Part shown: in pieces, positions 1 through 64,000 of the stretch
Layout: each line of letters begins with the position of its first letter
Position numbering within the stretch: position 1 is the stretch's first letter
Origin: Escarpia spicata
Lineage: Eukaryota > Annelida > Polychaeta > Sabellida > Siboglinidae
DNA: 64,000 nt
Direction of reading: 5' to 3'
Assembly: GCA_963995525.1 (NCBI GenBank)
Contig: OZ023214.1
Coordinates: forward strand, 57,365,823-57,429,822
Program-made: the position numbers and the translations under genes
Notes under the pieces: model-generated
Told to the model about the DNA's origin: nothing
The model's input: only the letters and a program-made list of their open reading frames with translations
Database searches by the model: none

Positions 1-144
1 CAATATACCTTTAATATAATTTTAATGATCATCTTTAGTTGTAACTTAATTTTTTTTTTTTTAAATTTGTGTATATATTGTCATGTATTTTAACTAATTT
101 AATATTATAAATTTTACATAGCTTATTAATGTTCTGCATATTAA

Positions 145-176
<32 letters not shown>

Positions 177-307
177 ATGTATTCTAAGTGCCTCCGAATG
201 GATTTATCTAGATTTATGGCGCTATATAAGTGTTGTTATTATTATTATTGTGTGTATTTGGGGCTGTTCTTGTAATATGATGTTATTACTGAAGTGTGTT
301 CTTGTAG
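1..307. other. USP48 intron sequence before first visible exon
   Basis: AT-rich intron with an (AT)n run near 148-169 and an ATT run near 236-250. The acceptor is TTCTTGTAG, ending at 307. No other feature is seen. Confidence 0.6.
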
Positions 308-390
308 GAAAACAGGCTGTAAGAGGAAGCTGAACACTTACATCCAGTTCCCCGAAGTACTCGACATGAGCGCCTACGTCAGTCGACCAG
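308..390 (+). CDS. USP48: USP48 exon w1 (USP domain)
   Basis: The acceptor TTCTTGTAG ends at 307; the first base completes an Arg codon. The translation starts [20 protein letters not shown], a recognisable USP48 catalytic-domain stretch. The end is chosen at CCAG/gcatgg, a GC donor. It has the phase needed by exon w2 (joining as DEEVLYDL) and keeps the spacing to the His box equal to vertebrate USP48. The GT alternative at 382 (A/gtcgac) is also in phase but loses three residues. The consensus-looking GT at 378 (TAC/gtcagt) is out of phase. The start is firm, the end less so. Confidence 0.8.
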
Positions 391-3300
391 GCATGGACCT
401 CATTCTCTCGTCTTTGTCCTGCTCACTGTATCACACATGTTACAAACTGTTTAATGAAACATGTCCGCTTTGTTACAGTGTTAAGTCAGTAAGAAGTATA
501 GTTTCATTTCACCATCAGCTAGAAACCTATCTTTTTAACACTGCACGTCCTCCTTAGCTTCTTAGCAATTCCATCCATCTGTAGACGACATTTGCTCTGT
601 ACCTCACAACACTTAATCCTTTGCATTTGTTGTGCCACTGAGCTTGGATATTGGCGCTGAAGAAGTCGTTCCTTTATTATTATTAAATTCAGTCACTGCT
701 GTATGAGAACAATATCTGGTGCAGTATTTATAATATATCAGACATCACAAAAGACAATGATGCAGGTAGGGACATATATTTGTGAACACAGAGTCATCTG
801 CAACTGATTGTGGAACTAGCTAATTAACAGCAGTGTTATTTCAAGTCGACGTCATCAGTCAGTTGAATAAAACTAAACAAAATAGTTTTATTAGAAGAAG
901 AGAAACTCTGTCACACCGAATGAGGTCATGATTATGAGTATTTCATATGTGCCTTCACGTACTTCTGCTATAGTTGTGCTGACAGTTAGGTCTGTGCCCT
1001 GCACTTGCCAGGAGATTCCCACCATTCTAAACAACATCAGGTGCTGCACAATAAAATCAATCTTCCACATTTCTACTGTCCAGAATAGCATTTAATAGTA
1101 TATGTGCAGTGCATTTGGAATTAAATTCCTAGCACCAAACATGTGGTCTGTTGGGTAGATGAGGAAGTCTTGTACGACCTGCATACTGTACTGATCCACC
1201 GTGGTCCCAGGACCTAACATGTGTTGTCTGTTGTGTAGATGAGGAAGTCTTGTACGACCTCCAGACTGTACTGATCCACCGTGGTCCCAGGACCTAACAT
1301 GTGTTGTCTGTTGTGTAGATGAGGAAGTCTTGTACGACCTCCAGACTGTACTGATCCACCGTGGTCCCAGGACCTAACATGTGTTGTCTGTTGTGTAGAT
1401 GAGGAAGTCTTGTACGACCTCCAGACTGTACTGATCCACCGTGGTCCCAGCACCTAACATGTGTTGTCTGTTGTGTAGATGAGGAAGTCTTGTACGACCT
1501 CCAGACTGTACTGATCCACCGTGGTCCCAGCACCTAACATGTGTTGTCTGTTGTGTAGATGAGGAAGTCTTGTACGACCTCCAGACTGTACTGATCCACC
1601 GTGGTCCCAGCACCTAGCATGTGTTGTCTGTTGTGTAGATGAGGAAGTCTTGTACGACCTCCAGACTGTACTGATCCACCGTGGTCCCAGCACCTAACAT
1701 GTGTCGTCTGTTTGTTGTGTAGATGAAGAAGTCTTGTACGACCTCCAGACTGTACTGATCCACCGTGGTCCCAGCACCTAACATGTGTTGTCTGTTGTGT
1801 AGATGAGGAAGTCTTGTACGACCTCCAGACTGTACTGATCCACCGTGGTCCCAGCACCTAACATGTGTTGTCTGTTGTGTAGATGAGGAAGTCTTGTACG
1901 ACCTTCAGACTGTACTGATCCACCGTGGTCCCAGCACCTAACATGTGTTGTCTGTTGTGTAGATGAGGAAGTCTTGTACGACCTCCAGACTGTACTGATC
2001 CACCGTGGTCCCAGCACCTAACATGTGTTGTCTGTTGTGTAGATGAGGAAGTCTTGTATGACCTCCAGGCCGTACTGATCCACTGTGGTCCCAGCACCTA
2101 ACATGTGTTGTCTGTTGTGTAGATGAGGAAGTCTTGTACGACCTCCAGACTGTACTGATCCACCGTGGTCCCAGCACTTAACATGTGTTGTCTGTTGTGT
2201 AGATGAGGAAGTCTTGTACGACCTCCAGACTGTACTGATCCACCGTGGTCCCAGCACCTAACATGTGTTGTCTGTTGTGTAGATGAGGAAGTCTTGTACG
2301 ACCTCCAGACTGTACTGATCCACCGTGGTCCCAGCACCTAACATGTGTTGTCTGTTGTGTAGATGAGGAAGTCTTGTACGACCTCCAGGCCGTACTGATC
2401 CACTGTGGTCCCAGCACCTAACATGTGTTGTCTGTTGTGTAGATGAGGAAGTCTTGTACGACCTCCAGACTGTACTGATCCACCGTGGTCCCAGCACCTA
2501 ACATGTGTCGTCTGTTTGTTGTGTAGATGAAGAAGTCTTGTACAACCTCCAGGCCGTACTGATCCACCGTGGTCCCAGCATCTAACATGTCTGGTTTGTT
2601 TGTTGTATAGATGAAGAAGTCTTGTACGACCTCCAGGCCGTACTGATCCACCGCGGTCCGAGTGCCAATAGTGGCCACTACATCTCCTACATCTGTGACT
2701 TCTCCTCCAACCTGTGGTACAAGTTCAATGATGAGGACATTGAGCAGATGGGAGGCAAAAACTTGCAGCTGGGAAACGAGGACGAATTACATTTGTCAGG
2801 TATGTGTGTGTGCGTGAATGCAAACATGCATGTGTGTTAGTGCATATGCATGTTATCTAAGCATTCAAGACTTGTATCATCAATCACGTGATGTTACAGT
2901 TTTATAAAGTCATTACATATGGATGTTTTAGAATAAAAATATATATCTATAAAAGTTACACATATGTGTGGCGGCCTAGGAAAACCAGTCGGAAATTGCC
3001 AGGCATAATTGCCCGTAAACGCATCATAAAGGTGATTTTGCATCATTGGGTTGATTTTGAGATTTCACTGCGATCTTTTAGCTAACATACTTATGTATAA
3101 GTTCACCAAGTAGTTTCCTGATTACCTTAGTGAAAGTTGTACTTTTTTATGTTTTTGAAACCATGAAGTTTGTTCTAAGTTGCAGCATTTTAGAATTAAA
3201 TGCGCACTATTTTTTGAACGCTTACAACCTAGGACAGAAGTTTCCATGTCCATATATGGCGTACCGTTCGAAAGCTATTTACGGCACGCAGTTCCCTAGC

Positions 3301-4878
3301 ACCAGTGCGCATGAATAGCTGGAAGAAAATTGAGTGTGCAGTGAAAGTTAACGAGTGTTTCTTTGGAATTTGTGTTGGAGTTGTTTATGTAGTTCGATTA
3401 GTTATTAATTTAGTTTGATGTTCCTGTAGTTTATATCTGTACATATATCTTAACAGTTTAACGTGTTATCGAACCGGATTTCGTTGGAAATACAGACTGG
3501 GATGAATTTCGTTTCGTGTTTACAATCTTCAAAAAATCCATTGATGGACTGAAGTCGAACAATGTCGCTCAGTATCTCAACGCATTGGCATTGATGAACG
3601 CAAGTGGGGACATCCTCAATGAACTTGTGAATTACTACTTTGTGACACGCCCGATCAACAATGACGACAGTGATTCGTACATGTCTGATTCGAGTGAGGA
3701 CAACTGTGACCTGGAGCTGGCAGAGGAAGTAAACAGATCTGTCAATGGTGACAGTGAAACTGTTGATGACGACCCGAGGAGCAAGATGAGATGGAAAAAC
3801 ACAAACATCTCTTTTCAGAGCCAAACATCAACAGTTCTTTTCAGAACTAATCACATATTCATGGAAGAATTTGTTACCTCTTGGGTGTTGATTATTAATA
3901 TACATTTTTTTTAACAAACAACTACAAACTTTTTGACGGTTGCTCTCTTTAAATTATTGTAACTTTAAAAGAAACCATCAGAATTGGATAATAGTTTTAG
4001 TGTTCTAAAGCTAAGATACATACTTACTGCAGCAACATTTTATTTTGACATGAATTATGATGATTCCAGACACTACGAGTACTTTTCTCGTGCACTGATT
4101 ATTAATATACATTTTTGTTAACAAACAACTACAAACTTTTTGACGGGTGCCCTCTTTAAATTCTTGTAACTTTAAAAATTACAGAATTGAATAATTGTTT
4201 CTGTAAGCTACAGCTACCAAACACAGCCACATTTGCTTCATTGCATTGTATATGGTAATAGCAACAGATATTTTGTTATAACATCATGAAGTTTAGTTTT
4301 CATGTGATAATGACTCGACTTTAGAACTGATTTTTCTCCTTAACTAATTTTGTATAGATTTCTTCTTTAGTTCTTGTAACTTTGGTTCTAGTGGGAATAT
4401 TTGAATACAGTAACTGTATTGGAATTGGAAATAGTGTTGCTTTCCATTTCTTGAATAAAATACATGATTTTTTTCACAATGTGACTGATTTTCCTAGGCC
4501 ACCACACATATCATTTCTAAGTAATTCCACAAAATTTGCACACCTATACAATTAATCATAGAAGAAGAAGAAGTTTATTGACCCCATGTATATAAAAAGT
4601 ACAATTATTTCATCCTTCATTGTATAAATACAATAAAACATATACAAACACAAATATACATATATACGCATGATATATCATTCGTATGTAATTCTGTAAT
4701 TTGCTGAACAAAAGTAAATAATATATTTGTAACATAACATATACCAGATAGGGTCGGTGACTCCTATTAAAACAAAATGTCGCTAACGTAGGAGCCACCC
4801 AATTTACATTAATAATAACATACCTGGTAGGTCCTTTTAATCAACAATAAAGTCCATCCGGTGTGTGTGTGTGCGTGT

Positions 4879-4909
<31 letters not shown>

Positions 4910-7900
4910 TGTGTGTGCATTCATACATGCGAGTGTATTGTTTTTTGTTTTGCATGTACATGTACGTACGAATACATTGTTAAGGTTGTACAAGACTTAA
5001 GCTAGCGTCATTGTAATCGATTACACATTCTCATTACTTCATTTATTATATGTTTTACTGACATGTATAACAGTTTGATAGTGTGCACATATCATCGTAT
5101 TTTGTAAGACATAATTTTTCACATGTATTGAAAAACCTCGCATACTGTGGGTGTATTCTTTATTTAAATCGGGAGTGTTATTTATAGCGTGTGGCACGTT
5201 GTGTTTCAAACATTTTATTGCATACTCATGCTAAGTTCTGATAGTATGTACATTATATATATATATATATATAGAATATATATATAAAATACATATATTC
5301 TGGTATGTAATACTTGGTTGATTAGAATTGCTAATGATTTGATAATAACTGGTTCAATTATTTTATGGTGGGTTTTATATCCAATTTTTACATGTTTTAT
5401 TAATTATTTATTATATTTATTAATAATAATTTGTATAACTTATCTATTTGTTCAACTTTATTAATGTTTAATCTAATCATTGAGATTAGTGCATTGTTTA
5501 CTACCGGTAGGTTTATTTGTAACCATGAAGGTAGACATTGAGCTGTACATTTCAGATGGGAACAGTAAGGGAACTAAGAAGCCCCGCACCAGTAAAGGGT
5601 TCCACGCATCACGGAATGCCTACATGTTGGTGTACCGACAGAGACGTTCACGGGAATCAGGTATGCCATGGTGCTAGCAGCATCTTTATTCCGTTAGATA
5701 CCATTCAATAAAAGAAAGTGTTTGTCTTTGTGAAATATGAGTCATGTTGATTTTTAAGCTATAACTTTTTTGATTGAAAACTCACAATTGCAAGTTATAA
5801 TTATTTCAAGCAGCATTGAGGTCCCTATAAATGGGTATAAAGTACATCTGGGTGCAATGCATATTTGTTGTTCGTATAAATGTAAATATCAAGGATGATA
5901 GCTATCTAACTGGGTACCTTAAACAAAAAGATTTCACATAGTTTTGTACCTGCATTTGTTGTTCACCACTCAGAGTGTAGCCAATACAAGTCAGTATATT
6001 GCCTTCTAAACAACAACATAAGGCCTGCTTCAGTCGCATTGAGTCTGCACTTACGGGTTAACATCATTAGATAAGACTGTAAAAACAACAACGTTGACGA
6101 GTCGGTTTGAACCACAAAATACTGGGAAATATCGCAAAAAGCAACCATCGAAAAAGGCATGAGTTGAATGGCTATTGGTCAAAGTCTATGTCCGGTTTGT
6201 TTCACAAGTATTCAGCATTCAAAAGGCATCAAAAGCGGACTATGGATGTAAAAGGTGAAGAAATAAGATGTTTATTGTGTTGTGCCAGAGCGAGTGATGG
6301 GGGAACCCTTGTTGAGTTGTCTGCCGGAGCCCGTGCAGCTCAGTGTGCAGAAGGACAACGCCCGGTTTGAACAGTGGATCAGTGAGATGAAGACTATGAG
6401 GGTAAGTCGACAGACTTAGTCTCTCTTGCATGGCATCTGTCTCTTCTATTTATATATGTACATTGTACATGCATGCATGCACACACGCATGCGTGCAAAC
6501 ACACACACACACACACACACAGTGTGATGGTCTAAAAATACCTTTCTACATGGTGACTTGCTTGCATAATGCTTTTGGTGAAACGAGTTTGCTGGTTGTG
6601 GTTGCAAACTAAAGTTGAAAAATAGTATAATCTGGAGGGCTTGGCATCCATCCATGATGTCCCAAAATACAAGTGTAGAACTCTTGGATGTGTTCTCTCA
6701 GTCCCTGAATCCTTGATGCTCACTGGTTGCAGGACATCAGCATTACACAAGGCAAGGCCCGACACACAGAAGTGTATCAACTCTACCATGTCATGCCAGT
6801 GGTCAAAGGTAGGTCACTGGTATTTGGTTCGTCCCTGAGTCGAGCAACGGGTGATCACTTCCAAGGTACTCTAGGTGAATGGCTAACGACAGCAAGGTGT
6901 GGGTAACACACAGAGAGTGAAGTACCCTGGTAAGGTTAGGATGAAATTCGATTCATATTAAAAAAAAATTATATTCTAGCCTTTTTAGTCCTTTGGCCGA
7001 AGGTCCAAGGGACTATTGCCATCACTCTGCGTCCGCCATCCGCCGTTAGCTGCCGTATCTCAGAAATCGTTCAGCAACCTTTTCTCTAATTTTGCATAGA
7101 CATCTTAGGGCATTGCCACTATGCACGAGAAATCTGTATTTGATTGAATCATTTTAAGGGCTCCCAGAACTGGTAAAAATGTAACATTTGGCCAATTTTT
7201 TCAAAAAACTGTTCAGCAACTTTTTTTCTAATTTTGCATAGATGTATCTTAGGGTGCTGCCACTATATACAAGAAATCTGTATTTGATTTAATCATTCTG
7301 AGGGGCCCCCAAAGTGCAAAAGTTTTACTTTATCTAGTGATGTGGTTTTGAGAAGGGCACTTGAGACCACCCCCAACAGTAGATTTTGTTTAATGTGCCA
7401 CAAAGTCAACTCTGTGACTAAACTATGCAGCCTAGTGTTACTGTTCCATTGAGACCTTGACTAATCTTTAATTGGTCACAGCTCCCAGGCAGAGTAGACA
7501 CCCCCAACAGTAGATTTTGTTTAATGTGCCACAAAGTCGACACCTTGACTAAGCTCTGCTGCCTAGTGCTACTGTTCCATTGAGACCTTGACTAATATTT
7601 AATTGGTCACAGCGCCCAGGCAGAGTAGATACACTTGACCCCTGTTAGACTGAACAGTTGCCTAACACTTTTTATCTTCAAAAATATTGATTTTCTATAA
7701 TTGCAAGTTGTGTTAATTTTAATGTTCATTTAATTATTATAAAATGGTGTGACTGTGGTGTCTATTGGTTAAAGATGTATTGTCTGTAGAAACCTGTAGG
7801 TAACAAACATAGAACATTAATATTCTGTCACCTGTAGGTGACAAACATAGAAAATTAATATTCTGGACAACTATAGAGTGAAATATCCTACACTTTATTG

Positions 7901-10900
7901 ATATCAAATGCATTCTACTGTTCTGTTTACACTTGCCATGCCTTGTGTAGACCTGGTACTGTGTAAATCAATTGTATCAATATAGACTAATAATTACAGA
8001 TTCACAATATAGTTGACACCTGAAACAACCAAATGTCAACCATTAGAAGAGTTGACATAGTTCTGCTATACACAAGCAAGAAATCTGTATTTGATTGAAT
8101 CATTCTAGTGTCATCAGCATATAGTAGAACATACATTTTCTACATCATCATCCCTAAGGTTGTTGTAAATTTCACCAGCTGCCATGTCAAGTCCGTTATA
8201 ATTGTGACTAACAGTGTTCAAAATGATTCAGGTAAATAGCAAATAACAAAGGACACAAGTTTTCTCCTTGCCATACCTATACATCACATGAGAAGAAGGC
8301 TGACACAGCCTGGCCCTGATTTATACATGATTTAGCATTTGTGTATATGTTGTATACAACTTTCAACACATTACCATTAATACCGCATGAAATTATCTTA
8401 GACCACAGGGAGGACCGGTCTACTAAATCAAATGCTTTCTTATAATCGATGAAGGCACAATAAAGCCTTTTGCTTCGAGACAAATACAATTAAACTAATA
8501 CCCCTATTTGAACACTGTCTGTTCTTCACCTATTACATTCGCTTTGTTTAGGTACATGGTCAGTCTGGTGTTCTGAACAATCACTAAGGATTAATGAACA
8601 CTTGTGCAGAATGTCACCCACTTGGCAGATTTAATTGATCTATTCAGCAATGTGGACACTGCTGAGGCCTCATTCTGGACACTGTCACTCACAGTGTTGT
8701 GTATTGTCTTAGTTGGTGCATTGAGCTAATCTACTTGACCATGAATCAGTGGTGGCTCTGGTTGTGTATTACACCCAGCTGTGGAGCTAAGATTCTCTGC
8801 CTGCTATTGTTTGATGGAAACTGTGACGAATCTGTAATTGGTCACTGGCAGTAGCTTGTGTCAACAGACAGCATTAAGCCACTAGACCCCTGTTAAACTG
8901 GACAGTTGCCTGTAGGTTTTAAACTGTGTCAAACAGTGAGTCTACCTTTTGCTCTCAAATAATCTGTCCTCTTAGTTTTACACATAAAGACATAATCTGG
9001 CATAAGTTAATAAGTCTTTGTAGCAGCACATTTGTACTTCCAGTGTATCATTGCAACATAACATACATATTACATACTGTGTGCCACATTTGAATGTTGT
9101 GCATGTTATATTTCCATGCAATCCATTTGCATATATAATGTAAAACTTCAACAGCCGTTTTCTTCATTTTCACTTTTTGACCCCTACCACCCTACCAAAC
9201 CTTTACAAGGATGTAAGAAAACAATGTTACAATTTTTCCGACTTATCACTCATTTGGTAATTTTGGGTCACATATAGACCTATTAATCCAAAGGACTTCC
9301 GGGCCACTTGGCCCATTTTTTAAACATATTTTTTAAGTGTCTTTAAATGCATTTAAATATCACTAAACAACATACAAATTTGAGTCTTTTTGGTCTCGAG
9401 TATTGTTTAAATATGTTAGGCAAAGTCTGAGAAAAAATTGTTAGCTTATCTTCAAAATGTTTATTAATATTATTTGAATCAAAACACACATGTCATTAAC
9501 ACCATTACCATATTAATGCTCCAAGTGGTTCTTCAAATATTTCTATAGAACACTGTGCTGGAAATGTTAGCAACTCTAGTAAGAGTACCACTGAGACTAT
9601 GTTATCTTCTGCCATGAAACAAGTCTCATTGCATCAACATGCATTCTTAGATATAGGCCAGAATTGAAACCAAAGGTTCGACTGGTTGATTTGAGGATTT
9701 TAATTTTAAACCAGTTTATGACGTACAATTGTTCACAACGCCACATATCCTTTCTACAATTGTTCCAAGCTACGCAATTGTCATAGACTTGGAGTTTAAC
9801 TGCTTAGTTAAGGCGCTTATGCTCTATATGAATGCAGCATAAGAAACTGTTATAAAAACAATGCATTTGACTGACAACTGTCTGTGCATACTGAAAATAT
9901 GGTTTAAAAGTAGAGAACCTGCATGTGAATTCTCAAAATTTTAGAGGATGATTTCTCAGAATGACCCCTGCTGTAGGTATCAAGTTATAATGATATAGTT
10001 GTGCACCCGTTTAAGGTGACACTATAAGTATCGTTGGTGTCATTGGAAAGCTCTGTTCTCTTACACCTGGTAGCAACAGTGAGAAGACAGCGGCTGGTGC
10101 AGTGAGATGTGGTTCCTCAACGATCACATGTGAGATGTTCACCGAGCCAGTCCGCTGTGTTTCAGGCGAGCCGTGGGAGTGGATTGACACAAAGTGGCTC
10201 ACCAAGTGGTTCTCCTGTGACTACTCGGCCGACGTGCCCATAGTGGACAACTCAGCCCTGCTCTGTCCCCACAGCAGGTCAGACCACTGGATACTACCAG
10301 TGATCACTCTTATATATAGTGCACTATACACACTGGATATCACATGGTCACACTTGTGTGTTGTGTATCTACAGGACACCACCCGTGGTCACTCCAATGA
10401 GGAGTGTAATGTTTCATACAAAATATCTTATTTTTATGTGGCCCATGCTAGTTGTATGTGATGCATCTTAGATGTTACAAGATCGTTGATCATGTGTTAC
10501 AACTAAGACTGAATTACAATGTGATGAACCAAAATTACAATTACAAAGTCAGACACTTAGTAGCTATAACCTACTATGGACCATCTAAGTTAGGAAGCAT
10601 CTGCATTGGGGTATAGGGTCAATCATTTTGTAATTGTCTTAAGTGTCCTGATATTCAACTAACTTTTTAACCCCCTTGGTCACCCTTTTCAAGGCTACTT
10701 TTGGTTGTGCTTTTCTGTACATTTTCTGCCCAGTTTGTTGCGACACCTAGCGGTCATTGTGACATCACCGCAAGTAGCACTGTTAGGATTTAGCATGGCG
10801 CGCATCTATGTGGGTTGGTGTTGCAGGTCGTACCTAAAATTGCAATCGCGGAATTTAATATTGTTTTATGTCACTGTAGAGATAATAATCTTACCTACAA

Positions 10901-13900
10901 ATGTGTTGCTGGATGCACACAGGAATTTTTTTTACTTTTTGAGTTGTTGCCGTTTGAATATAGCGAATGCTCAAACTTGAAATGAGATTTAATATTTTCG
11001 ATATCACAGTAAAGATAATAATCTTATTTACAAGTATGTTGCTGGATGTAGCCAGGATTTGTCTTTAGTTTTTGAGTTATTGCCGTCTGAACATCGCAAG
11101 TGCTTAATCCTGCAATGTACACGTGGCAGCAGATATAATGCTAGGTTGAATATTTGCGATGTTCAAACGGTAATAACTCAAAATGTTAACACAATTCCTG
11201 TGTACATCCAGTGACAAATTTGTGGATAAGAATATTATTTTTATGGTGATATCAAAAAAATAAAAGTCTGATCATAATTTCATGTACAGTCTGAAAAAAC
11301 AGGCCGCACTGACCCTCGCCATGCTAAACGATAGGGCGTGCTCAGCAGCCCTGCCTGTGGTGACATCAGCAACATCTGACGGGCTGTGATATGCAAATGA
11401 CCACGTTTGAGCAGGTTCAGTGGCATGAGTTAGCAATGAGCAGGCTTTATACTTGGCACATTACTTGACAAGAGTATTAAGCTTATGTATACAAAGTTTC
11501 AAATACATGTAACATTTCATTTCACTTACCGTAGTCTTTAAGGCATATCTGTTATCATTATACTTAAAGTATTCAACAAGACTGATATATGTTATCATTA
11601 AAGGTAAATTATTCAACAATACTGATAACTGTTATCATTAAAGTATTCAACAATACTGATATATGTTATCATTAAAGTTAAAGTATTCAACAATGTTGAT
11701 ATTTGTTATCATTAAAATTAAAGTATTCAACAACGAACATAAAGTTGGCTTTTCATGCTTTGACAATTCTATTCACAACATACAATGTTTGATGTGCCTT
11801 GTATGTTTGTCTTCTAGGTTGCATCCAGACAAAGTGCCAAATGCCAAATGTATATCTAAAAAGGCTGTGAGTGTTTATTCCATGGTTCTTTAGAAATGAT
11901 TTCAAAACATGGATGTAAAACTACATGGAATTGGTTTCAAGTTATAATGGCTGAATATCTGGTTATCACATTTATCTTCTAAGTTAGTATTTCATAATAA
12001 TGGTACTACAAGTTGTTTTGCAGTTTCACTAGGTAAACGTCACACTTATCATCTCTTGTATGTTTGCAAGACACATAGCAGGAATTCATTTATCTGAACA
12101 TACTTGATTATTAGCAGTAAGTTAGTTTGCAATAATGCCATGTGATGTTGGTGTTTCAGTCAGATGTTATCTACACAACATATGGCGGAGGTCCCAGACT
12201 TCTCAGGTTTGGTTTTGGTTTCGTCTCTGGTACAATGCTGCCCGTTTGATCCAAGATGTTTCCACCATATCATTTCTAATCCTAGCAGAACTCACATTAG
12301 CCTGTTTCACCACCCACTACCCTGAATTGATCCCACCATGTTTACACTATTTGCCCATTCGAGTCTTGATCTTCTCCTCTAAATACCACACAGGGACACT
12401 GATTTTCCGTTTAAAAAAGGCACATCCTGTTTCAATTACGTTTCAAAATTCCATTTCAGAAAAAGGCAAATTCTGTTTCAAACAAAATAAAAGGCAAATT
12501 CCATTTCAAACGACGTATTTTCCGTTTCAGAAAAAAACAAATTCCGTTTCAAATGATGCATTTTCCATGTCAAATAACACATTTTCCATTTAAAAATGGC
12601 CTACTGCCTAAAGAAGCCCATTTCTGTTTAGAAAAGAAATATTTTATTTCAAAATTTACTTTGAAAAATAATACATTCTGTGAAATATCTAAAATATCAC
12701 AATGTTAGGATTACTGCATTCAAATAATCCTGTTTTTCTGTGTGGTTAACTTTTCTAACAAGATTTATTTGTGCAATATTTACAAAACGGTAACAACCAG
12801 ACATAATCAATTTAGATAATAATAATAATAAGATAACTTCTATTGCGCCTAAATCCTTGGAAACCAAGCTCAAATAATTCCTGTCACACAATAACGTATG
12901 TGTTGGTAATTCTACTCTTTCAACATTTACGGAGTTTCCGTTCGAAGATGCAAATCCTGTGTCAAAATGTTGATTACGTGGAATTCAATCCATTTTGCAT
13001 GATCGTGGAATTTCCGTTCCAAAAGTTCAATTCCATTTCAAAACCCGACTTCCGTTTTAAAACCCGATCGCAGAAAATCAGTATCCCTACATTCATGTGA
13101 TTGGCAGTTTCAAATTGATCCATTAACAAAGTAAACAAATTTGGTCAGGTATTTATTTATTAAGATAATTTTTAAATGCTATTTAATTCTGTGCAGTATT
13201 GACTTTTATAGTTGCTTTGGTTTCATGTCAGACTTGGTATGCCTGTTAAAATGCTGTATAATGGAGCATACTACATCCTCTTCTACCCCTTCCATGGTAT
13301 CACTGTATTGCCATGGTAACTGTAGACTTGGTATGTATGTTAAAATGCTGTATAATGGAGCATACTACATTCTCTTCTACCCCTTCCATGGTATCACTGT
13401 ATTGCCATGGTAACTGTAGACTATGTTAAAATGCGGTATAATGGAGCATACTACATCCTCTTCTACCCTTTCCATGGTATCACTGTATTGCCATGGTAAC
13501 TGTAGACTTGGTATGTCTGTTAAAATGCTGTATAATGGAGCATACTACTTCCTCTTCTACCCCTTCCATGGTATCACTGTATTGCCATGGTAACTGTAGA
13601 CTTGGTATGTCTGTTAAAATGCTGTATAATGGAGCATACTACATCCTCTTCTACCCCTTCCGTGGTATCACTGTATTGCCATGGTAACTGTAGACTATGT
13701 TAAAATGCGGTATAATGGAGCATACTACATCCTCTTCTACCCTTTCCATGGTATCACTGTATTGCCATGGTAACTGTAGACTTGGTATGCCTGTTAAAAT
13801 GCTGTATAATGGAGCATACTACATCCTCTTCTACCCCTTCCATGGTATCACTGTATTGCCATGGTAACTGTAGACTTGGTATGTATGTTAAAATGCTGTA

Positions 13901-16900
13901 TAATGGAGCATACTACATTCTCTTCTACCCCTTCCATGGTATCACTGTATTGCCATGGTAACTGTAGACTATGTTAAAATGCGGTATAATGGAGCATACT
14001 ACATCCTCTTCTACCCTTTCCATGGTATCACTGTATTGCCATGGTAACTGTAGACTTGGTATGCCTGTTAAAATGCTGTATAATGGAGCATACTACATCC
14101 TCTTCTACCCTTTCCATGGTATCACTGTATTGCCATGGTAACTGTAGACTTGGTATGTCTGTTAAAATGCTGTATAATGGAGCATACTACTTCCTCTTCT
14201 ACCCCTTCCATGGTATCACTGTATTGCCATGGTAACTGTAGACTTGGTATGTCTGTTAAAATGCTGTATAATGGAGCATACTACATCCTCTTCTACCCCT
14301 TCCATGGTATCACTGTATTGCCATGGTAACTGTAGACTTGGTATGTCTGTTAAAATGCTGTATAATGGAGCATACTACATCCTCTTCTACCCCTTCCATG
14401 GTATCACTGTATTGCCATGGTAACTGTAGACTATGTTAAAATGCGGTATAATGGAGCATACTACATCCTCTTCTACCCTTTCCATGGTATCACTGTATTG
14501 CCATGGTAACTGTAGACTTGGTATGCCTGTTAAAATGCTGTATAATGGAGCATACTACATCCTCTTCTACCCCTTCCATGGTATCACTGTATTGCCATGG
14601 TAACTGTAGACTTGGTATGTATGTTAAAATGCTGTATAATGGAGCATACTACATTCTCTTCTACCCCTTCCATGGTATCACTGTATTGCCATGGTAACTG
14701 TAGACTATGTTAAAATGCGGTATAATGGAGCATACTACATCCTCTTCTACCCTTTCCATGGTATCACTGTATTGCCATGGTAACTGTAGACTTGGTATGT
14801 CTGTTAAAATGCTGTATAATGGAGCATACTACTTCCTCTTCTACCCCTTCCATGGTATCACTGTATTGCCATGGTAACTGTAGACTTGGTATGTCTGTTA
14901 AAATGCTGTATAATGGAGCATACTACATCCTCTTCTACCCCTTCCGTGGTATCACTGTATTGCCATGGTAACTGTAGACTATGTTAAAATGCGGTATAAT
15001 GGAGCATACTACATCCTCTTCTACCCTTTCCATGGTATCACTGTATTGCCATGGTAACTGTAGACTTGGTATGTCTGTTAAAATGCTGTATAATGGAGCA
15101 TACTACATCCTCTTCTACCCCTTCCATGGTATCACTGTATTGCCATGGTAACTGTAGACTTGGTACGTATGTTAAAATGCTGTATAATGGAGCATACTAC
15201 ATCCTCTTCTACCCTTTCCATGGTATCACTGTATTGCCATGGTAACTGTAGACTTGGTACGTATGTTAAAATGCGGTATAATGGAGCATACTACATCCTC
15301 TTCTACCCTTTCCATGGTATCACTGTATTGCCATGGTAACTGTAGACTTGGTATGTCTGTTAAAATGCTGTATAATGGAGCATACTACATCCTCTTCTAC
15401 CCCTTCCGTGGTATCACTGTATTGCCATGGTAACTGTAGACTATGTTAAAATGCGGTATAATGGAGCATACTACATCCTCTTCTACCCTTTCCATGGTAT
15501 CACTGTATTGCCATGGTAACTGTAGACTTGGTATGTCTGTTAAAATGCTGTATAATGGAGCATACTACATCCTCTTCTACCCCTTCCATGGTATCACTGT
15601 ATTGCCATGGTAACTGTAGACTTGGTACGTATGTTAAAATGCTGTATAATGGAGCATACTACATCCTCTTCTACCCTTTCCATGGTATCACTGTATTGCC
15701 ATGGTAACTGTAGACTTGGTACGTATGTTAAAATGCGGTATAATGGAGCATACTACATCCTCTTCTACCCTTTCCATGGTATCACTGTATTGCCATGGTA
15801 ACTGTAGACTTGGTATGTCTGTTAAAATGCTGTATAATGGAGCATACTACATCCTCTTCTACCCCTTCCGTGGTATCACTGTATTGCCATGGTAACTGTA
15901 GACTATGTTAAAATGCGGTATAATGGAGCATACTACATCCTCTTCTACCCTTTCCATGGTATCACTGCATTGCCATGGTAACTGTAGACTTGGTATGTCT
16001 GTTAAAATGCTGTATAATGGAGCATACTACTTCCTCTTCTACCCCTTCCATGGTATCACTGTATTGCCATGGTAACTGTAGACTTGGTATGTCTGTTAAA
16101 ATGCTGTATAATGGAGCATACTACATCCTCTTCTACCCCTTCCGTGGTATCACTGTATTGCCATGGTAACTGTAGACTTGGTACGTATGTTAAAATGCTG
16201 TATAATGGAGCATACTACATCCTCTTCTACCCCTTTCATGGTATCACTGTATTGCCATGGTAACTGTAGACTTGGTACGTCTGTTAAAATGCTGTATAAT
16301 GGAGCATACTACATCCTCTTCTACCCCTTCCATGGTATCACTGTATTGCCATGGTAACTGTAGACTTGGTACGTCTGTTAAAATGCTGTATAATGGAGCA
16401 TACTACATCCTCTTCTACCCCTTCCATGGTATCACTGTATTGCTATGGTAACTGTAGACTTGGTATGTATGTTAAAATGCTGTGTAATGGAGCATACTAC
16501 ATCCTCTTCTACCCCTTCCATGGTATCACTGTATTGCCGTGGTAACTGTAGACTTGGTATGTCTGTTAAAATGCTGTATAATTTAGCATACTGTATCCTC
16601 TTCTACCCCTTCCATGGTATCACTGTATTGCCGTGGTAACTGTAGACTTGGTATGTCTGTTAAATGCTGTATAATTTAGCATACTGTATCCTCTTCTACC
16701 CCTTCCATGGTATCACTGTATTGCCGTAGTAACTGTAGCCTGCCTGGTCCACAGTGATGACCTGTGTCTGCACTGTGTGCGAGACCGGTGCAAGGTAGTG
16801 CGCACCAGAGCCAAGGTGGCACAGGACAGTAAACATATCACTGCTATTTTGAAGACCAAGCGCTGTCTACCACAGTAAGTGCAAACTTGGTTTCTCAGTT

Positions 16901-19900
16901 CATATATGCAAACATGATGTATTTTTTATTAAAAGTCCATGTAGAAAATGATTGAAACTTGTTGAAATGATAATGAACTGTTTAGCTGTCAGCTTGGTTC
17001 TCGCTCCTTTCTTATGTGTACATTGGTCAAACATAAAAGGCTGTCTCTTCCTAGTTTTGAATTTATTAATTAATACTTAAGACTTTACTATGTTGAAGAT
17101 ATACTGCTCACCAAATTGTGTTTAATAAACCCGTAACAACATTCACAATTTGGAAGGTACGACCCCGGAACATGTTGAAATAGTAAACAAAGCATCCAGG
17201 TTGACAACAAGCTTTATTGGCAATAGAGCTGAGTTGGGCTGAGTTGACTATGATGCCCTTTGATGTTCAACGATGCTCCATGTTTTCATGTTCAACACAA
17301 CAGACTTCCTGTTACAAATTACTATGCCTGCTAATTCCGGGTAGAGGAACTGACTGGCTCCCTTTAAACCGCACTGTCAGATACAACTTGTGCCGAAATG
17401 TCTACTTATGTGACAACTATTTTGAACATGAAATGCTCATGTGAACGCTTACCAACTAAACATCTATGTGGACATTGCTAAACCGAACTTACTCTATGAT
17501 GCCAATCTCTGGTCTGCTGGAACAAAGATTGGACGATACTTTCCGACTAGTTTCGGAAGCACACAACAACAGATTCGACTCACCTGTAAACTGTCAACTC
17601 CGTATTGCTTCATTTAATGGCAGAAGCATACGGAACAGTGCTTATGACGTGCTTAACATTTTAAAATCCTGTGATATTCTTGCAGTGCAAGAACATTGAC
17701 TCTCCAAATAGTGCCTTTCCTATCTCAATTCTGTTCACCCTGATTTCAATGCAAGAAGTATAAGTTCTATTGATTTTTGTGATGGTTTGAGTGGACGCCC
17801 TCATGGCGGGCTTTGCTTTTTATGGAGATGTTCACTCGACCCATTTATTGAACCCAGACCTGCCTACCATTTTGGATTGTCCGGAATCATTCCGGAAATA
17901 CACCTCAAATTATTGTATTACGGCGAGGGATGAAAATATTACGTATTCTTTCATTGTCACAATGATCGTCAATCACTTCCATGCTCCTCAAATTTAGCTT
18001 CACTTTATTCAACAGGTGGCAGCATATATATATATACGCTGCTTGTTGTGACATGGTTTTTCATTCGCTGCTTCTGGTCGTAATCTGACCAATAGAAAAC
18101 AGCATTACGAGAAATTTGCATTTCCGCGCTCATGGCACTCAAACAAAACGAAGTCACGACTCACGCAGCACGAAATGATGGCGGGGATAGAAACGGCACC
18201 ACTATCAGCCAAGAAGAAACGCGTACTGCAAATGTTTATAACAGCATGCATGCAGACATGGCCCGTATTGTCAAGTTTAAAGAAGGGGGTCGGCTTTACA
18301 TACGGCCGTATACGCGAAATTTATTTTCCTATTTCACATGACATGGTGGCCGGGATAATTGTAGGTTAGACTAGTACTAGTGACAGGGTAGTGGGTGTTG
18401 TACTTGTAGTGTCAGGCCAACTAACTGTACTAAGACTAAGTTAGTGTATTTATTGATTTTAGTCTATCATTTACATTGATAGACTTATGTATACTAGAGT
18501 TGAGTAGACTAGACGATGTCAACAACTAGCGTAACGTACTAATGGTTTTGCCGTCCCTCGGCACGACTTTGTCAAGTTTGTCTTTGACTTTGATCTAGTC
18601 AAGCTACTATACTGTGTAGTCTATAACCTGACCCTAGGTATACCGGCTACTAATATTAATCCTAATGACAACACAACTAGACAATGACGTGATGCATTGT
18701 TATAATTTGTCAAGTTTTTGTAGTCAGCATACTGTTTTTGAAATTTACATAAAAGCAGAATTACAATGTGTATAGATCAACGCATTTACATTATAGTTAC
18801 GCTTGTTCATGTTTGATTTCCATCAATGCTGGTCATGAACATCTGCCTTACCTTGTTAACTGAATGCTTCAAAACACCTTATAGTTTATTAGAGACAATT
18901 ATGTTTTGGGTGCAACTATCGTCATAGTCACAGTATTAAAGTATTACTGACAGTGGTGTTCTTTTCATGACAATATCTGACACGGTTCTGAACTATTACT
19001 GACAGCAAGCCTATATTCCTAAAAATCAGTGTAAATGGGAAGATGGATTACTGACAGGAAGATTTTGGGGTTGGCAGGTCTGTGGACCTATAATTTCCGA
19101 CGATGAGAAAAGACTCCTTGGTCTGAAAATCATCCCGTCTAATGTCACTATTCTGATTCTTAACGTATATTTACCGTATCAGAGTGATGACAATTCCGAT
19201 GAATATTAAGCTCATTTAGGCAAGATACAGGCTGTAAGCGATTCATTTGAATCAGCTAACATATTCATCATTGGGGATTTTAATGCGGAAATTAACAAGC
19301 CCAGTCTGTTTTCTCCACTTCTTGGTGCTTTTACTAACGAATGTCACCTCATTCCAAGTGACATAAAGTGTCTCCCTTCCGGTGCTTTTACTTATGTCAG
19401 TGATGCTCATCATGGCTCAAGGAGCTGGCTGGACCATGTGGTCAGCACTCACTCCAGTCACTCATCAATCTCTGATGTGGTAGTTAATTATGATTGTGTC
19501 TCTTCTGACTACCTAACTTTATGCTTTACCATATCTGTCAACTTATTACCTACTTCTGAAGCATCCACTCAGGAGCAAATTCGACAGCCTTGTCCTATGT
19601 GGGGGGCTGCCTCTCACCAAGACCTTCACAACTATTACACTCAAACCAGTGTGCTTTTATCTGCCATTGATGTAACTCATGATGTTTACAATGTACCGAC
19701 CCGAATTGTAATGATGAAGCCCATCAGATACTGCTATGCAAATTTTATGAAGACATTATTAATTCACTCAGGGTGCCTCTAAAGTAATACCTACTAAGAC
19801 GCATAACATGTCTTCAAAGCATACCGTTCTTGGTTGGAATGATATGGTCAGAGACTCCCACCAGGTTGGTAGAGAGTCTTTTCTCATATGGCGGTCTGCA

Positions 19901-22900
19901 GGGAGTCCCCGACACGGTCCTTTATATGACATAATGAAAATCAAACATGTTCAATTTAAACGTAATAAAAGACTCTGTGAAAAAAATGCTGAAGTCCTTA
20001 AAGCTGAACGACTTGCTTCAAAACTAAGTAGTAATGACTTTAGAAACTTCTGGAAAGATATCAAACAAAGGAACAATGCCAAGTTGCCAAATCCCAGCAA
20101 TGTTAGCGGTGCATGTGGCTTCATCACTACCAGTCTCTACTTAATTCTGTACCTGGCTCTCCATCACATACTAACAAGATTGACATGTATTGCAGCAATA
20201 TGCAATTTAATGAACAAATGATGGTTGATGCTAAAGAAATACAAGAAATAATTCAGGCGATGCCTACAGGAAAAGCTCCTGGTTATGACTGTATAAGTAA
20301 TGAACATTTTAAGTATGCTAATGACAAACTGCATGTTTATATGTCTATTCAGCTATTCAGCAGCTTGTTAATTCATGGGTTTTTACCTGATGCTATGATG
20401 GTCACAATAATAGCTCCAATAATTAAAAACAAAGTGGGTGATTTGTCTGATAACAATAACTACTCTTGCAACAGTTGCTAATAAATTATTTGAATCTTTA
20501 ATATTATCAAGGGCTACCATTTTCTTCACAACGTGTGCCAACCAATTTGGATTTAAAAAGCATCACTCAACTGAGTTGCTCATATTTCTATTAAAAGAAC
20601 TTTTTCGACAAGCTCTTCTATGTATGTCACTATGCTGGATGCCTCCAAGGCCTTCGACAAAGTGAACCATAGCAAGCTATTCACTAAACTAATTGACCGT
20701 GGCTGTCCTGCTTACATTGTGCGCATTCTGTATCACTGGTACAGTACAGGTACTGTACCCAGAAATTCACTGTCAGATGGTGTCAGAGCTTTTCTACATT
20801 GTTTATTGTCTCAAATGGTGTTAAACAAGGTGGAATCCTTTCTCCCCACCTTTTTAATGTGTACATGGATGACTTAAGTGTAAATCTTAACAAATTACAA
20901 ATTGGATGTCTTTATGCAGGCACCATAATGAATCATTTGATGTATGCTGATGATCTCTGTATTTGTTTACCTAATGTTTCTGGGTTGAGAAGACTGACAG
21001 ATTGTTGTGCCAAGTTTGGCGAAATGTTTAACATAACATATAAAGCCAACAAGTCGTATTGTTTGGTTATTGACAACAAACCTCAGGACATGACAAATAG
21101 TCATCCTGCCACTCTCAATAATCGTCTGTTACCTCACACTATTAAATGTAAATATCTGGGTCATATAATTAGTTTGAAAATGTTGCCTTTGCAGCTCTAC
21201 CATTAAAACTTCCCTATTTCTCTCTTACTGTGGTGCCATGTACACCTCAAGTCTTTGGTGTATATTAAAACTTCCCTATTTCTCTCCTACTGTGGTGCCA
21301 TGTACACCTCAAGTCTTTGGTGTATATTAAAACTTCCCTATTTCTCTCCTACTGTGGTGCCATGTACACCTCAAGTCTTTGGTGTATATTAAAACTTCCC
21401 TATTTCTCTCCTACTGTGGTGCCATGTACACCTCAAGTCTTTGGTGTATATTAAAACTTCCCTATTTCTCTCCTACTGTGGTGCCATGTACACCTCAAGT
21501 CTTTGGTGTATATTAAAACTTCCCTATTTCTCTCCTACTGTGATGCCATGTACACCTCAAGTCTTTGGTGTAAATTTTTAAAACAGAGTTTGAAAGATAT
21601 TACTGTGCCTATAACAACAGTTTTAGAATTTTACACAATTTGTTATCACGCTGCAGTGCAAGTTTTATGTTTGCTACAAACTGTGTTAAATCTTAATGAA
21701 CGTATGCGTCCATCCATATATAGCTTATTATGTCGTCTTGAACGGTCTGAAAATCCACTTTTTGTGAATTATTTTTATACTGATATACATTTTAGAAGTC
21801 CTATGTTTAAATATTGGACTACCCAATTGTATACTTAAAGTTGAACGCACATTTTATATATATCTTATTAACCATCTATTTTTATTTCATGTGCATCTAT
21901 ATTTTTGTATTTTAGTTATTTATTACTTTATTTGTTATTTGTTTGTATTGTATGTACATATGGACTTTTGTCTGAAATAAAACATTATTATATTATACAA
22001 CAATGTAAAAGTTTAATATTTCTTGAGGCATTTTTTGTTTCACAACCTCATTTGATGGATCTAGTATGTACAATCTACGTGTCAGTTGCCTTCAGTACTT
22101 GTCCATGTCTCTGTGTCTCCTACAGCAATGCAGACAGCTACTGGGTCGGCAAGTCATCACTTCGAAGCTGGAAGCGACTTGTGCTGGAACAATTGAGGGC
22201 AGAGGCTGCTAAAGGTAGGTAGGTGGGATGAGAGGGTTGGGAGATGTAGGTAGATGGGATGAGAGGGTTGGGAGATGTAGGTGGGTGGGAGGAGAGAGTT
22301 GGGAGATGTAGGTGGGTGGGATGAGAGGGTTGGGAGATGTAGGTAGATGGGATGAGAGGGTTGGGAGATGTAGGTGGGTGGGATGAGAAGGTTGGGAGAT
22401 GTAGGTGGGTGGGATGAGAGGGTTGGGGGATGTAGGTGGGTGGGAGGAGAGAGTTGGGAGATGTAGGTGGGTGGATGAGAGTGTTGGAAGATGTAGGTGG
22501 GTGGGACGAGAGTGTTGGGAGATGTAGGTGGGTGGGATGAGAGGGTTGGGAGATGTAGGTGGGTGGGATGAGAGGGTTGGGAGATGTAGGTAGGTGGGGT
22601 GAGAGGGTTGGGAGATGTAGGTGGGTGGAATGAGAGGGTTGGGAGATGTAGGTGGGTGGGATGAGAGAGTTGGGAGATGTAGGTGGGTGGGAGGAGAGAG
22701 TTGGGAGATGTAGGTGGGTGGGATGAGAGGGTTGGGAGATGTAGGTGGGTGGGATGAGAGGTTTTGGGAGATGTAGGTGGGTGGGAGGAGAGAGTTGGGA
22801 GATGTAGGTGGGTGGGATGAGAGGGTTGGAAGATATAGGTGGGTGGGATGAGTGGATTGGAAGATGTAGGTGGGTGGGATGAGAGGGTTGGGAGATGTAG

Positions 22901-25900
22901 GTGGGCGGGATGAGAGGGTTGGGAGATGTAGGTAGGGTGGATGACAGGGATAGCAAAGCAAAAGGATGGTAGGGAAAGTCTGTGGAGTCATTTGGGAGAA
23001 TATTGTTGGAAAAGACGGATAGAGTATTTTAAGAGAGGGTTAGCTGGGTAAGAAAATTATATATATATACAGGGCCTGTATATATATCTACACACACACC
23101 ATGTGTACAATTCTCACAACATACATGACTTCATACATCTTGGACCAGTGACAGTCTCACAGGCCTGTAATCAGTGCTTCATGTTTGAAAAAACCAGGCG
23201 AGCGATAAATTGCTCACCTAAATATGTCGAATAATTTAGCGTGAGCGATTTATTATTTTTACTTTTATCCGCTAGCCATGCCATGGTGGTATCTATTACG
23301 CAAGATTTATTATTTTTACTTTTATCTGCTAGCCATGCCATGGTTGTATCTATTACGCAAGATTTATTATTTTTACTTTTATCCGCTAGCCATGCCATGG
23401 TGGTATCTATTACGCAAGATTTATTATTTTTACTTTTATCCGCTAGCCATGCCATGGTGGTATCTATTACGCAAGATTTATTATTTTTACTTTTATCCGC
23501 TAGCCATGCCATGGTGGTATCTATTACGCAAGATTTATTATTTTTACTTTTATCCGCTAGCCTTGCCATGGTGGTATCTATTACGCAAGATTTATTATTT
23601 TTACTTTTATCCGCTAGCCATGCCATGGTTGTATCTATTACGCAAGATTTATTATTTTTACTTTTACCCGCTAGCCATGCCATGGTGGTATCTATTACGC
23701 AAGATTTATTATTTTTACTTTTATCCGCTAGCCTTGCCATGGTGGTATCTATTACGCAAGATTTATTATTTTTACTTTTACCCGCTAGCCATGCCATGGT
23801 GGTATCTATTACGCAAGATTTATTATTTTTAGTTTTATCCGCTAGCCATGCCATGGTGGTATCTATTACGCAAGATTTATTATTTTTACTTTTATCCGCT
23901 AGCCATGCCATGGTGGTATCTATTACGCAAGATTAATTCCATTGGGTCAATTCGGGATATCAAGCATTGGCACAGATTGAAAAGTTGCATGCTGATAAAA
24001 CATTTGAGACAGAAAGTACTAGTGATGATATTACTGAAAATGACAGCAGTGTAACAACCCTGATGATTAAGTTGTTTTGTTTATGGAACTGACACTAGCT
24101 GTCAGCACCGCGGCTATCGCTGCACACCCATGACCATGATTAATGATTTATGACTGTCAACCGATGGCCGGCCGATAAGAATCCCAAGCAAACTCCAAGT
24201 CATGGCTCTGGAAACGTCGGCAACTGCATGTCAACGCTAATTTACGTGACAAGAACGGTTGTTAATGGTTGTATATGTTGTCGCTAGAGGGCACCACATG
24301 CAGCAGGTCTGGTGACACGAGCGATAATGGCGATTAGCGTGAGCGATAAATCGCTCCCTAGATGAGCAATTAGCGTGAGCGATAGGGAGCGTGAGCGATA
24401 GGGAGCGGGAGCGGGAGCGATAGGGAGCGAGTGCTATCGCTCGCCTCAACAATAATGCACTGCTGTAACACAGATTAGCGCCAGTGATGCCGCGGCCATC
24501 TGTTCCAGAGGAGGACATGGAGCTGGAGGAGTCCGGCAAGGTGGATGAGAAGAAGACAGAGGATGGAGGAGGGACAGAGTCTGAGCTGGAGGACAGCATC
24601 TTCTTCAATGAGGACCTCCTCTGTGAACTACATGGTCAGTCACATGACTACACAGTCAGTCACAATGGTCAGTCACAGTGGTCAGTCACATGTCTGGTCA
24701 GTTACATGTCTACGTGGTCAGTCACATGTTTATATGGTCAGTCACATGTCTACGTGGTCAGTCACATAACTACATGGTCAGTCACTTGACTACATTGTCA
24801 GTCACATGTTTACACGTCAGTCACATGTCTACGTGGTCAGTCACATGATTACATGGTCAGTCACATGATTACATGGTCAGTCACATGACTTCGTGGTCAG
24901 TCACATATCTACGTGGTCAGTCACATGACTGCATGGTCAGTCATTTGACTACGTCGTCAGTCACATGTCTACGTGGTCAGTCACATGACTTCGTGGTCAG
25001 TCACATGACTACCTTTGCAGTCAGCTATGCTGAGTATTTTTTTGTTACATAATAATAATAATGACAAACTTCTATAGCGCCTAAATCCCCAGGAATCTGA
25101 GCTCGGAGGCGCAACATACAAAAATCATTGGGCAAAATCGTTAACAGGGACAATCAAGAGTTGTCATTAGAGCAAGGGACCGCCAAAGGTTAGGGTGGGA
25201 ATGCAATTTAAAATAAATAAGTCTAGTTTTTAGTCCTTTGGCCGAAGGGACTATTGTCATCACTCTGCGTCCGCCGTTAGCTGCCATATCTCAGAAACCG
25301 TTCAGCAACTTTTTCTCTAATTTTGCATAGACATCTTAGGGCACTGCCACTATGCACGAGAAATCTGTATTTGATGGAATCATTCTAAGGGCTCCCTAGG
25401 GCCTCCAAGGACCCCAAAACTGGTAAAAACGTAACATTTTGCCTATTTTTTCAAAAACTGTTCAGCAACTTTTTCTCTAATTTTGCATAGACATTTCATG
25501 TGGTAAAGCCACTGTACACAAGAAATCTGTATTTGATTGAATCATTCTAAAGGCTCCATAGGGCCTCCAAGGACCCCAAAACTGGTAAAAATGTAACATT
25601 TTGCCTATTTTTTCAAAAACTGTTCAGCAACTTTTTCTCTAATTTTGCATAGACATTTCATGTGGTAGTGTCACTATACACAAGAAATCTGTATTTGATT
25701 GAATCATTCTAAGGGCATCAAAGGTCCCCTAATAAGCTAAATTTGCTAACTAAATGGTCTACTGCAGCAGCAGATATATCATACTTACAGTCCTTTTATT
25801 CAACTAATCCCTTTTCCTACAACATCTGTCACACCTCACTGTGTCAGTAATTGGTCACTGGCAGAGGCTTGTGTCAATAGACTGGGTCCACTAGACCCAT

Positions 25901-28900
25901 GGACAGTTGTGCCTACATTCTAAGGGGTCATCGTGAAACAACCAAATGTCAACCATTAGAAGAGTTGACATAGTTCCATTATACACAAGAAATCTGTTTT
26001 TTATTGAATTATTCTAGTATCATCAGCATATAGTAGAACATACATTTGCAAGAAAATGTCTACATCATCATCACTAAGGTTGTTGTAAATTTCACCAGCT
26101 GCCATGTCAAGTCCCTTATAATTATGACTAACGGTGTTCAAAATCATTCAGGTAAATAGCAAATAACAAAGGAGTCAAGTTTTCTCCTTGTGGTAACTCT
26201 ACATCACATGAGAAGAAGGCTGACACAGCCTCCCAAAATACAAAATGTTTCACAATCTAGTGATGTGGTTTTGAGAAGGGCCCTTGAGACTATCCCCTAA
26301 CAGTAGATTTTGTGTATTGTGCCAGAAACAGAACACTCTTCTAGTTTTTCTTAGGCCACAGAAAAGTAATTCCCGGTTTCTCATCAATGCATGTATTTAA
26401 AAATATGTGCCACAACATTTTATTTTCTATTATAATTATTCCTCTAAATGCAAGACGTGGTGCAATAAGTGAACAGTAAACATTTTACTTCCATCACAAC
26501 CCTTAATGATCGGTAACTATGATTCACCAAAAAAACATTTGATTAATAATTACCTACAGGGTTGTTTATGTCGGGCAGAAACAGTTTCTGCCCAACAGAA
26601 ACGGCAACAATAGGAAATACATGCCATTGATAGGCAAACGTGTTCTTTTTATAGAAAACGTCAGTTTCTTTCTGTACCTGTCTACGTACGATAACCATTT
26701 GTCTGCCCTGCTCACAATAAACATCACATGAATGATAAAAGGAAGATCACTGCCATTTAACTTGTGGATTATTATTATTATAAGCTGTTCTGCTACTGCT
26801 TGGTGGACAGTTAATTAGTGGGTCAAGTTCAAATACATCAGGACGTTTTTCACACCTGCATGGTAGTTTAGGCTCAGTAGTGTGCTGGCAGCCACTAAAC
26901 GTATAGGCTTGTGTGAAAAGGATAGTTGGCAGAAGAACTAACTTCAAAGCACCATTGCATCCATTTAGCCAGGCAGCAATCGCACTGTCCCAATGTCTGC
27001 TGCTATGTTTGTATATATAGGCTTAATGATCCCAATACACCAATCTGTTGGTACAATGTCAGATAATAGAACTAGGTTAAACATCTTAATAATAACTATA
27101 ATTAGTTCTGTGGGGCTGTTTTTAAGTATTCATTTATAACATTATCAATCTGTCCTTTTAGTTTTACACATAAAGACATAATCTGGCATGACTTGATAAG
27201 TCTTTGTAGCAGCACATTTGTACTTCCAGTGTATCATTGCAACATAACATACACACTGTGTGCCACATTTGAATGTCATGCATGTAATATTTCCATGCAA
27301 TCCATTTCCATGTATAATGTAACACTTCAACAGCCGTTTTCTTCATTTTCACTTTTTGACCCTTACCATGTTCAATGCTCCATAACTTCACAAATTTTGG
27401 TAGCAGTCATAATTTTTGAAACCGTGTTAAACACCCTGCCCAACCTTTACAAGAATGTAAAAAAACAATGTTACAATTTTTTCCGACTTATTCATTTGGT
27501 CAGCCGGGGTCACATATCGACGTATTAGTCCAAAGGACTTCAGGGCCTCTTGGCCCATTTTTTATGGAAGGTAGTTATAATCTCAGATGATTTTAAAGCG
27601 ATAGGGAGTTGTGTCCATGTCCATAAATGGGTTATGCGCGCGCATAATTCAAGAGGTCCTAAGTAAGAGTTCCTCCAAGATTTTAGGTGACCCCTACTAC
27701 CACTCGAGATCCTTATCCCGGTCCACAATGCACCTCTACATTACATGCATAGTGGTTTTAATTGTTGAGCCATTAAAGCGATTCTTAGAGAATTTTAATA
27801 TCTTTGTAATGTACGCAATTATTAAATAATCCTGTTAATATGATTATTTCATGTAATTATAAGCCTTTATTTAATTAGAATTAAGTTTTATTAATCAATA
27901 ATGACCCTGACAATATATCAAAAAAATTACTCCACATACGCAGAGTTTCCATTTTGGCCCCGCCTTCACGATCCGTATAAGGCATGCTCATGAATATTCT
28001 GGACTGTCCATCGAGACTTTGATTGGGTATGCCGAGTTAATAGATGTAAGAAACACGAAAGAATATGTGTGTGTTTGGATTAGCCACCGCCACGCAAATG
28101 AGTAGTGACCTATAGAATTTTCAAAATTATTGTAAAAGTAATTTTTTGATACCTTTTTATTCACTACTCCCTGTATAGTTCACATAACACAAACTTGTTT
28201 AAACAAATTTTGAAGAATATGTTGTAGAACACATTCCAAACATGATGAGCATAAGAAAGCATAAATTTGATAAATGACGGGAAGTTGTGCATTTGGATCC
28301 ACAAATCGATTGATTGCACAAATCCATTTGAAACATGTAGTGATGTACGTATTCCCAGAAGAAGCCACACGGAACTAATGTGGCAGAACAAAGTCAGACA
28401 TCTTCTTCAATACTGTGTCAGTTAACACATTGTCGAATTAATAGCAGTGCTATGTATTTTGATATTAGATGCACACATCCATTTAAAACACGAAGTGATG
28501 TACAACTTCCCAGTAGATGTCGCACAGAACACAATGGGGCAGAGCACAGTCAGGCACCGTCTTATGTCAGGTGACCCATTATCTAATTAATTGATCTGAT
28601 CTGTTAGATATAAAAAATATATTCATGGATAAAATTTATGTATGCTAGAGTGCAAAGTTTGTTTACCGCAAAATTGTCAACAACATGAATTAGTCTTAAG
28701 ACCTGACAATATGCACAACACATCACCTTTGTGAGGGGTATATTATTTCCAGAAATTCATAACACACCAGTATATCCTATGGTGGGAAAGTGCCACCTGG
28801 TGTTTACACATTACCATAAACCAACACTACAAGTTAGTTAAGGTGGACATCAGTTGGAGACAATGATGGTCAGAGGTCCCACTAATATCTAGCGTTCATG

Positions 28901-31900
28901 TTATCCATCATTTTCATCAACAATAATACAGATAATAGTTGCTTCAATGCAATACTGCACTGCACTAATATTGCAAAAGATTGTTCCATGATTTCTTCTT
29001 AATTTTTCAAGATAGTGGAACTTCTCCATCCTCAACATCGAGGCAACCACTTAGTCTCCTTTCAGCCATCTGTATAGAAATTAATGATATTTGGTTTTCA
29101 TGTGCTCAGTAATAACATAGGCACACATGCTGACACGTTACAGGGCATCCCTGGTAACAGCAGTAATAACATAGGCACACATGCTGACACGTTACAGGGC
29201 ATCCCTGGTAACAGCAGTAATAACATAGGCACACATGCTGACACGTTACAGGGCATCCCTGGTAACAGCAGTAATAACATAGGCACACATGCTGACACAT
29301 TACAGGGCATCCCTGGTAACAGCAGTAATAACATAGGCACACATGCTGACACATTACAGGGCATCCCTGGTAACAGTAGTAATAACATAGGCACACATGC
29401 TGACACATTACAGGGCATCCATGGTAACAGCAGTAATAACATAGGCACACATGCTGACACATTACAGGGCATCCTTGGTAACAGCAGTAATAACATAGGC
29501 ACACATGCTGACACATTACAGGGCATCCCTGGTAACAGTAGTAATAACATAGGCACACATGCTGACACATTACAGGGCATCCCTGGTAACAGCAGTAATA
29601 ACATAGGCACACATGCTGACACATTACAGGGCATCCCTGGTAACAGCAGTAATAACATAGGCACACATGCTGACACATTACAGGGCATCCCTGGTAACAG
29701 TAGTAATAACATAGGCACACATGCTGACACATTACAGGGCATCCCTGGTAACAGCAGTAATAACATAGGCACACATGCTGACACATTACAGGGCATCCCT
29801 GGCAACAGTAGTAATAACATAGGCACACATGCTGACACATTACAGGGCATCCCTGGTAACAGTAGTAATAACATAGGCACACATGCTGACACATTACAGG
29901 GCATCCCTGGTAACAGTAGTAATAACATAGGCACACATGCTGACACATTACAGGGCATCCCTGGTAACAGTAGTAATAACATAGGCACACATGCTGACAC
30001 ATTACAGGGCATCCCTGGTAACAGCAGTAATAACATAGGCACACATGCTGACACATTACAGGGCATCCCTGGTAACAGCAGTAATAACATAGGCACACAT
30101 GCTGACACATTACAGGGCATCCCTGGTAACAGTAGTAATAACATAGGCACACATGCTGACACATTACAGGGCATCCCTGGTAACAGCAGTAATAACATAG
30201 GCACACATGCTGACACATTACAGGGCATCCCTGGTAACAGTAGTAATAACATAGGCACACATGCTGACACATTACAGGGCATCCCTGGTAACAGTAGTAA
30301 TAACATAGGCACACATGCTGACACATTACAGGGCATCCCTGGTAACAGCAGTAACTTGTCCACCAGTTTCTAACGACTTTTGGTAATAGTTGCCATTGAC
30401 AAACACACTATCTGCAGATGATTCTAATTTAGGAATAATTTTCTGTGGTAAGTAACTTGCAACATAAAAGATGTTAGCAAGAACGGCATATCCCTCAATG
30501 GAATTTACATAAGCACACTACCCGCCGACATAGTACTCGATTCTACCCGTTTATCAACATGGACAGGATAAGTCATTGTTATGTAACAAAATCTAATTTT
30601 AAGTACTAAAATATGTTTTGGTAAATAACATCCTTACCTGTCCATGTGCATCAAAGCTCCCTCCCTCCTTCCCCACTTACAGGTGCTTTGTGCATTAGAT
30701 TGCGCAAATAATTTAAAGCACTGCGCATGTCATATATCGGTGCATTGTGGACTGGATAGGGGTCGCTAGTGGTAGTGGGGGGTCATCTCAAATCTGGGAG
30801 GAACTCTTATTTAGGATGCTAAATAACTATATTGCGGACCTCTCGAATAATAATGTGAGCGCATAACCCACTTATAGACATGGACAGGTAAGTATGTTAT
30901 TTACATATTTTAATACTTAAAATTAGAATTTGTCAGTGTTGAGTATTTATAGGCAAGAACATGTTTTGGTTAGCGCAGTCAAAACATTTTTAAATCTGTT
31001 TTACCAGTACAAACAGGCAGTAATACAATAAACATGGAAAAAGTGGTTGCGATACTGACTAAGATGTTATCATGTAATTTAGAAAAGAGTCGATGGATGA
31101 AGAGAATCCCCCACTATATATCTTTCGACTGACTAAGTCTGTGAGTGACTAGTCTCTACATCAACTTGCCTGCAATGGCAGTGGGTGTGCAGATAACATG
31201 TGTGAGTAATATTTAGTAATCTTATGTTTGGAAATTCTCCAGTTGCATTCCACCGACTGTGTGACTGAGACCAACTTGTGTCCCACTGACTGGCTCAAGA
31301 CAGTGGCTGGTTGTGGTTGCAGGGAACCTGAGCATAGACGAAGGCTGCAGACGTCTTGTCCCCGCAGACATCTGGCATCGACTCAAGAGCTACTTCCCTG
31401 ATGCGGCAGAGTTCACTGGTCTCGCAGCACTCTGTCATGAATGTTTTGTAATGACTCAGATTTTTATCTACAACTTCTATCCCACAAGCAAAACTGGTCG
31501 ATATCGTAACAATGTTCCATATATATTCAATGGATATTTAATGTAAAAATATGGGTGTGATCTTTTCTATGTATTCATTCTGAATTTGTTCTTCATTCAA
31601 CTTCACAATTGACCCTATGTCTGTGTGCCATGTTATAATTAATATACATTTTGGCTGGTCCCATTAATTAATCTGTTATTGTAATTGAAGACTTGATGAT
31701 GTAATTGTAATTGATTAAAAAAATTAGAAGTCATGTCTAATGGTATAAAGTGAAAAGTGATTGTAATAGATTTTGTGTAATTGGCCCAGCCCTGGATGCA
31801 GTAACAGTGTGGGTTTGAACCCTGAATCTAATGTTGGTCTTGTTTGTTTGTAGGAGGAGACAGTTAGAAAGCAAGAGATAAGAGACATGTACAAGAAGCT

Positions 31901-34900
31901 ACGGACGGAACAGAAGACACAGCTGTCAGACCTCTATCTCAACAAACATCGGCCGACCTGGCACTCCGACGTCCAAAAACTCTATGTCATATCACGCGAC
32001 TTCCTCGACAGATGGCGCCATTTCATCAAGTAGTCATATTAATTATTTGTAGTTTTTTTCTGCATCTGCAACGTTGACCACTAATCAAAAATACCTTGTA
32101 ATTATCTTCATGTCTATAGCACTCAGAGACAGCAAAATGGGTGAACCTGAGTAGTCACGTGGACAGTCTATAGCACTCAGAGACAGCCTAATGGGTGGAC
32201 CAGAGCAGTCATGTGGACAGTCTATAGCACTCAGAGACAGCCTAATGGGTGGACCAGAGCAGTCACATGGACAGTCTATAGCACTCAGAGACAGACAGCC
32301 TAATGGGTGGACCAGAGCAGTCACATGGACAGTCTATAGCACTCAGAGACAGACAGCCTAATGGGTGGACCAGAGTAGTCACATGGACAGTCTATAGAAC
32401 TCAGAGACAGACAGCCTAATTGGTGGACCAGAGTAGTCATATGGACAGTCTATAGAACTCAGAGACAGACAGCCTGATGGGTGGATCAGAGTAGTCACAT
32501 GGACAGTCTATAGCACTCAGAGACAGACAGCCTAATGGGTGGACCAGAGTAGTCACATGGACAGTCTATAGCACTCAGAGACAGCCTAATGGGTGGACCA
32601 GAGTAGTCACATGGACAGTCTATAGCACTCAGAGACAGACTAATGGGTGGACCAGAGCAGTCACATGGACAGTCTATAGCACTCAGAGACAGCCTAATGG
32701 GTGGACCAGAGCAGTCACACGGACAGTCTATAGCACTCAGAGACAGCCTAATGGGTGGACCAGAGCAGTCACACGGACAGTCTATAGCACTCAGAGACAG
32801 CCTAATGGGTGGACCAGAGCAGTCACATGGACAGTCTATAGCACTCAGAGACAGCCTAATAGGTGGACCAGAGCAGTCACACGGACAGTCTATAGCACTC
32901 AGAGACAGCCTAATGGGTGGACCAGAGCAGTCACATGGACAGTCTATAGCACTTAGAGACAGCCTAATAGGTGGACCAGAGCAGTCACACGGACAGTCTA
33001 TAGCACTCAGAGACAGCCTAATGGGTGGACCAGAGCAGTCACATGGACAGTCTATAGCACTCAGAGACAGCCTAATGGGTGGACCAGAGCAGTCACATGG
33101 ACAGTCTATAGCACTCAGAGACAGCCTAATGGGTGGACCAGAGCAGTCACATGGGCAGTCTATAGCACTCAGAGACAGCCTAATGGGTGGACCAGAGCAG
33201 TCACATGGAGAGTCTATAGCACTCAGAGACAGCCTAATGGGTGGACCAGAGCAGTCACACGGACAGTCTATAGCACTCAGAGACAGCGTAATGGGTGGAC
33301 CAGAGTAGTCACATGGGCAGTCTATAGCACTCAGAGACAGACAGCCTAATGGGTGGACCAGAGCAGTCACACGCACTGTCTATAGCACTCAGAGACAGCA
33401 TAATGGGTGGACCTGAGTAGTCACATGGGCAGTCTATAGCACTCAGAGACAGACAGCCTAATTGGTGGACCAGAGTAGTCACATGGACAGTCTATAGCAC
33501 TCAGAGACAGACTAATAGGTGGACCAGAGTAGTCATGTGGACAGCCTAATAGGTGGACCAGAGCAGTCACGTGGACAGTCTATAGCACTCAGAGACAGCC
33601 TAATGGGTGGACCAGAGACAGCCTAATGGGTGGACCAGAGCAGTCACATGGACAGTCTATAGCACTCAGAGACAGCCTAATAGGTGGACCAGAGCAGTCA
33701 CGTGGACAGTCTATAGCACTCAGAGACAGCCTAATGGGTGGACCAGAGCAGTCACATGGACAGTCTATACCACTCAGAGACAGCCTAATAGGTGGACCAG
33801 AGACAGCCTAATGGGTGGACCAGAGCAGTTACGTGGACAGTCTATAGCACTCGGAGACAGCCTAATGGGTGGACCAGAGCAGTCACGTGGACAGTCTATA
33901 GCACTCAGAGACAGCCTAATAGGTGGACCAAAGCAGTCACATGGACAGTCTATACCACTCAGAGACAGCCTAATGGGTGGACCAGAGCAGTCACACGAAC
34001 AGTCTATAGCACTCAGAGACAGACTAATAGGTGGACCAGAGTAGTCACATGAACAGTCTATACCACATAGAGACAGCCTAATAGGTGGACCAGAGCAGTC
34101 ACATCAACAGTCTATACCACTCAAAGACAGCCCAATGGGTGGACCAGAGTAGTCACATGGACAGTCTATACCACTCAGAGACAGCGTAATAGGTGGACCA
34201 GAGCAGTCACATGAACAGTCTATACCACTCAAAGACAGCCCAATGGGTGGACCAGAGCAGTCACACGGTCAGTCTGTAGTGCTCAGAGACAGCCTAATAG
34301 GTGGACCAGAGCAGTCACGTGGACAGTCTATAGCACTCGGAGACAGCCTAATGGGTGGACCAGAGCAGTCACATGGACAGTCTATAGCACTCAGAGACAG
34401 CCTAATAGGTGGACAAGAGCAGTCACATGAACAGTCTATAGCACTCAGAGACAGCCTAATAGGTGGACCAGAGCAGTCACACGGACAGTCTATGGCACTC
34501 AGAGACAGACTAATAGGTGGACCAGAGCAGTCACATGGACAGTCTATAGCACTCAGAGACAGACTAATAGGTGGACCAGAGTAGTCACATGAACAGTCTA
34601 TACCACTCAGAGACAGACTAATAGGTGGACCAGAGTAGTCACATGAACAGTCTATAGCACTCAGAGACAGCCTAATAGGTGGACCAAAGCAGTCACACGA
34701 ACAGTCTATTGCACTCAGAGACAGACTAATAGGTGGACCAGAGTAGTCACATGAACAGTCTATACCACTCAGAGACAGCCTAATAGGTGGACCAGAGCAG
34801 TCACATGAAGAGTCTATAGCACTCAGAGACAGACTAATAGGTGGACCAGAGTAGTCACATGAACAGTCTATACCACTTAGAGACAGCCTAATAGGTGGAC

Positions 34901-37900
34901 CAGAGCAGTCACATGACCAGTCTATACCACTCAAAGACAGCCCAATGGGTGGACCAGAGTAGTCACATGGACAGTCTATACCACTCGGAGACAGCTTAAT
35001 AGGTGGACCAGAGCAGTCACATGAACAGTCTATACCACTCGGAGACAAACAGCCTAATGGGTGGACCAGAGCAGTCACATGGACAGTCTATAGCACTCAG
35101 AGACAGCCTAATAGGTGGACCAGAGCAGTCACACGGACAGTCTGTAGTACTCAGAGACAGCATAATAGGTGGACCAGAGCAGTCACACGAACAGTCTATA
35201 GCACTCAGAGACAGACTAATAGGTGGACCAGAGCAGTCACATGGACAGTCTATAGCACTCAGAGACAGACTAATAGGTGGACCAGAGTAGTCAAATGAAC
35301 AGTCTATACCACTCAGAGACTGCCTAATAGGTGGACCAGAGCAGTCACATGAACAGTCTATAGCACTCGGAGACAGACTAATAGGTGGACCAGAGTAGTC
35401 GCATGAACAGTCTATACCACTCAGAGACAGCCTAATATGTGGACCAGAGCAGTCACATGAACAGTCTATAGCACTCAGAGACAGACTAATAGGTGGACCA
35501 GAGCAGTCACATGGACAGTCTATAGCACTCAGAGACAGACTAATAGGTGGACCAGAGTAGTCACATGAACAGTCTATACCACTCAGAGACAGACTAATAG
35601 GTGGACCAGAGTAGTCACGTGAACAGTCTATAGCACTCAGAGACAGCCTAATAGGTGGACCAGAGCAGTCACACGAACAGTCTATAGCACTCAGAGACAG
35701 ACTAATAGGTGGACCAGAGCAGTCACATGGACAGTCTATAGCACTCAGAGACAGACTAATAGGTGGACCAGAGTAGTCACATGAACAGTCTATAGCACTC
35801 AGAGACAGCAAAATGGGTGAACCTGAGTAGTCACGTGGACAGTCTATAGCACTCAGAGACAGCCTAATGGGTGGACCAGAGCAGTCATGTGGACAGTCTA
35901 TAGCACTCAGAGACAGCCTAATGGGTGGACCAGAGCAGTCACATGGACAGTCTATAGCACTCAGAGACAGACAGCCTAATGGGTGGACCAGAGCAGTCAC
36001 ATGGACAGTCTATAGCACTCAGAGACAGACAGCCTAATGGGTGGACCAGAGTAGTCACATGGACAGTCTATAGAACTCAGAGACAGACAGCCTAATTGGT
36101 GGACCAGAGTAGTCATATGGACAGTCTATAGAACTCAGAGACAGACAGCCTGATGGGTGGATCAGAGTAGTCACATGGACAGTCTATAGCACTCAGAGAC
36201 AGACAGCCTAATGGGTGGACCAGAGTAGTCACATGGACAGTCTATAGCACTCAGAGACAGCCTAATGGGTGGACCAGAGTAGTCACATGGACAGTCTATA
36301 GCACTCAGAGACAGACTAATGGGTGGACCAGAGCAGTCACATGGACAGTCTATAGCACTCAGAGACAGCCTAATGGGTGGACCAGAGCAGTCACATGGAC
36401 AGTCTATAGCACTCAGAGACAGCCTAATGGGTGGACCAGAGCAGTCACACGGACAGTCTATAGCACTCAGAGACAGCCTAATGGGTGGACCAGAGCAGTC
36501 ACATGGACAGTCTATAGCACTCAGAGACAGCCTAATAGGTGGACCAGAGCAGTCACACGGACAGTCTATAGCACTCAGAGACAGCCTAATGGGTGGACCA
36601 GAGCAGTCACATGGACAGTCTATAGCACTTAGAGACAGCCTAATAGGTGGACCAGAGCAGTCACACGGACAGTCTATAGCACTCAGAGACAGCCTAATGG
36701 GTGGACCAGAGCAGTCACATGGACAGTCTATAGCACTCAGAGACAGCCTAATGGGTGGACCAGAGCAGTCACATGGACAGTCTATAGCACTCAGAGACAG
36801 CCTAATGGGTGGACCAGAGCAGTCACATGGGCAGTCTATAGCACTCAGAGACAGCCTAATGGGTGGACCAGAGCAGTCACATGGAGAGTCTATAGCACTC
36901 AGAGACAGCCTAATGGGTGGACCAGAGCAGTCACACGGACAGTCTATAGCACTCAGAGACAGCGTAATGGGTGGACCAGAGTAGTCACATGGGCAGTCTA
37001 TAGCACTCAGAGACAGACAGCCTAATGGGTGGACCAGAGCAGTCACACGCACTGTCTATAGCACTCAGAGACAGCATAATGGGTGGACCTGAGTAGTCAC
37101 ATGGGCAGTCTATAGCACTCAGAGACAGACAGCCTAATTGGTGGACCAGAGTAGTCACATGGACAGTCTATAGCACTCAGAGACAGACTAATAGGTGGAC
37201 CAGAGTAGTCATGTGGACCAGAGCAGTCACGTGGACAGTCTATAGCACTCAGAGACAGCCTAATGGGTGGACCAGAGACAGCCTAATGGGTGGACCAGAG
37301 CAGTCACATGGACAGTCTATAGCACTCAGAGACAGCCTAATAGGTGGACCAGAGCAGTCACGTGGACAGTCTATAGCACTCAGAGACAGCCTAATGGGTG
37401 GACCAGAGCAGTCACATGGACAGTCTATACCACTCAGAGACAGCCTAATAGGTGGACCAGAGACAGCCTAATGGGTGGACCAGAGCAGTTACGTGGACAG
37501 TCTATAGCACTCGGAGACAGCCTAATGGGTGGACCAGAGCAGTCACGTGGACAGTCTATAGCACTCAGAGACAGCCTAATAGGTGGACCAAAGCAGTCAC
37601 ATGGACAGTCTATACCACTCAGAGACAGCCTAATGGGTGGACCAGAGCAGTCACACGAACAGTCTATAGCACTCAGAGACAGACTAATAGGTGGACCAGA
37701 GTAGTCACATGAACAGTCTATACCACATAGAGACAGCCTAATAGGTGGACCAGAGCAGTCACATCAACAGTCTATACCACTCAAAGACAGCCCAATGGGT
37801 GGACCAGAGTAGTCACATGGACAGTCTATACCACTCAGAGACAGCGTAATAGGTGGACCAGAGCAGTCACATGAACAGTCTATACCACTCAAAGACAGCC

Positions 37901-40900
37901 CAATGGGTGGACCAGAGTAGTCACATGGACAGTCTATACCACTCAGAGACAGCGTAATAGGTGGACCAGAGCAGTCACATGAACAGTCTATACCACTCAA
38001 AGACAGCCCAATGGGTGGACCAGAGCAGTCACACGGTCAGTCTGTAGTGCTCAGAGACAGCCTAATAGGTGGACCAGAGCAGTCACGTGGACAGTCTATA
38101 GCACTCGGAGACAGCCTAATGGGTGGACCAGAGCAGTCACATGGACAGTCTATAGCACTCAGAGACAGCCTAATAGGTGGACCAGAGCAGTCACATGAAC
38201 AGTCTATAGCACTCAGAGACAGCCTAATAGGTGGACCAGAGCAGTCACACGGACAGTCTATGGCACTCAGAGACAGACTAATAGGTGGACCAGAGCAGTC
38301 ACATGGACAGTCTATAGCACTCAGAGACAGACTAATAGGTGGACCAGAGTAGTCACATGAACAGTCTATACCACTCAGAGACAGACTAATAGGTGGACCA
38401 GAGTAGTCACATGAACAGTCTATAGCACTCAGAGACAGCCTAATAGGTGGACCAAAGCAGTCACACGAACAGTCTATTGCACTCAGAGACAGACTAATAG
38501 GTGGACCAGAGTAGTCACATGAACAGTCTATACCACTCAGAGACAGCCTAATAGGTGGACCAGAGCAGTCACATGAAGAGTCTATAGCACTCAGAGACAG
38601 ACTAATAGGTGGACCAGAGTAGTCACATGAACAGTCTATACCACTTAGAGACAGCCTAATAGGTGGACCAGAGCAGTCACATGACCAGTCTATACCACTC
38701 AAAGACAGCCCAATGGGTGGACCAGAGTAGTCACATGGACAGTCTATACCACTCGGAGACAGCTTAATAGGTGGACCAGAGCAGTCACATGGGCAGTCTA
38801 TAGCACTCAGAGACAGCCTTATGGGTGGACCAGAGCAGTCACATGGAGAGTCTATAGCACTCAGAGACAGCCTAATGGGTGGACCAGAGCAGTCACACGG
38901 ACAGTCTATAGCACTCAGAGACAGCGTAATGGGTGGACCAGAGTAGTCACATGGGCAGTCTATAGCACTCAGAGACAGACAGCCTAATGGGTGGACCAGA
39001 GCAGTCACACGCACTGTCTATAGCACTCAGAGACAGCATAATGGGTGGACCTGAGTAGTCACATGGGCAGTCTATAGCACTCAGAGACAGACAGCCTAAT
39101 TGGTGGACCAGAGTAGTCACATGGACAGTCTATAGCACTCAGAGACAGACTAATAGGTGGACCAGAGTAGTCATGTGGACAGCCTAATAGGTGGACCAGA
39201 GCAGTCACGTGGACAGTCTATAGCACTCAGAGACAGCCTAATGGGTGGACCAGAGACAGCCTAATGGGTGGACCAGAGCAGTCACATGGACAGTCTATAG
39301 CACTCAGAGACAGCCTAATAGGTGGACCAGAGCAGTCACACGGACAGTCTGTAGTACTCAGAGACAGCATAATAGGTGGACCAGAGCAGTCACACGAACA
39401 GTCTATAGCACTCAGAGACAGACTAATAGGTGGACCAGAGCAGTCACATGGACAGTCTATAGCACTCAGAGACAGACTAATAGGTGGACCAGAGTAGTCA
39501 AATGAACAGTCTATACCACTCAGAGACTGCCTAATAGGTGGACCAGAGCAGTCACATGAACAGTCTATAGCACTCGGAGACAGACTAATAGGTGGACCAG
39601 AGTAGTCGCATGAACAGTCTATACCACTCAGAGACAGCCTAATATGTGGACCAGAGCAGTCACATGAACAGTCTATAGCACTCAGAGACAGACTAATAGG
39701 TGGACCAGAGCAGTCACATGGACAGTCTATAGCACTCAGAGACAGACTAATAGGTGGACCAGAGTAGTCACATGAACAGTCTATACCACTCAGAGACAGA
39801 CTAATAGGTGGACCAGAGTAGTCACATGAACAGTCTATAGCACTCAGAGACAGCCTAATAGGTGGACCAAAGCAGTCACACGAACAGTCTATTGCACTCA
39901 GAGACAGACTAATAGGTGGACCAGAGTAGTCACATGAACAGTCTATACCACTCAGAGACAGCCTAATAGGTGGACCAGAGCAGTCACATGAAGAGTCTAT
40001 AGCACTCAGAGACAGACTAATAGGTGGACCAGAGTAGTCACATGAACAGTCTATACCACTTAGAGACAGCCTAATAGGTGGACCAGAGCAGTCACATGGA
40101 CAGTCTATAGCACTCAGAGACAGCCTAATGGGTGGACCAGAGCAGTCACATGGGCAGTCTATAGCACTCAGAGACAGCCTAATGGGTGGACCAGAGCAGT
40201 CACATGGAGAGTCTATAGCACTCAGAGACAGCCTAATGGGTGGACCAGAGCAGTCACACGGACAGTCTATAGCACTCAGAGACAGCGTAATGGGTGGACC
40301 AGAGTAGTCACATGGGCAGTCTATAGCACTCAGAGACAGACAGCCTAATGGGTGGACCAGAGCAGTCACACGCACTGTCTATAGCACTCAGAGACAGCAT
40401 AATGGGTGGACCTGAGTAGTCACATGGGCAGTCTATAGCACTCAGAGACAGACAGCCTAATTGGTGGACCAGAGTAGTCACATGGACAGTCTATAGCACT
40501 CAGAGACAGACTAATAGGTGGACCAGAGTAGTCATGTGGACAGCCTAATAGGTGGACCAGAGCAGTCACGTGGACAGTCTATAGCACTCAGAGACAGCCT
40601 AATGGGTGGACCAGAGACAGCCTAATGGGTGGACCAGAGCAGTCACATGGACAGTCTATAGCACTCAGAGACAGCCTAATAGGTGGACCAGAGCAGTCAC
40701 GTGGACAGTCTATAGCACTCAGAGACAGCCTAATGGGTGGACCAGAGCAGTCACATGGACAGTCTATACCACTCAGAGACAGCCTAATAGGTGGACCAGA
40801 GACAGCCTAATGGGTGGACCAGAGCAGTTACGTGGACAGTCTATAGCACTCGGAGACAGCCTAATGGGTGGACCAGAGCAGTCACGTGGACAGTCTATAG

Positions 40901-43900
40901 CACTCAGAGACAGCCTAATAGGTGGACCAAAGCAGTCACATGGACAGTCTATACCACTCAGAGACAGCCTAATGGGTGGACCAGAGCAGTCACACGAACA
41001 GTCTATAGCACTCAGAGACAGACTAATAGGTGGACCAGAGTAGTCACATGAACAGTCTATACCACATAGAGACAGCCTAATAGGTGGACCAGAGCAGTCA
41101 CATCAACAGTCTATACCACTCAAAGACAGCCCAATGGGTGGACCAGAGTAGTCACATGGACAGTCTATACCACTCAGAGACAGCGTAATAGGTGGACCAG
41201 AGCAGTCACATGAACAGTCTATACCACTCAAAGACAGCCCAATGGGTGGACCAGAGCAGTCACACGGTCAGTCTGTAGTGCTCAGAGACAGCCTAATAGG
41301 TGGACCAGAGCAGTCACGTGGACAGTCTATAGCACTCGGAGACAGCCTAATGGGTGGACCAGAGCAGTCACATGGACAGTCTATAGCACTCAGAGACAGC
41401 CTAATAGGTGGACCAGAGCAGTCACATGAACAGTCTATAGCACTCAGAGACAGCCTAATAGGTGGACCAGAGCAGTCACACGGACAGTCTATGGCACTCA
41501 GAGACAGACTAATAGGTGGACCAGAGCAGTCACATGGACAGTCTATAGCACTCAGAGACAGACTAATAGGTGGACCAGAGTAGTCACATGAACAGTCTAT
41601 ACCACTCAGAGACAGACTAATAGGTGGACCAGAGTAGTCACATGAACAGTCTATAGCACTCAGAGACAGCCTAATAGGTGGACCAAAGCAGTCACACGAA
41701 CAGTCTATTGCACTCAGAGACAGACTAATAGGTGGACCAGAGTAGTCACATGAACAGTCTATACCACTCAGAGACAGCCTAATAGGTGGACCAGAGCAGT
41801 CACATGAAGAGTCTATAGCACTCAGAGACAGACTAATAGGTGGACCAGAGTAGTCACATGAACAGTCTATACCACTTAGAGACAGCCTAATAGGTGGACC
41901 AGAGCAGTCACATGACCAGTCTATACCACTCAAAGACAGCCCAATGGGTGGACCAGAGTAGTCACATGGACAGTCTATACCACTCGGAGACAGCTTAATA
42001 GGTGGACCAGAGCAGTCACATGGGCAGTCTATAGCACTCAGAGACAGCCTTATGGGTGGACCAGAGCAGTCACATGGAGAGTCTATAGCACTCAGAGACA
42101 GCCTAATGGGTGGACCAGAGCAGTCACACGGACAGTCTATAGCACTCAGAGACAGCGTAATGGGTGGACCAGAGTAGTCACATGGGCAGTCTATAGCACT
42201 CAGAGACAGACAGCCTAATGGGTGGACCAGAGCAGTCACACGCACTGTCTATAGCACTCAGAGACAGCATAATGGGTGGACCTGAGTAGTCACATGGGCA
42301 GTCTATAGCACTCAGAGACAGACAGCCTAATTGGTGGACCAGAGTAGTCACATGGACAGTCTATAGCACTCAGAGACAGACTAATAGGTGGACCAGAGTA
42401 GTCATGTGGACAGCCTAATAGGTGGACCAGAGCAGTCACGTGGACAGTCTATAGCACTCAGAGACAGCCTAATGGGTGGACCAGAGACAGCCTAATGGGT
42501 GGACCAGAGCAGTCACATGGACAGTCTATAGCACTCAGAGACAGCCTAATAGGTGGACCAGAGCAGTCACACGGACAGTCTGTAGTACTCAGAGACAGCA
42601 TAATAGGTGGACCAGAGCAGTCACACGAACAGTCTATAGCACTCAGAGACAGACTAATAGGTGGACCAGAGCAGTCACATGGACAGTCTATAGCACTCAG
42701 AGACAGACTAATAGGTGGACCAGAGTAGTCAAATGAACAGTCTATACCACTCAGAGACTGCCTAATAGGTGGACCAGAGCAGTCACATGAACAGTCTATA
42801 GCACTCGGAGACAGACTAATAGGTGGACCAGAGTAGTCGCATGAACAGTCTATACCACTCAGAGACAGCCTAATATGTGGACCAGAGCAGTCACATGAAC
42901 AGTCTATAGCACTCAGAGACAGACTAATAGGTGGACCAGAGCAGTCACATGGACAGTCTATAGCACTCAGAGACAGACTAATAGGTGGACCAGAGTAGTC
43001 ACATGAACAGTCTATACCACTCAGAGACAGACTAATAGGTGGACCAGAGTAGTCACATGAACAGTCTATAGCACTCAGAGACAGCCTAATAGGTGGACCA
43101 GAGCAGTCACACGAACAGTCTATTGCACTCAGAGACAGACTAATAGGTGGACCAGAGTAGTCACATGAACAGTCTATACCACTCAGAGACACCCTAATAG
43201 GTGGACCAGAGCAGTCACACGAACCGTCTATTGCACTCAGAGACAGACTAATAGGTGGACCAGAGTAGTCACATGAACAGTCTATACCACTCAGAGATAG
43301 CCTAATAGGTGGACCAGAGCAGTCACATGAACAGTCTATAGCACTCAGAGACAGACTAATAGGTGGACCAGAGTAGTCACATGAACAGTCTATACCACTT
43401 AGAGACAGCCTAATAGGTGGACCAGAGCAGTCACGTGGACAGTCTATAGCACTCGGAGACAGCCTAATGGGTGGACCAGAGCAGTCACATGGACAGTCTA
43501 TAGCACTCAGAGACAGCCTAATAGGTGGACCAGAGCAGTCACATGAACAGTCTATAGCACTCAGAGACAGCCTAATAGGTGGACTAGAGCAGTCACACGG
43601 ACAGTCTATGGCACTCAGAGACAGACTAATAGGTGGACCAGAGCAGTCACATGGACAGTCTATAGCACTCAGAGACAGACTAATTGGTGGACCAGAGTAG
43701 TCACATGAACAGTCTATACCACTCAGAGACAGACTAATAGGTGGACCAGAGTAGTCACATGAACAGTCTATAGCACTCAGAGACAGCCTAATAGGTGGAC
43801 CAAAGCAGTCACACGAACAGTCTATTGCACTCAGAGACAGACTAATAGGTGGACCAGAGTAGTCACATGAACAGTCTATACCACTCAGAGACAGCCTAAT

Positions 43901-46900
43901 AGGTAGACCAGAGCAGTCACATGAAGAGTCTATAGCACTCAGAGACAGACTAATAGGTGGACCAGAGTAGTCACATGAACAGTCTATACCACTTAGAGAC
44001 AGCCTAATAGGTGGACCAGAGCAGTCACATGACCAGTCTATACCACTCAAAGACAGCCCAATGGGTGGACCAGAGTAGTCACATGGACAGTCTATACCAC
44101 TCGGAGACAGCTTAATAGGTGGACCAGAGCAGTCACATGAACAGTCTATACCACTCGGAGACAAACAGCCTAATGGGTGGACCAGAGCAGTCACATGGAC
44201 AGTCTATAGCACTCAGAGACAGCCTAATAGGTGGACCAGAGCAGTCACACGGACAATCTGTAGTACTCAGAGACAGCATAATAGGTGGACCAGAGCAGTC
44301 ACACGAACAGTCTATAGCACTCAGAGACAGACTAATAGGTGGACCAGAGCAGTCACATGGACAGTCTATAGCACTCAGAGACAGACTAATAGGTGGACCA
44401 GAGTAGTCAAATGAACAGTCTATACCACTCAGAGACTGCCTAATATGTGGACCAGAGCAGTCACATGAACAGTCTATAGCACTCAGAGACAGACTAATAG
44501 GTGGACCAGAGCAGTCACATGGACAGTCTATAGCACTCAGAGACAGACTAATAGGTGGACCAGAGTAGTCACATGAACAGTCTATACCACTCAGAGACAG
44601 ACTAATAGGTGGACCAGAGTAGTCACACGAACAGTCTATACCACTCAGAGACAGCCTAATATGTGGACCAGAGCAGTCACATGAACAGTCTATAGCACTC
44701 AGAGACAGACTAATAGGTGGACCAGAGCAGTCACACGGACAGTCTATAGCACTCAGAGACAGACTAATAGGTGGACCAGAGTAGTCACATGAACAGTCTA
44801 TAGCACTCAGAGACAGCCTAATAGGTGGACCAGAGCAGTCACACGAACAGTCTATTGCACTCAGAGACAGACTAATAGGTGGACCAGAGCAGTCACGTGG
44901 ACAGTCTATAGCATTCAGAGACAGACTAATAGGTGGACCAGAGTAGTCACATGAACAGTCTATACCACTCAGAGACAGCCTAATAGGTGGACCAGAGCAG
45001 TCACATGAAAAGTCTATAGCACTCAGAGACAGACTAATAGGTGGACCAGAGTAGTCACATGAACAGTTTATACCACTTAGAGACAGCCTAATAGGTGGAC
45101 CAGAGCAGTCACATGAACAGTCTATACCACTCAAAGACAGCCCAATGGGTGGACCAGAGTAGTCACATGGACAGTCTATACCACTCAGAGACAGCCTAAT
45201 AGGTGGACCTGAGCAGTCACGTGGACAGTCTATAGCACTCGGAGACAGCCTAATGGGTGGACCTGAGTAGTCACGTGGACAGTCTATAGCACTCAGAGAC
45301 AGCCTAATGAGTGGACCAGAGTAGTCACATGGACAGTCTATACCAATCAGAGACAGCCTAATGGGTGGACCAGAGTAGTCACATGGACAGTCTATGGCAC
45401 GCTGAGACAGCCCAGTGGGTGGACCAGAGTAGTCACACGGACAGTCTATAGCACTCGGAGGCAGACAGCCTAATGGGTGGACCAGAGTAGTCACATGGAC
45501 AGTCTATACCAATCAGAGACAGCCTAATGGGTGGACCAGAGTAGTCACATGGACAGTCTATGGCACGCTGAGACAGCCCAGTGGATGGACCAGAGTAGTC
45601 ACACGGACAGTCTATAGCACTCGGAGGCAGACAGCCTAATGGGTGGACCAGAGTAGTCACATGGACAGTCTATAGCACTCAGAGACAGCCTAATGGGTGG
45701 ATCAGAGCAGTCACATGAACAGTCTATAGCACTCAGAGACAGCCTAATGGCTAGACCAGAGTCAGCCTAATGGGTGGACCTGAGTAGTCACATGGACAGT
45801 CTATAGCACTCAGAGACAGACAACCTAATGGGTGGACCAGAGCAGTCACATGAACAGTCTATAGCACTCAGAGACAGACAGCCTAATGGGTGGACCAGAG
45901 CAGTCACATGAACAGTCTATAGCACTCAGAGACAGACAGCCTAATGGGTGGACCAGAGCAGTCACATGAACAGTCTATAGCACTCAGAGACAGACAGCCT
46001 AATGGGTTGACCAGAGCAGTCACATGAACAGTCTATAGCACTCAGAGGCAGCCTAATGGGTGGACCAGAGCAGTCACATGGACAGTCTATAGCACTTAGA
46101 GACAGCCTAATAGGTTGACCCGAGCAGCCACATGGACAGTCTATAGCACTCAGAGACAGCCTAATAGGTTGACCTGAGTAGTCACATGGACAGTCTATAG
46201 CACTCAGAGACAGCCTAATGGGTGGGCCAGAGCAGTCACGTGGACAGTCTATAGCACTCGGAGACAGCCTAATAGGTTGACCTGAGTAGTCACATGGACA
46301 GTCTATAGCACTCAGAGACAGCCTAATGGGTGGGCCAGAGCAGTCTCGTGGACAGTCTATAGCACTCAGAGACAGCCTAATAGGTTGACCTGAGTAGTCA
46401 CATGGACAGTCTATAGCACTCAGAGACAGCCTAATGGGTGGGCCAGAGCAGTCACGTGGACAGTCTATAGCACTCAGAGACAGCCTAATAGGTTGACCTG
46501 AGTAGTCACATGGACAGTCTATAGCACTCAGAGACAGCCTAATGGGTGGGCCAGAGCAGTCACGTGGACAGTCTATAGCACTCAGAGACAGGCTAATGGG
46601 TGGACCAGAGCAGTCACGTGGACAGTCTATAGCACTCAGAGACAGGCTAATGGGTGGACCAGAGCAGTCACGTGGACAGTCTATAGCACTCAGAGACAGG
46701 CTAATGGGTGGACCAGAGCAGTCACGTGGACAGTCTATAGCACTCAGAGACAGCCTAATGGGTGGGCCAGAGCAGTCTCGTGGACAGTCTATAGCACTCA
46801 GAGACAGGCTAATGGGTGGACCAGAGCAGTCTCGTGGACAGTCTATAGCACTCAGAGACAGGCTAATGGGTGGACCAGAGCAGTCACGTGGATAGTCTAT

Positions 46901-49900
46901 AGCACTCAGAGACAGGCTAATGGGTGGACCAGAGCAGTCTCGTGGACAGTCTATAGCACTCAGAGACAGCCTAATGGGTGGGCCAGAGCAGTCACGTGGA
47001 CAGTCTATAGCACTCAGAGACAGGCTAATGGGTGGACCAGAGCAGTCACGTGGACAGTCTATAGCACTCAGAGACAGGCTAATGGGTGGACCAGAGCAGT
47101 CACGTGGACAGTCTATAGCACTCAGAGACAGACGAATAGGTTGACCAGAGCAGTCACATGGACAGTCTATAGCACAACCAGTACAAAAAACAGTTTACCA
47201 AACAAGAAAACAAGTATAGTTCTACCATATGCATAATTAAAATAAATAAAGTATATATAAGTGAAGTAAGTTCAACATGACTAATTTGGTCTGTCCTTTT
47301 TAAACACAATTGTGGTTCATTGGAACTCATTGCAGCTTTCAAGACTCGTAGAAGAGGTGTATATATATATATATACATATATTTATATATACATGTATAT
47401 ATATACATACATACATATATATATATACTACATAAAAAAAATTTGCATTTCATAATCCTGCATTTGCATACATAATGGTGAAGAAGCAATGATTTTGTAA
47501 TAACTAACAGTGTGAATGAATGATATCACAGAGAGCCGAAGAAGGTGCCGCCAGTGACACACGTGGAGAACCGCAATCTGCTATGTCAACATGACGGCTT
47601 CCTGTACCGGCCAGAGCTGATAGGAGCAGATGAGATGGACGACAGGTCTGGACTAGTCTCACGCCCTCTACACTCTATTCACATTGCCAGTAATGAAACA
47701 GTCGTCACATGTCAGTCAGTGGGGACACCTTGCAAACTGGGTCACTTGTAATAATTGTTCATGTCATTGTGTGCACATTAGTGCGTGCATGGTGGGTGGG
47801 TGGGTATGTATGTACACTTGATATAAATGTACTAAATACAATTACTGTATCATTTGTTATGCCTGATGTGTAGATCATTGTCTGATAGACCTATCGCAAT
47901 GACACGTGTAGAACATGTATTGACCCCCTGTCTCCCACCTACAGGGCTGTGTATACATTGACCCCCTACCCCCCCTACAGGGCTGTGTATACATTAATCT
48001 CCTACTTTCCCCTACAGGGCTGTGTATACATTGACCCCGTGTCTCCCCCCTACAGAGCTGTGTATGCATTGACCCACTACCTCCCCCCCTACAGGGCTGT
48101 GTGTATATTGACCCCCTGTCTCCCGCCTACAGGGCTGTGTATTCATTTACCCCTACCTCCCCCTAGAGGGCTGTGTATACATTGACCCCCTGTCTCCCCC
48201 CTACAGGGCTGTGTATACATTGACCCCTACCTCCCCCAAAAGGGCTGTGTATGCATTGACCCCCTGTCTCCCCCCCACAAGACTGTATGCATTGACCCAC
48301 TACCTCCCCCCTACAGGGCTGTGTATATATTTACTCTCTGTCTCCCCCCTACAGGGCTGTGTATACATTGACCCCTGTCTCCCCGCTGCAGGGCTGTGTA
48401 TGCATTGATCCCCTGTCTCCCCCCTACAGGGCTGTGTATACATTGACACCTGTCTCCCCCCTACAGGGCTGTGTATACATTAATCTCCTACCTCCCCCTA
48501 CAGGACTGTATACACATTGACCTCCTGTCTCACCCTACAGGGCTGTGTATACATTGACCCTCTGTCTCCCCCTTCAGGGCTGTGTATGCATTGACCGTGT
48601 ACCTCCCCCAACAGGGCTGTATATACATTGACCCTCTACCCCCCCCCCCCCTACAGGGCTGTGTACACATTGACCCCCTGTCTCCCGCCTACAGGGCTGT
48701 GTATATATTGACCCCCTGTCTCCCCCCTACAGGGCTGTGTATACATTGACCCCCTGTCTCCTCCTGCAGGGCTGTGTATACATTGACATCCTGTTTCACA
48801 CTACAGGGCTGTTTATACATTGACCCTCTGTCCCCCCCCCCTACAGGGCTGTGTACACATTGACCCTTTGTCGCCCCCCTACAGGGCTGTGTATACATTG
48901 ACCACCTATCTCCCCCCCTACAGGGCTGTGTATACATTGACCCCCTGTCTCCCCCCTACAGGGTTGTGTATACATTGACCCCCTGTCTCCCCCTACAGGG
49001 CTGTGTATACATTGACCCCCTGTCTCCCCCTACAGGGTTGTATATACATTGACCCCCTGTCTCCCCCTACAGGGTTGTATATACATTGACCCCCTGTCTC
49101 CCCCTACAGGGCTGTGTACATCTGGCCTGGGGAATGGAAGATCCTGCGCAAGTATGTGACGGTGGACAAGGAGTTGCTTGTGCAATGTGTCAAGGCGTGT
49201 GATGGCCATGTCACCTTCATTGCCACACCAGGTGAGGTGCTGTCGGTTGACACAACCAAATCGTGTCATACAGACAGCGAAGACATTTTTTAGTGACTAC
49301 ATTCTACGAACCACTGTAAACACAAATCACAGAAACTATATCACTTTATTAATGAACCGGAAAACAAGAGGACTTTACATTGATTTTAAATAAATATAAA
49401 ACCAACTTTGTATGTCATCCCAGGACTTGTGGTTTGATTAGTTGCTAGAATCATGATGTGTCCTGTTGGTAGACCTGGACATACAGTCATTTAAACGGGA
49501 TCAGTGCATCATGTGTTGTTGTAGACTTGACACATGTATTAAATAAAATAAAATTTATTGAACTCACTACAGTACATAAAGATACAAATGAAATTAAGAC
49601 AAATCCTATATAATAGCAGAATGAGAAGAACAAGGGAAGGACATTGTATAATGTTACACTCCCTGTTTACCTGATGCCCTGTCATAATGATGTCACTGGG
49701 AGATATTAGACATTGTATAATGTTACACTCCTTGTTTACATGATGCCCTGTCATAAAGATGTAACTGGGAGAAATTAGACATTGTATAATGTTACACTCC
49801 CTGTTTACCTGATGCCCTGTCGTAATGATGTACTGGGAGACATTAGACATTGTATAATGTTACACTCCCTGTTTACCTGATGCCCTGTTGTAATGATGTA

Positions 49901-52900
49901 CTGGGAGACATAGACATTATATAATGTTACACTCCCTGTTTACATGATGCCCTGTCGTAATGATGTACTGGGAGACATTAGACATTGTATAATGTTACAC
50001 TCCCTGTTTACCTGATGCCCTGTCGTAATGATGTACTGGGAGACATAGACATTATATAATGTTACACTCCCTGTTTACATGATGCCCTGTCGTAATGATG
50101 TACTGGGAGACATTAGACATTGTATAATGTTACACTCCCTGTTTACCTGATGCCCTGTCGTAATGATGTAATGGGAGACATTAGACATTGTATAATGTTA
50201 CACTCCCTGTTTACCTGATGCCCTGTCGTAATGATGTACTGGGAGACATTAGACATTGTATAATGTTACACTCCCTGTTTACATGATGCCCTGTCATAAT
50301 GATGTACTGGGAGACATTAGACATTGTATAATGTTACACTCCCTGTTTACCTGATGCCCTGTCGTAATGATGTACTGGGAGACATTAGACATTGTATATG
50401 TGGCCTGTGTTGTAGTATTCAGGTTATGATTTTCAACAAACCTTATTTGGCAGATGTCATGATCCTTTATTTTCAAGACATTTACAGGTGACGATAAAAT
50501 AACAGAACTTGTTTATGTGAGCTTCTATTGTTTGTAGTAATGTTATTCCTTAATAAACACAGAAATTATCTGGTTAATTACAACATCACACCACAAAATT
50601 GTGTATTTGCAGTCGAGATGGTGAAGAGAATCTAGAGTTACTATGTATGTTACTAGAATGGGAAGGTGTAATGTTGCCACTGTTCCCCAGAGGTGTGTGA
50701 GCAATGCTGTCAGGCCCGAGTCACCGAGGAGTTTGAGTTGCGGCTCACGTACAGTGCTGCCACCATCTACGTGCGCAAAGTGACCAATAACTTGCTGAAG
50801 TTGGACGATCAGACAACGTCAAGTAGTCCCATTGAGCTGCTGGAGAGCGAGGACGACTGTTTCATCGTGAAGCCAGACTGTGGCGCTCTCACACAGGTAC
50901 ATCGATGCCTCATGTACCTTTCATACAATTTGAAAGGTGCTACATTCACCAGTGCAGATGACGGTCTTCCCAAGTATTTCTAAATTACATTTTTATTAAT
51001 GTAAATCATGTAAAAAGTGTTTTGCTTCAACACAAGTTAGGTAAAACATCCCCAAGTTATTGGTTGGCAGTCCTTGCAACCTTGAATTAGTCATAGAATA
51101 TGCATAACTTTATGAACAATTAATTTACGTCCAACTAACAGGTGGTATGAACCATAAAAATGGTAATTAACAACCTTTATTATTTTATTTACCTTTTTCA
51201 GAAAATTGAAGGGGTTACTTTTTCTGAAGGATTATAAAAAAAACTTGGATACATAAGCTAGCTTGATTTTAATTAGATGGTATGGAAAGCCAAAATTATT
51301 TAATTTTCAGGTTGATAGTAGAAACAAATAGCTTCTACTATCAACCTAGAAAATATAGGCAGACAAACTCTTTGCACGCTTGCTAATTAAACTGTGTAGA
51401 AATAACCGGCAGATATTTAGGGGCATCATAGGAGCTGCATAAAAACATTGTTTCAAAACACCTATTATCGGGACATCAAGATAAACAATTATTAACTAAC
51501 AAGCAATTTACACTCGGTCTATATCTTGTTTTTCTGTACAATGATAGCACTTCTTGAAATGGTTATTGAACATAAACTGCATGTGTGTTTCTAAAGCAAC
51601 TTATATATATTGCCCCTTCCTGTTGCAGTGTATTTGGCTGTATTTTTTTTCATGTTGGTGTTGTTGACCCCTATTGATGTTGTTGACCCCCTGTTGGTGT
51701 TGTTGACCCCCTGTTGGTGTTGTTGACCCCCTGTTGGTGTTGTTGACTCCCTGTTGGTGTTGTTGACCCCCTGTTGGTGTTGTTGACCTCCTGTTTATGT
51801 TGTTGATCCCCTGTTCATGTTGTTGACCCCCTCTTGGTGTTGTTTACCCCCTCTTAGTGTTATTGACCCCCTCTTGATGTTGCTAGAATGGCAAGCGGAA
51901 GAAAGAGGCCAACAGCCTGGTGGTGCCAGACAAGGTATCGCGTTTGGAGCCGGCCGGCTCTGGCACTGGGCAGGTGCCACGCCGGAGCACACGACACCAC
52001 CGCATACGGGGGGAGAAGGAGGTGACTGTCAGCTCCACACAGACACTACGCACCCTCAAGCTGGAGGTGAGGGGTGAACACATGCACTAGGTGGAGTCGG
52101 TTGAACACACTCACTAGATGGCCTCAGGTGAACACACATACTAGATGGCCTCGGGTGAACACACACACTAGATGGCCTCAGGTGAACACACATACTAGAT
52201 GGCCTCGGGTGAACGCACACACTAAGTGGCCTCGGGTGGACACATGTACTAGATGGCCTCGGGTGAACACACATACTAAATGGCCTCGGGTGAACACACG
52301 CACTAGATGTCCTCAGGTGAACACACACCAGGTGGCCTTGGGTGAACACATGCACTAGATGGTCTCGGGTGAACACACACACACACATTAGGTGGCCTCG
52401 GGTGAACACACACGCTAGGTGGCCTCGGGTGAACACACGCACTAGATTGCCTCGGGTGAACACACACACTAGTTGGACTCTAGTGAACACACGCACTAGA
52501 TGGCCTCGGGTGGAATACATGCACTAAATGGTCTCGGGTGAACACACGCACTAGATTGCCTCGGTGAACACACGCACTAGGTGGCCTCGGGTGAACACAC
52601 GCACTAGGTGGCCTCGGGTGAACACACACACTGGATGGCCTCGGGTGAACACACGCACTAGATGGCCTTGGGTCATTCTAAAGACATTATCCTGTATACT
52701 ATGTAATGTTTGCAATGGCAAATAGAAAACATGGTTTTGGCAGGCATGAGAGTTATCTGTTCTCACTGGCTGTCACAACAGCAACATACAATATTAATTT
52801 AATTAGATACGTTTAATAATATTGTAGATGACCTATACAGGCCAACAATGCCACCTATTTCGTTATTATTTATTTATTAGTATGTATTTATAATGCGCTA

Positions 52901-55900
52901 TTTATCAGGGTTAAAAACCTCAGAAATGCTAGCAAGACAAAATTAAGTGCATTTTTATACGATTAGTAAAGTTAAAAATAAAAATGTTTTTAAAAGACAA
53001 ATAAACACATCGACACTCAAGCTCCTAGCAGATTAGGAAAAGTGTGTGTTGGTCTGTTTTAGTGAATTATTGTACGGACAACTGGACAATCGGACCGCCA
53101 GACAACCCAGAATTTTGAGTCGTGAATGTATATATGTATGCACATTGTATCCAGTAGACAACACAAAGACGTCAAGATCCAGTGCAGTCTCAAACTCACC
53201 ATGTTTTGTGTCCTGCAGATAATGAGGCTATTCTCCGTCGCTCCGTTTGACCAGAACTTGACCCTAGAGACTGGACAGTGTCTCCATGATGACAAGGCCA
53301 CACTGGCCGATCTGCGCATCCTGCCTGGGAGTCTCATCTACCTCAAGGTCAGTAGGTCATCAGGTCAGTTCAATTCCAACTTAACAATCATAAGGAAAAA
53401 TTCAATTCCCGCTTGTTTTAACACAATTTTATTTGTACTTGAAGATATGTATGCATAATCATATTTAATCAGATGACTAAAAATCAATATTGTTCATCCA
53501 GCCTTACTCAAACAAGTCCAGTTCATTAGCTCTTGTCTGCTACGGTAACAACAAATCAAATTGAACTCGAAAAATTCAATTCCAACTAACTTTCAAAAAT
53601 CTATTTCAAATGTCGTTAAATAGAACCGATGTTTAGATGATTATTGACACCAAGGGTTTCCCTATCACAACACTGTCACATTCAGGTGGTTATTTACCCA
53701 ACCTACCCTATCACCAATTTGTCTAATTCAGGTGGTTAATTACCCCACCTACCCTATCACCACTTTGTCCCATCAGGTGATTATTTACACAACCTACCCT
53801 ATCACCACTTTGTCACATTCAGGTGGTTAATTACCCCACCTACTCTATCACCACTTTGTCACATTCAGGTGGTTAATTACCCCACCTACCCTATCACCAC
53901 TTTGTCCCATCAGGTGATTATTTACACAACCTACCCTATCATCACTTTGTCACATTCAGGTGGTTATTTACCCCACCTACCCTATCACCACTTTGTCACA
54001 TTCAGGTGGTTAATTACCCCACCTACCCTATCATCACTTTGTCACATTCAGGTGGTTATTTACCCAATCTACCCTATCACCACTTTGTCACATTCAGGTG
54101 GTTATTTACCCAACCTACCCTATCATCACTTTGTCACATTCAGGTGGTTATTTACACAACCTACCCTATCAACACTTTGTCACATTCAGGTGGTTAATTA
54201 CCCCACCTCTCCTATCACCACTTTGTCACATTCAGGTGGTTAATTACCCAACCTACCCTATCATCACTTTGTCACATTCAGGTGGTTATTTACCCAATCT
54301 ACCCTATCACCACTTTGTCACATTCAGGTGGTTATTTACCCAACCTACCCTATCATCACTTTGTCACATTCAGGTGGTTATTTACCCAACCTACCCTATT
54401 ACCACTTTGTCACATTCAGGTGGTTAATTACCCCACCTCTCCTATCACCACTTTGTCACATTCAGGTGGTTAATTACCCAACCTACCCTATCATCACTTT
54501 GTCACATTCAGGTGGTTATTTACCCAATCTACCCTATCACCACTTTGTCACATTCAGGTGGTTATTTACCCAACCTACCCTATCACCACTTTGTCACATT
54601 CAGGTGGTTAATTACCCAACCTACCCTATCATCACTTTGTCACATTCAGGTGGTTAATTACCCAACCTACCCTATCACCACTTTGTCACATTCAGGTGGT
54701 TATTTACCCAATCTACCCTATCACCACTTTGTCACATTCAGGTGGTTATTTATCCAACCTACCCTATCATCACTTTGTCACATTCAGGTGGTTATTTACC
54801 CAACCTACCCTATTACCACTTTGTCACATTCAGGTGGTTAATTACCCCACCTCTCCTATCACCACTTTGTCACATTCAGATGGTTATTTACACAACCTAC
54901 CCTATCATCACTTTGTCACATTCAGGTGATTATTTACACAACCTACCCTATCACCAATTTGTCTAATTCAGGTGGTTATTTACACAACCTACCCTATCAT
55001 CACTTTGTCACATTCAGGTGGTTATTTACACAACCTACCCTATCACCAATTTGTCTAATTCAGGTGGTTAATTACCCCACCTACCCTATCATCACTTTGT
55101 CACATTCAGATGGTTATTTACACAACCTACCCTATCACCACTTTGTCACATTCAGGTGGTTAATTACCCCACCTACCCTATCACCACTTTGTCACATTCG
55201 GGTGGTTAATTACCCCACCTCTCCTATCATCACTTTGTCACATTCAGGTGGTTATTTACCCAATCTACCCTATCACCACTTTGTCACATTCAGATGGTTA
55301 TTTACACAACCTACCCTATCATCACTTTGTCACATTCAGGTGGTTATTTACACAACCTACCCTATCACCAATTTGTCTAATTCAGGTGGTTAATTACCCC
55401 ACGTACCCTATCATCACTTTGTCACATTCAGGTGGTTATTTACAAAACCTACCCTATCACCACTTTGTCACATTCAGGTGGTTAATTACCCCACCTACCC
55501 TATCACCACTTTGTCACATTCGGGTGGTTATTTACCCCATCTACCCTATCATCAATTTTTCACATTCAGGAGGTTATTTACCCAAACTACCCTATTACCA
55601 CTTTGTCACATTCAGGTGGTTATTTACCCTACCCACCCCATCAGGTAATTTACCCCATCCCACCTACCCCATCATCACTTTGTCATTTTCAAGGGGTAAT
55701 TTACTCCACCTCCATGGTGTCAGAAGAAAGTTGTTAACGATAGAAGTTACATCTTTCATGGGAAGCCTTACACCCATATTAGGGTTATATAGTTTTATTC
55801 TTGTGAAGCTACTTTAGAAACTATTCACTGGCAGTACATGTGTAACATCAATCCACATGGTTCTTGTATGTCAGTGTGATACTATCATGTTTCAATCATT

Positions 55901-57259
55901 GTGCAAGATATCTGTTGATCATATCCCTCTTATTGTTGTGTCAGCAGTGGTCTGAAAGCGTTCAGTGATGGAGTAAATGATGGGGTAAATGACCGTGACA
56001 TCAGTGAAGGGTACATTTATCTGTCTGTGGGAGAATAGCGAAGTGAACAGGTCTTGCATAACAGGACATGGACTTGTACATGGCCTTACTTATGAAGGAT
56101 GTATGTAAACCCAGTATATAATTGTCTTTACATAGCAACTGTCTTTAAGTGCTTTGCTTGCATAGTCGTCTTTATTTAGGTGAGTGACTTCAGCTTTTAA
56201 AGTCAATTCTACCTGAGCATAATTTCAATAACTGCTCATTGACGGCCATTGAGTTTGAATAAGTTGCACCAAGGAAGTGAAACAAGAAGGAAGTCACTGT
56301 CTCACCTGTTCTTATGCACACAGCGATGCCAGTGCAGATGGTGTAGAAGGAAGATGAAGTAATATGTTGTTCATAGCAGCAGGTGTTGATAGCGTTGATT
56401 GTTCTCTCCAGGTTGATGAGCCAGTCGAAGACCCGATGTTCCTGGATGATCCTACTAAAGGTAGTGTTCAATTGTCTTCCTTTTCTATGAGCTTTTTCTA
56501 ATGTATTACCAGTGTTGAAGTGTACAGCACAGTGTGCACGATATATCAAACCTACAATATACCAAAAGGACAGCTAACTAATGTTTGCCAAATTGAAATA
56601 TGTACAGGTTGTGTTGTGATGCTAATTTGTTGTTTGAATTGTTCGATAAGAATATATCAATTCATGAAAATGGTCACCAAGTTGGAATAATATTTAAATA
56701 AAGAAATTTCTTAATTAAAAAATATATTTATGTTTGAATTGTGATGTTGGAAAGTCGAGTTAGGTATGTTGGATTCAAAAAGGTTGAGTAAACACAGAAA
56801 TATTCCTGAATGGTAGAATGAATGTAAGAAGAAGAGAACACCTCAAAACCTGATTGATGGAATCAAGTACTGACAAGCACCAGACAGTCAAATAAACTGA
56901 TTGATGGAATCAAGTTCTGACAAGCACCAGTCAGTCAAATAACCTGATTGATGGAATCAAGTTCTGACAAGCACCAGTCAGTCAAATAACCTGCTTCCCT
57001 CTAAAACCTGGACACCTCTGTTGCAGACTATCAACTCGTATTGAAATGGAGCTATTTTTTTAAACTGTCTCAATGTGGTGATTTTGACAAAAGACAGTCT
57101 GTTTACATAAAAGATGATGTCATTGTAGTAAATACACAGTCATTCACTGTACAGAGGAGATTGTTATGTGGAAAGTGAGAGTTAATTCATACTTTGTTTT
57201 TTGTTCCAGCAGGCCATGTAGAGCATGGATTCAAAGGCACTGGACTGCAAGGACGATGA
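308..57259 (+). CDS. USP48: USP48, ubiquitin-specific peptidase 48, 3' part (20 exons, 5' end outside window)
   Basis: USP48 is a C19-family cysteine protease that removes ubiquitin from proteins; known vertebrate targets include NF-kB RelA and BRCA1-ubiquitylated histone H2A. The exons join as 308-390, 2611-2799, 5556-5660, 6289-6401, 6733-6808, 10166-10277, 11818-11866, 12160-12206, 16755-16874, 22126-22214, 24479-24634, 31323-31447, 31854-32029, 47532-47645, 49110-49231, 50691-50896, 51887-52066, 53219-53347, 56412-56460 and 57210-57259. All phases agree, giving 2290 nt and about 762 residues to a TGA stop. Visible in order: USP His box (SGHYISYI), [15 protein letters not shown], first DUSP ([11 protein letters not shown] to YGGGPRL), second DUSP ([10 protein letters not shown] to the LCHEC region), third DUSP ([15 protein letters not shown] to VYIWPGEW), a basic stretch, a ubiquitin-like fold ([21 protein letters not shown]) and the tail [10 protein letters not shown]. 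The catalytic Cys exons are upstream. Several introns carry splice-site-anchored minisatellites. Assignment rests on family knowledge; no search was run. Confidence 0.95.
391..1137 (+). other. USP48 intron 1, unique part
   Basis: Intron sequence between the exon w1 donor and the 80-bp array. I see no conserved reading frame, transposon end or RNA gene here. Confidence 0.5.
1138..2610 (+). repeat. 80-bp minisatellite made of exon w2 acceptor plus 54 nt of exon w2
   Basis: There are about 18 tandem units of 80 bp (two are 84 bp), and the authentic exon w2 forms a nineteenth. Each unit has CTAACATGTG, the intron end TGTTGTGTAG and then the first 54 nt of the exon (ATGAGGAAGTC to CACCGTGGTCCCAG), so it reads [18 protein letters not shown] before a TAA stop. 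Unit starts step regularly from 1214 to 2582. The last decoy unit (2498-2581) shares ATGAAGAAG and CAGGCCGTA with the real exon, while most distal units have ATGAGGAAG and CAGACTGTA. Growth from the genuine junction is the natural reading. Confidence 0.95.
2611..2799 (+). CDS. USP48: USP48 exon w2, catalytic His box
   Basis: Acceptor TTGTTGTATAG, donor G/gtatgt. It encodes [20 protein letters not shown], then SGHYISYI, whose His (codon 2676-2678) is the catalytic base of the USP triad. WYKFNDEDI follows; the Asn at 2727 occupies the third catalytic position, as in other USP48 proteins. The authentic copy differs from the upstream decoys by continuing past CGCGGTCCGAG into full coding sequence. 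It ends in phase 1. Confidence 0.96.
2800..2961 (+). other. Start of USP48 intron 2
   Basis: A GT-rich run follows the donor; no other feature is seen before the TIR element. Confidence 0.5.
2962..4511. mobile_element. DNA element with 29-bp terminal inverted repeats
   Basis: The left end (2962-2990) and the reverse complement of the right end (4483-4511) match at 27 of 29 positions; the core is GTGTGG, C or T, then GGCCTAGGAAAA. The flanks allow a TA or ATAT target duplication, ambiguous because it merges with the repeat. Inside is an open frame at about 3462-3914 with an acidic segment ([16 protein letters not shown]), and a segment of about 80 bp present twice (near 3887 and 4097). I do not recognise the superfamily; it is probably non-autonomous. 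It lies wholly inside USP48 intron 2. Confidence 0.8.
3462..3914 (+). other. Open frame inside the TIR element, unknown product
   Basis: The frame runs without a stop from after the TAA at 3459-3461 to 3914, with no early ATG. It includes [37 protein letters not shown] and an Asp/Ser-rich acidic stretch. Composition is protein-like, and the opposite strand is also open over part of it. It may be an exon of a transposase or accessory protein of the surrounding element. No family is recognised. Confidence 0.4.
4561..4800 (-). mobile_element. Probable 3' end of a non-LTR retrotransposon, minus strand
   Basis: Read on the minus strand the segment ends in GGGTCAATAAAC followed by a TTC repeat, a typical LINE or SINE tail with a simple-repeat terminus. 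The start near 4800 is approximate. No coding remnant is visible. Confidence 0.5.
4859..4920. repeat. GT/GTGC microsatellite
   Basis: Alternating GT and CGTG units. An (AT)n stretch follows near 5255-5290, and the rest of 4920-5555 is AT-rich intron without recognisable features. Confidence 0.8.
5556..5660 (+). CDS. USP48: USP48 exon w3, end of USP domain
   Basis: Acceptor TTTCAG, donor TCAG/gtatgc. It encodes [15 protein letters not shown] and then [24 protein letters not shown] is the conserved final strand of USP catalytic domains. Phase 1 at both ends. Confidence 0.95.
5661..6288 (+). other. USP48 intron 3
   Basis: Unique-looking intron; no gene, array or transposon end is recognised. 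Confidence 0.5.
6289..6401 (+). CDS. USP48: USP48 exon w4
   Basis: Acceptor TGTGCCAG, donor AGG/gtaagt (strong). It encodes [20 protein letters not shown] and then [18 protein letters not shown], matching the helical linker after the catalytic domain (human counterpart NSKFEEWCIEMAEMR). Phase 1 in, phase 0 out. Confidence 0.93.
6402..6732 (+). other. USP48 intron 4
   Basis: Contains a (CA)n microsatellite near 6498-6522 and ATGC-type simple repeat just before it. Confidence 0.6.
6733..6808 (+). CDS. USP48: USP48 exon w5
   Basis: Acceptor GGTTGCAG, donor AAAG/gtaggt. It encodes [20 protein letters not shown] followed by MPVVK, aligning with the vertebrate KGKAKHEEVKELYQRLP segment between the USP and first DUSP domains. 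Phase 0 in, phase 1 out. Confidence 0.9.
6982..9325. mobile_element. 2.3-kb interspersed repeat, copy A, with a reverse-transcriptase scrap
   Basis: It starts AGTCCTTTGGCCGAAGG and ends CCAAAGGACTTCCGGGCCAC; a second copy with the same ends and much shared interior is at 25228-27562. Only AGTCCTTTGG is inverted at both ends. The interior has a duplicated segment of about 130 bp (7372-7500 and 7500-7630). A minus-strand fragment at about 8280-8490 reads [18 protein letters not shown], a reverse-transcriptase core motif. It looks like a composite or heavily deleted element. Boundaries are approximate. Confidence 0.65.
8277..8489 (-). pseudogene. Reverse-transcriptase fragment of a non-LTR retrotransposon
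   Basis: About 70 residues are open: [20 protein letters not shown], then [20 protein letters not shown]. The D of FIDYKKAFD matches the first catalytic Asp region of LINE reverse transcriptases. There is no YADD box nearby, so this is a remnant. Confidence 0.8.
9326..10165 (+). other. Remainder of USP48 intron 5
   Basis: No recognisable gene or array; low-complexity AT-rich intron. The acceptor TGTTTCAG ends at 10165. Confidence 0.5.
10166..10277 (+). CDS. USP48: USP48 exon w6, first DUSP domain
   Basis: Acceptor TGTTTCAG, donor CAG/gtcaga. It encodes [16 protein letters not shown] and then [17 protein letters not shown]. The W-x-x-x-W and DN-x-x-L-C-x-H pattern is the DUSP signature of USP48. 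Phase 1 in, phase 2 out. Confidence 0.95.
10735..11400. mobile_element. Foldback (inverted-repeat) element in USP48 intron 6
   Basis: A block near 10995-11110 (GATATCACAGTAAAGATAAT, then TTTTGAGTTATTGCCG) is repeated inverted near 11150-11262, giving arms of about 105 bp. A diverged direct copy of the left arm sits at about 10870-10980. Outer arms share TTTAGCATGGCG (near 10790) and CGCCATGCTAAA (near 11320). No target duplication was resolved; the ends are approximate. Confidence 0.6.
11548..11745. repeat. Degenerate ~45-bp tandem repeat
   Basis: About four to five copies of a unit containing GTTATCATTAAAG and TATTCAACAA, just upstream of exon w7. Confidence 0.75.
11818..11866 (+). CDS. USP48: USP48 exon w7, first DUSP domain
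   Basis: Acceptor GTCTTCTAG, donor GCT/gtgagt. It encodes [17 protein letters not shown], aligning without gaps to the vertebrate LHPDKISIMKRISEYAA region. Phase 2 in, phase 0 out. Confidence 0.93.
12160..12206 (+). CDS. USP48: USP48 exon w8, first DUSP domain
   Basis: Acceptor GTGTTTCAG, donor CTCAG/gtttgg. It encodes [22 protein letters not shown] is highly conserved in USP48. It ends in phase 2 and joins w9 to keep the distance to the LCLHC motif equal to that in vertebrates. Confidence 0.93.
12400..13090. repeat. Degenerate TTCCGTTTCAAA-type short repeats
   Basis: Scattered variants of TTCCATTTCAAA / TTCCGTTTCAG occur at irregular spacing in 12405-12600 and again in 12930-13080. A similar style recurs at 53375-53605. 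A SINE-like scrap (TTCTATTGCGCCTAAATCC) with a TAA microsatellite sits at 12817-12860. Between w8 and the 94-bp array I see no coding sequence. Confidence 0.55.
13229..16738. repeat. 94/86-bp minisatellite running up to exon w9
   Basis: About 38 units. The full unit is 94 bp; a variant lacking 8 bp (GTAGACTATGTTAAAATGCGG) is 86 bp. Long and short units alternate in a higher-order order, for example 94-94-86. Each unit ends in a pyrimidine-rich stretch (CATCCTCTTCTACCCCTTCC) and AACTGTAG, a decoy acceptor. The last unit degrades near 16735, leaving the true acceptor (GGTCCACAG, 16754) 16 bp further on. Open frames of 64 codons in each unit pair are a by-product. Confidence 0.97.
16755..16874 (+). 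CDS. USP48: USP48 exon w9, end of first DUSP domain
   Basis: The acceptor CTGGTCCACAG ends at 16754; donor CCACA/gtaagt. Joined to w8 it reads [17 protein letters not shown], the same length as vertebrate PRLTVKALCKECVVERC. An AACTGTAG acceptor at 16738 would need a different w8 donor and would add residues, so I rejected it. It continues [20 protein letters not shown]. Phase 2 at both ends. Confidence 0.9.
16875..17465 (+). other. USP48 intron 9, before the LINE
   Basis: Near 17095-17160 is a segment (TTGTGTTTAATAAACC, then CAATTTGGAAGGTACGACC) that recurs diverged at about 58385-58440, so it is an interspersed repeat. Sequence from about 17190 may already belong to the LINE 5' region. Confidence 0.5.
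17855..19082. mobile_element. hAT-like DNA element nested in the LINE endonuclease
   Basis: The ends are CAGACCTGCCTACC and its inverted partner (reverse complement CAGACCTGCCAACC), 13 of 14 matching. Removing it rejoins the LINE frame as [20 protein letters not shown]. The flanks tgaacc and tggacc may be a short target duplication. A decayed plus-strand frame near 18230-18365 resembles the N-terminal zinc-binding region of hAT transposases (FSYFT then a GGRDN-like stretch after a frame change). The rest of the transposase is absent. Confidence 0.72.
21204..21575 (+). repeat. 62-bp tandem duplication inside LINE coding sequence
   Basis: Six near-identical 62-bp units start at 21204, 21266, 21328, 21390, 21452 and 21514. 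The unit encodes the LINE stretch [17 protein letters not shown]. As 62 is not a multiple of 3, the frame shifts in each copy, so the amplification happened after loss of coding function. Confidence 0.95.
22126..22214 (+). CDS. USP48: USP48 exon w10, second DUSP domain start
   Basis: Acceptor CTCCTACAG, donor AAAG/gtaggt. It encodes [20 protein letters not shown] and then [19 protein letters not shown] is strongly conserved in USP48. Phase 2 in, phase 1 out. The donor is the first base of a 31-bp array. Confidence 0.96.
22215..22935 (+). repeat. 31-bp minisatellite starting at the exon w10 donor
   Basis: About 23 units of GTAGGTGGGTGGGATGAG plus GGTTGGGAGAT. The first unit is the authentic 5' splice site (AAAG/gtaggtaggtggg), and each later unit carries GTAGGT after GAT. 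The two long minus-strand frames here are repeat artefacts; a 31-bp period rotates one peptide through three frames. Confidence 0.96.
22936..23171 (+). other. USP48 intron 10 between array and hAT element
   Basis: Contains two short TATA runs and a CACACA run near 23055-23100; nothing else is recognised. Confidence 0.5.
23172..24462. mobile_element. hAT-type non-autonomous element abutting exon w11
   Basis: Both ends begin CAGTGC (read inward) and share GGCGAGCGATA a little further in: left CAGTGCTTCATG, right reverse complement CAGTGCATTATTG. The flanks ctgtaat and ctgtaac fit a hAT-size target duplication. The right part is rich in GAGCGATAGGGAGC repeats (24330-24445). It carries a 12-copy 57-bp minisatellite. 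No transposase is seen. Its right end lies 16 bp from the exon w11 boundary. Confidence 0.8.
23245..23933. repeat. 57-bp minisatellite, 12 copies, inside the hAT-type element
   Basis: Units of 57 bp contain ATTACGCAAGATTTATTATT and CCGCTAGCCATGCCATGG. The period is a multiple of 3, so long frames stay open on both strands ([19 protein letters not shown] on minus). Very low divergence between units indicates recent expansion. Confidence 0.96.
24479..24634 (+). CDS. USP48: USP48 exon w11, second DUSP domain
   Basis: The acceptor ACAGATTAG ends at 24478, chosen because CACAG at 24473 would be followed by an in-frame stop. Donor CATG/gtcagt. It encodes an acidic linker ([23 protein letters not shown]) and then [15 protein letters not shown], matching vertebrate LNFNEDILCPHG. 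Phase 1 at both ends. Confidence 0.9.
24635..25017 (+). repeat. 20-bp minisatellite starting at the exon w11 donor
   Basis: About 19 units of GTCAGTCACATGACTACATG. The exon ends CTACATG and the intron begins GTCAGTCACATG, so each unit recreates the last 7 exon bases plus the 5' splice site. Variants include CTACGTG/GTCAGT. Confidence 0.96.
25018..25227. repeat. AAT microsatellite with SINE-like scrap
   Basis: ATAATAATAATAATGACAAA is followed by CTTCTATAGCGCCTAAATCC and GAGGCGC, similar to the scrap at 12830. It is a short interspersed repeat of unknown class. Confidence 0.55.
25228..27562. mobile_element. 2.3-kb interspersed repeat, copy B
   Basis: Same ends as copy A (AGTCCTTTGGCCGAAGGG; CCAAAGGACTTCAGGGCC). 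The left part has three copies of a segment of about 130 bp with AACTTTTTCTCTAATTTTGC and AAATCTGTATTTGATTGAAT. It carries a minus-strand reverse-transcriptase scrap near 27000-27090 ([24 protein letters not shown]) where copy A shows a different piece. Regions missing in one copy are present in the other. Confidence 0.65.
27005..27095 (-). pseudogene. Reverse-transcriptase N-terminal fragment
   Basis: On the minus strand, [20 protein letters not shown] and then GIIKPIYTN match the region before the catalytic core in LINE reverse transcriptases. It is short, with stops outside this stretch. Confidence 0.65.
27563..29106 (+). other. USP48 intron 11, middle
   Basis: About 27600-27735 is related, in opposite orientation, to the middle of the MITE at 30588-30932. 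A diverged direct duplication of about 125 bp lies at 28317-28442 and 28470-28590 (GTGATGTAC then TTCCCAG). No coding sequence is seen. Confidence 0.5.
29107..30353. repeat. 54-bp minisatellite, about 23 copies
   Basis: The unit has AGTAATAACATAGGCACACA and ACATTACAGGGCATCCCTGG. Because 54 is divisible by 3, three long frames stay open (429, 421 and 406 codons), one reading [18 protein letters not shown]. Copies differ mostly at two or three positions. It is inside intron 11, away from both splice sites. Confidence 0.96.
30588..30932. mobile_element. MITE with ~55-60 bp terminal inverted repeats
   Basis: The left arm 30588-30648 (TCTAATTTTAAGTACTAAAA, CTTACCTGTCCATG) pairs with the right arm 30879-30932 (CATGGACAGGTAAG, TTAATACTTAAAATTAGA). 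The interior has GCGCATAACCCAC and TGCATTGTGGACTGGATAGG. A related interior lies inverted at 27600-27735. Confidence 0.8.
30933..31322 (+). other. USP48 intron 11, end
   Basis: No recognised feature; it ends with acceptor TTGTGGTTGCAG. Confidence 0.5.
31323..31447 (+). CDS. USP48: USP48 exon w12, second DUSP domain
   Basis: Acceptor GTGGTTGCAG, donor TTTT/gtaatg. It encodes [20 protein letters not shown], then [11 protein letters not shown] and LAALCHECF, matching vertebrate ELCISENERRLVSKEAW and the YFPKAPEF to SQC segment. Phase 1 in, phase 0 out. Confidence 0.95.
31854..32029 (+). CDS. USP48: USP48 exon w13, start of third DUSP domain
   Basis: Acceptor TTTGTAG, donor ATCAA/gtagtc. It encodes [34 protein letters not shown] and [21 protein letters not shown] and LYVIS-x-x-F-x-x-x-W are conserved USP48 signatures. 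Phase 0 in, phase 2 out. Confidence 0.95.
32110..47172. repeat. 15-kb array of 54-bp units with higher-order duplications
   Basis: About 270-280 units of AGCCTAATGGGTGGACCAGA, GCAGTCACATGGACAGTC and TATAGCACTCAGAGAC; a 58-bp variant has an extra AGAC. Blocks are copied: 32495-33376 equals 36171-37052 in translation (offset 3676); 33607-34044 recurs at 37267-37704 and 40606-41043; 38037-39014 recurs at 41268-42245. The 54-bp period keeps long frames open on both strands ([16 protein letters not shown] on minus), an artefact. It starts about 80 bp after the exon w13 donor and shares AGTAGTCATAT with it. Confidence 0.97.
47173..47531 (+). other. USP48 intron 13, end
   Basis: Contains a long TA-rich microsatellite near 47357-47428; otherwise featureless. 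The acceptor is GATATCACAG. Confidence 0.6.
47532..47645 (+). CDS. USP48: USP48 exon w14, third DUSP domain
   Basis: Acceptor ATATCACAG, donor GACAG/gtctgg. It encodes [20 protein letters not shown], then [18 protein letters not shown], matching the vertebrate N-x-x-LLCPHGG-x-x-F segment. Phase 2 at both ends. Confidence 0.94.
47646..47929 (+). other. USP48 intron 14, unique start
   Basis: Contains a GGTGGGTGGGTGGG run near 47790; no other feature is seen. Confidence 0.5.
47930..49109 (+). repeat. 37-bp minisatellite copying the exon w15 acceptor and exon start
   Basis: About 31 units of CTCCCCCCTACAG / GGCTGTGTATACATTGACCC. The authentic junction is CTCCCCCTACAG / GGCTGTGTACATCTGGCC, so each unit has a pyrimidine tract, an AG acceptor and about 12 nt of exon w15. 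The array runs without a break into the exon at 49110. Confidence 0.97.
49110..49231 (+). CDS. USP48: USP48 exon w15, third DUSP domain
   Basis: Acceptor CCCCCTACAG, donor CCAG/gtgagg. It encodes [20 protein letters not shown] and then [12 protein letters not shown]; the WP-x-EW motif matches vertebrate IWPSEWQMIQKLFVVD. Phase 2 in, phase 1 out. Confidence 0.95.
49232..49640 (+). other. USP48 intron 15, start
   Basis: A possible minus-strand LINE tail is at about 49545-49640: read on minus, GTGAGTTCAATAAATTTTAT ends in a TTTTA repeat. Otherwise featureless. Confidence 0.45.
49641..50398. repeat. 66-69-bp minisatellite, about 11 copies
   Basis: The unit has ACATTGTATAATGTTACACT, CCCTGTTTACCTGATGCCC and GATGTACTGGGAGACATTAG. 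It is internal to intron 15 and does not touch a splice site (nearest exon about 290 bp away). Confidence 0.95.
50691..50896 (+). CDS. USP48: USP48 exon w16
   Basis: Acceptor TGTTCCCCAG, donor ACACAG/gtacat. It encodes [20 protein letters not shown], then [14 protein letters not shown] and an acidic stretch [10 protein letters not shown]. It matches the vertebrate LCPECREG-to-ATIYVHKV region after the third DUSP. Phase 1 in, phase 0 out. Confidence 0.94.
50897..51654 (+). other. USP48 intron 16, with a perfect hairpin
   Basis: AT-rich intron. An inverted repeat at 51309-51323 and 51333-51347 (AGGTTGATAGTAGAA and its exact complement, 9-nt loop) is described in the findings. No gene or transposon is recognised. 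Confidence 0.6.
51655..51886 (+). repeat. 20-bp minisatellite ending at the exon w17 acceptor
   Basis: About 12 units of TGTTGACCCCCTGTTGGTGT. The last unit degenerates into CTCTTGATGTTGCTAG, the authentic acceptor at 51886, so the array supplies the pyrimidine tract. Confidence 0.92.
51887..52066 (+). CDS. USP48: USP48 exon w17, basic linker and start of ubiquitin-like domain
   Basis: Acceptor GTTGCTAG, donor CTGGAG/gtgagg. It encodes [20 protein letters not shown], then [20 protein letters not shown] and [11 protein letters not shown]. The basic run ([17 protein letters not shown]) resembles the vertebrate RRSMRHRKVRGEK and may act in nuclear import; TLRTLKLE begins the ubiquitin-like fold. 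Phase 0 at both ends. Confidence 0.95.
52067..52673 (+). repeat. 27-bp minisatellite starting at the exon w17 donor
   Basis: About 22 units of GTGAACACACACACTAGATG plus GCCTCGG. The authentic donor is GAG/gtgaggggtgaacacatg; later units give CTCGG/GTGAAC. The first unit begins within 7 bases of the exon end. Confidence 0.95.
52674..53218 (+). other. USP48 intron 17, rest
   Basis: Contains a possible short interspersed scrap near 52865-52940 (TAATGCGCTATTTATCAGGG). The acceptor is TGTCCTGCAG. Confidence 0.5.
53219..53347 (+). CDS. USP48: USP48 exon w18, ubiquitin-like domain
   Basis: Acceptor GTGTCCTGCAG, donor CTCAAG/gtcagt. It encodes [20 protein letters not shown], then [20 protein letters not shown] and YLK. 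Vertebrate USP48 has [14 protein letters not shown] and an LG-x-x-P-x-S-x-I-x-LK ending, as expected for the ubiquitin-like fold. Phase 0 at both ends. Confidence 0.97.
53686..55640. repeat. 46-bp minisatellite, about 42 copies
   Basis: Unit CACATTCAGGTGGTTATTTA, CCCAACCTACCCTATCATC, ACTTTGT. Variants (TTATTTACC or TTAATTACC; ACACAACC; CAATTTGTCTAATTCAG) recur in groups. Each unit has a pyrimidine-flanked CAG/GTGGTT that could look like an acceptor or a donor. It does not touch exon w18 or w19. Confidence 0.96.
55641..56411 (+). other. USP48 intron 18, end
   Basis: No recognisable feature; it ends with acceptor GTTCTCTCCAG. Confidence 0.5.
56412..56460 (+). CDS. USP48: USP48 exon w19
   Basis: Acceptor TCTCTCCAG, donor AAAG/gtagtg. 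It encodes [16 protein letters not shown], corresponding to the vertebrate ADEPIADYAAMDD region just before the C-terminal tail. Phase 0 in, phase 1 out. Confidence 0.9.
56851..56990. repeat. 47-bp tandem repeat, three copies
   Basis: TGATTGATGGAATCAAGT and TGACAAGCACCAG recur at 56851, 56898 and 56945 inside intron 19. The rest of 56461-57209 holds nothing recognisable. Confidence 0.9.
57210..57259 (+). CDS. USP48: USP48 terminal coding exon w20
   Basis: The acceptor TTGTTCCAG ends at 57209. It encodes [16 protein letters not shown] and a TGA stop at 57257-57259. EEGFKGTGLLGH is the vertebrate C-terminus, so the GFKGTGL match fixes the gene end. A NAGNAG site (CAGCAG, 57207-57212) allows two in-frame acceptors differing by one residue. 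Confidence 0.96.
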
Positions 57260-58110
57260 TCTGGTCACTACTCCGGCCACGCTGGTCATCTTGTAACCAA
57301 CAAAGCACCAAGTGCAGTTTGACTGGACAGTTTTTAGAAAACAGCCCTAGTTTTATTTTCTACACTCTGTAGATGTATTGTTTCCTTGTGAGTCTGATAC
57401 TTATGTACATACAACCAATTGTAGCTACCACGTATTACGTTGGCATGAATTTTTTGTTTTATCATCATATAATATCTACAATGTCACTGGACTTTCAGGA
57501 AGCCAATCTGCTGACCAAACATGATGTTTTCCAACATGCCATTTGTTGGCATATTTATTAGTCAGAAATATGTAATGAATCTATTAAAAACAATGAGAGA
57601 CAACGTGTAGTATTACAGCTGTACATAACAGTAAAAATAGATCTGCATCTGAGTTCATAATTTGTGTTGTTATTTCATGGATTCCTTTAGTTGCTGTGTG
57701 TACTGTAGAGGGTACATCCAGGGTAGTACAGAGGGTTACTGCCAAACCCCCTTCCAGTGAGGTTCACAAGAGTAAGGTATCTTCATTACAACAGTTGAAT
57801 TTATGTATGTCAAATTTTCTTATTTATACTAACAAACAGTATACCTGGTATCAAGATGTGCAGTGGTGTTATTGTTTGAGGAAAAAATGATATATCTTCT
57901 TTTAAAAAAAAGATTTTGTAACATAATGTTGTCTAAGCAGAGCTTGACATTAACGGTTGTCCAGGATTTGTTTAAAGTTTAAACTATGAAATAATGTGTG
58001 CTTATACAAAATTCAACATAAAGCCTGTCAGAATATATAAAGAGGAGAGTGTTCCCTATGTGAATGCTGTATGAACATACATACATCCAAAATAAATGTG
58101 TATAATTTCA
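57260..58110 (+). other. USP48: USP48 3' untranslated region (probable)
   Basis: A candidate polyadenylation signal AATAAA is at 58091-58096. No coding sequence is recognised. The end is inferred only from this hexamer. Confidence 0.5.
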
Positions 58111-58664
58111 TAAAAGCATTCAATTGCTTAAAAAATGGTTATGGTTGTAAATATCAACAAAATTACTGGGTAGCATTCATGGCTAGGATCAATTAAATAA
58201 CAGTATCTAGAATTTATTACAAACAATATTTTGTATTATTAGCAGAATAATTCAGAATTTTGTATGTAGTGTTGAGATAAAATTGTGTTCAGTAAAATGC
58301 CACGACACGTTTAGCTTTTGCATTTTAATTAGTTACAGGGAGGCAGTCTGTTCCTAGTTTATTAATTAATATAATGTTCTTAAGCCAAGTTGTGTTTAGT
58401 AAGCCTGTAACAGCGTTCATAATTTGGAAGGTACAACCACACAGCCAGTTATGGCAATAACACTGGCATTTGATATTTACAGCAATTTTTTGGTGGGACA
58501 AGTAAATTTCTGTTGGGACAAATAAACATGAATTAGTACTTGTCCTACTGGACAAGTGCATTATGGGAGTTAAGTCAAGCCCGGCAAAGCCAATGGTAAA
58601 ATCATATTTAAAATATGATTTATCCAATGAAATAGCATCATTGCATACAGTGATGTATAAAAAG
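58111..58664. other. Downstream flank with interspersed repeat scrap
   Basis: About 58385-58440 (GTTGTGTTTAGTAAGCC, ATAATTTGGAAGGTACAACC) is related to 17095-17160. About 58495-58580 has GGACAAGTAAATTTCTGTTG and TACTTGTCCTACTGGACAAG, another repeat-like block. Confidence 0.5.
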
Positions 58665-59112
58665 GGTGGTGTAGTGGTGTCAGCACTGTTCTTGTGGGTT
58701 GTGCAGTGATGTCAGCACAGTTCTTGTGGGTTGTGCAGTGGTGTCAGCACTGTTCTTGTGGGTTGTGCAGTGGTGTCGGCATTGTTCTCGTGGGTGGTAC
58801 AGTGGTATCTGCACTGTACTCGTGGGTGGTACAATGGTGTCTGCACTGTTCTCATGGGTGGTACAGTGGTGTCTGCACTATTCTCGTGGGTGGTACAGTG
58901 GTGTCTGTACTGTTCTCATGGGTGGTACAGTGGTGTCAGCACTGTTCTCATGGGTTGTGCAGTGGTGTCGGCACTGTTCTTGTGGGTGGTACAGTGGTGT
59001 CAGCACTGTTCTTGTGGGTTGTGCAGTGGTGTCTGCACTGTTCTTGTGGGTGGTAAAGTGGTGTCTGCACTGTTCTTGTTTGTGGCACAGTGGTGTCTGC
59101 ACTGTTCTCAAC
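58665..59112. repeat. 32-bp minisatellite, about 14 copies
   Basis: Unit GTGGTGTCAGCACTGTTCTT plus GTGGGTGGTACA. The frames open through it are artefacts of the period. It joins directly to the 47-bp array. Confidence 0.95.
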
Positions 59113-61540
59113 TACCACCCCTGGCTTGTGGGGATGTCTGTCAGGATAGTGTAGTAAACAGCCACCCCTGGCTTGTGAGGATGTCTGTCAGGGTAGTGTA
59201 GTCAACTACCACCCCTGGCTTGTGAGGATGTCTGTCAGGGTAGTGTAGTCAACTACCACCCCTGACTTGTGGGGATATCTGTCAGGGTAGTGTAGTCAAC
59301 TACCACCCCTGGCTTGTGAGGATGTCTGTCATATTAGTGTAGTCAACTACCACCCCTGGCTTGTGAGGATGTCTGTCATGGTAGTGTAGTCAACTACCAC
59401 CCCTGGCTTGTGAGGATGTCTGTCCGGGTAGTGTAGTCAACTACCACCCCTGGCTTGTGAGGATGTCTGTCAGGGTAATGTAGTCAACTACCACCCCTGG
59501 CTTGTGAGGATGTCTGTCAGGGTAGTGTAGTCAACTACCACCACTAGCTTGTGAGGATGTCTGTCAGGGTAGTTTAGTCAACTACCACCCTGGCTAGTGA
59601 GGATGTCTGTCAGGGTAGTGTAGTCAACTACCACCCCTGGCTTGTGAGGATGTCTGTCAGGGTAGTGTAGTCAACTACCACCCATGGCTTGCGAGGATGT
59701 CTGTCAGGGTAGTGTAGTCAACTACCACCCATGGCTTGTGAGGATGTCTGTCAGGGTAGTGTAGTCAACTACCACCACTAGCTTGTGAGGATGTCTGTCA
59801 GGGGTAATGTAGTCAACTACCACCACTAGCTTGTAAGGATGTCTGTCATGGGTAGTGTAGTCATCTACCACCACTAGCTTGTGAGGATGTCTGTCAGGGG
59901 TAGTGTAGTTAACTACCACCACTAGCTTGTGAGGATGTCTGTCAGGGTAGTGTAGTCAACTACCACCCCTGACTTGTGAGGATGTCTGTCAGGGGTAGGG
60001 TAGTCAACTACCACCATTAGCTTGTGGGGATGTTTGTCAGGGGTATGTATTCAACTACCACCACTAGCTTGTGGGGATGTCTGTCAGGGTACTTGTGAGG
60101 ATGTCTGTCAGGGTAGTGTAGTCAACTACCACCACTAGCTTGTGAGTATGTCTGTCAGGGTAGTGTAGTCAACTACCACCCCTGGCTTGTGTGGATGTCT
60201 GTCAGGGTAGTTTAGTCAACTACCACCCTGGCTTGTGAGGATGTCTGTCAGGTTAGTGTAGTTGACTACACTACCCTGACAAACGTCACCCCTGGCTTGT
60301 GAGGATGTCTGTCTGGGTAGTTGTGAGTATGTCTGTCTGGGTAATGTAGTCAACTACCACCCCTTGCTTGTGAGGATGTCTGTCAGGCTAGTTTAGTCAA
60401 CTACCACCCTGGCTTGTGAGGATGTCTGTCAAGGTAGTGTAGTCAACTACCACCACTAGCTTGTGGGGATGTCTGTCATTGTAGTGTAGTCAACTACCAC
60501 CCCTGGCTTGTGAGGATGTCTGTCAGGGGTAGTGTAATCAACTACCACCACTAGCTTGTGCGGATGTCTGTCAGGGTAGTGTAGTCAACTACCACCCCTG
60601 GCTTGTGAGGATGTCTGTCAGGGGTAGTGTAGTCAACTACCACCACTAGATTGTACGGATGTCTGTCAGGGTAGTGTAGTCAACTACCACCACTAGCTTG
60701 TGAGTATGTATGTCAGGGTAGTGTAGTCAACTACCACCACTAGCTTGTGAGTATGTCTGTCAGGGTAGTGTAGTCAACTACCACCCCTGGCTTATGAGGA
60801 TGTCTGTCGGGGTAGTTTAGTCAACTACCACCCTGGCTTGTGAGGATGTCTGTCAAGGTAGTGTAGTCAACTACCACCACTAACTTGTGAGGATGTCTGT
60901 CAGGGTAGTGTAGTCAACTATCACCCCTGGCTTGTGTATTATATCTGTCAGGGTAGTGTAGTCAACTACCACCCCTGGCTTGTGAGGATGTCTGTCAGGG
61001 TAGTGTAGTCAACTACCACCCCTGGCTTGTGAGGATGTCTGTCAGGGTAGTGTAGTCAACTACCACCCCTGGCTTATGAGGATGTCTGTCAGGGTAATGT
61101 AGTCAACTACCACCCCTGGCTTGTGAGGATGTCTGTCAGGGTAGTGTAGTCAAGTACCACCCCTGGCTTGTGAGGATGTCTGTCAGGGTAGTGTAGTCAA
61201 CTACCACCCCTGGCTTATGAGGATGTCTGTCAGGGTAATGTAGTCAACTACCACCCCTGGCTTGTGAGGATGTCTGTCAGGGTAGTGTAGTCAACTACCA
61301 CCCCTGGCTTATGAGGATGTCTGTCAGGGTAATGTAGTCAACTACCACCCCTGGCTTGTGAGGATGTCTGTCAGGGGTAGTGTAGTCAACTACCAACCCT
61401 GGCTTGTTGGGATGTCTGTCAGGGGTAGTGTAGTCAACTACCAACCCTGGCTTGTTGGGATGTCTGTCAGGGGTAGTGTAGTCAACTACCAACCCTGGCT
61501 TGCTGGGATGTCTGTCAGGGGTAGTGTAGTCTGGTTTGTG
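59113..61540. repeat. 47-bp minisatellite, about 52 copies
   Basis: Unit ACTACCACCCCTGGCTTGTG, AGGATGTCTGTCAGGGTAG, TGTAGTCA. GTAGTCAACTAC in each unit is a near-palindrome. Subfamilies (CACTAGCTTG, CCCTGGCTTG, AACCCTGGCTTGTT) are grouped by position. A short inverted piece lies near 60255-60290. Confidence 0.96.
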
Positions 61541-62200
61541 GGGATGCTTGAGGGAAATAGTTCTAGGTGTGTTAATATTTATTGGATTGGGCTGTGAATC
61601 TCAAGTCCCATCTCATGGTACCACTCGTTTGACCTTACACATTTTGTGACATTATGAAAGAACGAATGAGCCGCCTATAATATTTACCAGAAAAACGCCC
61701 AGATATAGTGAGACTTGTATGGATTGTTGTTACTGTACCATTGGATATATTGAGACCATTTTGGAGATTTTAAACTTGCTGTTCACAGTGGAAGACAATT
61801 TACCATTGAACAGGATAGGATGTGTATTATTTACATGTAAGTGCATAGTATTTAAGATGTTTATCCATGATGAGTCTTCATGTTTATTCAACGAGTAAGC
61901 TGTAATTATATATAAATACCTTATGTTGCATCAAGATTTGCACCCAGACATTTACTAGGTAAACAGCTTAGTTGAAAAGCCTCGTTCAAACTACAAATTG
62001 TGCTGGAATGCTGATCCAGTGTATGTGTCTTGACTGGTATTATAAATGACAGAAATGAAACAATCAGACAACAACTCAAGCGGGCTGATAGGTTAGAAAA
62101 CAGTGGAGACAATTTCCCCAAAGTCATTGTTGTTACAAACTAAAATTAATTGCATTCTCCATAAATATCAGAACGAAATGTGTTTGTTTCCAAAGAAGCA
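61541..62200. other. Unique downstream flank
   Basis: No gene, array or transposon end is recognised here. Confidence 0.5.
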
Positions 62201-62544
62201 AAGACTGTTTTATTGTCACTCTCAGGTACCTAGATATCATATATTGGGCTAAAATAGAGTGACACCTCAACATTTAGGTCTGGACTGGTCCAAAGTGACC
62301 TCACAAGCAAGGTGAGTATACGTAGACTCATTCTGGACTGTCATGGGGGACCTAATTGCGAGGGGCTGTACTGTAGATTCAGTGTGGAACCTCACTATTA
62401 AGGTCATCCTTGGGAAAAAAGTGACCTGAATAGTGAGGTGACCATATTAGTCAAACTAATTTCCTATGTTGTTAGAGATTTAATTTGGGACTGTCCTATG
62501 ACCTTTATTGTGAGGTGGCTATATTACTGAGGTGACAGTAAAGC
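62200..62544. repeat. Interspersed repeat leading into the 35-bp array
   Basis: It has the alternating style GTGACCTGAATAGTGAGGTG, CACTATTAAGGTCATCC and ACTGAGGTGACAGTAAAG, probably a short interspersed or DNA-element remnant. It ends in GGTTTGACTGTACTACTAG, the motif that forms the next array. Confidence 0.5.
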
Positions 62545-63322
62545 GTGGTTTGACTGTACTACTAGTGTTACCATCAAATGGGGTTCGACTGTACTTCTAG
62601 TGTGACCATCAAATGGGGTTCGAATGTACTACTAGTGTGACCATCAAATGGGGTTCGACTGTACTACTAGTGTGACCATCAAATGGGGTTCCACTGTACT
62701 ACTAGTGTGACCATCAAAAGGGGTTCCACTGTACTACTAGTGTGACCATCAAATGGGGTTCCACTGTACTACTAGTGTGACCATCAAATGGGGTTCCACT
62801 GTACTACTAGTGTGACCATCAAATGGGGTTCCACTGTACTACTAGTGTGACCATCAGATGGGATTCCACTGTACTACTAGTGTGACCATAAAATGGTGTT
62901 TGACTGTACTACTAGTGTGACCATCAAATGGGGTTCTACTGTACTACTAGTGTGACCATCAAATGGGGTTCCACTGTACTACTAATGTGACCATCGAATG
63001 GGGTTCCACTGTACTACTAGTGTCACCATCAAATGGGGTTCCACTGTACTACTAGTGTCACCATCAAATGGGGTTCCACTGTAGTACTAATGTGACCATC
63101 AAATGGGGTTCCACTGTACTACTAGTGTTACCTTCAAATGAGGTTCCACTGTACTACTAATGTGACCTTCAAATGGGGTTCCACTGTACTACTAGTGTCA
63201 CCATCAAATGGGGTTCCACTGTACTACTAGTGTCACCATCAAATGGGGTTCCACTGTACTACTAGTGTCACCATCAAATGGGGTTCCACTGTACTACTAG
63301 TGTCACCATCAAATGAGCTTGA
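62545..63322. repeat. 35-bp minisatellite, about 22 copies
   Basis: Unit TGTGACCATCAAATGGGGTT plus CCACTGTACTACTAG. First units have TTCGACTGTACT, later ones TTCCACTGTACT, with GTCACC variants at the far end. Confidence 0.96.
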
Positions 63323-64000
63323 CTATACTGCATCATTTGGCCTTTCAACAGCCAAGGCAATAGTTTTGATAGTTTCATAGGCTACTACAGCTTTATAAAA
63401 CTTACAGTATAATTATTTTTTAATACAAACAGACAGCATGAATAAAAAACTGAATTAAAAAAAGGAAGGATACCGCGAAGTGGACCAACCAATCTAGAAA
63501 CAGAGGAACATTAGAGAAAATTGAGAGGAACAAATAAGAATGGCGAATAGCGGTTGAGAGAAGCACATAATTATGGATCATTAAAGGCTTAGAGTGTTAA
63601 TATTAAGGCGTCAAGCTAAGAAACTTAATTAATTAATTGTGACATATATAATTAAGGGAACACATTCTTCTCAAACAAATGCCCATGTGACTAAATACCA
63701 AAAGTTGTAAATTTACTACCCTCCCTGCATAACTATTTCCTTTAGCAATCACATTATAAAAAAGGAGAAAGTTTACAAATAGTGATGTCATACTGTTATA
63801 TATTATATATATTACATATTATACCATTAACATATTTAATATTCTTATTTAAACCAAAAAGTCTCAAAATGTTTTAATTACCTATATATTCTAATAACGA
63901 TTTTTTTTTTTTTATTAAATTATATTAAAGATATAACATTAAATCATACCTTATTGCCAAACCAAAAACAGCATGTCAAGAAAACAATTTGATCTAAACA
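63323..64000. other. AT-rich flank to window end
   Basis: Poly-T and TATATA tracts; no coding or repeat feature is recognised. Confidence 0.5.

Follow-up and report, generated by a model that had tools for sequence, protein, structure and literature searches.

Minisatellite arrays at the splice junctions of six introns of a USP48 gene, very probably from a siboglinid annelid

Analysis of a genomic DNA stretch of 64,000 nucleotides (the window) showed that six of the 13 intronic minisatellite arrays of a USP48 gene span a splice junction or sit at most 5 bp from one (introns 1, 10, 11, 14, 16, and 17). Donors (introns 10, 11, and 17) as well as acceptors (introns 1, 14, and 16) were affected, and the position of the arrays within this gene is non-random. 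The arrays are probably mirage-type minisatellites of a siboglinid annelid, which would have been founded by genomic tandem duplications at exon-intron borders and have grown inside the introns.

The plus strand of the window carries about the last 70% of USP48, and its start matches residue 308 of the Lamellibrachia satsuma protein. A total of 20 exons and 19 introns were placed between positions 308 and 57260 (plus strand) on the basis of the reading frame, GT-AG sites (one GC-AG, in intron 1), and homologues. The joined exons gave an open frame of 762 residues with no extra exon and with Pfam UCH and DUSP matches. The exons that adjoin the arrays discussed below, and the first exon of the window, are as follows (a slash marks an exon-intron border).

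308..390, plus strand: exon 1 of the window, an internal exon; donor GC (CCAG/GCATGG); the joined protein matches the L. satsuma model P0117 across the junction
2611..2799, plus strand: exon 2; the last copy of the intron 1 array makes up the first 49 bp of this exon
16755..16874, plus strand: exon 9 (gene model); join length the same as in homologues, by eye
22126..22214, plus strand: exon 10 (gene model)
24479..24634, plus strand: exon 11 (gene model); the start may be 24487
49110..49231, plus strand: exon 15 (gene model)
51887..52066, plus strand: exon 17 (gene model)

Intron 1 is a GC-AG intron with an apparent GC donor at 390-391, and the L. satsuma protein shows the same join of exons there. 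Among 124 proteins aligning to the same 245 USP48 residues, the 552-residue L. satsuma model had the top identity (221 of 245 residues, 90%, exons 1 to 7). The second-best match over at least 200 residues was Lingula (55%); five other matches reached 55.8 to 60%, but over about 120 to 131 residues only, while Branchiostoma and Paralvinella showed 53% and 52% over the stretch of about 245 residues. The identity of 90% with L. satsuma, against 55% for the next full-length match, indicates that the host lineage is very probably a siboglinid annelid; on protein identity, amphioxus was rejected as the source. The L. satsuma model ends with KKAVSI, and positions 11858-11873 of the window read KKA/GTGAGT at the exon 7 donor; the L. 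satsuma annotation is thus probably truncated soon after the start of intron 7. A search for the second half of L. satsuma USP48 gave 11 matches, none named as siboglinid (three carried no name), and no copies of exon 2 were found in plasmid and viral collections.

Tandem Repeats Finder (TRF) gave 78 rows on the window; merging these by hand left 32 arrays, of which 27 overlap introns. A period of at least 10 and at least 5 copies defined the analysed set of 13 intronic arrays; the nearest excluded arrays had 4.9 copies (at 84 bp from the acceptor of intron 6) and 4.6 copies (in intron 8). Together the 13 arrays cover 28,317 bases, of which a few dozen lie in exons, compared with 54,662 intron bases. 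The gaps to the closest junction were 0, 0, 0, 0, 4, 5, 16, 82, 292, 312, 540, 549, and 968 bp. The eight arrays closest to a junction are listed below; the six junction arrays have 11 to 32 copies (TRF).

1127..2659, plus strand: intron 1 array; 80-bp unit, 19 copies; gap 0 (TRF and gene model)
13230..16738, plus strand: intron 8 array; 38 copies of a 94-bp unit; stops 16 bp short of the 3' splice site
22215..22949, plus strand: intron 10 array; 31-bp unit, 23.7 copies; begins at the first intron base, gap 0
24627..25012, plus strand: intron 11 array; 20-bp unit, 19 copies; spans the 5' splice site with 8 bp of exon 11
32112..47175, plus strand: giant intron 13 array of about 15 kb; 54-bp unit; separated from the 5' splice site by 82 bp
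47919..49118, plus strand: intron 14 array; 37-38-bp unit, 32 copies; spans the 3' splice site with 9 bp of exon 15
51653..51882, plus strand: intron 16 array; 11.6 copies of a 20-bp unit; stops 4 bp short of the 3' splice site
52072..52673, plus strand: intron 17 array; 27-bp unit, 22 copies; begins 5 bp after the 5' splice site

An earlier note, made from the sequence alone, had placed arrays at the splice sites of introns 1, 10, 11, 14, 16, and 17, and the measured gaps (0, 0, 0, 0, 4, and 5 bp, respectively) bear this out. Its distances of 17 and 80 bp for introns 8 and 13 came out at 16 and 82 bp, and its unit lengths agreed with TRF (80, 31, 20, 37, 20, and 27 bp for the six introns; 94 and 54 bp for introns 8 and 13). 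Its picture of the gene was correct for the six of 13 intronic arrays that abut or span junctions, but it omitted arrays away from splice sites: seven of the 13 have a gap of more than 5 bp, and five of these lie 292 to 968 bp from a junction. Arrays away from splice sites were found in introns 9 (62-bp unit), 15 (68 bp), 18 (46 bp), and 19 (47 bp, 3 copies), and as second arrays in introns 10 (57 bp) and 11 (54 bp); in some of them the copy number is lower.

The unit of intron 1 consists of about 33 bp of the intron end, the 3' splice site (TAG), and the first 47 bp or so of exon 2. The array spans the 3' splice site, reaching 49 bp into exon 2, with 18 upstream junction copies followed by the authentic border as the last. 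At the break, the exon reads GGTCCGAG and the outer array flank TTCCTAGCACC, a short imperfect match that would be compatible with microhomology. The unit of intron 11 joins ACTACATG (exon end) to GTCAGTCACATG (donor), while that of intron 14 joins a pyrimidine tract and a CTACAG acceptor to GGCTGTGTA of exon 15, the copies reading CCCCCCTACAG/GGCTGTGTA. The units of introns 1, 11, and 14 thus hold part of the exon, as had been claimed, with exon, junction, and intron in genomic order, head to tail.

Exon sequence was not copied in the other three junction arrays (introns 10, 16, and 17). The intron 10 unit starts with GTAGGTG, a copy of the donor; the intron 16 unit is without the AG, and the acceptor AG is not copied in register; the intron 17 unit holds a weak donor-like GGGTGAAC (CGG/GTGAAC) out of register with the true donor. 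The claim that the units of five introns carry a copy of the adjoining splice site was therefore clear for introns 1, 10, 11, and 14 but not for intron 17. In the intron 8 array, the authentic acceptor with its AG is not copied in register. Two stretches of the giant intron 13 array, of 1,996 bp and 1,337 bp, recur exactly within it (at offsets of 3,231 and 6,999, respectively), owing either to a kilobase duplication in the very recent past or to an error of assembly.

Units that hold exon and intron across an unspliced border indicate that genomic DNA was duplicated and that spliced RNA was not the template. Reverse splicing, which the earlier note had offered among its mechanisms, or another RNA-mediated process that put splice-site copies into introns, draws no support beyond the location of the arrays; the contiguous, head-to-tail exon and intron sequence over unspliced junctions in introns 1, 11, and 14 counts against it, genomic duplication suffices for these units, and we consider such a process extremely improbable.

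The preferred course, duplication followed by growth, would begin with a genomic tandem duplication of 20 to about 80 bp that ends in or at an exon-intron border, as the unit content shows for introns 1, 11, and 14 and as is presumed for introns 10, 16, and 17. The transcript would stay correct, with only the copy on the side of the exon body used and the others turning intronic; here the intact spliced frame was observed, and use of the exon-proximal copy is presumed. The array inside the intron would then grow at little cost and be homogenised by slippage or unequal exchange, as copy number and copy identity suggest. Finally, the border copy would remain under selection, pinning one edge of the array at the junction. 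Counting against this course are the seven intronic arrays away from junctions, as numerous as the junction arrays; the absence of exon sequence from the units of introns 10, 16, and 17; the copies in introns 11 and 14 that equal the authentic site; and the lack of spanning duplications at other junctions.

The excess of arrays at junctions was evaluated under several null models. With arrays placed randomly in their own introns (the strict null), 0.19 arrays were expected within 5 bp of a junction against 6 seen (P 6.4e-9). The expectation rose to 0.52 (P 4.6e-6) with the founding unit placed anywhere in the gene and to 1.03 (P 2.3e-4) when every array was reduced to a single unit, against the same 6. 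The strict null was weaker at a limit of 82 bp (8 seen, 2.6 expected, P 3.8e-4). When only array edges were measured, which puts the intron 1 array at a distance of 49 bp, 5 arrays lay within 10 bp against 0.34, 0.41, and 0.53 expected for sets of 13, 18, and 26 arrays, respectively. Selection that merely tolerates growth outside the exon, another suggestion of the earlier note, would on its own predict no preference of borders over mid-intron positions, the contrast examined with the strict null. All these P values overstate genome-wide significance because the gene was picked by eye as striking. A minisatellite-rich genome will hold some gene with several splice-site arrays by chance, and the most lenient P of 2.3e-4 could come from a genome with about 24,000 gene models, the number reported for Ridgeia (PMC9921365). 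Against such a chance effect stand the strict null and the several amphioxus genes reported to have the same anatomy (PMC3087553, PMC3902484), and we regard it as unlikely.

Short duplications spanning junctions were absent (score of at least 11) at all 31 USP48 junctions with no array within 60 bp, while 9.0% of 600 intron control positions reached this score (mean 7.33, vs 5.19 at junctions). The test sees spanning repeats (scores 44, 30, and 39 for introns 1, 11, and 14) and is blind to abutting arrays (6, 4, and 8 for introns 10, 16, and 17).

Comparison of the array units with each other gave 4 of 272 strand-pair tests at the floor P of 0.005, with 1.4 expected. The units are unrelated, as the earlier note had stated, except for a 12-base exact match, TTGACCCCCTGT, between the units of introns 14 and 16, and a common sequence or motif was rejected. 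A common DNA fold was likewise rejected: the eight units folded had no common structure, with z of -3.4 (intron 14), -2.1 (intron 15, a non-junction array), -1.9 (intron 17), and 0.6 to 0.9 (introns 1, 11, 13, and 16), and none for intron 10. Hidden splice-site ancestry of the distant arrays was examined with 17 units against 80 bp around up to 38 junctions, the own array being masked, and was rejected, since the junctions of the own intron were not outstanding. Own-intron junctions ranked 1 of 38 for the second intron 11 array (an unremarkable score of 17), 1 for the intron 17 unit (its own donor, score 15), and 2 for the intron 8 unit (its donor, score 20); for the remaining units they ranked 5 or lower. 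Polarity along the array was seen in intron 1, where resemblance to the authentic copy increased towards the exon (rho -0.55, P 0.022, n=17), and was absent in introns 10, 11, 14, 16, and 17 (P 0.15 to 0.76), with the outermost array unit used in place of the authentic copy for introns 16 and 17.

These results bear on a mutational hot spot, in which transcription, nucleosome phasing, or splicing factors would promote breaks or polymerase switching at borders. Donors and acceptors are both affected by units of unrelated sequence and length, and the eight folded units share no property, so that what matters seems to be where an array lies and not what its unit is. The 31 other junctions with no spanning duplication speak against a strong hot spot at every junction. 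Such duplications could, however, be concealed by selection against mis-splicing, and abutting arrays would be invisible. Arrays away from junctions also bear no trace of the splice sites of their own intron, a further point against a hot spot. We hold a hot spot to be a serious possibility, somewhat short of probable. The recurrent process at exon edges that the earlier note had proposed stands in so far as several arrays with unrelated units were founded there, at donors and acceptors; a process at every edge was not seen (spanning duplications at 0 of 31 junctions).

Alternatively, arrays could be founded anywhere in introns, and those tied to splice sites could persist longer, with one edge kept by selection, leaving old arrays enriched at junctions. 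Such survival bias is weakly favoured by divergence: the junction arrays (introns 1, 8, 10, 11, 14, 16, and 17, with intron 13 left out) had a median identity to the consensus of 0.930, compared with 0.987 for five other intronic arrays (P 0.034). The difference was not significant when the three arrays outside the gene were added (P 0.12), the groups differ in unit length, and shrinkage to one copy should, by reasoning, be equally easy at junctions. We consider survival bias possible but rather doubtful. For the border preference we lean towards mutation being mildly biased to exon edges in a minisatellite-prone genome, with selection filtering out arrays that cause mis-splicing.

Splice sites were scored with a matrix built from the other USP48 sites, on copies within the mismatch limit of the pattern (fewer than the TRF totals), and intron 11 was restricted to the 6 matched copies bearing GT. 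The authentic site outscored all matched copies in introns 1 (0 of 17 reached its score), 10 (0 of 18), and 17 (0 of 11). Copies scored as high as the authentic site in introns 11 (4 of 6) and 14 (9 of 20), so site strength alone is insufficient to explain the choice. AG/GT was kept in all matched copies of introns 1 (17), 10 (18), and 14 (20). Computed use of a copy would give a premature stop in 61 of 61 cases tested (17, 20, 18, and 6 in introns 1, 14, 10, and 11, respectively), and the array copies must therefore be strictly ignored. From established splicing knowledge, they are likely ignored through exon definition, since the true exon is paired with a second site at the proper distance. 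The USP48 arrays are natural tests of how the spliceosome selects one among many near-identical sites.

A function of the arrays, with repeated splice signals or pyrimidine-rich units aiding splicing or regulating USP48 through intron size or decoys, would fit the pyrimidine-rich unit of intron 14 next to its acceptor and the decoys of introns 11 and 14 that equal the authentic site. The premature stops from all 61 decoys, the lack of a common motif among units, and the equal involvement of donors and acceptors make it very unlikely.

Other repeats were observed in and beyond the gene. Intron 9 holds a decayed non-LTR retrotransposon (17460-21840), with an endonuclease-like piece (E 7.9e-4, below the Pfam cut-off) and an RVT_1 reverse transcriptase piece (E 2.9e-13); the 62-bp minisatellite of this intron (6 copies, 21202-21576) sits at the end of the reverse transcriptase reading frame. 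Introns 5 (6970-9300) and 11 (25220-27560) contain related repeat-like stretches, seen by eye, that start near 'cctttggccgaagg' and are probably a shared mobile element. On the 3' side of USP48, TRF found the following.

58664-61531 and 62553-63315: three minisatellites with units of 32, 47, and 35 bp, the first two joined directly at 59108

The earlier note knew of no named system of this kind. Tandem repeats spanning exon-intron borders have been named mirages, and an amphioxus report describes them in Adh3 and globin genes, with an unclear mechanism, intact splicing, and length instability, and discusses them as a possible general cephalochordate phenomenon (PMC3087553); a second report adds PGBD5 and cites troponin C (PMC3902484). 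Amphioxus mirages (Adh3, globins BflGb6 and BflGb9, and PGBD5) and the USP48 arrays are alike in having border repeats at either intron end, an intact gene product (here an intact joined frame), many copies with AG/GT signals, and similar unit sizes, the amphioxus units being 10 to about 160 bp long (PMC3087553, PMC3902484). Structurally, the USP48 arrays are of this known kind, and the probable annelid host is unexpected. Mirages have been described in cephalochordates, whereas USP48 here comes from a probable annelid (90% identity to L. satsuma vs 53% to Branchiostoma). AG/GT signals are kept in many units (introns 1, 10, and 14). The arrays of introns 1, 11, and 14 span the border, while those of introns 8, 10, 13, 16, and 17 (gaps of 16, 0, 82, 4, and 5 bp) are splice-site-adjacent arrays only. 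Six introns of one gene are affected in USP48, three of the six arrays strictly spanning the border and the others abutting it, and the copy numbers of 11 to 32 exceed the 2 to 7 quoted for the amphioxus globin and PGBD5 genes.

Among the literature matches listed, including the best 10 of 2,945, with most subscription journals outside the scope, no case of mirages or border minisatellites outside amphioxus was found, nor is such a pattern mentioned in the passages on tandem repeats or introns of the Ridgeia genome paper (PMC9921365). Intron gain by tandem duplication resembles USP48 in being founded by a genomic tandem duplication across a border; there, one duplication creates a new intron, whereas in USP48 many copies enlarge an existing one. 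No new intron lies between duplicated copies in USP48, each of the six arrays adjoining a single authentic junction. The human 31-bp CBS repeat is a VNTR across a donor site at a single locus. We tentatively propose, as a conjecture that may well fail, that exon-intron borders recurrently give birth to minisatellites in animals as far apart as cephalochordates and annelids, by a common process linked to transcription or splicing at exon edges; where active, this process would be a main way in which introns grow and a source of spare splice sites. With three strict mirages and three abutting arrays found in a single gene of a probable annelid, the question becomes general, and testable in minisatellite-rich long-read genomes.
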